From: Sipunculus nudus
Taxonomy: Eukaryota; Annelida; Sipuncula; Golfingiida; Sipunculidae
Assembly (NCBI GenBank): GCA_026874595.1
Contig: CM049311.1
Coordinates: forward strand, 20,086,176 to 20,150,175
Direction: 5' to 3'
DNA: 64,000 nt
The notes beneath the pieces are model-generated. The model ran no database searches and had not been told where the DNA came from. It was given only the letters and a program-made list of their open reading frames with translations. Every line of letters starts with the position of its first letter. Position 1 is the stretch's first letter. This document shows positions 1 through 64,000 of the stretch, piece after piece. The position numbers and the translations under genes were made by a program.

Positions 1-1310
1 ATGTCTGCAGCCTAAATGTGTATGTAGGTTGTGCAACCTACCACAAATCCAGAAAGCTGTCCAAGTTGTATACATATGCAAAATTTTAGGCAGAAAAGTC
101 AAACCACTACATGGATATGAATGATTTTAGCCCACGGCGGACAAACAGACAGACGCTGTGCAAAAATGGTTGCAGTTTTGTGTATGATAAAGACCTATGT
201 GAGATCTAAACACAAGCACAATTTTGGCCCAATCGGTCAAATGGTTCCTGAGATATTAGCTTGGTTGTGTGCAGCGTTAACTAGAATGTAGGTGGCGCCA
301 CCTGTCATAAAATCAAGAAAGCTATCCAGGATGTATAAACCTGCAAAATTTTAGGCAGTTATGTCAAACCACTACAGAGAAATGAGTGATTTCAACAGAC
401 AGACGCTGTGCAAAATGTGCAAAAATGGTTGCAGGTGGCCCCTCCAGTTTTGTGTATGATAAAGACCTATGTGAGATCTATACACATGCAAAATTTTGGC
501 CCAATCGTTCAAACGGTTCCCGAGATATGAGCTTGGATGTCTGCAGCATAAACTAGAATAAAGGTGGCGCCACCTGTCATAAAATCAAGAAAGCTATCCA
601 GGATGTATAAAACTGCAAAATTTTAGGCAGATATGTCAAACCACTGCCAAGATGTGAGTGACTTTATTGCACGGCAGACAAACAGACAGACGCTGTGCAA
701 AAATGGTTGCAGGTGGTGCCACCAGTTTTGTGTATGATAAAGAGCTATGTTAGATCTAGACACATGCAAAATTTTGGCCCGATCGGTCAAACGGTTCCCG
801 AGATATGAGCTTGGATGTCATCAGCGTGAACGTGAATGTAGGTGGTGCCACCTGTCATAAAATCAAGAAAGCTATCCAGGATGTATAAAACTGCAAAATT
901 TTAGGCAGATATGTCAAATCACTGCCGAGATATGAGTGACATTATTGCACGGCAGACAAACAGACAGACGCTGTGCAAAAATGGTTGCAGGTGGCGCCGC
1001 CAGTTTAGCGTATGATAAAGAGCTATGTTAGATCTATATACATGCAAAATTTTGGCCCGATCGGTCAAACGGTTCCCGATATATGAGCTTGGATGTCATC
1101 AGCGTGAATGAGAATGTAGGTGGCGCCACCTGTCATAAAATCAAGAAAGCTATCCAGGATGTATATGCATGCCGAATTTCAGGTGAATTAGTCAATTCAC
1201 TGCAGAGATATGAGTGATTTTAACCAAAGGCAGATGAACAGATGGACACTGTGCAAACATGGTTACAGGTGGCGCCACCATTTTTTGTGTATGTTATAGA
1301 GCTATCCAAG
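1..1310. repeat. Tandem array, family A (about 277-bp monomer)
   Basis: About 4.5 copies of a unit of about 277 bp. The landmark AGGTGGCGCCACCT (a perfect 14-bp palindrome) or a variant, followed by a conserved CATAAAATCAAGAAAGC, recurs near 288, 561, 838 and 1115. Each unit holds a second diverged half with GGTGGCGCCACC, then a TTTTG stretch and an AGAGCTATGT-like segment. The array runs off the left edge. The same family recurs at 38690-40190. It contains no open frame with coding character. Confidence 0.9.
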
Positions 1311-1480
1311 GGCTACATTAGTACAAATTTTATTTCCTGATCAGTCAAACGGTTCCCGAGATATGAGCTTGGAAAGCTGATAAAATCAAGTCCCAGAGGA
1401 GCTCTCTGGAAACGAACGCTGCAACGGCGGAGGAACCCGGTCAAAAACATAGTATCCACAAAACTTCGTTTTGGCGGGTA
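1311..1480. repeat. Family A element 3' tail / A-B junction
   Basis: The stretch after the A array resembles the stretch after the A array at 40190-40310. Both contain ACATAGTATCC, a CAAA run, and GTTTTGGCGG. This suggests an end common to both A arrays rather than random flanking DNA. At 1480 the sequence passes directly into family B monomers. Confidence 0.55.
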
Positions 1481-3780
1481 CAAAAATACAGATGGCTCCA
1501 CCAGTCTGCAGAAACTAATAAAAACACTTACAAATATCAATATCCATGCAAAGAATCATGGTGATCTCCCCATTAGTTGTTCAGATACTTCAGCTTTTGT
1601 ATCAAATTGTCCATTATTCTGAGGGATACTTCAGAGTCCTATAGCTTGAAGGATATGGGTAACAGAGACCTAATTTCAAGTTTCCACAGGCACTTTTCAT
1701 GGGCCTTCTTGCATGACATGAATGAAGAAAAAAAATCGTAAAAATTTGAAAAAAATAGAGGTGGCGCACCCAGTCTGCAGAAACTGATGGAACAGGTCAT
1801 GATCAATATTTATGCCGAAAATCATGACCATCAGTGTTGTAGTTATTGAGATACTGCAGTTTTTGTATCAAATATTCCATTATTCTGGGGGGTAATTTGG
1901 AGCCATACAGCTTATAGAATATGGGTAACAGAGACCTAATTTTAGGTTTCCATGGAGACTTTTCATGGGTCTCCCTGTGTGTCAAGAATGAAGATTCTAG
2001 GTCCAGTTTTAATGATTTGTGCCCTGTTAACAGATGTTCCTAACTTTAAAGGTCTCAAAAATAGAAAAAGAATTTGTAAAAAAACCCGAACAAATACAGG
2101 TGGTGCCACCAGTCTGCAGAAACTGATGAAACACTCCATGATCAATATCCATGAAAACAATTATGGTGATGTCTGCATTAGTTGTTCAGATACTTCAGCT
2201 TTTGTATCAAATTTTCCATTATTCTGAGCTGTACTTTGGAGTGCCATAGCTCAAAGGATATGGGTAACAGAGACCTAATTTCAGGTGTCCATGGAGACTT
2301 ATCATGGGTCTCCCTGTGTGTCAACAATGAAGATTCTAGGTCCAGTCCTTACGATTTGTACCCTGTTGACAGATAACTACATCCTGAAAGGTCTCGAAAA
2401 TAGAGAAAAAAAATTGTGAAAATTTGAAAAAATACAGGTGGCACCACCAGTCTGCAGGTACTGATGAAACACCTCTTGATCAATATGTATGCAAAAAATC
2501 ATGACCATCAGTGTTGTAGTTGTTGAGATGTTGCAGTTTGTTTTTATCAAATTTCCCATTATTCTGGGGGGTTATTGGGAGCCCCCCATAGCTCAAAGGA
2601 TATGGGTAACAGAGACCTTATTTCAGGTTTCCATGCAGACTTTTTATGGACCTCTCAGTGTGTCAAGAATGAAGATTCTAGGTCCAGTCTTTATGATTTG
2701 TGCCCTGTTAACAGCTGTTCACATTTTTAAATTCGTAAAAAATCGAAAAATTCAGGTGGCGCCACCAGTCTGCAGGAAGTGATGGAACATCTCATGATCA
2801 ATACGTATGCCAAAAATCATGACCATCAGTCAAGTAGTAAATGAGATATTGAAGTTTTTGTATGAAATTTTTTACTTTTCTGGGGGGTACTTTGGGGCCC
2901 CATAGCTCGAAGGATATGGGTAACAGAGATCTAATTTATGGTTTCCACGGAGACTTTTAAAAGGTTTCTCAGTGTGTCGAGAATGAAGATTCTAGGTCCA
3001 GCGGTTACGATTTGTGCCACGTTAACAGATGACAGCATCTTTAAACGTCTCAAAAATAGAGGAAAAAATTGTAAAAAAATCGAAAAATACAGGTGGCGCC
3101 ACCAGTCTGCAGGAACTTATGGAACATCTCATGATCAATATGTATGCCAAAAATCATGACCATCAGTGTTGTAGTTATTGAGATATTGAAGTTTTTGTAT
3201 GAATTTTTTTACTATTCTGGGGGGTACTTTGGGGCCCCATAGCTCGAAGGATATGGGTAACAGAGACCTAATTTCTGGTTTCCAAGGAGATTTTTCATGG
3301 ACCTCTCAGTGTATCAAGAATTAAGATTCTAGGTCTAGGCTTTACGATTTGTGCCTTGTTAACAGATGTTCACATTTTTAAAGGTCTCAAAAATAGAGAA
3401 AAAAAATTGTAAAAAATCGAAAAATACAGGTGGCGCCACCAGTCTGCAGAAAGTGATTGAACATCTCATGATCAATATGTGTGCCAAAAATCATGACCAT
3501 CAGTCAAGTAGTTAATGAGATATTGAAGTTTTTGTATGAAATTTTTGACTTTTCTGGGGGGTACTTTAGGGCCCCATAGCTCAAAGGATATGGGTAACAG
3601 AGACCTAATTTCTGGTTTCAAGGAGATTTTTCATGGACCTCTCAGAATCCCAAGTTACAAGGTTCTAGGTTCAGCGGTTACGATTTGTGCCTGGTTAACG
3701 GACGGACAGACGGACAGACGGACGACGGACAAAGAGTGAACGCTATAGCTCAGATGACTTTCAGTCAGCTGAGCTAATAA
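1481..3780. repeat. Minisatellite element, family B (copy 1)
   Basis: About seven monomers of roughly 315-340 bp, each with CAGGTGGCGCCACCAGTCTG or a variant (near 1490, 1757, 2097, 2438, 2755, 3089, 3427), then a CATGATCAATATG-like segment, a GGATATGGGTAACAGAGA segment and an AGGTCCAG segment. After the last monomer come an ACGG/ACAGACGG microsatellite (about 3698-3732) and the tail CTATAGCTCAGATGACTTTC ending in GTCAGCTGAGCTAA near 3778. The 5' end typical of other B copies (TGACCCATGGGTCA) is absent, so this copy is truncated or fused to family A. Confidence 0.85.
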
Positions 3781-4249
3781 ATACGAGAGCTGTTTTCTCC
3801 AAACACATGCGTTCAACGGACGGCAACCATGCGGCAACACATGAAACATTTAGCTTCAAAAAGGTGATGATACGTCGTTTTGTCCTCTCAGATCAAGATT
3901 TATGCCTGTAAACCTAAATGATATTTCAGTGAAATATTACAAATAATTATTTTCTTTATTTAAGTCATTTTTGGATAAGTCCCACTTCCCAAAATAATTG
4001 TCCTGGCGTCCGTGCTTAATTATGCTTCCGCTTTAAATGTCACTTTTTATTGAATCAAATTCCTTGTTGCATTTTTTCAGTATCATGGTGAGAAGCATGT
4101 TGTGCTAAAGATATGGTGATGCTTCCTTACAGTAATTCCCCTTCAATGAACTTTAAATCTTACATTTTGATATTGGAACTGAGGGTTTTCCCAATTTTAC
4201 GTTATAAAGTGGAATCCCCTGTGCGTTTAACGCATGCGATCATCGCAAA

Positions 4250-4640
4250 AATCGAGCAGTGCTCAATATCTGCGATAAATGCATGCGTTGATCGGAGCTG
4301 AAAATCGTTGCCGGAGGTATGTGTCATGCTCAACCGAAAATAAAGTGTCCAATATTTTTAGACAGATGCGAGAAACGTTGGAATCTGTCACCAGCAAGCT
4401 TACCATGTGTTTATCGCGTTGCTTTTATCGCACCCGTCTTTAATATGCGAGCAAAGGACGGCGAGAAGTTTCATCGCTTAATCAAGCAGTGCTCCACGTC
4501 TGTGATAAACGCATGCGTTGATCGCAGCTGATAATCGTTGCCAGAGGTATGTGTCATGTTCAACTGAAATTATAGTGTCCAATACTGTTAGACGGGTGCG
4601 ATGATCGGATGCGATAAACGTTGGAATGTGTCACTAGCTT
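4250..4640. repeat. Two-copy direct repeat, period about 230 bp
   Basis: A segment starting at AGCAGTGCTC (4254 and 4484) occurs twice with moderate divergence. Both copies contain the palindrome-bearing CGCATGCGTTGATCG (ATGCAT in copy 1) and GAGGTATGTGTCATG, then a TAGTGTCCAATA-like stretch. Short open frames here follow the repeat and differ between copies, so they do not look coding. Confidence 0.7.
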
Positions 4641-4689
4641 TTTACATAGTGCGATTTTGTTGCATACGACAGTCGCAAGAAAATCGGAG

Positions 4690-5080
4690 GGCAACTTTAT
4701 ATAGCAATGTTCCACAAAATATATTTTCATTTTAAAATAATTTCATATAAACATGATTATATATTTTCATATAAAAATGATTTTTTTTTTAGTTTATTTT
4801 GTTGGCCTTCTTATGCATACTATATAAGCCGCACCCCAACCCTTCCTGTCCATTCATACTGCTGAATAGTGATCCTTTAAATAACCTGAGGTAATAATCA
4901 GAGGAATTTAATCACATTTTAAATAAATCTGACTTTGAAGTGGGGTGCTAAAGTGCATGACGGTAACATTGTATAACCAACACATTCAACCATGAAAGAC
5001 CATCTGATATCAGAACTAACTCCTCGCCCCTAACCGTGCGGAGCGCGAGTGATTGCTAATAAGATATTTTTCAGCATCAT
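4690..5080. other. AT-rich intergenic stretch
   Basis: No open frame, repeat or RNA gene could be supported here. It includes a short T-run and a TATATAAG box-like sequence near 4821 without a supported downstream gene. Confidence 0.4.
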
Positions 5081-5084
5081 GTTA

Positions 5085-5750
5085 ACCCAGAATGCAAAAG
5101 TGCTCGCTTTGCATCTTGGGATCGAAAAAAAGGATCGAATGTATCGAGACCTATAGAAATGTCAAGGCATGCAAGATGTTTATTGAAGCTATTGCCATGA
5201 AGAATGGGAAAAGTTTAAGGAAAAGTTGGATGCTGTCAAGTTTGTCACGGTATTATCTGATGGTTCAAATGACGTGTCGGCCACTGAATATAAGGTCATC
5301 TAAGTCCGTTTCTCTCTACAGGGCCAGGCAGAAAACTATTTCATTGCCATGCAGGATGTAAAAAGGCAGATGCTAATGCCCTTGCTAAACACCTGGAAAA
5401 TGTTAACATACTGGGAAAACTGTTGCTCTTGCAGCAGATGGTGCAGATCGGTCAATACTGGACAAACCAATGGTGTCGTGACAGGGTATCGCCTTCAGAT
5501 GTCATGGAAAAGTGCCTTGCACACAGATCAGAACTGGCATACAAAATAGCTGTAAACTTCAGCCTTACAATAACACTCTTAGCAAGTCTGTTTAATTTGT
5601 TTCACAGAAGTCCCCTGCAAAGGGCTCTACATGAAAACTAGTTCAGGCCAAATCTTTCATTTGGAGGAACAAGATAGGTGTCGCACGCGTTAACTTCCCT
5701 GGAGAAGGTCTAGAAGGGCTACAAGTTGTTTATTCAGTTTCTCCAGAAGG
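5085..5750 (+). pseudogene. Decayed hAT-type transposase-derived gene (ZNF862/DUF4371-like)
   Basis: Conceptual translation across frames gives blocks in the order expected for ZNF862/KRBA2-like, DUF4371-containing, hAT-derived proteins. They are a KFKEKLDAVKFVTVLSDGSN block near 5213-5267 (the DGST-like acidic motif), a GQAENYF block near 5320 followed by KADAN, a LAHRSELAYK block near 5511 (the 'CxAHRLELA' motif), FNLFHRSPLQRAL near 5590, and GGTR-stop-VSHALTSLEKV near 5663 (the 'GGTRWVxH' motif). At least one frameshift (between about 5340 and 5430) and several in-frame stops, including one replacing the conserved Trp at 5675, show that it is not functional. Block order is recalled family knowledge; identity at domain level is an inference. 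No terminal inverted repeats were found. Fragments of 66-89 codons here are pieces of this one relic. Confidence 0.6.
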
Positions 5751-8040
5751 AAAGATAGTCTGTTTTTTTTAAAGATAAATATTGTGACTAGTTAAATGTA
5801 AGGAGGCATTAGTAAGCAGTAAAAATTACAGATTATTATAAGTAATATGTGACCTGAAAGGAGAGAGAAATTTGCTCAAAATAAGTCAACAATGTAACCT
5901 GAATACAGAAAATAAGGGGATGGGATGATACAGCCTGTGATTTATCTCTGTTCTGCGCTATTTGGGCAACCGTTGGGAGAGAAAGTTGGCATCCAGTAGG
6001 TTTCAAGGCTTTAATAACAAATATTATTTTATCTTCTTTTAGTCCATTGACCAACATTTCTTATTTTAAGATGTTTTCCTAAAGCCGTTGCATTCACAAA
6101 GTTACGATCATGTTATGCTTGAATTTTGTCAGTTAAATATACTGATTTACCCTGGTTCAATGAAAAGTTGACAGCTCCTTTGTCATATAGTATTAAATAA
6201 ATAGGACATTTCGACCCGGCTGGCCTGTACCATCAAATGCTAAGTCGCCAACACTGAACATAGCAATTATAGACTGGCTTGCCCATTAGTAGCTTTTATT
6301 ATGAAGGAGGGTTATAAATGTTCAATAGGAGACGAGAACCAGTCCAACTTTATTGCGCGTAAAATATCCCATCATACACCTATAGTAGTCACTGGTATGT
6401 TATTTCCATGTTCCAATCTCTGGCATTGTGAAGGTGTGTTTGCAACTGTTAAACTTTAGCATTTTGGGATAATGCATTACGGCAACGCTTTCCAAGATTG
6501 GCCCAGATGAATTTTCAGATGAAAATCTCGTTCCAAGAAGTGCCAGTCTTTAGAAAAAAGTTCTAGTGAACAAAAGATGTAGTACCTCCGTTAAAGATGA
6601 TTAACGATGGCGTCACAAGATACAAAACGGAGTTGATTTATAAAGACTAGACCAGCAAGGCTGTCAGTTATTATGTTTTCCACTGCTCTTTGTGAGATAA
6701 GACGTTATTCCATGCCTCAATAGATATATACTTTTAATGTCCGGAGCATCTTTTCTGGCTATGGAACGGTCCAAGAACCGTACATTAGTTATATAATTTA
6801 CCGGCACCTGGCGGTACCTGCAGTTTAGCCATGTATTACAGTATAATATCTAATAGCATATCTATTTCTAGGTTTATCTATGTCTATGTCTAACAGGTTT
6901 ATGTAATGATTTTACACTAAGACAGTTTCACTCAATGGCCGTGGACAATTTTTTTAAAGGGACCGGGGGCGGTGATATAGGTTGCTAAGGGACTGACCCA
7001 TGGAGAGGCCAATAAACTGCCTTTAGGAGAAAGATTTTAAAAAATTAGAATTCAATTTATGTAGTAACAGATAATAACTTATTGAAAAGGATAAATGGAA
7101 TAAAATAGGCATATATATTTACTGTATTTGCAGCTTAATAGAAATATAATTTATACTTGCAGGAGTGCATCTAATATGGCAAATTCTGCTGGCTTCTACC
7201 AGATATTGTAATTTAATGACGAAGAATAAGTAGAGTGCTTATCAGTGTGTAGAAGAGGCAGCATTACATTTTCAGGGTTTGGGATGGCTTCCTTTGACCA
7301 CAGGTCTAGCCGTGAGTCCCGTGACCACACTTCTCAGTAGACACGTAAATTCGCCCGGTAAGCCTAACTTGAGTCGTGATGTACGTAAGCTATACCGAGG
7401 AATTCATCGCAGTGACCTTCAATCATCCTCCATTCGCATTGAGGTAAACAGTCCATAATATTAATATTAACATTAGGCTACAAATTACGAATTTACACAA
7501 AAGAATAAATGAAGTGAACTCACAAACACAACAAACACGGTCACTATAGTTACGTGTCATTTACTGTATCGCGTACAAGTTGTCTGCGTATAGTAACCCG
7601 TGCGAGCTATGCTTGTATTCACGCGATCAAAAATTCAACAGACATGCAGATGGATTTACCAATATGCTGAGTTAAAATAGAATTTTTTTCGCTCATGTTA
7701 GGTGTTGTTTAAAAGTATTCTAATAAAGCTATCGAATGGAATGGTTTATGACAGCGTACTTTTAGGCCGTGAGGCGTTGTCAGAATGAAAATATTTGCAT
7801 ACTCATAGAGACTTGAAGTTCGTTCCTCGTTGGAGGATGTAACGGCACTCGATCAGCCGAATCAATGGCCGAAGGCTCTCTAATTTCAGAGGGCCGGAAT
7901 GGCGCTATCACAGATACTTCACATGATCAGTCCTTACAGTTTATATCAAAATGAAATTACCAAAGATACCCTAAACAGCATTTATATTTGTGTTTTTTTT
8001 TTATTCCACCTAATGTGAATACATTTTGTTTTGTTTGTTT
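5751..8040. other. Intergenic, no supported gene
   Basis: AT-rich DNA with no open frame having coding character. A short segment near 6787 (TTAGTTATATAATTTACCG) recurs at about 49483, suggesting a small dispersed repeat end. No RNA gene was recognised. Confidence 0.4.
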
Positions 8041-8043
8041 ACA

Positions 8044-8236
8044 GCCAACAAATAGTCCAGTCGAGATCAGAAACAAGGTCACCGAGGACCGTATGATTTC
8101 CTTTGGACTACTCAGTCACACAGATCAGTACCGACTGCCACCGCATTTAGCCGGGGTACGCGAAAATACCCAGCTTGACATTTTCCTAGATCTTGCACAG
8201 TCCATCGTGTCAAAGACAACTTCATCTATTGATTGA
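8044..8236 (+). CDS. Candidate terminal coding exon, unrecognised protein
   Basis: A T-rich tract ending TTGTTTACAG (a strong 3' splice acceptor) is followed by an open stretch of 63 codons to a TGA at 8234-8236. Codon choice is more balanced than in the flanking AT-rich DNA. The peptide begins PTNSPVEIRN and includes SFGLLSHTDQYRLPPHLAGV; it has no membrane segment or recognisable domain. Phase at the acceptor would be 0. A poly(A) signal lies 245 bp downstream. I do not recognise the product. No upstream partner exon was identified, so the exon could be a decayed fragment or a chance open frame behind a pyrimidine tract. Confidence 0.35.
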
Positions 8237-8480
8237 CAACTTCATCTATATGAAGAAATCTGTTCCCTGTTATCTCATCCTGAGGTCCTGTAAACGTTAC
8301 TATGACAGAAGTTAGGACGATATAAAATGAAATATAAAATTATAGTTAAGAGATACAGTCAGTATAAACTGATACATCTGCCATATATAGGAATAATAAT
8401 GTTAAATTCCAATAATGACTTGCCATGAAAGAGACTCTGAGTGATTTAGAGGTGTGGTTGTGGTCAGGTATTTTACATGT

Positions 8481-8486
8481 AATAAA
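8481..8486 (+). promoter_or_regulatory. Candidate polyadenylation signal AATAAA
   Basis: AATAAA is followed within about 15 bases by a GTTTATTTG T-rich element, at a sensible distance after the stop of the candidate exon ending at 8236. AATAAA is frequent by chance in AT-rich DNA. Confidence 0.3.
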
Positions 8487-8499
8487 ACAAAGTTTATTT

Positions 8500-10800
8500 G
8501 AACACCAACAGGAACAACAACAGCTCGGCCCAGCGACCCAGCTGACATTATGCTGACATTAAGTGATCAGCAGAAACCTAGACACAGATTGTAGAAATGA
8601 TATTGTTTGCTACATCGACGAAAGTAACACAGTATAGGCCAATAGGGAAACCCCAGCATCACATACGTAAATGGGGCAAAAATGAGGAAGTACTGGTATA
8701 TACAACAGCAGCTGCAGATGACATCGATAGTACCATATGATGAGGATTATGATGGAAAAATTGACTTGGTGACAAGGACAGCACCATGCAGCACCACCCA
8801 CTTTGCATGGAGCAAATTAAGGCACCCATCAAGCTGAACACCAGCATCATCTGCAAGCACATAAAAAACTTGATTGTGCACCATAAGCCAATATGTAAAT
8901 AAAAGTTTGCATGTGCCAGGCTCTACTGGGACCTCTTAAAGTGAAAGTTACGAGAAAAAAAGACGAAAACAGCTTTTCTGAATCTCTCTTACCTGCATGG
9001 TTTCTCACTCATTGTAAAAATGGCGTTCAAGGTGAGCTTCGGAAGCACATAGGAATCAGGCAGAGGAAGCCTATGAAGCACTGGTAAAAAAGCATCCCTA
9101 GGAAAAGACCAAATGACCGTACAACGGATAATAGGAAGAAAAAATAGCTGATTCTTCTACCATCAGACATCAGCCGAGAAAACCTAGGCAAGCAAATTGC
9201 CATTGAGCTGAATGGTGAAAAAGTTACAAAACATATAATGACACCCGTCATAAAGGATGATGCGGCTTTAAAGATAAACCTCCGAACACTAAAACTGGCT
9301 TCACCAACTTACAAAAGAAAAAATGCAAAGCGATAGAGATAGGCAAAGTTTACGAAATATAGGTTTAAAGAATATTCGTCTGCATGTTATGCTTTAACTG
9401 CATTTTAAAGGCTAGTGCCATAAGATGTCCAAGCACTCAGTGAGACGGACTTCTTGACATTAAAGATGATTTGGCAAAACTAGAGCATTTTGTTCACCAT
9501 GAATTAGCAAAGGAGAAATACCTGAAACGAGTGTGCGAAGTTTGTTCAACAGCAAACGTGAGGTCTGCATTCTACTGATACCTAAAAGGGCCAGGTGGGA
9601 GTACATTATTGTTGTGAAACATTTTCAGGTGAACAGATTTGTTCCTTGTGTACCAAGAGAAACTAAATTCACGACGTTGCTCACAGACTTAGCCACAGCC
9701 CACAGACATGGAATCCTGTCCAGCACATGACTTTCGTGCAAAATGGCAGCAGACTGAGCAGAGTCATGTGCAACAATGTCATGCTTACTGAAACCTCGGG
9801 AAGCAATGGCGGTGATGTTTTATGCAGAAATCCATAGTGGTCGATTCAGAAATCAAATTTCTACCTGTCTGACCAGTTGCAATTCATCATTCATCCCATT
9901 ATCCTTTATAATTAGGCAAAGCCAGAAGAGAATGCCTCGCCGGTTGTAAATAAATATAGGTTTAAAGTTATAACTGATGACAATAAGCATGATGCTTATG
10001 GTGTTAAGGTTTGTCTTTAATAAGATGCAATCTAGCTGATGAAACAGAAAGCATGCAAGCAGTATATAAACTGATAGTGCCCATCAATCAGCTGATGGTT
10101 GTGCTGCTCAGAGTAAGTCTAAAACGGCATTTATCATTTTCAGTCACGGGAAAACCATGACAGACCCATGGTTATCAGAAACTATTTTGAACCTCACATT
10201 GGAATAAGTTTTTGTGATGTTCTTGGTGAATAGAAAATGTCTCAGCCCATCAGGCTATTTTGTCAGGCAAACAGATTTTCTCTGGAGCAAAGGATCGATT
10301 TGATCATTATGTTTGCTCTCTAAAGCGTGATTGGATTTTAACCGGCAAGGATGTTAACTTGAGAGGCTTCATCTTTGTTGCAAGAGCAGAGGTACGACGT
10401 TACGGCATTGTGACGCCTTGTCCAAACACTAAAGGGAACTAGAATAAAAGGCCTTCATTGCTGTTAACTGGTTACGTTAACAATCAACAAGTTCAGATAA
10501 CTGTTGCAACATATGGGAACAGTTGGTATAAAAGAATGTGTCAACACGACTCGAGTTACATTTTTACTCTGGTTCGAACTCTGGTTCAAATTGAAATTAT
10601 CAATACCGAAGATTTTAACTTCTTCTGAAAAAAAGGTGCTGGAAACTGATGTTGCATCAGAAGATCATCAGGATTGACATAACATCTGGCCGGGAAAATA
10701 TAGCAAGGCTTGGGAGACTTGGGAGAATGCAGAGGCACAAGCAACATTTGAGAACAAGCATGAGCATTTTAAATTTTCAGACAGAAACTCGCGCCAATTC
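8500..10800 (+). pseudogene. Decayed coding-like tract, unidentified
   Basis: Less AT-rich than its surroundings, with several protein-like runs on the + strand in changing frames. Examples: KYWYIQQQLQ, then SIVPYDEDYD near 8700; LPSDISRENLGKQIAIELNG then KVTKHIMTPVIKDDAALKIN near 9160-9280; HHELAKEKYLKRVCEVCSTA near 9500; VIRNYFEPHIGISFCDVLGE near 10170; and a run of charged and aromatic residues near 10260-10440. In-frame stops interrupt the runs every 40-80 codons. Together this looks like one or more old genes, perhaps from a mobile element, that have decayed. I recognise no family. Confidence 0.35.
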
Positions 10801-10894
10801 GACCCTTTGACATTAGAGAGTCAATGCGACCAGCGTACTGGGTTTCATGTTAGGCGTACCAGCCCCAATACAATAGCAAATTCGTTAATTCACG

Positions 10895-11740
10895 GAGTCT
10901 TTACTGACTTTGTATTTATTCATAAATCTCCCGAAAACTTCCCATTTGACTCCCCAATATCTATAATCTGCCTTTTTCGCCACCAGATGTCACCTCGAGG
11001 TTAATTATGTAAGTAGGTCTGCAGAAAGGCAATATGGACGTGCACCTCCTATCACTTTCAAAAGGTTAGAGAACCACCGATTTCTTATTTCACATGATTA
11101 TATATTGCATACAGTTTTATCCAACTGACGCCTAATTAAGTCTTAAAAGTCTTAATAAAAGATTTAATTTTCTATGTAATCAAAGACCTTATCAAGATCT
11201 ACTGACATTTTAAAAAAAATGTATGATAGCTATAATTTAATTGATATTTTCTCATATATATCTACCATTGTGCATAATTGGCCCCATTGCATTTCACGCA
11301 GGATAGAGCCGCAAAAAGAGTTTGATATTTTCCTTCACAGGATATTATATTTTCTAAATAAATGATATTGATGGATTATTACATTTGCAATTTTGCATTA
11401 AACGAAAAGGAATGTCTACAAGCACTACACAAATCTTATTTAGCTGAAAAAAATTTACCAGTATCCTTACAGTAATGTTATTTGGTCTGGGTACAACAGT
11501 ATGCATGTATGAACTAAATACCAAAATGAAGTAAAATCTTCTGGCTTGCATCATAATATCATTCATAACACCGACCATACAGGTTTAAGTGAGGTACATG
11601 AAGCGTTTGCATCAATCATGTTTTATGTCGGCAGGAGGTGTGCTAAATATGCCGCCTGGCAGGCAGCTTTTGTCCCATTTAAGCACGCGAGGACCCAGTG
11701 GATATCGCCAGCTTACTGATATATACATATTATAATTGAC
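10895..11740. repeat. Dispersed repeat, copy 1 (partner at 27300-28115)
   Basis: Starting at TTCGCCACCAGATG (10977), the sequence aligns by eye with 27313 onwards, both copies continuing through CAATATGGACGTGCA-type, TAATCAAAGACCTTATCAAG and AAACGAAAAGGAATGT landmarks to a GGACCCAGTGGAT landmark. Copies are about 80-90% alike by eye with small gaps. The 5' part, GAGTCTTTACTGACTT then TATTTATTCATAAATCTCCC (10897-10940), recurs at 18111-18155 instead, so the copies are mosaics. Confidence 0.75.
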
Positions 11741-12574
11741 GGTTGTCCTACATATTTATCAATTACCATTGACTATGATACATACATTCTAACTTTATGT
11801 TCAAAGTAAACATCTCTTATTCATTAATATGGATATTTGTTTGACCACCAAAGACAGAGTTGAATTATTTTGTAAATATACTGATAAAATAGAATGAAGA
11901 TCTGCTAAATAATTTTTACAGATACTATTAGCATAAAACACAGCACTGGTGTACATTACATTGCATGGGATTAACATTAACAAAACATTTATGAAGTGTA
12001 ACTAAACAATAGGAAAGACTGAAGATTAATTCAAACACTGCATTCTTCAGGAATTTTATTTTTTCAATTAAATCTTGTTTGGTATTTTCTCCTAGAAATG
12101 AAAGGCTAACCGGCACATTAAAAGCTTGTAGCATCTCAACAATCTATCAAAAATTAAATTGGCCAAGGTTGTATTTTTATAACAAAAACTTTCCATTTTA
12201 TGCTTATATATAATTTATTACTTTCTACTAGTATCTACATTACCAAAACTGTTAATACAGTTGACAAAAATTAAAAGACAAGGGTATTTTTTCAATAGTT
12301 GATTTAAATCAATAAAAGTCGATTTAAATAAAAATAAGTAAATAAATATTTTTCTCATTATGATTTTGTCTCTGTGTAAGAATGTGTTGAAGAAATATTT
12401 AACTTGTCTGAAATTTCATGTATAAATAAAAATAAATAAAATACGAAATTTCTTATTTTACAGTCCACACTTGAAAAGTTGTTGAAGAACAACAACTTCT
12501 TGATTTGCGGCTTGCATTGAAAGAACCCCAACCAATGTGTTTCGAAAAAAATTCATTAAAAATATGAAACGCTT

Positions 12575-12807
12575 AAAATTGAGGTAATTGGCTGGGATCA
12601 CCATATAGCTTCATATACACTTGTCGTACCCCTCTTCCTCCATAAATTCTGCTAAAAATTGAGGTAATTGGCTGGGATCACCATATAGCTTCATATACAC
12701 GTGTCGTACCCCTCCTCCTCCATAAATTCTGCTAAAAATTTAGGTAATTGGCTGGGATCACCATATAGCTTCATATACACGTGTCGTACACCTCTTCCAT
12801 AAATTCT
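12575..12807. repeat. 80-bp minisatellite, about 2.9 copies
   Basis: Units start at 12575, 12655 and 12735 with AAAATT(G/T)AGGTAATTGG, then GCTGGGATCACCATATAGCT and a CGTACCCCTC segment ending CATAAATTCT. Units 1 and 2 differ at about two positions; the third has a short deletion in its CCTC stretch. Near identity implies recent duplication. Confidence 0.9.
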
Positions 12808-13388
12808 CATTGTGCCATAGGTTAACAGTAACATCCCATATATATTTAATTAATTTCACTTCAACAATTTAATACATACCTTAAGTTGACTTTGCGTAGG
12901 TTTTAAATTCAAATATTCACTAAAGATAAATTGTCCATGAAATAAAACACTCATGATCAAGAAATTCCCTTAACAAGGGTAAACAGTAATTAACACAGTA
13001 CCCTCATTGAAATTTTATGTTGGTTATCGATACATATACTATCATCAGTTAAAACGAAAAATTGATATTTAAATAATAAATAAATATATATTTAAGACTG
13101 ACATTATAAAATATTTCTAATCCTTTACAGCTATTAATTAAAAAATATAAATAATATGTTCTATGTACCTTTGGTCTTAAATTAGCTTTTTGTTCATAAT
13201 CATTGATTAATTATCACATAAAAAGGCAGTTCTCAAGTACTTCTAAGTAGAGGACGAGATTGATACCATTAAGACAAATAATGGAAAGTTATGAAAAAAA
13301 AATAAGTGATTAAAATAAAAACTTTACTTAATTTGCCAAATAAATATGTTATCTAATTCATATTTCAACCTAATTTTTACTCCCGCAG

Positions 13389-13548
13389 TTCTGCAAGATT
13401 CCTATGGAGTCTTGTATGAGTATACCTTCACACAATGTCATGATCACAGCCAGTGGAGCCAAATTTCCAGGAGAAATTTGCTGCAGTTGAAAACCAAATG
13501 CGACAAGTCTGGAAGTTTCTGCATCAAACTCAAAGCAGCCAGCAATAG
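13389..13548 (+). CDS. Candidate internal exon, unrecognised protein
   Basis: An acceptor (TTTTTACTCCCGCAG) precedes a 160-bp open stretch ending at AATAG, followed by the donor GTAAAT. The only open frame enters at codon position 2 and leaves two bases after the last full codon. The peptide has a Cys-His-rich start (LYEYTFTQCHDHSQWSQ) and a basic middle, with three Cys and no membrane segment. Base composition is distinctly less AT-rich than the flanks. It may belong with the exons at 16536 and 17114, but its 3' phase (2) does not match the phase-0 start at 16536, so at least one exon would be missing between them. Confidence 0.4.
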
Positions 13549-13893
13549 GTAAATTATTTACTTTCTTTCCAAAGTTTTCAGTATTCCAAGGAGCTGAGTT
13601 TCTGTCTCTGTCTGCTTTTTACATTGCCTCAGACAGGACACACAAAATATTTTATCTATTTTGCATTAGAAAATGAATTCACATGTACACAATAACTCCT
13701 GAATGCAAACACAACAATTATCTCAACATCAACATGAGATTAAAATATCATTTATCATGTGTTGATCCTTTTTGAGCCAAATTTAGTTTTATATCTAAAT
13801 TTAAAATTAAACTGTATACACAGTAACTTGTACACTTATTGAATGCTTAATATAATTGAATGTTGCTCTTTAACAATATGTATAAACACACTA

Positions 13894-14247
13894 GGCAAAA
13901 AATATAAGGTTTGGTTCTTAGGTACTTTTTTCAGAAATCAATGCGGGCGGGCCGTTTTTTTTTTTAATTTTTTTTATTTTAAATGTTTGTGTATGTTTCG
14001 ATATAATAGTCAAATGATGAGGGAAAAGCATGATAATAACAGATTTTATTGCAAAACAAATAAAAGAACAACATAACAATGAAAATTTTAATGAAAATTG
14101 TATGATTTATCTTCTTGAAAGAAATGTCCGAGCGGCTGGAGCTCAAAATGTGTTTCTATTTAAAATCAAAATAAATATGTTTGATGCGGGTGTTTAAAAT
14201 TGACGAGGGCGGTGCCTGAGAACCATACCTCTTATTTTTTTTTACCT
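13894..14247 (-). mobile_element. MITE 'GGTATGGTTCTCAGG', inverted copy
   Basis: Imperfect terminal inverted repeats of about 30 bp: the left end reads GGTTTGGTTCTTAGGTAC near 13908, and the right end, reverse-complemented, reads GGTATGGTTCTCAGGCACCG. The interior, read on the minus strand, matches the interior of the element at 51131-51437, including TATTTATTTTGATTTT and TATCGAAACATACA. About 350 bp, no coding capacity, hence a non-autonomous DNA transposon. Confidence 0.7.
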
Positions 14248-14399
14248 TAAAGTTTAAGTAGGTACACCTGTAACTTTTCTTGATTTTTTAGATGCTTCTA
14301 AAACAGATTTACCATAACAATACCCTTTTATGTAAACAAAGAAAAAATTCTTGTTGTCCTAAAAAAAATGCCTAGCTTTTACCAGGATATAAATCTGTT

Positions 14400-15790
14400 A
14401 AATTGGCAGTAGATTTTTGTTTTCAACAATTTTAAATTAAAAGAGGAAAAGTTTTTTGGAAATTTAATTTTTCTTTATTAAAAGATAGATTAAGAATACT
14501 GTGAAAGAAAATAATGAAGCTACATCAACATTTCTCTGGGACACTATTAAAATGGCGATACGGAGAACTTGCATAGAACACAGTCATATTAAACCAAAAA
14601 GAAAAGACCAAATGTGATGTATCAGAAACTGAAGAAAAAATTACAAAACTGAAATGTTGTAATTATAAAAATTATGAATAAATAAATAAGCAAATTAAAC
14701 TTGAGGAAAATGTACACAAATTGGTTGAAGAAAAAAACTAAAGGTGCAATCATTAGAAGGCCATGCAGGTGGTATGAAGAGGGAGAGAAATCAACCAAAT
14801 ACTTCTTCAATTTAGTTACATGAAACCACAACTTGAAAGTTCTTATACAAAACTAAATATCAATGGAAAGATAATAAATCAGCCTTCAGATATATTACAA
14901 GAACAACTTTTTTTTTTAAATTATATAGTACTGACAAAAATCATGACATTAGAAATTTTGAAAAAAATTAACATATCATTAATATAAGACATACAGAAAC
15001 ACAACAAACCAGCAATATTATAAGAATAAGAACTATTGTAGAGCTTAAAATCATTTACAAAAGGAAAGTCTCCAGTAACTGATGGATTTCAAGTAGAATT
15101 TTATTAAATCTTTTGTCAGACCTTGCAAAATATTTCCTAGAAAGTATAAATTTTAGTTTTGAGATGGTATCTTTATCTTTAACTCATAAACAGGGAACAA
15201 TAAGCCTGTTGCCAAAGAAAGGAAAGAATTTTACTTATTTAAAAAAAACTGGAGACCATGGACATTATTAAATTGTAACTATAAAATAATATCCAAATGT
15301 ATAGCAAAAAAATTAAAACAGGTTATTCCTGGTCAAGTTCATAAAGACAGACAGGATTTATATCTGGCAGATATATTGGAGAGAACATAAACAAAATAAT
15401 TAACTTGATTAATAACTTAAATTACAATAACAAAAAAGTTTTTCTCATAGCCATGGATTTTGAAAAGGCATTTGATTTTTGAAATGAGATTATATATATA
15501 AAATATTAGAATTTATGAATTTTGACACAAAAATAATATCAATGATAAAAGTTCTATAAATGATGTTTCGAGTTTGTGTTATAAATAATGGGTACTTTTC
15601 TAAATTTATCAAAATAAGTAGTGGAGTTAAGCAAGGCAGTCCATGATCACCATATCTGTTCATACTGAGTATCGAATTATTGGCAAATACAATTTGGTCA
15701 AGTGAGAATATAAATGGTATCTACATCAAAAATACCTTGTTTTATTTCAAACAGATATTGTTGCTTCTGGTGGTGAACATACTACAATTA
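14400..15790 (+). pseudogene. Decayed LINE (L1/Tx1-like) endonuclease linker and reverse transcriptase
   Basis: Translation across frames gives the linker of an ORF2-type protein (LWDTIKMAIRRTCIEHSHIK near 14540, then IIRRPCRWYEEGEKSTKYFF near 14750). Reverse transcriptase blocks follow: GKSPVTDGF (15061), GTISLLPKKGKN (15196), NWRPW-like (about 15249), IAMDFEKAFD (15448, holding the first catalytic Asp) and SGVKQGSP (15619). The YxDD catalytic box is degenerate or lost near 15750, where alignment fades. Many stops and frameshifts make it inactive. Tract order and wording fit L1/Tx1-type LINEs of aquatic animals; the clade is an inference. It sits in the putative intron between the exons at 13389 and 16536. 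Confidence 0.8.
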
Positions 15791-16535
15791 GTATACAAAG
15801 GTACTTTTTCATTACAGCTTTTTCACTTTTTTGTATAGATGGTCCTTATATTCAGCTGTGAAATTCAGCTATAAATTTGTATTTCTCTGTATCCGCATAT
15901 TATCACATATTCCTGTAGTTTTCAGCTTAATTGGCCCTATGTCAGTAGGTCCTTAGTTTCAACAAGAATACAATTTCTAAATCAGATTTAAATATCTACT
16001 TGATATTAAATCACAGTGTTGAAAAATTTTGTAAAGTTGTTAGCATAAATGTAAAATCAGTACCTTAACGTTTGACTGTTGCACATTTTCCCCATGTAAG
16101 CACTTGATTTAATATGTTTCTGTCAATAAGGCTTAATCTCTTGAGCACTGGCAAGTCCCTTGTTATTTATGCCGTCTCCTTATTTGGACATTACACACTG
16201 CAGTCAGGAGGAAAGAAATCAAGACTGTGTTGTGTGAAAATGCAAGCTCTCTCTGGTTTCAGATTCACCTAAATGTCACGGAAATACATGTGTTCTACAA
16301 CATTTGTAGCCAGTTATTGCTTGGATGATCTATGCTACCTATTAAGATCATTTTCTTATTAAAATACAACTGATTAACTCTTCCATATTCATTTATAAAT
16401 TGTCGGTTAACGATATATTGTTGCACTATATTTGATTAGAACCCGGCGTTTTATCCATTTTAGGAATATCTTTAGTATTCTTTACATATTTTTAAAATAA
16501 TGCAATTTTTACATAATTTCAATTGTTTCTTTAAG

Positions 16536-16623
16536 GAACAACTGATGTCTCTCATTAAATCCATGCCAGATTACTGTAAAGCAGTGAAGCTGTTCTTTCG
16601 CAAACTGTTTTCGGAACAGGAAA
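16536..16623 (+). CDS. Candidate exon, unrecognised protein
   Basis: The acceptor ATTGTTTCTTTAAG precedes an open frame with phase 0 entry. The peptide (EQLMSLIKSMPDYCKAVKLF, then FRKLFSEQE) is helical and charged. A weak donor, GAAA then GTAGGG, at 16624 would leave one base, which fits the entry phase of the exon at 17114. Without that donor the frame runs on to a TGA at 16683-16685, giving a 49-codon terminal exon. The 'KLFFRKLFSEQE' run recalls the core of BEN domains, but that is too short to rely on. Confidence 0.3.
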
Positions 16624-16800
16624 GTAGGGGAGGAGCCTTACTGGCCAGGCTCCCAACAAAGCCAAGGCTGCAAGACCAGCCTTGAAGATTAGAAGAAAGT
16701 TCAAATCATATATGGTGATTTATAAATTTTTAAAATATATATTTCATTATTATGATCATCATAAAACTTAAATATATTATTTTTTAATGCATTCCAATCT

Positions 16801-16910
16801 TTATGTTTAATTTCATACATTTAACGCTAATAAGGGTGAAAGTAAATTATCAAGTAAATATTTCATACATTTAACGCTAATAAGGGTGAAAGTAAATTAT
16901 AAAATAAATA
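16801..16910. repeat. 60-bp tandem duplication
   Basis: TTTCATACATTTAACGCTAA followed by TAAGGGTGAAAGTAAATTAT occurs at 16811 and again, essentially identical, at 16861, a recent short duplication about 50 bp apart in intronic or intergenic DNA. Confidence 0.8.
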
Positions 16911-17113
16911 TGTGAGATACATTGTATGTTTTTAGCGCAACAGATCTTCCAGAAAATGATGAGATATAGTCACAACCTTTATTAGTCACCAGACCACCCT
17001 TACCATGATTAATATGTACTCTAATTCATTATCCCTTGATAATTTCTTCACAGTTGACAGCAAATATACATTTTATGACAGTGCACATCTCATATTCTAT
17101 TTTTCTCCCACAG

Positions 17114-17192
17114 AAACTATCCAAGAAAAATGGCCGGGCTTGAAAAAGACAATGATTGATATTAAGTTGGCAGAAGTCCTGAAGCCGTCAAG
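17114..17192 (+). CDS. Candidate exon, unrecognised protein
   Basis: The acceptor TATTTTTCTCCCACAG and the donor CAAG then GTATTT bracket 79 bp open only in the frame entered at codon position 2. That fits joining to the 16536-16623 exon, as a Lys codon would span the junction. The peptide is IQEKWPGLKKTMIDIKLAEV then LKPSR, a compact charged helix-like stretch. No downstream partner was found within the next 3 kb. Confidence 0.3.
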
Positions 17193-17439
17193 GTATTTGT
17201 GACCGGGAAAACATCATGCGCAGCAACAGAACATTATCTATTTAGATAATTGTCATCACCCATGCCGTCCATCCATCGCTCGTTCTTTAAATTAAAACTT
17301 TTGACTCAGGGCTTTTTCCAGCTTTTGCTGATATTCTAGCAAATAATTTTGTTATGCATCTGTTGAGATTTCTTTTAAACCCACTTTTTAAGTTAATACA
17401 TATTCACATGCTTCGAAATAAGATGTCTACAGGCATGCA

Positions 17440-17895
17440 AATTAATAACCCCATGGACAATTTTCACCCCCTCATGGTCTGTGCTAGTGCATGCTTCAAA
17501 AGTGAAGCAGGGAAACCAAGAACAATTTACAACAATGGTCCATGCTTGTCCATGCTTCAAATTATAAGAAAGCATGATAAACCATGTGAAATGTCAGATA
17601 TTTTAAAATTTTCCATGGTGTGGTATCTTGAATAATTGGCACCACTGGTCCGTGCTTGTCTGTACTCTAGAACTAAAGAAAGCATGGAAACCATGGAAAA
17701 TATTTTGAAATTTTCTATGTTGAGGAATCACGGAAAATTGGCGTTCCCTGGTCCATGCTTTATAAATAAATAAATAAAGCATGGGAAAATATTTTGAAAT
17801 TTTCGAAGGTGTGGAACTGAAGCAAGCACGGACAAGCACAACTTTCCGTGGTGCTATTCCATGGATTTTATTGTTAATTTCCATGGAAAGCATTG
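17440..17895. repeat. Degenerate palindrome-bearing repeat (GGTCCATGCTT)
   Basis: Four diverged units centred near 17477, 17537, 17647 and 17751. Each pairs a left arm like GGTCCATGCTTGTCCATGCTT with a right arm such as AAAGCATGG, so single strands could fold. Between arms lie conserved GGAAAATATTTTGAAATTTTC-type stretches (near 17700 and 17785). Open frames on the minus strand here arise from the repeat. Confidence 0.65.
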
Positions 17896-18107
17896 AAGAT
17901 TTACAGCCGGGATAAATTACTTTCATTCACATCATACAACATCTTACATGAGGAATGCAGTAACGTATCATGAATATATTTGTAATCCTTCTTCTTTTGG
18001 TTAGTTGCATGGAAGGGCATCTTACAAACGTGTCTTTGCTATAATCTCTGCCCATCGTAATAGATGCGTTGATTAGTGAATATTCATGTCAGCAGTTTCC
18101 TTATTTC

Positions 18108-18182
18108 ATTGAGTCTTTACTGACTTGGTATTTATTCATAAATCTCCCGGAAATAATTCCATATATCTCCCCAATTTTGATG
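18108..18182. repeat. Short dispersed repeat, partner at 10895
   Basis: GAGTCTTTACTGACTTGGT then TTATTCATAAATCTCCCGGAA matches 10897-10945. No other part of the 10.9-11.7 kb repeat is visible here. Confidence 0.6.
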
Positions 18183-18774
18183 TATGTTGGTTTACCACTT
18201 TATAAAACTATCCTCTCTTTTTCTATCGTAACTGTTATTAATAAACTTGAAAGAGTTCCTCTAAGTAGGAAGTTAAAAACTTGGCTTTGCACAGATACAT
18301 GGATATCTTTATTCAACAGCTCTCGTAATATTCAAACCACTGTTAAATATAACCTCTTTTAATCCTAAAACAACGTAAACCGCTTCAGTGATCAACAGTT
18401 TCATATTATCAAAAATATCCCCTACTTAAGGGCATACCTAAAATTAAATGCCTGTTATTGTCATTAAGTTTCTGAATTGAGGATTTACATTCAATTTTTA
18501 CATTAATTACACTGTTTCTAATGTCTTTTATTCCATTCTACTTTTATGGCAACAATTTGAATCGTTCCTGCATTCCTAAAAGTAATATGTTTTAGATTCT
18601 TTAACCCATCCTGTGCAATTTATTTAACAAATATAATCTTTATCAATTATATGCGAGTTATACCAGAAGGTTGCACAGTGATATTTGTAATCTCTCAAAA
18701 AGGAAAAAATCCTGCACTACACTCTAAATAATTTTAGGCTTAGACACGTCTTATATAAAGACACATAGCCTGTG

Positions 18775-18985
18775 ACACTTTTAAGACGCGTCTAGTGTCT
18801 TTGGACAAGAGGTGTCCAGCGTCTTTGGACGGGACGTGTCTAGCGTCTTTGTGGGAGCTCTCTGTGGCGCCTTTAGTAAGACATGTCTCTAGTGTCTTTA
18901 GGGAGGTGTCTTTACAGAAGGCGTCTAGCGTCTTTAGCAGGAAGCGCCTAGGGTCTTTCTGGAAGGCGTCTTCAACGGAAAGCAT
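18775..18985. repeat. Degenerate GTGTCTT/AAGACAC minisatellite, locus 1
   Basis: About nine units of 20-30 bp built on GTCTAGCGTCTTT and GACGTGTC variants. On the minus strand it reads as an 81-codon open frame with recurrent Lys-Asp-Ala/Thr, which follows from the repeat and is not evidence of a gene. Related motifs recur at 24560-25160. Confidence 0.75.
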
Positions 18986-19333
18986 TTCGCGACTTCATGC
19001 CGGGTGTCTACAGACTCATCGTCCGAATTGTCCATGCAGCAGCTTGGAGAGCATATGATCAGTATGCATGACACAATAAAAATCCTGAATGTCTCTCTGG
19101 TGACCACAACTTCAGTGCCATTAATATTCAACATTCATATATCTATCACATACACGGTAATATAAAACTTAAAAACGAGTTTTTCTTAAATGTAATTTTA
19201 ATCTCACAAAACAAGAGACCCATACAGGTGTCTTATAAACTGTTCAATACTGCTGACTATAATGAATGACAATACAAGATAACAAAGATTTTCCAGGATT
19301 ACTTGAGAAATTACGAAAAAAAAACAAACTTGT

Positions 19334-20392
19334 AACAAGTGACCCTTGAGTCATGACGCTAAGCCGACTGACATGTTGACAATGTCCTTGCACAGGCGAA
19401 TAATTAAGATTATGAGGGTTCCATTATCATTCATGCATATTAGCTAAAGTTCATTAAGACCCATAAGCACATCTTATTTGATAACAATCCATCCAGCCAT
19501 TCCTCAGAAATATATCAATTTGGTATGGCCGGGTAACAGAGACCAAATTTCAGGATTCAAAGGGGACTTTTCATGGATCACCCTGAATGTCAAGTTAGAA
19601 GATTACAGATCCAGTGGTTTGTGCCCTGGTAACGGAAGACTGCATCTTTAATTAAAGGTCTTATAAATAGAGAAAAAAATCGAAAAAATAAAAAAATATA
19701 GGTGGCGCCACCAGTCTGCAGAAACATATGACACATTCCATGATCAATATCCATGCAAAGAATCATGGTGATCAATGCATTAGTTGTTCTGATACTTGAG
19801 CTTTTATATCAAATTTAGCATTATTCTGGGTGATACTTCGGAGCCCCATTGCTTGAAGGACATAGATAACAGAGACCTAATCTCAGGTTTCCCAGAAGAC
19901 TTTTCGTGGGCCTCCCTGCATGTCAAGAAAGAAGATTCTAGGTCTAGTCGTTAGGATTTGTGTCCTGTTAACAGATGACCAAATCTTTCAAGGTCTCAAA
20001 AAGAGGGGAAAAAATCGTAAAAAGTAAAAAAATACAGGTGGCGCCACTAGTCTGCAGGAACTGATGAAACACTCCATGATCAATATACATGCAAAGAATC
20101 ATGGTGATCAATGCATTAGTTGTTTAGATACTTGAGCTTTTGTATCAGATTTTGCATTATTCTGGGGGGTACTTCGGAGCCCCACAACTGAGAAGTCATG
20201 TGTAACAGAGACCTGATTTTTGGTTTCCAAGGAGATTTTTCATGGACCTCCCAAGATCTGAAATTAAAAGATTCCAGAACCAGCGATTACGATTTGTGCC
20301 TGGTTAACGGACGGACAGACAGACAGACAGACGGACACCGGACAAAGAGTGATCACTATAGCTCAGATGACTTTAAGTCAGCTGAGCTAAAA
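19334..20392. mobile_element. Minisatellite element, family B (copy 2)
   Basis: Left end AACAAGTGACCCTTGAGTCA then GACGCTAAGCCGACTG; right end CTATAGCTCAGATGACTT then AGTCAGCTGAGCTAA. Inside are about 2.5 family B monomers (GGTGGCGCCACCAGTCTGCAG at 19702 and a variant at 20040) and an ACAGACAGACGG microsatellite near 20310-20335. The 5' unique part (19380-19500) differs from that of the 32-kb copy, so left ends are variable or this copy is internally rearranged. Confidence 0.75.
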
Positions 20393-20759
20393 ATTGTATG
20401 TAAACATTTCCTGATTATATGTAGGGATAAACAATGGTATTCAACTCAAATCTGTATGTTAACTGTATGTTGAGGCCCACATTAAATTCAAACCCAATCT
20501 ATAGCCACCTTTTTAGTTACTGCAAGCGTTATAAGTATACAAAATGTGTTCATCCTTAACTAACCCTGGTATTTAACTGATATGTCGAGGCCAATATATA
20601 ATTCAAACACTTTCAGGCCACTTCATTGTGTTACTATTAGCTTGATATAAAGAGTATATACATTAGGCTTTTGACAGAAATTTATATCATAGTATTTCTC
20701 AGAGCACAGTTACAATATAGTTTATACAAAAAAACAGTTCAGTAATCTAGACACCCAGA

Positions 20760-20915
20760 ATTTGCACTGTCTGCATGTGAAGTTTGGACTCTCTGGGTCT
20801 TGCTATTGCGATTTGTGCCCTTTAGTTAACGGATGGACAGAGTGAAGGACAGACAGATGACAGAGGACAAAGACCCATTGCTATAGCTCAGAAGACTTTC
20901 AGTCATCTGAGCTAA
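20760..20915. mobile_element. Family B 3'-end fragment
   Basis: GCGATTTGTGCCC, then GTTAACGGATGGACAGA, a degraded ACAGACAGATGACAGAGG microsatellite and CTATAGCTCAGAAGACTTTC to TCATCTGAGCTAA. No full monomer remains. Confidence 0.7.
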
Positions 20916-20953
20916 AATGTAACTTTGCATCATGACTTAGCCATGATGAATTA

Positions 20954-21292
20954 TTATTTATCAAATTTTCCGGTGGCTTCTAAGCTCAATGGAAACTTTC
21001 TAAATTTATTGCCATAACCCTTAAAATCTACCTTGTCCTGTAGAACATAATGTTGAAAGATATCTAATAACTGGGAGTAAATGCGAGGGTAATTTATATC
21101 AGAAATGTAATAAAACATAATAAGGGAGTGGAGTGTCTGGATGACTGAACTGGTCTTTGTAAAAATAGAGATTCCATCGGCTAGCAGGGCGGCCTCCATC
21201 AGATTGTTTGAGTCATCCACAAACAGGGCTGCTCTTGGAGCAGGTCCAGGGCTTGAAACCAGATGTCTGTCAATGTCAGTTTCTGCGATTCC
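20954..21292 (-). CDS. Candidate terminal exon, unrecognised protein
   Basis: On the minus strand CCCTTTTTTCATTACAG (a strong acceptor) is followed by an uninterrupted 112-codon frame to a TAA at 20954-20956. The peptide begins IAETDIDRHLVSSPGPAPRA and continues through DDSNNLMEAALLADGISIFT. It then has an aliphatic/aromatic helix-like part with IMFYYISDINYPRIYSQLLD and a basic end, KGYGNKFRKF. Length, acceptor quality and balanced codons make it the best exon outside the lectin gene. The hydrophobic 'LIMFYYISD' run is short for a membrane helix. I do not recognise the family. Family B fragments flank it on both sides, so it could belong to a host gene or to an unseen mobile gene. Confidence 0.5.
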   Translation of the reverse strand, partial: GIAETDIDRHLVSSPGPAPRAALFVDDSNNLMEAALLADGISIFTKTSSVIQTLHSLIMFYYISDINYPRIYSQLLDIFQHYVLQDKVDFKGYGNKFRKFPLSLEATGKFDK

Positions 21293-21619
21293 CTGTAATG
21301 AAAAAAGGGCAAATCTGAAGTTTAACCATATGGTTTAACCATTATCTGACCAAGTTTGTGGTAGAGATCGCTGGTAATCATTCAACAGTTTATTTTACAG
21401 AAATACTAATGTACATATTGATTCCGAGAATAAAATTCTACTGACTTCACCTCCCAATAAAAGTTTCCCATTTTTCCTAATATACACATTGGAATACTCA
21501 ATATATGTTACAGAACTTCTAGGTTCTGGGACTAACAAGCAAATATTTTCCTAATACATACTCACATGGCAAGGGGACGATGACACTTATGTTTAAATTG
21601 CAAAGATTAATTTCTCAAA

Positions 21620-21810
21620 GGAACGAAGTCACAGAGACCTAGTTTTTGGCTTGGTAGGAGATCCTTGGGACATCTAACATTATGGCGAATTTTGGATTCG
21701 TAGGTCTAATGGTTTCAAAACGTGCCAGTCTAACGGACGGACGGACAACCGACGGACAATGGATCATGACTAAAGCTCTGATGACTAATAGTCAGCTGAG
21801 CAAAAAAATG
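21620..21810. mobile_element. Family B-like 3'-end fragment
   Basis: Begins near CACAGAGACCTAG and ends with CTAACGGACGGACGGACAA, CTCTGATGACTAATAGTCAG and CTGAGC. This is a diverged version of the family B tail in which the CTATAG core is altered to CTAAAG. Confidence 0.6.
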
Positions 21811-22049
21811 ACTTTCTAGATATTAGTGCAAGACATAAGATGTACCAGTTTCAAAAGGATTCATGCAAAACTGTGGCTTGTAGATTCCTACATGTAAGAA
21901 GCAAGCACCAGCAAGCAGGCAAAATTGAGGACAACTGACAATAAGACAGACCCACTGACAAGGGGACACAAGGTTGAGAGCAGATGACTCAACCAAAATA
22001 TGCAGAAGAGGCATATATATGATCATAATCATATATATAATCATAGCAG

Positions 22050-22672
22050 TTATATGATTTGTGCCTTGTAACAGATGACCACATATTTGAAGGTCTCAAA
22101 AATAGAGAAAAGAAATTCGTAAAAATCGAAAAGATACAGGTGGTGAAACCAGTCTGCAGAACCTGATGAAACACCCCATGATCAATAAGCAAGCAAAGAA
22201 TCATGGTGATCAATGCATTAGTTGTCCGGATAGTTGAGCTGTGGTATCAAATTTTCAATATTCTGGGGGGTACTTCGGTGCCAATTGCTTGGAGGTTATA
22301 AGTAACAGAGACCTGATTTCTGGTTTCGTGGACCTCTCTGGATTTCAAGTTAGAAGATTCTAGGTCCGCTTATTTAAAGGTCTCTTTAAAGAATCTTGCT
22401 GATCAATGCTACTGGAGCTTTTGTATCAAATTTTCCATTTTTCTGGGGGGGGGGAGTACTTCGGAGCCCCATAGCTCGGAGGTTATGAGTAACACAGACC
22501 TGATTTCTGGGCCTACCTGGATGTCAAGTTAGAAGATTCCAGGTCCAGCGGTTACGATTTGTGCCTGGTTAACGGAAGGACAGACGGACAGACAGACAGA
22601 CGGGCGGACAGACGGACGCCTAACAAAGAGTGATCGCTATAGCTCAGATGACTTTCAGTCAGCTGAACTAAA
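22050..22672. mobile_element. Minisatellite element, family B (copy 3, 5'-truncated)
   Basis: About 1.5 diverged monomers (GGTGGTGAAACCAGTCTGCAG at 22140; GGGGGGTACTTCGG at 22264 and GGGGGGGGAGTACTTCGG near 22446), then an ACGG/ACAG microsatellite about 22575-22615 and a canonical tail GTGATCGCTATAGCTCAG at 22630 to GCTGAACTAA. Confidence 0.75.
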
Positions 22673-22797
22673 AAATACTGTATTTCCGTAAATCTGACCT
22701 TGAAAATCAAGTTCAAGGTCACCAATTAACTTTTTTAAACATCAAAGGAAGTCTTGTAAATATATATTGCTCAAGCAGATTTTTTATAACTAATGCC

Positions 22798-22839
22798 GTT
22801 AGTAATGAAAGTTAATAATAATAATAATAATGATGATAA

Positions 22840-22870
<31 letters not shown>

Positions 22871-22932
22871 AATTGCAGTAGTGCCATTTAATGCGAGTAT
22901 TCAAACAATTTCAAATATATATACTAGTATAA

Positions 22933-22978
<46 letters not shown>
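22798..22978. repeat. (TAA)n and (TA)n microsatellites
   Basis: An interrupted TAA/AAT tract about 22815-22873 and a pure (TA)n tract about 22934-22978. Confidence 0.95.
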
Positions 22979-22981
<3 letters not shown>

Positions 22982-23567
22982 AAGTGACATTTTACTTTAG
23001 ACATTTCACCGAAGATGTATCAACTATAGCCTATTAGCAGTGACAGGAGAGAGCATATCGTCACATGCAGTAACCGCATTTACGCGGCAATATCAAGGAC
23101 CCTGCACGTACACATGAACACATTATCTTGTCTGGGAGACGCGCTGACCAAGATTGTTACACTTTGTCTAAACCAATCAACTCTCAAGAGTTACGCGCTG
23201 GTGCGGGGTAAATGTAACACTTTTTAGCACTGGTTACGAGCCAATGTTTATCAACAAATAGAGTATAGGATAATATCTAGACTGCGTTTTTTGACTTGCT
23301 GAAACTCATTTGTCAATGTGGACTCAATAATAGTATAAATACAATAATATATGGCTGGGTCAAATTGGGCCAGCCATGTCCTACCCGTTGGTCGTTTCTA
23401 ATCGTCTTGTGATTTTATTACGAAGAGATGAAAGAAAACAGATTGAAAATCTGTAACTTTGAAAGATATCTGGGATAACTTTTATACGTGTTATTTAACA
23501 TTTGGCTCGACCGTATTAAAGCATATTTATGATAACGGGCCAATGAAATTATTGTGGGGCAGAGCCC

Positions 23568-23728
23568 CCCCCCCCCCCAACAGAATGATGTTTATAAAAA
23601 CATCAACTATTTTTTTAGTATTTCCACTCTCATATATACTTGGAGTACCATATATATATATATATATTTATATAATACACATATATATGTATATATACGG
23701 TACATATACACGGTACATATATGTCTAC

Positions 23729-23774
<46 letters not shown>

Positions 23775-24052
23775 TCTTCTATTCCCCCCCCCCCCCCCCC
23801 CATGAAAATTTGGTTTCGCCGCCAATGCATATGACCCGTGTCCCTGACTCCTTGTCTCGTTGAGCTGAGCCATTGAACACAATCTTGCATACTGTACATC
23901 CTTTTAATACATTTTACAAGTGAAAGTACGGCCAACAGCTCTTAAGTTATTATATTTATAGACAGTAGGCCCATGGTTGACCGACTAGGAAAACCGATCT
24001 GCCTAGCTTATAGGCTGCCATCCCCATCCTCCCCCCCCCCCCCCCGCCCCCC
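23568..24052. repeat. Cluster of poly-C and (TA)n tracts
   Basis: Poly-C runs at about 23568-23578, 23784-23801 and 24030-24052, and (TA)n runs about 23650-23700 and 23730-23771. Tyr/Ile- and Pro-rich open frames on both strands are products of these tracts and were not called. Confidence 0.9.
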
Positions 24053-24559
24053 AACGCAAATCATGTACACATAATCCATTGCATTTGTAAATTACATATG
24101 CATAAATATGGGTCTATAGTTTCATGCAGTCTTATTTCATGCAGTCAAATGTTAAGGATACTCTCCGAGTATAAATTATTTCTTTGTATACATGTACATA
24201 TGTTTCATTTTCAATATTTCATGATCAGTACTGACTGACTTTTGAACAATCAATAAAGACAATATGGCCGGTCTGGAGTGACCGGTTTTCATGTACATAA
24301 AAATATGGATACTGTAGAACAGATTTAATAAAAATTGTATTCATCTATGCTTCAAATAAGGCGATTGACCGTTTTACTTTCTACAGAATATATATAAAAA
24401 ATAACAAATAGGTCTACTTACGTCACTTCTCTTAGGATAAAACTATGTCAGCGTTCTGGTATGGTCTACTGCCTCCTTGCTGCACGACCTGGCGAGGCAT
24501 GGTAATGCGCAGACGAATCAGGAGTTGATGCTGACATCACGTGGATTAAAAGCGCGCGA

Positions 24560-25160
24560 AGCAGACAACTTATAGACGCTGGTGTCTTAAATTTAGCCTG
24601 CTTCTCATGTGTCTTTACGGGACATGGTTCGAAGACACTAGTGTCTTTCATTCGCTCTTCGTGACAACAGACTTCTATATCGTTCGTGAATAGACATAAT
24701 TAATTACTAATATACATTATTTTACAAATCTTATGTTTCATATTATGTGAATATTACCTTTAATTATTATCTCGAGTTTTACAGAACTGGGACACTTAAA
24801 ACAGCTCAATCGTGCATTTAGTCATGAGAGTCCTGCAAAAATAGAGCAAATTTAATATGGTATATTATTCTTAGATTGTGTTTATAGCAAAAGCAAGTAA
24901 GAAGCACTGGAGATAAATGTATTTATGAACCATTTCTTAAACTATAATAGTTTAAGACACCTGTGGAAAGACACCAAGACACATACTGTAAGACACCAAG
25001 ACACATACTGAAAGACACCAAGACAAATACTGTAAGACATATGTGTCTTTGTTGGCGTCTTACACAAGTCCTCTGAAGACACTTGATGCCCAGTTTAAGT
25101 CGCCAGTGTCTTACCTAAAGACACCAAACTAGGTTGAGACATGTCTCGGTTATTTACAGT
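24560..25160. repeat. Degenerate GTGTCTT/AAGACAC minisatellite, locus 2
   Basis: Two clusters. 24575-24655 has GTGTCTTTACGG and AGACACTAGTGTCTTTC (AGACACTAGTGTCT is a perfect 14-bp palindrome). 24955-25150 has AAGACACCAAGACACATACTG repeated with a unit of about 25-28 bp, switching orientation near 25040 to GTGTCTTTGTTGGCGTCTTAC. It shares its core with 18775-18985. Confidence 0.75.
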
Positions 25161-25299
25161 GTAACCAAAACGACTGGTCATTTTGGCAAATTTTTATTTG
25201 TCGAACATTAGGTTGCATTTATTTAACTAATTTTATTTTTTGACTATTTAAATAATTTTATTTGTTGACCACTGACCTAACAGATTGGTAACTTTAACA

Positions 25300-25440
25300 T
25301 TAGACACAAAAGTGCCCCTGATTAGTTGCGTGCATGCTTTACAAGCTGAAGGGTAAAAACGTCCGACTTGTATGCGAGCGGTCACATGTTCGATTCCACG
25401 ACCGGGCGGAATTTTCTTTCCCTGTTGAGACCCGCACCAA
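25300..25440 (+). repeat. Possible tRNA-derived SINE remnant
   Basis: GACTTGTATGCGAGCGGTCA followed by the B-box-like TGTTCGATTCCACGACC and GGGCGG resembles the 3' half of a tRNA-related SINE head. The A box is not convincing and no tail repeat was seen. The resemblance is partial. Confidence 0.35.
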
Positions 25441-25559
25441 AGCAAACCGAATCTGAAGAATAGCTTATAACAAGACTTCCACTAAATGCAGAGAGAAATA
25501 AATACCCTGAAAACGGGAGTGAAAGTAGCAGTGCACACGTAAACTAACTGGAATTGATT

Positions 25560-25790
25560 TATATGACCAATTTCTCACCTGATTAACCAATTTGTTCATG
25601 ATAGATCAACCGAGATATTGGTAAAATAGATCGAAACTAGTTGTGGTTAATATGTAACCAATCTAGATTAGTTAAGAATTTAACCGAAAAAGTTTGGTTG
25701 CTGTGACCAAGAGATTTGTTGGACACATGTCCACCAACTAGATTGGTTTAAATAACCAATAAATTGGTCGTGACAACCAATCTGTTTTTA
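25560..25790. repeat. AACCAA/TTGGTT degenerate repeat cluster
   Basis: About ten TTGGTT or AACCAA motifs in both orientations, spaced 10-30 bp (for example TAACCAATCTAGATTAGTT, AAAAGTTTGGTTG, AGATTGGTTTAAATAACCAA and AATTGGTCGTGACAACCAA). Many pairs form short inverted repeats. Related motifs precede it at 25155-25290. Confidence 0.5.
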
Positions 25791-26224
25791 GAGTGATCAT
25801 GAGTGATATGTTTTTACTCTGTAAATGCCATATTAAATCCTCCTTTATCTTTCGGGCTTTACATAAAGTTTCAATTTAATTGGTCCGTGCTTTCATTCCA
25901 TATAAAAAGAAACATACTTGAGTTTATTTTGAAGTGCTTGGAAAAACAGTCATCACTCATATTAATCGGGCACTAAACTGTGATTTTAACCATACATGTT
26001 TTCATATCATCTCTTGCCAGTTGTTTGTTACTGTAATGCCCACTACCAATAATGGTTGACCTATCCATTTTATTGCAAGTATGCTGATTTCGTTATACCT
26101 TAATCCTAGTGGTTTAATATTTTTTTTTCTTTACTTATTCTTAAAACTGACATGTGATAATTATCATATAGTTCTCAAATAACAAATAATGACATATCAT
26201 TTGCTTATTATCCCCTTTTTTTAA

Positions 26225-27060
26225 GTTGCAAAAGGGATATAGTAACGCCTGCGTTCGTGCGTCATTCTGTCGGTCCTACTGGAATTGGCTTGTGAATCGA
26301 TTTCAAGCAAAACCGTTTGATCAAAACCTTTCACATATGGCTCATCTACCTAAAAATGAAGAACCCTATCGATTTTGAGGTCACGGGGTCAAAGGTCACG
26401 GCCACAGGATCCACTTCTTGAAAAAGCATTCTGACCCATTTTAAGCGAAACCGTTTGACTGAAACCTTTCATTTTAAATTAAGGCTCATCTACCCATATA
26501 GATGAAGTCTCCTATCGATTTTGAGGTCACGGGGTCAATTGTCACGATCACAGGGCCCACTTCTCGAAAAAGGTTGTGCATCCATGTTCAGCCTAACCGT
26601 TTGACCAAAACCTTTCATCTTGCAAATTTGGCTCACCCACTCATGGGTGAAGAACCCTGTCGATTTTGAGGTAACGGGGTCAAAGGTCATGACCACAGGG
26701 CCCACTTCTTAAAAAAACTTGTGGACCCTAATAATGCCCAACCGTTTGACCAAAACCTCTCAACATGCAAATATGGTTATCCACCAAAAGAACCCTATCG
26801 ATTTTCAGGTCACGGGGTCAAAGGTCACGGCCACAGTGCCAACTTTTTTAAAAAGCTTGTGGACCCATTTTAGTCTAAGGTTTGACCAACACCTGTCAGT
26901 TTTATCTTGCTATATGGCTGACCCATCCATGGATGAAGAACCCTATTTAGTATGAGGTCACAGGAGCAAAGGTCAAGGCCAGAGTGCTGCCCTCCTTATT
27001 TTCACACTGTGTAATACACCCCTTCTAATTATGACCCGTGCGAGGGGATGATCCGCTTTG
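26225..27060. mobile_element. Minisatellite element, family D (about 140-bp monomer)
   Basis: Five monomers with AACCGTTTGACCAAAACCT variants near 26310, 26449, 26597, 26741 and 26876 (spacing 135-147 bp). Each also has CTATCGATTTTGAGGTCACG then GGGGTCAAAGGTCA and an ACAGGGCCCACTTC segment. The left flank has CCCCTTTTTTTAAG then GCAAAAGGG, an inverted pair that may mark an end. The right end may be TGTGCGAGGGGATGATCC-type sequence near 27035-27055. The ACGG microsatellite of other families is missing. Confidence 0.8.
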
Positions 27061-27299
27061 TGTCGCCCTTGTTAATTTATTGTGTAGGCCTACTCTTTTC
27101 CAGAATATTTAAATCCTTTAATAAACATGTTCGTGTGTTTCTGCCTGTAATAAAACTTTTCTCTCACAAATTAGACACTCAAAGTTTTTTTTCAAGAATG
27201 CCACATTTAGACACCGTTTGTCATGTGAGCCACTTTTGTTGACATAGACAACTGTTATACTTTATAAAGTCATAAAATTTGCTGCCCCCAATAAGATGC

Positions 27300-28115
27300 A
27301 CTATTTGCCGTTTTCGCCACCAGATGCCACTTCGAAGCTTATTATGAAAGTAGGATTGTCTGAAGGAAATCTGGACGTGCAATCCTTGTCACTTTAAAAA
27401 CATTAAAGAACCTCCCATTTCTTATTACACATGATTATTTATTGCATACAGAGTATTATCCAGCTGACGCCCATACAAAATTGAGAAGTCTTAAAATCTT
27501 CACAACATATTTATTTTTCTATGTAATCAAAGGCATTATCAAGATCTACTGACATTTTTCCCCTATGTAATCAAAGGCCTTATCAAGATCCTATGACGTT
27601 TTAAGAAAAATTGTATGATAGCTATAATGCTATTGATATTTTCTCATATTTATCTACCTTTGTGAATGATTGGCCGTTCTGTATGTCGGGGGGGGGGGGG
27701 GTCTGATCTTTTCTTTCACCGCAAGTCCGAACATATAGATTCTAAATAAATCAGGAATGGTGGATATTTACATTTGCATTAAACGAAAAGGAATGTGTAC
27801 AAGCACTACACAAATTTTATTTAGCAGATAAATTTACCAGTACCCTTACAGTAATATTATTTGATCTTGGTTCAACAGTATGTATGAATGAAGTAAACAC
27901 CAAAATGAAGTAATATCTTCTAGTTGCTTTGCATCATGTAAAAATTATATATTTAATGTCATTCATGACACCGATCTTATCTGTTTCACAAAGCGTTTGC
28001 ATCAGACATGTTTTATGTGAGCAGTAGGCTTGCTAGAAATGCCGCACGGCAGGCAGCTCAGGTCCCAGCAAGGCCCGCGTGGACCCAGTGGATAATGCCT
28101 ACTTATTGATATATA
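27300..28115. repeat. Dispersed repeat, copy 2 (partner at 10977-11740)
   Basis: Same order of landmarks as the 10.9-kb copy (CGCCACCAGATGCCAC, a GGACGTGCAAT stretch, TATCAAGATCTACTGACATT, AAACGAAAAGGAATGT, GGACCCAGTGGATA). It carries an extra tandem of TATGTAATCAAAGGC (27523 and 27562) and a poly-G run (27688-27701) absent from copy 1. Confidence 0.75.
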
Positions 28116-28129
28116 TAATTGACTTTGGT

Positions 28130-29690
28130 CTTACATATACGTTTGTCACGTCTGGACGTCTTTGGCCACGCCTCGCATTTACACGTGTTTGGTTTTGAAC
28201 TTTCGGTAATGATGCAAATTCGGTCCCCATGTTTGTTATTTTCCATATTACTTCATTGTGCAGACATATTTCAAATTATGTTTCGAATTGCTATCGCAGC
28301 GCCACTTATCGGCAACTTATACATCAAGTCAGAAAGCTTTATCCGCCCCCGAGTTCGAACGGTATGTTAAAGCGGCTTTTTTTGTTCGCCACAAGCAGTG
28401 TAAGAGGACAAAGGGTTCCAGATGTGGTTTCCCAGTTCGTCGAAAGCTATGTAAAGATAACGCTAATTTTGTTTATGTGTCAAATCTGTACATTTTCTGA
28501 GAATCAAAGTCAGACATTACAAAATATCAAGTTTTTCCCAGAGAATTAACACAAAATTTGATTCTATTAGTATTACTAAAAAATGTGTTAACTTGTTAAG
28601 TAAAGTTTGAATTAACTTGTTCGTAGTCTATTTTGTTGTTTATTAATTCACAAATCATCTTTAGGCATGTTATCAGGCATACTAATATGTCTATTTCTGT
28701 GGAACATAATGTTGACCTGTAACGGCTGTTTTCCACACGGATATAGAGGAGTTCGGCGTTTTCAGAATTATTTCTTACTGAAGTACAAACTTACACTAGC
28801 AACGTTACAGTAAGCAAAGGCTAAACAAGCCACTGAAAGAAACCAAAACCTGATTTCGACTCTACCCGAGTAACAGAGTTGCGTCGTTTTGATGAATAGG
28901 TACACGTTGCGACGAGACCATGCATGCAACTCGACAAAAACGGGTTTAGACCTGTTGAGAGTCATGTTGCTTCGGCGTTACGTTTAGTAAGCCGCTACTA
29001 TTACAAAGATATAAATCCACTTGAAACAATGTAACATATTCCCAAAGCGGAAGCCTTAAATGTTTCATTATTTTTGCTTCATGTTTCGGGAAAGCGTACA
29101 GTCGCACAGTCGTCCCAAGCCAGTGCCTAACATGTGGTCGGGGTCTTTGAACAAAAGTCACCTACACATGTACCATGTGACCTAAGAAACTGATCAACAA
29201 TATTACATATACATACAGAAGAAACCGTCCATGGAATAGACATTAGAAGAAAATGCAAAAAATACCAGTTTTATTTGTGAAAATATGGCCAATGATGGCC
29301 GTGACTTTTACGAAATAACCATGTATACTGAATGAAAGAATTTTAAAAAGTCTTTAAATCAAAGAGTATTTCATAAACATTATTGAAAATGAGGTGGCAC
29401 ATGCATGTTTAAGAAACAAATACCAGTACAAACGTATTAAATTTACGTTTTTACAGAAGTTTTACATTTTTAACTGCAGTAATGAGAAAAAAATCTCGAT
29501 TTTTAAACATTTAAATCAATATTAAGTGTTTGCAACTTTGGTGGTGCCACTCCACACGTGTACACATTACACTGTAACAACCCCGACGTGAATTTGGTGA
29601 ACATTTTCTCTACATCTGTTACATAGAAGGGCTAAATGTGTTGGTGAATATGTGTCAAGGACCTGAATCGCATGCAAGGCCCTGGACTTC
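28130..29690. other. No supported gene
   Basis: Three overlapping + strand open frames at 28119-28549 overlap in different frames. One (28258-28500) has a basic Cys-containing run CKRTKGSRCG and is GC-richer, with a possible donor AACG then GTATG at 28361, but no acceptor convinced me. The rest is AT-rich with no signal. Confidence 0.35.
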
Positions 29691-29692
29691 GC

Positions 29693-29775
29693 GCAAAAAA
29701 TAATAAAAGGTATGATTCTCAGGCACCGCCCGCGTCAATTCCCCCCCCCCCCCCCCCCATCAATTCCCGCGGGGG
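29693..29775 (+). mobile_element. MITE 'GGTATGGTTCTCAGG' end fragment with poly-C
   Basis: GGTATGATTCTCAGGCACCG then CCCGCGTCAATT is followed by a C18 run (29741-29758) and CATCAATTCCCGCG. The left end matches the intact copy at 51131; the rest is lost. Confidence 0.65.
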
Positions 29776-29861
29776 GGAGCAAGTATTAAATTTATTTATT
29801 GTGCACGTAAAGTAAAGGGCTAGACTGGTACCCCACTCCATTATATGGCACTCAGCCAATC

Positions 29862-29940
29862 ATAGAGACGGGCGCACAACGCCATCTTCAGTACTCCCAG
29901 TGCAACTCCTGGACTTCCGGTAGAATGGTTCCATCAATAT
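29862..29940. repeat. Dispersed repeat pair, copy 1
   Basis: GAGACGGGCGCACAACGCCA, TCTTCAGTACTCCCAG and CTTCCGGTAGAATGGTTCC match 30693-30770 almost base for base. The two copies are 830 bp apart in the same orientation. Confidence 0.8.
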
Positions 29941-30689
29941 GCATGCTCATTCCGGTTTTCATGGACAATTTCTATGAGATAATTCTGTTAGATGATTCCT
30001 TTTTGTTGCGGGTGAAATGTCCTGTTTTAAAAAAATATAAACAAAAGCACGTGCCTTATGAGTGATATTCGGATATTTTTTTCGACCATACAGTTCATTT
30101 CATTTAGCGTTTCTGATGAAATTTTACGTCAAAATATGACAATTTTTGGAATATTCTGTCGGGTAAACAAGTAAGGGTTCATCCAAAAAAATACAATATT
30201 TACCGTTTCGATCATTGCTCTATTCCGCTTCGTAAGCCGGTTACAACTTACAATGCTCGGAGGTTCAACCAGAACAGAAACCCTGGCTAGATTTATTGTA
30301 ATGAGCCGTCACAAAATTAGAGGGGGTTGGGGTGTTAATCAACCGATGGAGAGGAAAACAGCCGAATTAAGACAGTAAACAATAACAAACAGTTTAATCG
30401 AGCTCTTACAGTATAGGTTGATGCCTATCCCTTGGCTACTTCACAGCAGCTCAACCACGTCTTAGGCTAAGGTATCCCTCCAAATCGCCGTGACTCGAAA
30501 AAACCAGCGTTTTACACAAAATAACCTCTTCCACCATCAAAGCCCTCTCGATCCCCACTCCGCTGCCGTGTCCAGTCCGTGTCAAATCCTATTGGACCAT
30601 TCTACAGTATCAACTTACATTTTACGGGGGAAAAGCTAAACAAAAATAGAAAATATTCTTCCAAATTCCATTCAGCCACATTTTTTTTT

Positions 30690-30793
30690 ATTAGAGACGG
30701 GCGCAAAACGCCATCTTCAGTACTCCCAGTTGCAAATCCTGACCATCCGGTACACTGGTTCCAACTGGAATGTGCAACCCCCCCCCCCCCCCC
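30690..30793. repeat. Dispersed repeat pair, copy 2, ending in poly-C
   Basis: TTAGAGACGGGCGCAAAACG and GCCATCTTCAGTACTCCCAG match copy 1 at 29862. This copy continues into a C15 run at 30779-30793. Pro-rich open frames here follow from the poly-C run. Confidence 0.8.
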
Positions 30794-31388
30794 AACACAC
30801 AGATTTTAGTAAACAGGTAAAGCCCAGAAATGCACAATACAATAGAAACATGAAACCTGTGTTTTACCATGGCATACAAGTGTTTGTGGATGCACGTTTA
30901 ACACGTACAAAGATTTAAATATAGCATGGGTATGATACAATTAATATTCAGCTAGTTATGCTTGTTTTAATATTCAATACTCGATCCTTTAAGTTTGTAG
31001 AGAAATTATTCGTGACAGGATATAAAGGAGAAAATAGCTGATCATGTTTACCACAGTACCCTGGCCATGTATATAAATTTATCAATTGTGCATAACATTA
31101 ATGTAAGCCTGTCTTTTAATAAGAACAGCTAGAATGGGATCTGCACCATGGTACATGTATGTGTCGCATTAAAAATAACATCGTGTGTAAACGGCAAACG
31201 TTTCGTATACCGAAATGTATCTGTGCATGTTTATGATGATGTTTTGGATGGTGTTAGTGTATGTGGTGATGATGAACTTTTTTACTTATTTTTGTAGAGC
31301 TTGCGGAAGTTTTTCTTCATATTCATGTTTCAACGGCCTTGTTTCGTGGCCATATACACACAGTTTAAAAGCTAATATGAGCTTGAAA

Positions 31389-31390
<2 letters not shown>

Positions 31391-31445
<55 letters not shown>
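31391..31445. repeat. (TA)n microsatellite
   Basis: A pure AT dinucleotide run of about 55 bp. Confidence 0.95.
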
Positions 31446-31451
<6 letters not shown>

Positions 31452-31499
31452 CATAAGCTTTGGAACGTTCTTAAAAAAAGGGATGGGGCGCATATATAT

Positions 31500-32090
31500 A
31501 TATGGTAGGGGCACCGCTCACACAGTTTGAAAAAAAAATAAACATAAAATATGCGTTTTCAGTGCAGTATTTTTACCAATTTTCTGTATTGAATTACATG
31601 CTGCACCACACCAAAAATTATTAAATAATGAATTAACCAAATCATGTGTAAATTGCATTGATAATATTTATACCCTTATATGGTTTTCTTCAAATTTCAA
31701 TAAAAAAATTCGATCCGTTACTGGGTTTTTAATTTAATTCAAAACCATAGGCGTGCAGGGTATAAAGCACGAAATAAATATAGACCTATACTAAGAGCAA
31801 AAGGATATACCATTTTCAAACTTACTTTTAGTTGTAATTTTCAAATAAATATTACCACTAACAATTTATTTACAGAAAACCGACCTGATGTCAGTAATAT
31901 ATAATTACACATTGAGCAGTACAAATAATACGTTATATTCCAAATCAGACCTCTCCATAAGGTTATCAATTTAAATATTACGCATACAAGTATAGGACTA
32001 TATTTCCAACCGTTTTCACTTAAATAAATTGTATTATATTCATTCACCTGTGAAAATTACACAGTAATGACCTATATTAATTAACACACT
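31500..32090. other. AT-rich intergenic or intronic stretch
   Basis: Very AT-rich; no frame with coding character and no repeat recognised. Confidence 0.4.
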
Positions 32091-32095
32091 CGATT

Positions 32096-33336
32096 AACAA
32101 GTGACCCATGGGCCATGACGCTCAGCCGACTGGGAAGAAGTTCGCAAAAGGAAATTTTATCATCTGAATGGTAGTATATACCGATTCAACTGAAGCATCA
32201 AACAGATTTACCAACAGGCAAAGATTTTGTCTGTATTTATATATCTCTAAAATAGAGAAAAAAATGTGTAAAATTTAAAAAAAATACAGGTGGTTCCACC
32301 AGTCTGCAGAAACTAATATAAAAAAACATGGTCAATATCCATGCAAAGAATCATGGTGATCTCTGCATTAGTTGTTTAGATACTTCAGCTTTTGTATCAA
32401 ATTTTCCATTATTTGAGGGATACTTCGGAGTCCTATAGCTTGAAGGACATGGGAAACAGAGACCTAATTTCAGGTTTCCACAGACACTTTTCATGGGCCT
32501 CCTTGCATTACAAGAATGAAGAATCTAGGTCCAGTTGTTACGATTTGTACCCTATTGACAGATAACAACATGTTTAAACGTCTCAAAAAATATTTTTTTT
32601 AAAAATTCGTAAAAATCTGAAAAAAATAGAGGTGGCGCACCCAGTCTGCAGAAACTGGTGGAACACCTCATGATCAATATGTATGCCAAATATCATGAAC
32701 ATCAGTTTTGTAGTTATTGAGATACTGCAGTTTTTGTATCAAATTTTTCATTATTCTAGGGGGTATTTTGGAGCCATACAGCTTAAAGGATATGGTAACA
32801 GAGACCTAATTTCAGGTTTCCATGGAGACTTTTCATGGGTCTCCCTGTGTCAAGAATGAAGATTCTTGGTCCAGTTGTTATAATTTGTGCCCTGTTAACA
32901 GATGTTCATATCTTTAAAGGTCCCAAAAATTGAGAAAAAAAATCGTAAAAACACCCGAACAAATACAGATGGTGCTACCAGTCTGCAGGAACTGATGGAA
33001 CATCTCATGATCAATATGTATGCCAAAAATCATAACCATCAGTGATGTAGTTAATGAGATATTGAAGTTTTTGTATGAAATTTTAGACTATTCTGGGGGT
33101 ACTTTGGGGCCCTATAGCTCAAAGGATATGGGTAACGGAGACCTAATTTCTTGTTTCCAAGGAGATTTTTCATGGACCTCCAAGGATGTCAAGTAACAAG
33201 TTTCTAGGTCCAGCGGTTACGATTTGTGCCAGGTTAACGGACGGACGGACAAACGGACGGACGGACAGACAGACAGACGGACGACGGACAAAGGGTGATC
33301 GCTAAAGCTCAGATGACTTACAGTCAGCTGAGCTAA
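32096..33336. mobile_element. Minisatellite element, family B (best complete copy)
   Basis: Left end AACAAGTGACCCATGGGCCA then GACGCTCAGCCGACTGG. About 140 bp of unique sequence follows, then 2.5-3 monomers (GGTGGTTCCACCAGTCTGCAG 32291, GGTGGCGCACCCAGTCTGCAG 32633, a variant near 32969). Next comes an ACGG/ACAG microsatellite about 33236-33290, then the tail TGATCGCTAAAGCTCAGATG ending CAGTCAGCTGAGCTAA at 33335. Near the left end GCTCAGCCGACT mirrors AGTCAGCTGAGC at the right, a subterminal inverted repeat. There is no coding capacity, so movement would need proteins supplied elsewhere. It resembles pearl and Helentron-associated elements; the class is an inference. Confidence 0.8.
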
Positions 33337-33458
33337 AAAAATGTAGTCACAGTCGTATCCACGTGAGGTATGTAGACTGAGAAGAAATACAATAGATTTT
33401 CCATTGAAATTATTTGAATTTACATCACTTCACAAAGAAAGGTCACACTGACCGAAAG

Positions 33459-33470
33459 GGGGGGGGGGCT

Positions 33471-33522
<52 letters not shown>
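33459..33522. repeat. Poly-G and (TA)n tract
   Basis: G10 at about 33459-33468 followed by (TA)n to 33522. Confidence 0.95.
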
Positions 33523-33523
<1 letters not shown>

Positions 33524-33749
33524 AAGTCTAACGTGTAGGGTAAAGTATATAACTCATAATGGAAATTAGTATCTTACTACTATATATTCACAAGAAAAGA
33601 AAAGGCGTGCAATCTAGAATGAGCAGACAGGAATTAATAAATCATGGAGTGAAACAGGAAACGGACCGGAACCAAGAGTCATTATTAGTGTTTCTACTTA
33701 TATATAAATTGAAATATTTAAAAAGCAAGGTAAGGTGCAAATGGAAATC

Positions 33750-34050
33750 AATGGCCGGAGGGTATGGGTTCATTCCCGTTCGTGTGTTTATGTGTTTGTC
33801 ACAATATAACTCACGCAGTCATGAATGGAATCTTATGAGTTCAAGGAAGGGCCAAGGAAGAAACGATTATATTTTAGTGTGTATTCGGCACATGATCTGG
33901 ATTCTGGAACGTCATCAAAGAATATTCACACATGTTGTCAGTGTGTTCAGTCGTTTATGCACGAACGAACCAGGAAATATGGGCCGGTAAACTGAATGGC
34001 GGAGGCTTGCATTCATTAGAATGCAGATTTCTAGATTGTTTTATGGTTAT
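33750..34050. repeat. Dispersed repeat pieces shared with 35370-35890
   Basis: GGGTTCATTCCCGTTCG (33766) matches GCGTTCATCCCCGTTCG (35386), and GGCGGAGGCTTGCATTCATT then AGAATGCAGATTTCTAG (33997) matches 35852-35888. A 143-codon + strand open frame (33559-33990) ends here; it has no recognisable domain and overlaps these repeats, so I did not call it. Confidence 0.5.
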
Positions 34051-35040
34051 AACTGTCGGTTGGTACTTTTGAGCTGTACTTTTTTTATCTGCGAATTCCT
34101 ATACGAACACAGATTTTCTTGTAGGACTACATTTAAATGCAATTGCAAATAAACAATATCTAAATGCATATTTCGTTAGACCCGCACCGGTTATCGATTT
34201 GAATGGGCGACGAGAAATTGCACATCACCGGAATTATGCTACTATCGAGGTATGTATATTGGAGCATTTCGGAAATCCAGTCGAAGTACATACAAGTGAT
34301 TATATTTATTAACAGTCACTACAATAATGCTTTGAAATACATGTATTTATTTGCTGCTTTACTGCTTCACATACTGAAATTAAATGTCGTTTGGAGCCAA
34401 TGGAGCAACGAAAAAGCGGTAACGATGGCACATCATGGATTTTGCATACAATTTGTATTCAAAGTGTATAATGGAATATGATTTAATCTCAGGACACAGT
34501 AGCCTCCGTTTGATCGCCTCCATGTTAATTGTTACGATAAAGCATACTTTGGCTGATTCAAAATTTTCACTTCTTTTCATACGCAGAACATAATCTTTTT
34601 TCTTTTCATTTTGATGTCTTCATCTCAAACGAAATTAACAACAGACAAACTGTAAATGTGTTTAAACATGAGAGGGGGAAAATTACTCGTTTTAATGCTC
34701 CAACTGAACTTGAATAAGAAATGCTTATATTAATCAACATATTTACTATCCAAAGGTCAAAGTGTTTAACATTGTTTAGGGACAATTCTTCATTAGAAGT
34801 TGTTGTGCCAGAAGTTGTCTTTTGCAAATCAATACCAAATAGATGTCTAAATGTTACTGCTCCGCAAAGTCATAAGTAAAAATAAATATCTGATACATCC
34901 ACAACATATAATAAATCTTGTTTAGACATTTCTCACACGTTTTTAGTTGAAATACGAATATATCTAACACTGGACCTCTTTCTAACGCTGCCAAGTGCAG
35001 CTGAGCAAATCCGTAAACAACAGTTGATACAGCGACTATA

Positions 35041-35115
35041 TATATATATAGAATATCGATTTTCCATTCATGGTTAATTACACCATTAATATATCTTATA
35101 TATATATATATACAT
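35041..35115. repeat. Short (TA)n tracts
   Basis: Two short TA runs at about 35038-35050 and 35098-35112. Confidence 0.8.
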
Positions 35116-35413
35116 ATTAGTATTGACCGAGCTCGCTTTTACCTAGGATCCATGTCTGAATTCGTGAAAAAAGTGGACCAAGCCCGGATGTCGAGTAAAG
35201 TCAGAACTGGAGTCGTATATATCTGACTTGGGTATATTTTGATCTTACAAACAAGAAATGACAAATTATTCCTCTGTATGAGAAGCCTAGGAGACTGTGC
35301 CTGTGCAAAATCACATAACATGATCTGCAAGACAATAACAACTCTTTTTTTTTGTATATAGTGATTGCCTCGGCCAGGAGAGTATGCGTTCATCCCCGTT
35401 CGACGAAGTCATT

Positions 35414-35687
35414 TCAAACGACCCATTAATAAAAACGGTAATACCGTTATCACCGCAAAAGGTTATCCAGGTAGCTTGTATTGATGGTTGAAAACAATGG
35501 AAATTGGATGGATTTGATTCTGTAACTCCCGTAGTATTGAACGACCATATGGATTATGCATAAAAGGAAGATAAAGCGAGTATACGCGTAACTTCCCTTA
35601 TTATCCCACGAAAGGTTTTGGCTGAGTTGCCTACCTTGTCATATTACAAGTATACGGTATTACCGTTTTATTATTGGATCGTTTGAC
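35414..35687. mobile_element. MITE with about 35-bp terminal inverted repeats
   Basis: Left end TCAAACGACCCATTAATAAA then AACGGTAATACCGTT. The right end, reverse-complemented, reads TCAAACGATCCAATAATAAA then ACGGTAATACCGTAT. The element is 274 bp and has no coding capacity. Each terminus carries its own small palindrome, AACGGTA-A-TACCGTT. I saw no convincing target-site duplication. Confidence 0.75.
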
Positions 35688-36034
35688 CTGATTTTGCGTA
35701 GTATCTCTAAAGACATTGGAGGTATGAAGTCTTTTTTATAAATAGGGATTCAAGCGCCTGTGAGTAAATGAATGGGCCTGCAAATACGGGCCGAATCAGT
35801 GAATGCAAAAATGTTTTTTTGTGCATTCCACAATAGGAACCACCTACATGGCAGAGGCTTGCATTCCTTAGAATGCAGATTTCTAGTTTTAACCTAATGC
35901 GCTCTTGCACATGTAGTTTTTCTCGATATAACTGTATAAATAAAAATTCTCGCTCTTGTTCGGTCTTATAAGACAACAAATGTTAACGGTCAGCGGCATC
36001 AAACATATCGTTTGCATATTTACAATCACACACA

Positions 36035-36095
36035 CTCACATATATATAAATACATATATATATACACACATATATATCTACACACAAATATATAA
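36035..36095. repeat. Mixed (CA)n/(TA)n microsatellite
   Basis: Interrupted ACACAC and TATATA runs just downstream of the last exon of the minus-strand lectin-like gene. Confidence 0.8.
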
Positions 36096-36159
36096 ACAAA
36101 TGTATTCCGCAAGTGCCCCCAGCGGTCCGATCAAATAGCGATTCCCATCTGCCTTTCGT

Positions 36160-36371
36160 CTATTTATAAAATAAGCAACGATATAACCTATTATATTCTT
36201 GATAAAAGACAGGCATATCCATCACAATGATAAAGATCCCCTCCGCAATGAGGAATACGATGGCTAAGTAACCTATAGCCTGAGCGGAGGGTCGTGCATC
36301 CGATTCTGACGTGTCTTCATCATCAATGCTCAGGTCAAAGTCGGGTTCACTCAGCCACAGGTAAGACAGAT
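36160..36371 (-). CDS. Lectin-like receptor gene, last coding exon: acidic stalk, transmembrane helix, Tyr-rich tail
   Basis: On the minus strand TATACTTTTTTTTACAG is a strong acceptor. The frame enters at codon position 2 and ends at a TAG at 36160-36162. It encodes an acidic extracellular stalk (SEPDFDLSIDDEDTSESDAR), one hydrophobic helix (AIGYLAIVFLIAEGIFIIVM) and a short tail, DMPVFYQEYNRLYRCLFYK. The tail holds two overlapping YxxL motifs (YNRL, YRCL), which in other receptors act as endocytosis or phosphotyrosine signals; here that role is inferred. Entry phase fits the donor of the sushi/mucin exon ending at 46068, with a Gly or Asp codon spanning the junction. The implied intron is 9.7 kb and full of repeats. 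The join is the least certain in the gene because of its length; cDNA would settle it. Confidence 0.6.
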
Positions 36372-36444
36372 CTGTAAAAAAAAGTATAATCATCAGGTGC
36401 CGTGTTGTTAATTGCTCTTCCACTTAACGGTTTACTGAAACTAA

Positions 36445-37787
36445 GAAAAACTAGATGTGGTCGGACAATGGTCCTCAGAGGGCCCAGCGTTCCTGCTAGT
36501 GCTGGACTAGTTTACTTATGGGTGAAAAATAAAGTTAAGTTTGAAATATATGACAAACAGAAACAGGTTTTTATCCATATTCATGAGGGAAAAACCCTAC
36601 TGGAACAAATGATATTAAAGAAGATATGTCTGAAATAATGTTTGCAATAGAAAATCACCGAATGTAGTGTGGTAGCCATATTTGATTTTGAGCAAGTCTG
36701 TAATTCAGTAAGTCTGCAGCCCTCATAGGCACCAATGATCCCTGTGGAATTGGGAAAGCTGCAGTAGGTTGCTGTTGAGTTATTGCATGTAAAAGAAAAT
36801 CTGCGATCAGGCTGTGGCGGCCATATTGCAATTCCAACAGGTCTGTAATTCAATAGGTCTTGAGCCCTTACATGTACCAACCATCCCTGTAAATTTGGGA
36901 AAGCTGAAGTATGTTGTTGTTGAGTTATCGTGCGCGATATAACAGCGAAAGGGCTGTGACGGCCATAATGGAATTCAGACAGGTCTGTAATTCAATAGGT
37001 CTGGAGCCCTCATAGGTACCAATCATTCCTGTGAATTTGGGAAAGCAGCAGTAGGTTGTTGTTGAGTTATCGTGCGCGAAAAAAATCAGCGAATTGGTTT
37101 TGGCGGCCATATTGTAATTCAGATAAATCTGTTATTCAATAGGTCTGGAGCCCTCATAGGTACCGATCATCCCTGTGAATTTGTAAAAGCTGCAGTAGGT
37201 TGTTGTTGAGTTATCGCGCGCTAAAGAAAATCAGTGAGTGGGCTGTGACGGCCATATTGGAATTCAGAAAAATCTGTTATTCTAAAGGTCTGGAGCCTTC
37301 ATAGGTACCAATCATGTATGTGAATTTGGGAAAGCTGCAGTAGGTTGTTTTTGAATTATTGCGTGCGAAAGAAAATCAGCGATGGGGATGTGGCAGTCAT
37401 ATTGGAATTCCGACAGGTCTGTAATTCAATAGTCTAGAGCCCTCATAGGTACCAATCATCCCTGTGAATTATAGAAAGCTGCAATATGTTGCTGTTGAGT
37501 TATCGCCCGCGAAAGAAATCAGTTAATGGGCTGTGGCAGCCATATTGGAATTCCGACAAGTCCGTATTCGATAGGTCTGAAGCCCTCGTAGGCACCAATC
37601 ATCCCTGTGAATTCGGGAAAGCTGCAGTATGTTGTTTTTGAGTTATCGCCCGTGAAAGAAAGTGTCACTGACGGAAGGACGAAAGTACGGAAGGACGGAT
37701 GGACAGACGGACGGGTGGATGGAAGGACGGACTGACACGGTGATCACTATAGGGCACTGCTTTTCAAGCGGGGCCCTTATAAAAAGG
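36445..37787. mobile_element. Minisatellite element, family C (about 143-bp monomer), copy 1
   Basis: Left end AAACTAGATGTGGTCGGACA then TGGTCCTCAGAGGGCCC. Seven monomers carry GTCTGTAATTCAATAGGTCT, CATAGGTACCAATCATCCCT and GGGAAAGCTGCAGTAGGTTG at spacings of 140-147 bp. Then come a GGAAGGACGGA/ACGG microsatellite (about 37670-37735) and the tail CACGGTGATCACTATAGGGC to GGGGCCCTTAT. A second copy lies at 56984-57807. Short minus-strand open frames are periodic and artefactual. Confidence 0.9.
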
Positions 37788-37788
37788 C

Positions 37789-37813
37789 GGGGGGGGGGGG
37801 GGGGGGGGGGGGG
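37789..37813. repeat. Poly-G run (G25)
   Basis: An uninterrupted G run immediately after the family C tail. Confidence 0.95.
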
Positions 37814-37870
37814 AGCTTTCCTCGGCTTGAAACCAAACAAATGGCGTACGGGAAATCGCAAGCAGTCGAA

Positions 37871-38395
37871 GAACAAGTGACCCATGGGTCATGACGCTCA
37901 GCTGACTTGGAAGAGATTTGCAAAAGGAAATTTTATCATCTGAATGGTAGTATATAACCATTCAACTGAAGCATCAAACAGATTAACCAACAGGCTGAGA
38001 TTGTGTCTGTATTAATATATCTCAAAAATAGAGAAAATATGCGTAAACTTTAAAAAAAAATACAAGTGGCTCCACCAGTCTGCAGAAACTAATAAAAACA
38101 CTTAATGGTCAATATCCATGCAAAGAAGCACGGTGGTCTCTGGATTAGTTGTTCAGATACTTCAGCTTTTGTATCAAATTTTCCATTATTCTGAGGGATA
38201 CTTTTGAGTCATATAGCTTAAAGGATATGGGTACGGAGACCTAATTTCAGGTTTCCACAGACACCTTTAATGGGCCTCCTTGCATGACAAGAATGAAGAT
38301 TCTAGGTCCAGTTGTTACAATTTGTACCCTGTTGACAGATAACCACATCTTTAAAGGTCTCAAAATAGAGAAAATTATTCGTAAAAATTTAAAAA
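37871..38395. mobile_element. Family B element, 5' part (copy 4)
   Basis: Left end GAACAAGTGACCCATGGGTC then ATGACGCTCAGCTGACTTGG. It is followed by the same unique region as the 32-kb copy (TGAATGGTAGTATATAACC; CAACTGAAGCATCAAACAG) and 1.5 monomers. The match stops near 38395 at AAAAACAAGGCC; the microsatellite and tail are missing. Confidence 0.8.
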
Positions 38396-38689
38396 CAAGG
38401 CCTACAGGCCTAATGCGAACCTGTGCAAAGATTGGGAGTATGAATGGAGGTTTATTTTTTAAATTTAGTATTGATCCTCTTAAGTCCTGCATATCTACCT
38501 TAGTCATTATGATTTCAGCAAAATGGATGTTTCGGACCTGCAAGTTTCAGACTAGGACATTTTAAAACTAGAATATGGGTAGTCAACAAGCGACTATGTG
38601 TATCCGCAGAAATCAGAGTGGGACGGGTGAAGTGAGGCATGGATTAAGTGGCAAGGGGAAAAGAGTGAGGTGTGTTGCATATTAGCATG
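38396..38689. other. Unique spacer
   Basis: Begins with the palindrome AGGCCTACAGGCCT-like AAGGCCTACAGGCCTAA. No coding signal; short open frames lie on both strands. It separates a truncated family B copy from the family A array. Confidence 0.4.
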
Positions 38690-40190
38690 GATGTCTGTAG
38701 TGTAAACATGAATGTAGGTGGTGCCACCTGTCATAAAATCGAGAAAATTGTCCAGGATGTATAAACCTGCAAAGTTTCAGGCGGATAAGTAAAACCACTG
38801 CTGAGATATGAGTGATTTTATCCCAAGGCAGATGAACAGATGGATGCTGTGCATAAGTGGTTGCAGGTGGTGCTACCAGTTTTCCCTATGATGAAGAGCT
38901 ATATTAGATCTATACACAAGCAGAATTTTGGCCCAATCGGTCAAACGGTTCCCGAGATATGAGATTGGATGTCTGCAGAGTAACCTGAATGTAGGTGGCG
39001 CCACCTGTCATAAAATCAAGAGAACTGTCCAGGATGTATTAACCTGCAAAATTTCAGGCGGATAAGTCAAACCACTTCTGAGATATGAGTGATTTTATCC
39101 CGAGACAGATGAACAGATGGACGCTGTGCATAAATGGTTGCAGGTGGCGCCACCATTTTTGCCTATGTAAAGAGCTATGTGAGATCTATACACAAGCAAA
39201 ATTTTGGCCCAATTGGTCAAACGGTTCCCGAGATATGAGTTTGGATGTCTGCAGAGTAAACCTGAATGTAGGTGGCGCCACCTGTCATAAAATCAAGACA
39301 GCTGTCCAGGATGTATAAACCTGCAAAATTTCAGGCGGATAAGTCAAACCACTTCTGAGATATGAGTGATTTTATCCCAAGGCAGATGAACAGATGGACG
39401 CTGTGCATAAATGGTTGCAGGTGGCGCCACCAGTTTTGCCTATGTAAAGAGCTATGTGAGATCTATACACAAGCAAAATTTTGGCCCAATAGGTCAAACG
39501 GTTCCCGAGATATGAGCTTGGATGTCTGTAGAGTAAACCTTAATGTAGGTGGCGCTACCTGTCATAAAATCAAGAAAGCTGTCCAGGATGAATAAACCTG
39601 CAAAATTTCAGGTGGAAAAGTCAAACCACTGCTGAGAAATGGGTGATTTTATCCCAAGGCAGATGAACAGATGGACGCTGTGCATAAATGGTTGCAGGTG
39701 GCGCCACCAGTTTTGCCTATGTAAAGAGCTATGTGAGATCTATACACAAGCAAAATTTTGGCCCAATAGGTCAAACGGTTCCCGAGATATGAGCTTGGAT
39801 GTCTGCAGAGTAAACCTGAATGTAGGTGGTGCCACCTGTCATAAAATCAAGAAAGCTGTCCAGGATGTATACACCTGCAAAATTTCAGGTGGAAAAGTCA
39901 AACCACTGCTGAGAAATGAGTGATTTTATCCCAAGGCAGATGACTAGATGGATGCTGCGCAAAAATGGTTCCAGGTGGCGCCACCATTTTTTGTGTATGT
40001 TATAAAGCTATCAAAGGGCTACATTTGTGAAAAAAATTTTAAGCCTGATCGGTCAAACAGTTCCCGAGATATGTGGGTTTATGTGTGGAAACAGACGCAC
40101 AAATGGACGCTGGGCAGAGAGGAAAGGTCAGAGGTAAACCAAAAATCGAGGGCGCAGCTGTTCACATGTGACTGATCATAATTCGGAATT
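38690..40190. repeat. Tandem array, family A (copy 2)
   Basis: Five to six 276-277-bp monomers with AGGTGGCGCCACCTGTCATA or a variant at 38714, 38990, 39267, 39544 and 39821. Copies at 39085-39923 are about 97% alike by eye, much more homogeneous than the array at 1-1310, so expansion or homogenisation was recent. Each unit yields a near-identical 77-codon open frame, but the unit length is not a multiple of three, so these lie in three different frames and are artefacts. Confidence 0.9.
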
Positions 40191-40430
40191 TTTAAAAATT
40201 CTGCCCAGTGGTTATGGAGGAGTTCTCCTGAAACCTATGCGGCGATGGGGGCAGCGTCAGCGTCCGACTGAAACATAGTATCCGCAAACTCTGTTTTGGC
40301 GGATACAATGATTGTAGCTGACACCACCAGTCTTTTATACAACTAAGAGATATATAAATATGCCCAATGTCAGACTGATATGTCAAACTCCTCCTGTGAA
40401 ATAAGCAGGGACATACACTGTGCAAAAATT
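40191..40430. repeat. Family A element 3' tail (copy 2)
   Basis: Contains TGAAACATAGTATCCGCAAA and CTGTTTTGGCGGATACA, matching 1455-1485 after the first A array. Confidence 0.5.
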
Positions 40431-40960
40431 ATTGTAGGTGGCGCCACCAGTCTTGTACACTATACAGCTCCCCGATATGTATAAACATGCCCAATTTTAG
40501 GCTGATGTATCAAATTCCTTTGTAGAAATAAGCAGGCGCATACACTGCAAAAGTCAAAGTAGGTGGCACCACCTGTCATGTAAATAAGAATACCATCAAA
40601 GACGCATAGACAGATCAAAATATCAGTCCAATACATAAAACTTCCCCAGAGTTTGATGCACTGGGCTGACAAGGCTTAGGTGAGTAAGGCAGTTGCCCCC
40701 GAGTGACCTGTGACAAATTGCTGCCTCAAGCTACTGCACTGAGTGAATTCTTGACCTGCACCTGGCTAGACTGAGTGAACTTTTGACCTGTACCTAGCTG
40801 CACTGAGTGAACTCTTGACCTATTATATAATCTGACACAGTTGGCAGTCTGCCAAAGCTATAAATAGATTCAGGCTGAACTTTTGTGCCAAATATGATGC
40901 AGTGAGCAGTCTTCCAAAGCTATAAATAGAATGCAGCTACTGCACTGAGTGAACTCTTGA
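40431..40960. repeat. Dispersed repeat, family E (copy 1)
   Basis: TAGGTGGCGCCACCAGTCTTG at 40436 and a variant at 40560 precede GGCAGTTGCCCC, ACTGAGTGAACTCTTGACCT (several times) and TCTGCCAAAGCTATAAATAG (twice, about 80 bp apart). A shorter copy is at 56025-56370. Confidence 0.7.
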
Positions 40961-41489
40961 CCTCTACCTGGCTGCATTTCTTCCAATCCTGGCACTGTGC
41001 CAAAACTATCATAGAGCTGACATCATCTTGGCTAATGGCCAACATCAAGGCACTGGCAATCTGCCAATGGTAAACCCAGTGCTGCCATCTGTACACAAAA
41101 GTGGTCCCTACTTGAAATAACTTTGAAATTTATTTTCCCAATACAAAATGCCTTTCAGCTGACTTTTAATAAAAAAGAAATCAGGAATATATGTAAATTT
41201 ATTACGGATGCTTACTGAATGCAAAATTAAAATGAATAAAGTTGAGTAGGGATACCAATAATTTATAATCCATGTACAGTTGTCTTTATATAGCCACAGA
41301 GAGCTGAATATTCTTGATTGTAACATTGCCTGGTATGATGAATAACTTAAATCACATATCTAAATTTTTTAAAAGCTTTTAAAAAAATTTCTTGTCAATA
41401 TTAACCAAAGTAACCTGAAATCTAAATGTCTAGTGGCATGATGTAATAGATGCTGATAAACTGGTGCCAGGCTAGATGTAACAGCATAA

Positions 41490-42550
41490 CACAGCTAACA
41501 TATATGGTAAAATGACTCAATTCAATCTCCATAATTCAGCCAAAAATCATTCATGTTGAACCATTAATGACAATTATTATAAGAATTATTGTAGGGATTA
41601 TTCTTGTAAAATATTTAACGAACTGGCTTCAGTGGCATCAGTCGAAAAACGTTTCGCAGGTTTATAACTCACATAGGAAGATACAGCAAACTGGCTAAGT
41701 TCAGCTTCCCATAACTCAGCCAAAAAGCACTGAACCAAAACCATTTGAACAAACTTAAATAATCAACATCTGAGGATAATTAATGTGTGAGATTTAAGTA
41801 TTTGGCCCAGTGGTTTTTGAGAAGAAGATCTTTGTAGCCACTGAGCTTAAATGGGCTGTTTTGGCATATGACTAAATTCAGCTTCCCATAACTTGGCCAA
41901 AAGTCACTGAAAAGAGACCATTTGAACAAACTTCAAAAAGCACTACCCTAGGATCATTTCTGTGCAATATTAAACATTTTGGCCATATGGTTTCAGAGAA
42001 GAAGTTTCTTGTAGCCCTCAGTGTGATACAGGCACTGATGACCCCGTACAAAAAAAGGCCGATGCAGGTGGCGCCACCAATACCTCAATTTCAGATATGA
42101 CCTATGTGACCAACATTGGCATAAAGTTTGGTGATGATAGCTCCAGCCGCTTCTGAGATTAAATTTAATATGCTTTTTTGCACAGTTAACAAAGTTCAAC
42201 CTCCTGTAACTCGGCCAAAAATCTCCAAACTGGAACCATTCGAACAAACTTGAAAAAGATTGTTCCAGGGATCATTTCTGTGAAATATTGGACAATTTGG
42301 CTAGACAGTTTCGGAGAAGAAGATTTTTAAAGCTTTTTTTAGCTTTTTCCCTATAAAATCTAAGAAAATGCAGTTAGAAAAAAATAAACAAAATCCGATA
42401 TAGTTTTTTTGGATGACCGATTATTTGCAAAAATATTGGTGATGCTAGCTCCTGCCGTTTTTGAGATAGCTATGGTTAACGTACAGACGATGCATGGCGC
42501 ACGACACACGACGGACGACGCCGCACAATCGCATAAGCTCACAGGTTTGC
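41490..42550. mobile_element. Minisatellite element, family F (about 178-bp monomer), copy 1
   Basis: Monomers carry CAGCTTCCCATAACTCAGCC variants near 41523, 41702, 41880 and 42199, with CCATTTGAACAAACTT and GGTTTTTGAGAAGAAG segments. One unit includes CAGGTGGCGCCACCAAT (42065). The end has GGTTAACGTACAGACGATGC, then ACACGACGGACGACG and CATAAGCTCA, which resembles the microsatellite-plus-tail ends of the other families. A partial copy is at 59225-59654. Confidence 0.8.
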
Positions 42551-43890
42551 CAAAAAAAAAAAAAAAAACAGAGGTGGCACACCCAGTCTGCTAAAACTGA
42601 TGGAACATCTCATGATCAATATGTATGCCAAAAATCATGAGCACCAGTATTGTAGTTGAGATACTGGAGTTCTTGTATCAAATTTTTCATTATTCTTAGG
42701 GGTATTTTGGAGCCATACAGCTTAATGGATATGGGTAACAGAGACCTAATTTCAGGTTTCCATGGTGATTTTTCATGGGTCTCCCTGTGTGTAAAGAATG
42801 AAGATTCTAGGTCCAGTTGTTACGATTTGTGCCATGTTTACAGATGTTCACATCTTTAAAGGTCTCAAAAATAGAGAAAAAATTTCGAAAAAAAAGCCCG
42901 GAAAAATATATGTGGTGCCACCAGGCTGCAGAAATTGATGAAACACTCCATGATCAATATCCATTAAAACAATTATGGTGATCTCTGCATTAGTTGTTCA
43001 GATACTTCAGCTTTTGTATCAAATTTTCCATTATTCTGAGCTGTACTTTGGAGTGCCATAGCTCAAAGGATATGGGTAACAGAGACCTAATTTCAGGTTT
43101 CCATGGACACTTTTCATAGGTCTCCCTGTGTGTCAAGATTGAAGATTCTTGGTCCAATTCGAACCCTGTTGACAGATAACTACATCCTTAAAGGTCTCAA
43201 AAATAGAGAAAAAAATTGTAAAAATTTGAAAAATACAGGTGGCGCCACCAGTCTGCAGAAACTGATGAAAATTCTCAAGATCAATATGTATGCCAAAAAT
43301 CATGACTATCAATGATGTAGTTAATCAGATATTGAAGATTTTTTATGAAATTTTTTACTATTCTGGGTGGTTCTTCGGGGCCCCATAGCTCGAAGGATAT
43401 GGGTAACAAAGACCTAATTTCTGGTTTCCATGAAGACTTTTCATAGGTCTCTCGGGATGTCAAGAATGAAGATTCTAGGTCCAGTTTTTACGATTTGTGC
43501 CCTGTTAACAGATGCTCACATTTTTAAAGGTCTCAATAATAGAGAAAACAATTCATAAAATATCAAAAAATACAGGTGGCGCCACCAGTATGCAGAAACT
43601 GATGAAACATCTCATGATGAATATGTATGCCAAAAATCATGACCATCAGTGATGTAGTTAATGAGATATTTAAGTTTTTGTATGAAATTTTTGACTATTC
43701 TGGGGGGTACTTTGGGGCCCCATAGCTCGAAGGATATGGGTAACAGAGACCTAATTCCAGGTTTTCTAGGAGATTTTTCATGTGGTTACAATTTGTGCCC
43801 TGTTAACGGACAGACGGCCGGATGGCCGGACGGACGACGGACAAAGAGTGATCGCTATAGCTCAGATGACTTACAGTCAGCTGAGCTAAA
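42551..43890. mobile_element. Minisatellite element, family B (copy 5, 5'-truncated)
   Basis: Starts after an A17 run (42552-42568). About four monomers (near 42572, 42912, 43238, 43575), an ACGGACAGACGG-type microsatellite with GGCCGGATGGCCGG variation near 43808-43845, and the tail GTGATCGCTATAGCTCAG (43848) to GTCAGCTGAGCTAA (about 43889). It abuts the family F end directly. Confidence 0.85.
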
Positions 43891-44400
43891 AATCAGGATT
43901 CTTGTCATGTTCAAGTATGTTACGTGTCTTGTAATATCGCAGAAAATCGCAGGCGAAAAATAACGAAAATTATTTTTATTTTGAACCCTTACTTCTCGTT
44001 AGGTGTCGTGCTGTGGTCTTTGCATAGCGCACAACTCTGATACAATTTTATATTGTAATTCATATTACTTGATTTTTATACTAATTTTATATTTTTGCGG
44101 AGATGAACCATGTTGCTAAAGATAAGGCTGATTTCATGAGTAGAAGTATAGTCATGGTTATTTTGAAGCCTGTTGTAATTTTGTTAAGGAACAGATTATT
44201 GGACCCTTTCACTTGGGACGGAGGCCACATTTTCAAGACATGCAATTATAAAGTCCGTTCCACCAACCGTGAAATACTGTTTTTTTACGTTTTCTTTTCT
44301 ACCTTGATATATAATCTGTGTTCTTAGCGATACGAGGAATGCCAAGAAAACGACCTAATTTTATATGAAGTTAGTGATAATGTATAAAAAACAACTTACA

Positions 44401-44625
44401 TCACGACGCTGAGGTGTTGTTTACTTTATGTAAGTAGTGCATAGCTATAACTTGGCCCAACTGAACGGCATTGTATGTGAAATCTTTGCCGTCATAATAG
44501 AATGACGTAACCGTGACGTCACGGTCGTCGCGTGAAATTTCCTGAATACACGTTATTGTAATACACGCGGGCAGTACCCTGTCATGGGAGGCGATGTAGG
44601 CATCAGGGCTCCATGGCAGCACTAA
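44401..44625 (-). CDS. Candidate exon of uncertain ownership
   Basis: The acceptor TTGTTACCCACAG is followed by a 74-codon open frame (LVLPWSPDAYIASHDRVLPA, then CITITCIQEI and YYDGKDFTYNAV) ending in a TGA at 44401-44403. A perfect donor-like GTAAGT follows the stop by one base. It lies within the large last intron of the lectin-like gene on the same strand. Its entry phase (0) does not fit the phase-1 donor at 46068, so it cannot be spliced to that exon in frame. It could be an alternative last exon entered from an unseen exon, part of another gene, or a relic. Confidence 0.3.
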   Translation of the reverse strand, partial: LVLPWSPDAYIASHDRVLPACITITCIQEISRDDRDVTVTSFYYDGKDFTYNAVQLGQVIAMHYLHKVNNTSAS

Positions 44626-46067
44626 CTGTGGGTAACAAAGCAAGGATTGCAAATTAAGAAAATGAAAAGCTACCGTACTGTTTAATAGGCATGGTATTGA
44701 ATTCACGAAATGAATTGTGATCTTATCATAAATACTCTATTTGTTTATCATAAAAATTCAAAAGAACTGGTACATTTATAATATATCAATGTATCAAACC
44801 TTTTTTTCAAATATTGGACTGTTCTAGCCAAGCTGAAACATTGTCCTATGAGGTTCGATCATTTGTTTATACATCGCCAATACTTTTCCTGTCATTTTGA
44901 CCATTTTGTTGTAAATGTATCAGGTGGTTTTTTGTTATCCTGTCTCTGAAAAAGCGTTTCGAAGGGAGAGAGCAGGGATGCTATTCATCATTCATGTACA
45001 ATCATATGATATAACAGGGGCTTCATGCATGTATTAATGATAGTACTTAACGTGCTACCTGCTATTATTGTTTGACCAGCTCACATCGCCAAACAGCGGG
45101 ATTCTATCGCCTACAAAATGGAACACCGCTTATGACGTCAGGCATGTGCGAGGCAAAATCTTGTCAGCTGACCAGGTACAAAATGTCGTAAACAGCCCGC
45201 GAGTTTCTCCTGGATTTTGATTTTTGTTCATTACAGGCTATTCATCTCGGGTATGTGGCATTTTTCCTGTCAGAAAATTAGGTCGCGTTCTCATTCAACT
45301 CTGTACCAAAAATCTTCGTTCTGTTTCAATTCTTTTATAAATGATCGCGAAAAAACAGTGTTTCACGGTTGGTGTATATGATCGGAACTTTGGAAACCAA
45401 GCGAAAGCTATCTTGTGACCATGGGTTTTTACTGTATTTCGCTGTATTTTTTGTGCGTTTTCTCACGTTTCTATTTTTTCAATTTGGTCGCGTTTACCTG
45501 CAATAACATGAAATTATTATGAATTCCAAAATATAATACAACGCATTGTGTGTCTGTCTACGTTCTTACTCAATGTCAGCGTTTCCATGTGTATATTATT
45601 CCTGTGTGGTTGTGAGGTTTTTGTCATGGGATATGGTCACACGTTTCCAGACGATTTCACAAACCGAGCAAAACCGCGAGCAAAGCGCCGATGTGCAAGG
45701 GCCGCTTATCGCAAACAATCATCTGTTTTTAGCAACTCTAATTTTTCAGGGCCATACTCGTGCGCTACTCAGACGATCACTGTGAATTTTACCGGGGCCT
45801 TCCTGAGCTTTGTATGCTACGATTTCTTGCAAGTGTTTTCCAACTGTATATCAAAGCGTATAAAAACGTAGAAAAATCAAAACATTGTACCGCCCGAAGC
45901 TTGATTGAGAGACATATACTTGTATTTTTAGGTATAGGGTCTGTTTTGAATAAGTTAACAAACACATAAATTTGAAAATAGTGTTACCTGTTCTATATTT
46001 AAAAGTACACTCTAAAAGACGTATTTCATACAGTTCATATTGTTAGAGTTAGAATAGCTCTTTTCAC

Positions 46068-46550
46068 CTTCATCATTTCCTATGGCTGTGGTTATTCTTG
46101 TAGTTGACAGCGCGGTCACAAGAAATGTTGGTGGCCGCAGTGTTATGGTTTCGTCGATAGGTGTCGTTGTGGGTATGGTTGTTTCTTCTGCGCTTGTTGG
46201 TTTTGCCGTGTCTGCCACGGTTGTAGGTATTGTAGTTTCTCGGACAGTTGTGGATGTGGTTGTTACTTCTGCGGTCGTACGTTCTGTTGTACCAGCTATG
46301 GTTGTTGTTTCAAAAGCCGTAGAGGACAGTGTCGAAGGGGAGAAACGGGCAAATTGACAGTCCTGTACTTGAATATCCCAGGTTCCATCAAGCATACACG
46401 TTATGTTTATATGATCGGAGCCATTTGGCTGGAAGTAGTAGCCATCTTGTGTTGCTTCATAACACATAACTTCGACTGTAGTGCCTTCCACGGTCTCCGA
46501 CGTACTGAGAGTCAAATTTTTCAGTGACGCCAGCTTTGGACAGTACTTGA
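46068..46550 (-). CDS. Lectin-like receptor gene: sushi/CCP domain plus Thr-rich mucin-like stalk
   Basis: The acceptor CATTGATGTTCCAG opens a 483-bp exon entered with two bases of a Val codon, in phase with the CTLD3 exon ending at 46781. The first 60 residues hold four Cys spaced as in a sushi/CCP domain (YCPKL, VEVMCYEA, INITCMLDGTW, QDCQ, with the conserved Gly-Thr-Trp before the last Cys). There are N-glycosylation sites at NLT, NGS and NIT. The rest is rich in Thr/Ser with repeated TTI-P-TT and ETT motifs, expected to be O-glycosylated and extended. The donor GAAG then GTGAAA at 46067 leaves phase 1, fitting the transmembrane exon at 36371. If that donor is not used, the frame stops at 46012 and would give a secreted form. 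Confidence 0.75.
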
Positions 46551-46780
46551 CTGGAACATCAATGAAGGGTTTATTTATATAATGCATCTATCAATTAAAA
46601 TATACAAATACAATAGCAAGTATAAATTCCTACCATTTATAAATGAACACTAGATGTCGCTTCATGAGAAGCGATTCCGTATTAATGAAAAGAGCGACCA
46701 AGGAAAGCTTTGAGGAAGCTTATATTTCAAACAATACTTTTTTTGTTCATTTCCTCATAGTAAATGAACCGTGGTTTTAC

Positions 46781-46992
46781 CATAATTGAATTCACACATG
46801 AAATGTCTTATTTCGTCGCAGCTTTTGGCGTGAAGGTTGTAGTTTTCACTTGGGCTCATTCTCCCACATTTTGTGAAGTCATTGCCAGGGTGACCGGGTT
46901 TCCAATATGCCCACGTGACGGTCTCTGACGTCATCCAGCGCCACTCATTCTCTGGTACAACTCCATGAGCGCCGATCCACAACTGGGTGTAA
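46781..46992 (-). CDS. Lectin-like receptor gene: CTLD3, second half
   Basis: A 212-bp exon between the acceptor AACTTCACTACACAG and the donor ATG then GTAAAA. The translation shows the C-terminal half of a C-type lectin-like fold: LWIGAHG, NEWRWM, AYWKPGHPGNDFTKCGRM, NLHAKSCDEIRHFMCEF. The WIG core, the Trp pairs and the last two Cys are present. The usual EPN or QPD sugar-selecting tripeptide is replaced by HPG, and the WND position is HAK, so calcium-dependent sugar binding of the classical kind is doubtful. It joins the first half at 47959 through a Asp codon (GA plus T) and the sushi exon through a Val codon (G plus TC). Confidence 0.85.
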
Positions 46993-47399
46993 CTGTGTAG
47001 TGAAGTTGAATAACAAACATCAAACCGTTTTGACACTTTTTTTTTCAGAATAGCATATATACGAAGCTTAAAGCATTGTTTATGGGGTTAAATCAATTTA
47101 TTAACGAGGATAAACTAGGGACTTCTGCAAAGATGTAATTTTATTAAAAATTTAAATTTTAAATTTTTGGCATGGGCCAAATACCTTAGCACTCAGCAGG
47201 GTTCTCGCCTGGCGTTTACGAAACAACGGTACATTTTAAAAGTAGAAAAGCGTAAACAGTTACACTTTCACTTGCCAATTATTTTTCCTTCGATTATTCA
47301 AAAGGGAAAATACAAACGATGTGAAGATACTATTCTTAACATAAACCCCAAAGCTCCCACTTGTGAATTTTATCAAAAGAAAAACCTATGAATTTTCCA

Positions 47400-47510
47400 A
47401 GGAAGTTGAGTTTAATTGGTGTCGTAACAGTTAGGGCACTTGCCCTGTGACCAGCAAGGTTGTCGGTTCGCTTTTCGTTCTGACCACCTAAAACCAGTTG
47501 AACATAACGG
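47400..47510 (+). repeat. Possible tRNA-derived SINE remnant
   Basis: AACAGTTAGGGCACTTGCC, then CCTGTGACCAGCAAGGTTG and the B-box-like GTCGGTTCGCTTTTC, resembles the tRNA-related head of a SINE, with weak A and B boxes. It lies in the intron between the two CTLD3 exons. Confidence 0.4.
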
Positions 47511-47958
47511 TAAGTCCGTCTGCGATAATACCGCAAAGTTAGAACATGCTCTAAAATTTCTTTACATAAAACAGACAAATGGTCTGTGTTTTGTGTGCGG
47601 ATGTGAATAAAGAATGCTCAACCCACTGAGAGCTTGGTACCGCGCGGGTTTGACCAGAATTGAAACGGGCAATACTCCGCTCGCATTGGTCAAAGCTTTT
47701 GCCGATTCACCCGGTGGCGATACCCAGCAAACATTACAACAGAATTCAGTGGTTACGTGAAAGATGATCTGGAACGAATGTACAGCGCAACCACTGCGTA
47801 AGGAGTGTAAATATCTAGAACCAACCAAAGTAATTAAAATCCATTCAATATTTTATTCAAATACAGTAACAAGCCTTTGGGACCTATAACCATGTCTAAT
47901 TGCCTTTACTCTGTAATATAACTCTGTAACCTATAAAGAATTAAAGAAAATCCCTTAC

Positions 47959-48178
47959 TCTGTAATATGTTGCACTGTCCCGCCCGTGAAAAACACATGC
48001 AGTTCCATGGTATCAATGGTGGCCAGGCGGCCCCCGAGTCGCTCACACACGGGGACACTTTCTGACCACTTGGCAGCAATATGGGATACCCAGTAGCAGG
48101 GCCGGCTGTTGTTGTACAGGCTTCCGGGTGGGCATGCGCACTGGAGAACTTGACGGGGCGCCATAACAACGGATGGAT
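47959..48178 (-). CDS. Lectin-like receptor gene: CTLD3, first half
   Basis: A 220-bp exon with the acceptor CATTTGTTTTGCAG and the donor ACAGA then GTAAGG. It encodes a short linker PSVVMAPRQVLQ and then CACPPGSLYNNSRPCYWVSH, AAKWSESVPVCERLGGRLAT and IDTMELHVF. This is the N-terminal half of a C-type lectin-like domain with its Cys pair, the Trp-rich strand and the GGxLA motif. Entry phase joins the CTLD2 exon at 49042 through an Asp codon (G plus AT); exit phase joins 46992. The sequence immediately upstream of the acceptor is a family B transposon terminus (48184 on), so part of the pyrimidine tract is element-derived. Confidence 0.85.
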
Positions 48179-48183
48179 CTGCA

Positions 48184-48225
48184 AAACAAATGACCCATGG
48201 GTCATGACGCTCAACTAATGTTCAA
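48184..48225 (-). mobile_element. Family B 5' terminus fragment
   Basis: AACAAATGACCCATGGGTCA then GACGCTCAACTAATG is the left end of family B with the 14-bp palindrome TGACCCATGGGTCA intact. No monomer follows. It sits directly against the splice acceptor of the CTLD3 first-half exon. Confidence 0.75.
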
Positions 48226-48732
48226 ATATCTGTGGCACATTAACCTAACATCAAACTGGGCCCTTAAATAAAACCGAATTTGGTAACTATTTTAGACTAT
48301 TTGGTAACTATTGGTTTACCCGATAGTATTTGTTAAATCTATAATAAATCACTATAGATCGAGGTATGTTATATAGTTTTGATGTTTCGCAAATCCCGTG
48401 ATATTAGCATTATTTTTGCCTAAAATTTGAAAGATTGTTCCAAGCTATCCAGCTCAATACTAACAGTAAATGTCAATACAATTTGAGCAACAATTATTGA
48501 AAATCATATGAATAAGAACTGACTAAAAATGGGTCAATATTTAAGTGACACTATGACTGTAAATGTTTTGAAGGACCAGTTTGCCCGATTTTGTCCAAAC
48601 TTTGCACAATACATGAATGCATGTCTTACTGGGATAAATTAGTTAGTATTTATTTATACTAGACGCACATTATGTCATTTCTGAAAAAAAGTCGGCCAAT
48701 GTAGGCTTACAGGGTGATATATATGGTCATAA

Positions 48733-48785
<53 letters not shown>
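48733..48785. repeat. (TA)n microsatellite
   Basis: A pure TA run of about 53 bp in the CTLD2-CTLD3 intron. Confidence 0.95.
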
Positions 48786-48787
<2 letters not shown>

Positions 48788-49041
48788 GACTCATATATCT
48801 ATATAAATAATAATTTCCTAAACTGAAGAAGGTTTGTCATTACAATTACAGAACCGTTTAAGTCATGTTTATTCTAACGGCTAGGCATAAGGTTAGTAAC
48901 ACATTTTAAGAAAGTGTGCAATGACTTTCGAAATCGAGTGTAAAACTCACTGCCTGAATCAGCATCAATAGTGACACTTATACATTTTTACACTTTAGAC
49001 ACTACTTGAAAGTTTATGTAATTTTGAAGTATGATTCAGAC

Positions 49042-49262
49042 CTGGTCCATTGGATCCTACTGGCAGCTGACAGAGAAAATATCCTAAGCTGTCACAGTCC
49101 TCGATTTCCCATGAAAAGCCTTTGGAAGTCACCAGTATCGAACAAAATTGATCACCAACCCCATTAGTATACCAGTCAGTGTATGTGCTTGATATTCCAG
49201 AGTTCCATCGGAAATTCTCATGGTCACACATCCGGGTATAACCGATGAACCACTCATAGTTC
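49042..49262 (-). CDS. Lectin-like receptor gene: CTLD2, second half
   Basis: A 221-bp exon with the acceptor TACCTATATTTCAAG and the donor ACCAG then GTCTGA. The peptide reads NYEWFIGYTRM, then NFRWNSGISSTYTDWYTNGV and QFCSILVTSKGFSWEIEDCD, then LGYFLCQL. It is a recognisable C-terminal half of a C-type lectin-like domain (the WFIG core, FRW, and the last two Cys). There is no EPN or QPD motif; a WEIED run sits where WND usually lies. The tail PVGSNGP is a Gly/Pro linker to CTLD3. Entry joins 50897 through an Ala codon (GC plus G). Confidence 0.8.
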
Positions 49263-50896
49263 CTTGAAATATAGGTAATCATGCGTTTAATAAACAGACC
49301 CTAGTTTATCTAGATCCGCAAGCCAGCCACACAGGCTGCGAGATGTCACTAAACATGGACACTCCTAGCCCGATTTAATTGGTCTCAATATTTTTAACCC
49401 TACCACAAGGCAAGGCCTTATAATATATTGGGTTATGCTCGCTCATACACCAAATGCGCTGCTGTCCACGATCCATAAATTAGTTATATAATTTACCGCC
49501 AGGTAGCAGCACTTCTCTTTGGCCATAAAAACAGGCTACCGGCATGTCTTGTAAGCTTTACCGTCTCTTCAAGTCGGTAAAAATAAACCAACCCGACTGC
49601 AAACAGTCACTGCTTCAGTAGGAACATGTCGCACTGCTTTGCGTATTGCATGTTTTATCACATGATATCAAATTCAAGCTAGGACTCCTAAAGAGAAATG
49701 ATCTCTAAAGATTAAGTGGGTTTTTTTTTTACATTTTTCCATTACCATATGAGATTTAACGAAGTGTGATGAATAAACGTGTATGATCATATTATACTCT
49801 TTGTTGTTATCATTCTTTTTCGATTAGTGATAGGTGTCGCTGGTGTAGCTGAAAAGGTATACTTTAGTTTTATTGTTGTAATATATACATGTATTTAAAT
49901 ACGTGAAAAAAGTGTAAAACACGAGACTTCATGGGCACCATTCGGAAAACCCTCGGCCGAATCCGTTGGCTTCTAGCCTCGAATGTACATAGGGGCCACC
50001 ATGTGAAGTATTCGGCAAAGGCCAGGTCAACTTCACATCTGTTGTGCGTGTTGTAAGATCAGAACAATGCTATTTGTGTACAGGTAATGCCAATATTCAC
50101 ATACCCCACCTTTAAAGCTATAAGACAACTGTGATCCAAGATATAGAGGGGCAAAATACCCACTATTCTGATTTGAACCGCACGGGGATACAGTTTGCGA
50201 TGTATGAGGCATTGTGATAAACGGAAATATATAGTTAAATTACTGTCGAAACCTGGTCATATTTAATTGTTCCGCGACAAGTCGCACCGTGTATGGGGGT
50301 TAGTCGCACGTTTTCATGGGTTGCGCGACATGTCGCAGAAGAAGGAACATGTTTCTTTTTCTGCGACTTGTTGCGCGACATCAGGCCAAGTGTTGGGAAA
50401 AGCCAACAAATAACAGTTATATATATAACGATTGATCATGTTATCCATTGATAATGTGACCGTCCATGGTTTCACTGTGTCTGATTAGGGTGCTATATGT
50501 TGCGCGGTCAACAGGAAACTCAAAAGAAATTGTGTAGCTATCCCAGAATACCTATGCCAATTTTTCTTATATAGCTATATTAATAAAGAGAAACAAGACG
50601 AAATATGTCCTAGGCAGAATACATTTTTTCGTCACTCGCACTTATATTGATAAATTGTGTTATTTCGTTGAAACCTGGAAGTTATGTTCGGTGCATGTAG
50701 TTTTTATCATAGTTTTGCAGGACATGTTGCAGAACATGTCGCTGTGTGTATGGACTGTTCTTGTTGTACAACATGTCGCAGAACATTCGTGTTCTGCGAC
50801 ATGTCGCGCGACATGTCGCCTCGTGTATGGCCGGCTTAAGGTGACCCTTAAATTTTGTATTAAATGTATCATATTATGCAGCATGCATCTACTCAC
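49263..50896. other. Intron between CTLD2 halves
   Basis: Holds a short repeat end near 49483 shared with 6787 and the ATGTCGC palindrome cluster at 50270-50850. No additional exon is visible. Confidence 0.6.
50270..50850. repeat. GCGACATGTCGC palindrome cluster, possible MITE
   Basis: Repeated GCGACATGTCGC (perfect 12-bp palindrome) and variants near 50272, 50330, 50367, 50720, 50770 and 50800-50820. Two outer copies are followed by CGTGTATGG (50288 and 50822). The density of the palindrome at both edges of a 580-bp block suggests the subterminal repeats of a non-autonomous DNA element. No clean terminal inverted repeat was defined. Confidence 0.5.
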
Positions 50897-51083
50897 GCGT
50901 CAAAGCCAGGCGTCACCGATTGCACACTTGCAAGCCATGACGTCATGCTTGCGTCATGGATCTCTAGCAGGCTGCCGCCCAAGTTCATACAGGCCTCCTG
51001 CGCTTCGAACCAGGGGAGCTCCGAGTGTGAAGCGTACAAACACGAACCGTTAATCACAGGTCGACCGCTGCAGGCGCACTCAC
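50897..51083 (-). CDS. Lectin-like receptor gene: CTLD2, first half
   Basis: A 187-bp exon with the acceptor TTCCCGCTGTTACTTCAG and the donor GACGC then GTGAGT (a strong donor). The translation ECACSGRPVINGSCLYASHS, then ELPWFEAQEACMNLGGSLLE and IHDASMTSWL shows the N-terminal half of a C-type lectin-like domain (Cys pair, W-F-x-A-x-x-x-C, GGxL). One N-glycosylation site (NGS) is visible. Entry joins CTLD1 at 55459 through a Gly codon (G plus GT), and exit joins 49262. The conserved position of the intron that splits each CTLD points to tandem duplication of a two-exon cassette. Confidence 0.85.
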
Positions 51084-51130
51084 CTGAAGTAACAGCGGGA
51101 AATACACCAGAGCACCTTAAGGATGTATAA

Positions 51131-51437
51131 GGCCAAAGAAGAAAATATAAGGTATGTTTCTCAGGCACCGCCCGCGTCAATTTAACCCCCCCCCCCCCCC
51201 CGCATCAAAATTTTTATTTTGATTTTCATCTTTCAAGAAGGTGAATAATACAATTTTGATAAAATTTCCTTTGCAATGTAGTCCTTTTACCTGTTTAGCA
51301 AAATAAATATGTCAATTTCATGATTTTCCCTGATTATACGACATTGTTATCGAAACATACAAAAAATGTCAAAAATAAAATATCGCCCGCCGCAATGATT
51401 TAAAAAAAAGTGTCTGAGAACCATCCTTGTTTTTGCC
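51131..51437 (+). mobile_element. MITE 'GGTATGGTTCTCAGG', intact copy
   Basis: Left end ATAAGGTATGTTTCTCAGGC then ACCGCCCGCGTCAAT. The right end, reverse-complemented, reads AAGGATGGTTCTCAGACAC. About 307 bp, non-coding, with a C16 run (51186-51201) near the left end. It lies just upstream of the CTLD2 first-half exon. The inverted copy is at 13894-14247. Confidence 0.75.
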
Positions 51438-51449
51438 TAATACGCACGG

Positions 51450-51900
51450 CTTTTGACCCCTGACCTCATTAAATATGCGTGATTTTTTTATTACTTACAA
51501 TAAGTTTTATGAAAATCAATAAGCTTTTTGCTAAGTCATCGAAATACCATCAAAGTATGGTGACCTCATTGAATATACATCGAGTTTTCCTGGAATCAAA
51601 CGAGATAGTATTATATTTGTTAACATTACTATTGAGTTTCATCAAAATCCATCATATTGCTGGTATGTTACTGAGCTGACACCACAAGGTAGCTTTGTGA
51701 CCTCTGACCTCATTAAATGTGTGGATTTTGCCTATAATCATACCCGGGCGAGATAATCTATTTGTAAAAAGTTATGGTGAGTTCTGTGAAAATCCATCAA
51801 ATCCGTTCATTACCTTGGTTAGTTACCGCGGCGACACTCAAGGAAGGAGGGACGAATAGTGGGTATGCCATTATACGTCCCGTCAAAGACGGGCGTAAAA
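51450..51900. mobile_element. Minisatellite element, family G
   Basis: Irregular units with TGACCTCATTAAATATGCG variants (51461, 51561, 51705) and TTCATCAAAATCCATCA variants. An AAGGAAGGAGGGACGAA microsatellite-like stretch follows (51840), then a 3' hairpin, ACGTCCCGTC-AAA-GACGGGCGT (about 51876-51897). Confidence 0.65.
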
Positions 51901-51937
51901 AATATGATGATTATGATGGTGATGATAATTAATTAAT

Positions 51938-52877
51938 TAGGGCTGTAACGATTCATCGGTGCGCCGATGCATCGCGATACTAAATAAAATATTGATCGGT
52001 ATCGTCAGATGACATTGTATCGATGCATAAAGGTAATTGATCATTCGGAGGGACGTCCGACATTAAAAATAGTCGTATAAAAAAAGAGTCTCTCAGCACC
52101 TTGCATGTTAGGCATATAAGGTCCATTGGTAAGATACAGGCCGAGCGTCATATGTTTGATTAATCTCGGGTTGTAATACAAGTAACGCCTTTCCGCCTGT
52201 CTCAGAAAGGCAAACACGTGCACGGAAAGGCATTGTTCATTTTGTACCAACATCTAGATGTTTTCCTCATAATAGGCTGATAAGTAGAAACAAACATGGC
52301 ACAAAAACGAAATACAGTGGATTTCCACCGACTCCTTATATTTTCTTTAGTTTCCTATTAAAATGGTTTATAATTCCTTATACTTTCTGGCATTTAGGCC
52401 CTCATCTCCTATATGTTCCTGTTTTTTTACACTGCACAATCGCGTTCTAATATAACAGTGAACATAACAATTGAAAACATTTAGTACTTTTTGCATGGAA
52501 GTGTGTATGTAAGATGGCATGAAAGATGACAGAATCAGGTTTACACTTAGCAATGAGTGATTGAAAGTTTGATATAATGGTAGGATGCATCCTTAGCAAA
52601 AAGAGAACTTTTTCTAGGTAAAGGCAAACTTTTCCCTTGGAAAAGAGAACATTTCAGAGTTTTATGATCCATGTTAATCGTAATAAAATTTATTAATAGC
52701 TTAGGAATAAATGATGTAAGGGTATCAGCATATTTATATTTCTATATACAAGAACAAAATTCAGTTCGGAATTTTAATTACAAATTGTAATGCATGTATC
52801 GTATCGTGTATATAATATCGTGAGCAAAGTTTCGTGATACGTATCGTTACATGTCGTAATGTATCGTTACAGCCAAA
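51938..52877. mobile_element. hAT-like non-autonomous element
   Basis: Left end TAGGGCTGTAACGATTCATC; the right end, reverse-complemented, reads TTGGCTGTAACGATACATTA. The inverted GGCTGTAACGAT termini with GTATCG-rich subterminal repeats inside both ends (GTATCGTCAG... and CGTATCGTGTATATAATATCG) are typical of hAT-type non-autonomous elements. About 940 bp. Interior short open frames are unrecognised. No 8-bp target duplication could be confirmed. Confidence 0.65.
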
Positions 52878-52921
52878 AATATAGCCTTTTATTAAAGTAT
52901 ATTCGAAGTCAGATGAGATGA

Positions 52922-52941
52922 AAAAAAAAAAAAAAAAAAAA
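52922..52941. repeat. Poly-A run
   Basis: About A20 within the intron, just beyond the hAT-like element. Confidence 0.9.
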
Positions 52942-52989
52942 CAAGCCCACAACTATACACAGCTATGAAATGAGACATATGTTGTTAAG

Positions 52990-54624
52990 AGTTAACAGAA
53001 AAAGCTAAACCAAAAAGAGGGGGAAATCTATATTTTGATTCTGTATATTTTATATTTAACTGAAGTAAAATGATTGTAAACAAACTTAAATTTTTTATCC
53101 ATTTAAAAAGACCTGCGAAACAAGTGTAATGACGAATAGGAAAGAACTTTGTTTGGAAATAATAAATTGGGCCAATAAACGTCAATTCAAGTTATAAACG
53201 CACCTGAATACACTTTTTTAGAGTATTTTTAAAAACTGAGTGAAAATCTTTAAAAAAGTTTAAAATCAGTCACCTGGAATATGCAAAGTTCAACAAGGTG
53301 TTTGCAATCAATCAATAGAAGCCCCCCCCCCCCCCCCCCCGAAATAAAAACAAATTCCTTAGAGGAACTCGAAGCTCTGACTCAGCAACCGAAGGATTGC
53401 GGGAGGGATGAATTTGTAAAATTGGTTGATTTATGTATAAAATTGAAACGTCTTTTAAACAAATAAACCAGACGCTTTTTTCAGTGAACTTTGATATAAG
53501 GTGGAGACTTGAAGCGGGCTACCACAAGTCATCATATTCACCTCTTCCTTCATTCCGCCATTACACCATGTTTACATTATCTTGATAAATGTGTTTTTCT
53601 TTTACTGTCATTAGGTTATGATTATAAGTAGAAAAGTAAAACAGTGCATAAATATAATAACATTAGAATAGGATTATAAGGAAGTTTATTTAAAATTCCA
53701 AGCAAAACGAAATAACTGCAGTAGGAAGGGGAGGGGGTCGCCCGCTTTTCCCATACCTTGATCTCCAATAGAAAGATTGCTGACTCAGGGAAAACAAGAT
53801 AGAACAAATCTAGGACAAAAGGACATCACCAAGATTAGAAGTTTGATCAATAGCTTTTAGCAGACGACAAGTGTTTGCCATATTTGAAAGATCCGTATGC
53901 ATAAGCACAACTCGGAAGTGTCTATGAATTTTTGCGCCATAATTGTCTTCGCGGACGTCAGCCCGACTCAGAGATTTATTCACTAGATGGATAGCCAAAG
54001 TTCAGTGCCGACAAATCCTTTCAACTGTTATGATATGAAAAAATAAACGTATGTTTTTTTTCATTGGATTCTTTTAACGTTGATTTCGATCCATGATCTA
54101 CTCTCACTTTTAAATAAAAGGCCGGATGACAGGGAATGTTCAGTCTGGAGATCAGTAATTGCAGGGTGTCCTCAAAAAGGTTTTTACTTTCACAATGTAG
54201 AGGAAACACGTCGTATATTTAGCTCCGTCTGTATGAAACATACTGCAACTGAGATCCCTGTTTAAAATACTGCAACTGAGATCCCTCTTTAAACAGTGTT
54301 TTGTAAAACATATCCAACATTGTGCTAAATTCCCAAACAAAGAGCTAGCTACCACTGCTTCGGCAGTGCATATCCCGGACCCTCAAACAAGGCTGAACAA
54401 CATTCAGCTTACCACAAAAAGTTGGTCCACTGGCTGAACTTACTCTGTCGCCCTCTGATGACTAAACCAAGTAAACCAACCCAAAAGCGATGAGTCAGCA
54501 TTAATCAAAAGTGTACATAAAGGAAATGAATCTTATTTTTGACAGAGACAAGGTTCAAACAACTAAATTTAAAAAATCAGACTTGCTTCACGGACACACG
54601 TGTTTAAGAATACTAGAACTATTC

Positions 54625-54707
<83 letters not shown>

Positions 54708-55458
54708 TTATTAATGGAAAACTAAAATGTGTGATTTTTGTTTAATGTTAGCTTTTTCACAGTTTTACCCACAAAATGTTTAGTAGAGTAAATGAGAAAC
54801 CTCATACTAGTAATATCTTGCTGGACGTGAAACCTTGAAGACTGAAGTATAGACAGGGGAAACCTCTTCATCATTACTTCCTTGATTGCTTTGGCAGATA
54901 CAAATATATACATCTTTACTTTTATAGTTCTGGTAAAAATAAGTGCAAACGTGTGCTTGTGAATGTCAATAAAAAACTAATGGCGACTCCTCACCTGAGT
55001 ACAAATTAAACCGTGATGGCCTAAAATGTGAAGTAAAATAAATACACAAGAGGTTTAACTATTTTTCATCTGCTAGTTTCATTCTGAGCATCTGTTAGTC
55101 TGGGTTTGTATTCGTTGAGCATTTATTATAAAGCTAGCCTAAAAAAAACTAGATACTTGCATTGCAAGAAATGCAAGCATCTGCCACGTAGGAAGTGGAT
55201 CCGGAAAAGATGCTGGATCCATAAAAAAATCTAATCGATTCTTCATTGGCCAGTTCAAGAAAAGCCATGTTAATTTTCATGAGATTATGTTCATGAATTG
55301 CGTAAGATAACAAATACACACACGGACGGGATAAACACATATATACCCTCCGGGCGGGCGCAATAATAACAACAACAACACCGTAAAATCGGTATAACAG
55401 GGAATATATGAACTAAAACACTATCACAGGAACAGTCTCCATAATAATAAAGTCTCAC
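52990..55458. other. Intron between CTLD1 and CTLD2
   Basis: Holds a C19 run (53322-53340) and a (TA)n tract (54627-54705). A 61-codon minus-strand open frame at 53810-53998 has varied residues (HRHFRVVLMHTDLSNM) but no acceptor or domain. No further lectin exon was seen. Confidence 0.6.
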
Positions 55459-55670
55459 CTTCATTTAGTTCACAAACATAGAACGATAATGACGCACAGC
55501 TTTCGGCTTTCCACAGATGGTTGTAAGACACTAACGCACAAATTTTGTTAGGGTTTGTGCCCGGCTCACCGGAATCCCAGTTTTCAAAAGTGACGTTCTG
55601 TCCGTTTGTCCATCGCCAGGGATTCCCGGGAAGATTATATTTCTTCAACCCTATCCAGTAGTCCTTCAAG
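55459..55670 (-). CDS. Lectin-like receptor gene: CTLD1, second half
   Basis: A 212-bp exon, the same length as the CTLD3 second-half exon. The acceptor is TTATCTTTTTCAAG and the donor GAAG then GTGAGA. The peptide LKDYWIGLKKYNLPGNPWRW, then TNGQNVTFENWDSGEPGTNP and NKICALVSYNHLWKAESCAS, ending SFYVCEL, is a clear C-terminal half of a C-type lectin-like domain. An EPG sits where EPN normally determines mannose-type binding, and WKAES replaces the WND region, so it may have lost classical sugar binding. There is one N-glycosylation site (NVT). Entry phase (one base completing a codon) demands an upstream first-half exon, not found between 55671 and 64000. Confidence 0.85.
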
Positions 55671-56024
55671 CTTGAAAAAGATAATTAAAAAAGCAAACAA
55701 ACAAAATTTGATATTTTTAGTAATACGAAAATATGATGAGTAATCAATATAATGTATTGAGCAGGGTAAGGGCCAGTTAATTGAACCTGTACTTGTAACT
55801 ATAGGTACACAATTCAGAGTACCTGTACCTGGCTATTATGAGAAGGAAGTACCTGTTACCAGTACAAAAAGAAAGTGTGATACTGTAAATGAACAGCAGA
55901 TAAGGGATAGTAAGTGAACAGAGCTGTCACCCCGGTCAGAGCAGTTACTTGACATGGTTATTTCCTAAGCTATCATCCCTGAAGCCTTTTAAAGCTGAGT
56001 GTTCTGGGGCTAGTAGCATGCGGG

Positions 56025-56370
56025 TCAAGCGGGGTGATGCTCAATTTCAGGCTGATATTTCAAATCAATGTAGGTGGCGACGCCAGTCTTGTGTACATGA
56101 GAGCCATCGAAGATGCATGGACAGGCCAAATGTGCCTCTTGGCTAAGATGCAATGGGTTGACTAAGCTCAGCTGAGGCAGGCAGTTGCCCCAAGTCAAGC
56201 GAAGCTTATTGCCAGCTGCAGCTCCTGCACCGAGTGAACTCTTGACCTGTTGCAAAATCTGAGACAGTTGTCAGCCTGCCAAAATTATAAATAGATCCAG
56301 ACTAAAATAGGTCTGTTTCAAAGTCTGAAATATTTGGCAGTCTGTAAAGCTATTTATAGATACAGACAAA
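56025..56370. repeat. Dispersed repeat, family E (copy 2)
   Basis: TCAATGTAGGTGGCGACGCC, then GGCAGTTGCCCCAAGTCAAG, ACCGAGTGAACTCTTGACCT and TATAAATAGATCCAGAC match 40440-40880 in the same order, with deletions. Confidence 0.7.
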
Positions 56371-56980
56371 ATTTTAGCATGTTGCCAAATTTGTTTATAC
56401 ATACTGAAAGACTTTGACTACAGTGCTTTTTTCAAGCTGCATATTCAAAAGATTTTATAATCAAAATAATAAAAAGTTTTTTTTTAATAAGCCTTTTTTT
56501 TCTCAGGATAATATCAGATAAAATCAGAATACAGATATATATATTTTATTCATGAATTTATCTCACATAAACTGGATATGGAACTGATAATATATGTTGC
56601 CTATACAACTCTGCTTATATACCCAAAGAGCACAGTTTGTTAAAACAATAAATCTACTACCTTTGATTACCAGAGTATCTCACAGTCCTTTCATTGTTCA
56701 AGGTCCAGTTATTCTGCTAGAAATCATGCAAGTAAACTTGAAGAAAGACCCCGTAAGAATCATTTAAGTGCAACGTTACATACGTTGAAATAAGAGTTTT
56801 GCAAGAGAAGACTATTGCAGCCCTCACTTTAATAATGGCCACAAGACCAACTTCATCTTTCTATGACCAAAAATGAATGCACCCAATCTTTTCCTATACA
56901 ATTGAAAGAACCCTATACACCGGGATAATTGTCTATTCAGCTTAGCAGTTTCATCATTAAAGATTTTTAAGCTGAAAGAG
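56371..56980. other. No supported gene
   Basis: AT-rich DNA with T-runs; no coding signal or repeat recognised. Confidence 0.4.
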
Positions 56981-56983
56981 CTT

Positions 56984-57807
56984 AAACTAGATGTGGTCGG
57001 ACAATGGTCCTCAAAGGGCCCCGTTTACATAAAGGTGAAAAGTTAAGTTAAATTTGAAAAATATCACAAACAGAAAGAGATTTTTATCAATATGCATGAG
57101 GGAAAAATCATACTGGATTAAAGAAGATAATAATGTCTGAAATAATGTGTGCAATAGAAAATCACCGAATATAGTGTGTTAGCCATATTTGATTTTGAGC
57201 AAGTCTGTAATTCAATAGGTCCGGAGCCCTCATAGGTAACAATCATCCCTGTGAATTTGGGAAAGCTACAGTAGGTTGTTGTTGAATTATTGCGCGTGTA
57301 AGAAAATCAGCGGTCGGGCTGTGGCGGCCATATTGGAATTCCGACAGGTCTGTTATTTAATAGGTCTAGAGCCCTTATAAGTACCACCATCCCTGTGAAT
57401 TTTGGAAAGCTGCAGTATGTTGTTGTTGAGTTATCCTGTGCGAAAGAAAATCAGCGTTTGGGCTGTGGCGGCCATATTTGAATTCTGACAAGTCTGTAAT
57501 ACGACAGGTCTGGAGCCGTCATAGGTACCAATCATCCCTGTGAATTTGGGAAAGCTGCAGTAAGTTGTTGAGTTTTTGCATGCAAAGGAAAATCAGCGAT
57601 TGGGTTATGGGAGCCATATTTGAATTCCGACAAGTCTGTAATTCGATAGGTCTGGAGCCAGTCATAGGTACCAGTCATCCCTGTGAATTTGGGAAAGCTG
57701 CAGTATGTTGTTGTTGAGTTATCGCGTGCGAAAGAAAGTGTCACTGAAGGAAGGACGGACTGACACGGTGATCACTATAGGGCACCGCTTGTAAAGGGGG
57801 CCCTAAT
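56984..57807. mobile_element. Minisatellite element, family C (copy 2)
   Basis: Left end AAACTAGATGTGGTCGGACA then TGGTCCTCAAAGGGCCCC. Four 141-148-bp monomers follow (GGGAAAGCTGCAGTA variants near 57264, 57405, 57549, 57697), then a short GAAGGAAGGACGGA stretch and the tail CACGGTGATCACTATAGGGC to GGGGGCCCTAATTA. Both ends match the copy at 36445-37787, which fixes the element's limits. Confidence 0.9.
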
Positions 57808-58275
57808 TACGAGGTTATGCCCGTAAAAACAGGACGATGTAGACAGCACCAGACATGGGGTGATTACTTGATATATGTAATCGTTTACGATTATTTTAAA
57901 AGGAAATGATTACGAATATGATTACGATTATCATCATAATTTTATGTATAAAAAAAGTAATCATGATTACAGACATGATTACATACCTTGATATTGCCAA
58001 AATCCAGCATAAGAAGAATTGTATACTATACTTTTATTCAAATGCATCAAAGGAACAAAAACTTGTGCAAAGCATTGAAAGAGTAGTTAGTCTCATCGAG
58101 ATATGAAATAGATGAAATAGTTTGAAGCAATTATTAACATCACTTCAAATGCTTGTTGCACTTCATTGTTGATTTGCTCATATATACATGAGGGTGTTGT
58201 TGCTGAGTGTTTTAATGCTCCAGAGCTCTTGAGTGGGCCAGAAACCGCCCCCTGGCTGCGGGGTCTGCAGCCAAT

Positions 58276-58328
58276 CCCGCCCTGCAGGCCCTTGAAGGTT
58301 GACTTTTTCATGGTTTTGCAGGGCGGGG
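58276..58328. repeat. Inverted repeat (hairpin)
   Basis: CCCGCCCTGCA at 58276-58286 and its exact reverse complement TGCAGGGCGGG at 58318-58328, with a 31-bp loop. It lies in GC-richer DNA with open frames on both strands that I do not recognise. Confidence 0.6.
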
Positions 58329-58545
58329 TTGGTAAAAAAATATATGATTTTTTAATGTGGGGTCTGTGGGCCAAAAGTATGGTTATTGTAACATTGAGGA
58401 GATTGTTACATTTACCAAAATGTAATGCCCAGGTGTGTTCAGTTGCTTTGATTATTCCATTTTCAGGAGAGAGCTTACTGTATATAAAAGTATTGAGCTG
58501 GTGAAATCTAAATTCTCTGATTTTTAGACAGATTCGTATTTGCAG

Positions 58546-58914
58546 TTACCACTGGACATGATGTTTTACAAATGTACCTGTCCATAGTGTTGTAAGTTTA
58601 GACTGTTCAGCAGTCTTAGTCTGTACTTGTGGCCATGCAGTCTCGCATATTACATAACATGGCCCAGAGTAGTGCACCAGCATGATTACCTGTGACCTAA
58701 TAATAGCCACTGCATGGGCACCACCTGATCTGTTACCAGCTGGATATAGCTTTACATATCCCACAAAGCCTGAGCATAAGGTGTTCTGGTGCCAAAGATA
58801 GTTGCTTAGAGCTCTGCTTGGGCAATCAGTATGCTGCGTAGAAGCCATGTTTTTTTTATATCTATCCCTGTGTACACTTCCTGGACCGATGCTTGACTCT
58901 TTCTGTAGTACCAC
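58546..58914 (-). other. 122-codon open frame, unrecognised
   Basis: A long open minus-strand frame for this AT-rich DNA, with varied residues (CSGFVGYVKLYPAGNRSGGA; CYVICETAWPQVQTKTAEQS), several Cys and no membrane segment. It shows no clear splice signals and no domain I recognise. It may be a mobile-element fragment or chance. Confidence 0.25.
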
Positions 58915-59224
58915 ACCCGTATCCTTTTCAGCTAATTAGCTGATCATTACTAAACAGGATTAACTTGACCATGTGTCTGTGAAATACAAGAATAAAGCGA
59001 ATACTGTACTCCAGCAAGTGCAGCTAGTGGCTCTGGGCATACATAACAGAAATTGATCACTTTAGGTTTGAATTTTGTTTTATATTCAGAATAGATGCAA
59101 GTAAATGGAAGACATAGGGCCGCACTTGGTTATTTTATCCATTAAAATGTAAAAACTAATCCTTTAAGGTATGATATGCTGTTATATGCATTTAAGCCAT
59201 GTCAGCTGCTGAAAATATGATCGT

Positions 59225-59654
59225 TGATGTGGTCAAGATGTTGTGCAGAGGTATCTGTCACAGCACCACAAAAAGCTCGATTTCAAAATGAGTCATCGGA
59301 CCAACATTTGCACAAAACTTGGTGAAACTTGCTCCTGTCGTTTCTGAGATTGTTATGTTAGAATGCTTACTTTGCCAAATGACCGAGTTCAATTTCTGAT
59401 CTCGGCAAAAGTTCATCGAACCCCCATCGATCTCGTCTCTGGGGTCATTTTAGTAAATAATGTACAAGTTGGCTAAATGATTTCGGAAAAGAATCTTTTC
59501 ACAGGTTTTCAAGCCCCCCCCCCCCCCCGTAAAATGTAAGTTGACGCAAGTGGAGCCACAAAAAGCTCATTCCCGCAACTTTAGATATGTGACGGATTAT
59601 AAAATTTGAGGATGCTAGCTCCTGATATTCCTAAGAAATTATGGGTTAATGTAC
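59225..59654. mobile_element. Minisatellite element, family F (copy 2, interrupted)
   Basis: GACCAACATTTGCACAAAAC, TTTCTGAGATTGTTATG and ATGATTTCGGAAAAGAA match family F at 42100-42340, and GATGCTAGCTCCTG matches 42442. It includes a C15 run (59514-59528). The match to family F (GGTTAACGTAC in the first copy) stops at GGTTAATGTAC (59644-59654), exactly where the candidate LTR starts. Confidence 0.65.
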
Positions 59655-59890
59655 TGTAAGAGGAATGCACTCACGCCGAAGTGCAGCCAGGCCGACCTGC
59701 CAGCGACCTTACCAAGGGCCGGGATGGAAACCGCGAAAAGGGGAGGTCACCTGCCGAGTTTCTGTGTCAGTACGCTAGCCAAGTGCGGTCAAGTCTTTAA
59801 CGACGGATTTCAAGCTACTGACCTGGTGACACGTGACTGAGGGTGAGTTGTCACCTTTATTTTGGTGTGAGCTTCACGCTGAAGTTTACA
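59655..59890 (+). mobile_element. Candidate 5' LTR
   Basis: A 236-bp block starting TGTAAGAGGAATGC and ending GAAGTTTACA, so it has the TG...CA ends of LTRs. The left edge coincides with the break in the family F repeat. The right edge is followed after two bases by TGGCGACGAAGA, which resembles the primer-binding site found after the LTR in many Ty3/gypsy elements. It is GC-richer than its flanks. No second LTR is visible because the window ends, so the limits are an inference. Confidence 0.45.
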
Positions 59891-59892
59891 TT

Positions 59893-59904
59893 TGGCGACG
59901 AAGA
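59893..59904 (+). other. Candidate primer-binding site
   Basis: TGGCGACGAAGA just 3' of the candidate LTR. It resembles the TGGCGAC-type primer sites of gypsy elements as I recall them; the priming tRNA was not identified. Confidence 0.35.
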
Positions 59905-60429
59905 TAAATATTTTTGTCAAATTTTGACAAAATTCAAGCGGGCCCCCCGACAATACCTCCATTGTCGCCCGCCTTGTCCGCAACGTATTGGTTGCGTTTT
60001 CAGCTGTGCATGCAACCCCGCTCTGCAGCCGTTGTACAGGCAGAATTATATGTCCAAGTGACCTATAACTTCTTCACACAATATTTTGATGTAACCTTTC
60101 TTTCGGCCACTCAGTATTTCTTTTAAATTTATTGCCGTGCCTTGTTAAACCTGAAGTAAACAGATTGCCTGCTGATCACGTGATCAGAGGGAGCGGCACA
60201 CGTGAATGAACGATAGGTCTTTCTGGGACCAAACCTACCTGTTGTCAACAATTTAAATAGTTTCAAATTCACTTCTTAAGCAAAATTTAATAACTTTATT
60301 AAAATTACTCCCTCTTTTGTCAATTCTACCTATTATCTTGCTAATAGCCAGTATTCTGCCAGGACATCTGCTGTAAAACTAGTACTACATTCAGTGACCC
60401 TGAAATCACTGACACCAATAATTTCATTG

Positions 60430-61045
60430 AACCCAATTACAGTTTGTTCATTGTCAGTGATATTTGCACTGACATATTATTTGCAGTGAAAATCATTCAC
60501 TGCATCTGGCTTTCACTGTCAGTATTATTTGCAGTGACACATACTTGCAGTGAAATCATTCACTGCATTTGGCTTTCATTGTCAGTGATATTTGCACTGA
60601 CATATACTTGCAGTGAAATCATTCATTGCATTTGGCTTTCACTGCCAGTGATATTTACATTGACATATACTTGCAGTGAAAATCATTCACTGCATTTGAC
60701 TTTCATTGTCAGTGATATTTGCAGTGACACATACTTGCAGTGAAATCATTCACTGCATTTGGCTTTCACTGTCAGTGATATTTACACTGACATACACTTG
60801 CATTGAAAATCATTCACTGCATTTGGGTTTCACTGTCAGTGATATTTGCACTGACATATACTTGCAGTGAAAATCATTCACTGCATTTGGCTTTCATTGT
60901 CAGTGATATTTGCACTGACATATACTTGCAGTGAAAATAATTCACTGCATTTGGCTTTCATTGTCAGTGATATCTGCACTGACATATACTTGCAGTGCAA
61001 TACACATTCACTGTCAGTGGTCCATTCACTGCCATTTACTTACAG
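60430..61045. repeat. 64-bp minisatellite with nested inverted repeats, about 9 copies
   Basis: Units spaced 63-66 bp (60451, 60516, 60579, 60643, 60708, 60771, 60836, 60900, 60963) read TGTCAGTGATATTTGCACTG, ACATATACTTGCAGTGAAA and ATCATTCACTGCATTTGGC. Each unit holds two imperfect hairpins: GTCAGTG...CACTGAC and CAGTGAA...TTCACTG. A repetitive open frame (60444-60743) follows the units and is not a gene. It lies between the candidate LTR and the Gag frame. Confidence 0.9.
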
Positions 61046-62057
61046 TGACCAGACCTCGCTGTAAGTAGCTACAGTTGTAAGTGCTTTATATTTAAGCGAG
61101 TTGCTCAGACTTTTAACTAGTCAGTCTGTGCAGCTCATAGTCTATATTTAAGCTGTGTTTTATTACTGTGCCCTTGCTACACCACACCTTGTCACAACTA
61201 ATCCAGAAAAACAAGTAACAGTAATAATATAATAGTACAGCATTGTCTCATGACTTAAGCATCAAGGTATTTCCCTACCAGTTTTCATTACTTTCAGTTA
61301 TAAACTTACTACACTTATCATTGAGGGTTGCAAGTTGCTGTAACTTTAAGTGATTGGCGTACTACCTTGATAACTAAGCACATTTCTATTGACTTTATTT
61401 TCTGTAAGCTCCCAAAGCTTGCAGTGTCTTTGTAGTACATTAAAGATCCCCTAGCTGTCAGTGAGCTGCTCACTGAGCCATACTCAAACATACTCATATA
61501 TTTATTGTGCCCCTTAGCCTTTTAATGCAGGTCACTTAGTTTGGCACTAATTTTTTTGGAAGTCCCTAATACATAGGGCTCACCTGAAGTCATTTTGTCT
61601 AATAGATTAATCACATTAACCCTTCAGTATATTAATTTTTTGCAGTTTTGTGCAAAAGTTTTCTCTTTCATTAAACTTGGAGCCTGCATTTATTTGTTTA
61701 TGTCTAAGTCACCTCTGCCTGTTATATCTATACTGTGCTCATGTCATTACAGTATATAATCTCATTGTTCATATGGCTTGGTGCTTAAGCTTATCAGTTG
61801 CATATCTTTTATATATGTCACATATATGCGTGAACAGTTGGTACAGCTGAAAACTTTACCTGTCCCAGCTCACTAAGCTACTAACCTTATATAATTTCAG
61901 TTTCATATTTGGCTTATTAAAACAGTTATTTACAGTTTCTAGTAAGCCCTGCTCTTTGTTTACTTTCTTCACCTTGCATTAAAAAATAAAGGGGGCGAGT
62001 GAAGGAAGGAAGCAGGAGTGATTGCTATAGCCTGTTGTACTCACTTATTGTTAAAGA
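61046..62057. other. Putative untranslated leader of the LTR element
   Basis: No coding signal. Near its end, GTGAAGGAAGGAAGCAGGAG then GTGATTGCTATAG (62018-62030) copies the microsatellite-plus-tail pattern of families B and C, 28 bp before the Gag start. This suggests a nested minisatellite element or capture of its end. Confidence 0.4.
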
Positions 62058-64000
62058 ATGGCTAGTCATAAGCAGTTAGATGTTTGTAAGGCGTCAGCCA
62101 GACAGATGGCTGAACATCTGCCTGATATTCTTACTAAAGACTCCGCCAAAGAGATCATCCTGTTACGAGATGAAAACCCAGATTTTGGTCCAGACGATCT
62201 AGAAGGTGTGACTGGAGTTTTGGCTGCAACATGGCTCCAGCTCGTCCAAGAGGGGAGACTGCATTTCTCAAATACAGAACAAAGATCTGAAATCCAAGAG
62301 GACGACAGTGCTCCAGCAGATGTGGACATAAATGGGAAAGCCCATAGTGATCCAGAAATCAGTCAGCTGTTACGAGCCCATCCCAAACAAGGAGTGTATA
62401 GGGGGAATGTTACAAAAAACAGAAGTAAACCCGTAGGCTATGACAGTACCTCAAACACCATCCAGGATATAGCCGATACGTTTCCATCATCTGCCATATT
62501 GGCACCAAATGCACCTAACCGACGTAGACATTTGGGCTCAGTCAGCGCAGCATCTAATTCAACGATGGGCTACTCATGCCACTCAGACGAGGAGGGTAAC
62601 CATCTCACTATCCATGATGTCCCCAGCCAATCTCCACATCGTGAACTTCCTCATAGGAGGCCAAGATTGGCATTAGTCACAAGTCGCACAGCAACAAGAC
62701 ACCGTGACCCAAGCCAATATCTGGATGCATGCCCCTGTCATGATCAAGACCCATATTATCATAGCTATGATGTGCCCCCATTTCAGGTGCAACGGATACC
62801 AGACAGGGACAATCTGCATGTTCGAGACAGGGAACCAACTTCCTGGGAGATGAGACATAGTCACAAAACCATGAGACACTCAAGGTCTGGGCAATCGAGG
62901 GAGCAAATACCGAGGCGTCATGTGGAATATCTCCCTGTAGAGGATCACAGGTCTAGGAGTCGCAAACAATCAGGAAGACGGCGGAGGGATCATGGAAACT
63001 CAAGCACGTCAGAGAGTTCAGATAGTTCAAGTGATCGTGAATACAGATGTCTGAAGAGAAAGCACACTAAGCACCGCCATCATTGCTCCAGTTCAGATAG
63101 CTCAGAGGAGAGACATGGTGGTCATCACAGGGCCCACACAGGTCGCTCTTGTAGCCCCCAGGCGCCAAAGTTAATAACCTTCTCTGGCGGCGAGAACACC
63201 AACTGGGACAGCTTTATTTACCAATTCAGCAGGTATGCAGAACGGTATGGATGGTCCAGTCGTAAACGTGCAGAACGCCTTCTAGACTGCCTTTCTGGTA
63301 AAGCACTAGACTATGTGAGGGAACTTAGGCTGGACTCAGACTACCGAACCTTGAACCGCAAGCTAAGTCAGCGTTTTGGAATTAGTGAGGCCCCCATCAC
63401 TGTTCGTAGGGAGTTACAGTATTTGAAACAGGAGGAAAGGCAAACGTTAGAGGAGTTTGGCCAGAAGGTCCTATTTCAAGTCATGAACGGCTTCCCCGGA
63501 GCAAAAGAATCCACTATGGAGCAAATAGCGGTCGAGTACTTCCTGAAAGGTTGCCTCGACAAAAAGGCAGCAGCCACAGCTATGTGCAGAAACCCATCAA
63601 AGGTACACAAAGCGGTGCAATATGTCAAAGATGCTGCTAACAACTATAAGGCAATTTATGGCAAGTCATCACTGCCAGTCCGCAGGGTAAGTTTCCACAG
63701 TCATCCAGACTCGGAGGAGGAGACCAGCCATTCAGTCAGAGCCACGAGTGTAAGGGATGCTCCCAACTTTGAGTCAGCTAGAATCAGTGAATCAACAGGC
63801 AGTTCTGGATTTGAGATGAGAATGAACAAACGAATGGAAAAAATGAACGAGCAATTCAATGAAAGGATGAGCCGTTTAGAATCTATGCTGCAAACGTTGA
63901 TGGAACCATCAAGGTCAAGATCTAGGTCACCAAGTTACAGTCGTTCACCCCAGAGACCTGAAGAAACAGTTTGTTTTAAATTCCACCAAAAGGGCCATTT
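62058..64000 (+). CDS. Gag-like polyprotein of a Ty3/gypsy-type LTR retrotransposon (3' partial)
   Basis: An intact frame of 647 codons runs from an ATG at 62058 to the window edge without a stop; it is by far the longest in the window and has balanced codon use. Residues 1-80 are acidic and helical. About 200-365 are very rich in Arg, His, Ser and Asp (an RS-like tract with SSTSESSDSSSD near 315-325). About 370-540 form the capsid-type retrotransposon Gag domain, starting APKLITFSGGENTNWDSFIY, with LLDCLSGKALDYVREL and LKQEERQTLEEFGQKV blocks. About 590-615 is a Met/Glu coiled coil (MEKMNEQFNERMSRLESM), then an RSRSRSPS stretch. The final codons begin a CCHC zinc knuckle, but the second expected Cys is Phe (CFKF). 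The start is the first Met after an in-frame stop. Pol would lie beyond the window. The reading-frame integrity suggests a young copy. Confidence 0.85.
   Translation, partial: MASHKQLDVCKASARQMAEHLPDILTKDSAKEIILLRDENPDFGPDDLEGVTGVLAATWLQLVQEGRLHFSNTEQRSEIQEDDSAPADVDINGKAHSDPEISQLLRAHPKQGVYRGNVTKNRSKPVGYDSTSNTIQDIADTFPSSAILAPNAPNRRRHLGSVSAASNSTMGYSCHSDEEGNHLTIHDVPSQSPHRELPHRRPRLALVTSRTATRHRDPSQYLDACPCHDQDPYYHSYDVPPFQVQRIPDRDNLHVRDREPTSWEMRHSHKTMRHSRSGQSREQIPRRHVEYLPVEDHRSRSRKQSGRRRRDHGNSSTSESSDSSSDREYRCLKRKHTKHRHHCSSSDSSEERHGGHHRAHTGRSCSPQAPKLITFSGGENTNWDSFIYQFSRYAERYGWSSRKRAERLLDCLSGKALDYVRELRLDSDYRTLNRKLSQRFGISEAPITVRRELQYLKQEERQTLEEFGQKVLFQVMNGFPGAKESTMEQIAVEYFLKGCLDKKAAATAMCRNPSKVHKAVQYVKDAANNYKAIYGKSSLPVRRVSFHSHPDSEEETSHSVRATSVRDAPNFESARISESTGSSGFEMRMNKRMEKMNEQFNERMSRLESMLQTLMEPSRSRSRSPSYSRSPQRPEETVCFKFHQKGH

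Follow-up and report, generated by a model that had tools for sequence, protein, structure and literature searches.

Helentrons and their non-autonomous counterparts, the HINEs, are described as carrying subTIRs and a 3' palindrome and as inserting at a TT target without target duplication, and Helentrons as possessing a Rep motif with S, a PIF1 helicase and an endonuclease (PMC4067079). In Cg_HINE elements of the oyster Crassostrea gigas, a left subTIR, a complementary inverted repeat and a GTCY-type microsatellite lead into central tandem arrays, followed by a right 3' subTIR and palindrome at a T-rich target; some elements carry two consecutive arrays, and group 2 combines related flanks with unrelated arrays (PMC7492417). 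DINE-1 of Drosophila is laid out with 13 bp subTIRs, a partial inverted repeat, a GTCY microsatellite, central repeats and a 3' stem-loop, and possesses a conserved core (~90 bp) in its left block (PMC2374699). Short internal arrays between conserved ends have been described for the Pearl elements CvA, CvE and CvG of bivalves (PMC7492417, PMC5139131, PMC11136912), and in C. gigas Helitrons a set of conserved end boxes is common to several elements whose arrays differ (PMC8268682). Helraiser, a canonical Helitron, has the ends TC and CTAG (PMC5876387).

The window analysed here, a stretch of 64,000 nucleotides from Sipunculus nudus, contains tandem-repeat elements of the same build (Table 1). 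All of the Cg_HINE features listed above recur in them, the comparison being one of architecture (B monomers of ~337 bp here versus 138-181 bp in Cg_HINE; PMC7492417), while DINE-1 is likened by layout and the Pearl elements and C. gigas Helitrons by description. SubTIRs, 3' palindrome and target also match those of known Helentrons and HINEs, compared with which the arrays here are larger (PMC4067079). We consider it highly probable that families B, C and G (G being a label coined in this analysis) are HINEs that occupy the window's minus strand and would be moved by a Helentron Rep/helicase, the same genome containing a Rep/helicase-coding Helentron with the B 3' terminus; given that HINE architecture has already been published for oysters, they would be new members. 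Family D is tentatively regarded as a further HINE-like element; genome-wide, the 17-mer taken from its 3' end occurs exactly no more than 3 times and is uninformative as a search pattern.

Table 1. Elements and element ends in the window, with window positions and strand.
Feature	Position	Strand	Remarks
E module	1..1481	-	~277 bp monomers; runs past window edge; 5'-end-like hairpin 1452-1481 abutting B array
B array, microsatellite and 5' end	1482..3780	-	337 bp monomers; motif 3736-3748, 1 mismatch
B element, both ends	19334..20393	-	motif 20349-20361
B 5' end	20806..20917	-	of motif only CTATAG kept (20881-20886)
Diverged B 5' end	21733..21810	-	
B fragment with 5' end	22045..22675	-	motif 22630-22642
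Family D, tentative HINE-like	26215..27062	+	145 bp repeats; ends by eye; orientation opposite to others
B element, both ends	32096..33340	-	motif 33295-33307, 1 mismatch
C element, both ends	36449..37782	-	~145 bp monomers; motif 37740-37752
B element, both ends	37872..43892	-	motif 43848-43860; split by nested G element
Nested G-type element, own ends	38394..42551	-	holds an E module (38679-40306) plus repeats of 127 bp and 177 bp
B-like 3' end	48185..48216	-	no recognised 5' end
C element, both ends	56985..57808	-	motif 57768-57780

The earlier note had proposed that minisatellite families share a modular layout and a common 3' tail. Read on the other strand, however, the motif at this tail occupies the left end of a HINE, and the supposed 3' tail is therefore the 5' end of minus-strand elements. 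On that strand, the left end of B and C consists of a T-run, a subTIR with an adjacent complementary inverted repeat (as in HINEs, whose left subTIR measures 11-15 bp), the motif and a GTCY-type microsatellite; the centre is a tandem array; and the right end comprises an inverted subTIR, a palindrome or short stem (in C a stem of only 4 bp) near the terminus, and CTTGTT or CTAGTT, as both families show at their right ends within the window. Of the 37 B copies sampled, 31 retain an intact far arm of the inverted repeat. Next to these 31 ends, the four adjoining positions carry A in 31, 26, 28 and 30 copies; after these four A's the element stops, the composition becoming about random and the flanks being unrelated. 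One part of the earlier interpretation is supported: these are modular mobile elements, and the motif marks a fixed end of them that is shared by two families differing in monomers and subTIRs. A 19-mer from the B 3' end occurs in 9,307 copies versus 0 for its control, and of 100 motifs listed, 38 have a B 3' end on their own strand no more than 8 kb upstream, compared with 1 on the opposite strand.

The nested G-type element has left a readable empty site: once rejoined, its flanks can be aligned to B arrays along 305 of 309 bases, with the insertion located in an A-tract. This single empty site and the A's at B ends indicate a T-rich target and no target duplication. A 22-mer from the G 3' end has 5,960 genome copies versus 0 for the control, and G ends cluster locally. 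A spread of the arrays with no transposition at all, in the manner of ordinary satellites or through segmental duplication, might be suggested by this clustering and by near-duplicates among the copies, such as L049 and L050 ~19 kb apart; but the 31 sampled copies in which a fixed terminus gives way to unrelated flanks, together with the nested insertion and its empty site, make such an origin scarcely credible. Equally remote is an assignment of the elements to canonical Helitrons or to MITEs belonging to a different transposon class. A Rep motif of canonical type (with L) does exist in the same genome (L057); however, a 5' TC, a CTAG-type 3' end and insertion between A and T are all lacking in these elements, which are instead bounded by a T-run and CTTGTT, as opposed to the TC and CTAG of Helraiser (PMC5876387), insert into a T-run, and are linked to a Rep with the Helentron-type S.

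The 13-nucleotide motif GTGATCRCTATAG is real: the source genome (1.43 Gb) has 10,744 copies of it, ~250-fold more than the 43 of its reversed control. At up to 2 mismatches it has 10 matches in the window, compared with a shuffle mean of 2.11 and none of 100 shuffles reaching 10. Seven of these are element ends, at 3736 (3745 in the earlier note), 20349, 22630, 33295 and 43848 for B and at 37740 and 57768 for C; the site at 20877 is a B end keeping CTATAG only. Folding gave a hairpin next to CTATAG at each of the 8 ends tested (6 B, among them the 20877 site, plus 2 C), with energies of -7.6 to -12.5 kcal/mol and a fraction of shuffles as good of 0 to 0.017. By contrast, the three matches outside elements, at 6380(-), 59053 and 62018, folded without such a hairpin (fraction of shuffles as good 0.34 to 0.88). 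The first two were accordingly rejected as chance matches, and the match at 62018, which had been linked to the start of a Gag gene, is probably also due to chance, leaving that link unconfirmed. Six motif variants sought in published paper texts retrieved 9 papers that are unrelated, as judged by title. Seven stretches of viral contigs match a 17-mer, but all in one near-identical context that differs from the elements, and they were therefore set aside as unrelated.

Exact copies of the motif were sampled at 40 loci, these being the first ones on one contig and not a random sample; two of them, L049 and L050, are the near-duplicates mentioned above. All 40 motifs are flanked by an ACGG-like stretch on one side and by B- or C-type inverted-repeat sequence on the other. 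The claim of an ACGG-type run before every tail thus holds as to presence, with the reservation that the stretch is very short in some copies (e.g. L043). The adjoining monomer is of type B in 37 and of type C in 3 of the 40, with no other type, which is the outcome that the earlier note had named as speaking against its model of monomers swapped behind one tail. B and C monomers indeed show no BLAST similarity at E 0.05, as had been stated. A single tail acting as a stand-alone recognition site, behind which monomers are freely exchanged, could account for a motif common to B and C while both monomers and subTIRs differ, and for the existence of B-E composites. However, all 40 sampled copies have the array type that goes with their subTIR type, 7 of 8 sampled B-E joins lie at the identical base of one B monomer variant, and the elements have two defined ends; free exchange is thus very unlikely and, with only B or C at the 40 motifs, unsupported. 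One of the two E ends in the window sits at the same base of the B variant, and the joining of B to E looks like mostly a single fusion that was afterwards copied as a composite. Being conserved in two families whose subTIRs differ, the short motif is a candidate recognition site.

The window contains none of the 143 Helitron_like_N matches listed after the scoring of 150 out of 195 candidates. Elsewhere in the genome, the Helentron copy C17 possesses a frame of 2,342 codons with Helitron_like_N and PIF1 domains, and its Rep motif carries the Helentron-type S (following PMC4067079). Its endonuclease match lies below the Pfam cut-off, with a further piece in another frame, and is in this respect weaker and more broken than in known Helentrons (PMC4067079); the domain is present at least in a second Helentron family (C7/C11), for which no B end was found over the stretches read, 10 kb on the upstream and 9 kb on the downstream side, which stop short of the ends of that element. 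About 1 kb past the C17 stop codon lies a B 3' terminus, with identities of 85.7 to 97.4% in the BLAST list. The same terminus is present in 3 of 3 Rep/helicase Helentron copies examined: as far as this point C5 and C10 share 98.7% identity with C17, and beyond it all three flanks differ. Upstream of the gene, in the one copy looked at, are two diverged B-type 5' ends with 3 and 1 mismatches in the motif, microsatellites and B monomers, and also an E module, separated from the B monomers by ~3.4 kb of unassigned sequence.

With the 5' side known from one copy, inexact motifs and this unassigned stretch, it is conceivable that the B-type ends near C17 belong to HINEs inserted beside the gene by chance, B's coding partner being another element. 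The abundance of B ends in the genome, the presence of two B-type 5' ends upstream of one gene and, in C10, another B-like 3' end lying 45 bp past the first would fit such a coincidence. We nonetheless judge it improbable, because C17, C5 and C10 agree in the position of the 3' terminus, with homology stopping there and flanks differing, and because the E module of B-E elements also occurs upstream of the C17 gene. The earlier suggestion that a mobility machinery is tied to these ends gains support for B from the shared 3' terminus, and the C17 lineage may have been the one that moved B copies. The oyster study defining such elements could not relate them to any coding Helentron (PMC7492417); with a Helentron located and linked to B, the partnership becomes testable here.

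In the proposed mode of action, a Helentron Rep/helicase would bind and nick the left end, where the hairpin plus motif is the likely recognition site, and rolling-circle replication would peel off one strand. The right-end palindrome may end the process, and the peeled strand would then be joined into a T-run without target duplication, the tandem arrays being carried along passively.

In one region, the unrelated families B and G share the same insertion orientation over ~200 kb. The orientation of bacterial IS200/IS605 elements has been reported to record replication direction. It is possible, if rather doubtful, that Helentron orientation is set by chromosomal domain, with B and G aligned over ~200 kb and flipping between neighbouring domains through strand-preferential joining at replication forks. 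The way the elements point would in that case reflect the direction of replication, as reported for IS200/IS605. Should co-orientation hold in other regions and families, it could provide a sequence-only record of replication direction or of another strand asymmetry. No strand clustering was detected for B alone after thinning to 100 kb (p 0.15 and 0.25) or for G alone after thinning to 200 kb (p 0.11), and pairs involving C, from seven C elements, lack clear agreement (C-B 23/39, C-G 9/26). A tRNA-like SINE (a label of this analysis; 902 copies, 11 on the first 14 Mb of C1) served as an orientation control; its pairs at 10-200 kb agree in 24 of 36 cases with B and 10 of 13 with G and, coming from few elements, neither clear nor exclude a strand effect common to all repeats. 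Flank GC skew was +0.041 (interval 0.007 to 0.077) and TA skew -0.039 over 98.6 kb of partly masked flank at 40 loci; skew was left out of account because the 9 minus-strand loci among them disagree, with a GC skew of -0.007, and other repeats stay unmasked. When G elements less than 10 kb away from any B end were left out, agreement between B and G was not significant in larger blocks (15 of 21 at 300 kb and 10 of 14 at 500 kb), and 200 kb blocks agreed in 20 of 24 (p 0.0015).

The motif, a 13-mer at the 5' ends of B and C elements, was found in 10,744 exact copies when 1.43 Gb of genome (153 contigs) was searched, compared with 43 for the reversed pattern, and in the window it matched 10 times with up to two mismatches against 2.11 in shuffles, indicating that the motif described in an earlier note is indeed commoner than expected. 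With the C-type extension it has 833 genome copies versus 2, and followed by A or T 345 versus 33. Element ends account for 7 of the 10 window matches, and a hairpin adjoined CTATAG at all 8 window ends folded (6 B, 2 C). Folding gave no such hairpin at 62018, 59053 and 6380 (minus strand), which were rejected as element ends; of these, 62018 is one of the motif sites named earlier and is probably a chance match.

We then sampled 40 motif copies, the first ones listed on contig C1, reading 5 kb around each; one close neighbour (736416), sharing its stretch with 736042, was left out. In all 40, an ACGG-like stretch precedes the motif, in line with the tetranucleotide runs noted before, and inverted-repeat sequence of B or C type comes after it, in some cases reduced to the first bases (L030, L049, L054). 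An intact end was present in 31 of the 37 B copies, and beyond CTGAGCTA the next four positions were A in 31, 26, 28 and 30 of these, while from the fifth base onward the four letters were about equally frequent. The boundary of B elements thus keeps a constant spacing from the motif, a point that the earlier note had suggested checking. The expectation of many monomer types behind one tail was not borne out in this sample, where the exact copies adjoin B (37/40) and C (3/40) arrays alone. In two loci a B end directly abuts another 3' end, that of a G element in L017 and of another B element in L031, giving a head-to-tail arrangement.

Read on the minus strand, the B left end consists of TTTT, the subTIR AGCTCAGCTGACT, its inverted repeat, CTATAGYGATCAC and a GTCY-type microsatellite leading into the array, after which the right end carries the 3' subTIR, GACCCATGGGTC and CTTGTT. 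C follows the same plan with a different subTIR, and the stem at its right end is limited to a short GGAC/GTCC. A 19-mer of the B 3' end has 9,307 genome copies versus 0 for the control. Among 100 motifs from the matches listed (four C-type), 38 had a same-strand B 3' end no more than 8 kb upstream and 1 had such an end on the opposite strand; the downstream numbers were 6 and 3, respectively. For Helraiser, a bat Helitron, transposition of a single strand is described, the left end being crucial and the right hairpin serving as terminator (PMC5876387). By analogy, the B/C left end, with its hairpin and motif, is a candidate, and likely, recognition site. HINEs described in C. gigas also show satellite-like arrays and microsatellites, can carry two arrays in succession, and may combine related ends with arrays that are unrelated (PMC7492417); end boxes common to several elements have been described (PMC8268682). 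The elements here belong to an already described class (PMC4067079), the members themselves being new.

Helitron_like_N gave at least 143 matches (150 of 195 candidates scored). One Helentron family (C7/C11) has a Helentron-type Rep motif and an Exo_endo_phos domain in stretches that stop short of the element ends; ~1 kb repeated units, ~72% alike, lie downstream of the C7 gene (L066, L068). A second, at C17:35630192, has a reading frame of 2,342 codons with the Rep motif EFQQRGSPHIH; its domains are Helitron_like_N and PIF1, and an endonuclease match falls short of the Pfam cut-off. About 1 kb past its stop lies a B 3' terminus whose identity to B ends of the window and sampled loci is 85.7-97.4% over 30-49 bp. 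Copies on C5 and C10, whose termini were looked for where the Rep domain position predicts them, match C17 at 98.7% identity for 546 and 530 bp as far as CTTGTT, past which all three flanks differ; in the C10 copy the palindrome carries a single change and another B-like 3' end follows 45 bp later. The region upstream of the C17 gene contains a pair of B-type 5' ends, accompanied by microsatellites and B monomers; one motif departs from the exact sequence by 3 mismatches and the other by 1. An E module is also present there, for the most part 68-78% identical to E of B-E elements. The B-type 5' ends, seen in one copy, could instead be HINEs inserted beside the gene, a less likely reading. The simplest reading of the sequences is that B elements derive from a C17-type Helentron lineage, the 5' part of this reading coming from that single copy.

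Positions of nested, composite and further repeat features in the window
Feature	Position	Remark
G-type element	38394-42551	nested in a B monomer of element 37872-43892
E end	1452-1481	join as in the 7 sampled B-E junctions
E end	40278-40306	within G element; other sequence comes next
Unclassified ~800 bp repeat, two copies	10966-11755, 27303-28138	71% identical
64 bp tandem array, ~9 copies	60447-61013	upstream of region the earlier note calls Gag

Joining the flanks of the nested G element restores a B monomer that aligns with other B arrays over 305/309 bases, the breaks being gaps in the A-tract only. In several sampled elements an E array (~277 bp monomers) comes after the B array, and 7 of 8 E-end junctions fall at one B monomer position (L030 is the exception). 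This recurrence indicates, at the sequence level, that most B-E copies derive from a single fusion event.

The 5' ends of B, C and G recognised in the window, 10 in all, lie on one strand, with the tentative D element opposite. On C1 (0-13 Mb), B and G insertions are co-oriented over ~200 kb and flip direction between adjacent stretches. G-type 3' ends there form 24 strand runs versus 49.8 expected, 16 versus 25.0 (p 0.006) when thinned to 100 kb and 14 versus 18.0 (p 0.11) when thinned to 200 kb. G agreed in strand with the B 13-mer in 54/69 pairs at 20-50 kb, 78/98 at 50-100 kb and 132/167 at 100-200 kb, falling to 56-60% at 300 kb to 2 Mb (46-60% with B 3' ends), counts in which neighbouring pairs are not independent and which cover one region and two families. 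When each B 13-mer was compared with the closest G 10-200 kb away, strands agreed in 51/67 cases, and for B 3' ends in 54/70; none of 63 circular shifts attained the observed value. Majority strands of B and G agreed in 28/32, 19/24, 17/19, 15/18 and 8/9 blocks of 200, 300, 400, 500 kb and 1 Mb, and in 20/24, 15/21 and 10/14 blocks of 200, 300 and 500 kb once G elements lying up to 10 kb from a B end were dropped. Family C showed no clear agreement with B/G on C1, where SINEs were too sparse to serve as an orientation control. Orientation of bacterial IS200/IS605 follows replication (PMC5371812); judged by titles and abstract openings, none of the papers listed by literature searches tied Helitron orientation to replication.

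The ~800 bp repeat did not turn up in the other loci read. Monomers of B, E and the 127 bp repeat, unrelated in other respects, have in common a palindrome of 12 bp, GGTGGCGCCACC, which with up to 2 mismatches occurs at 39 window sites from 291 to 56073 (e.g. 291, 1760, 38994 and 43238), the reversed control giving 0.
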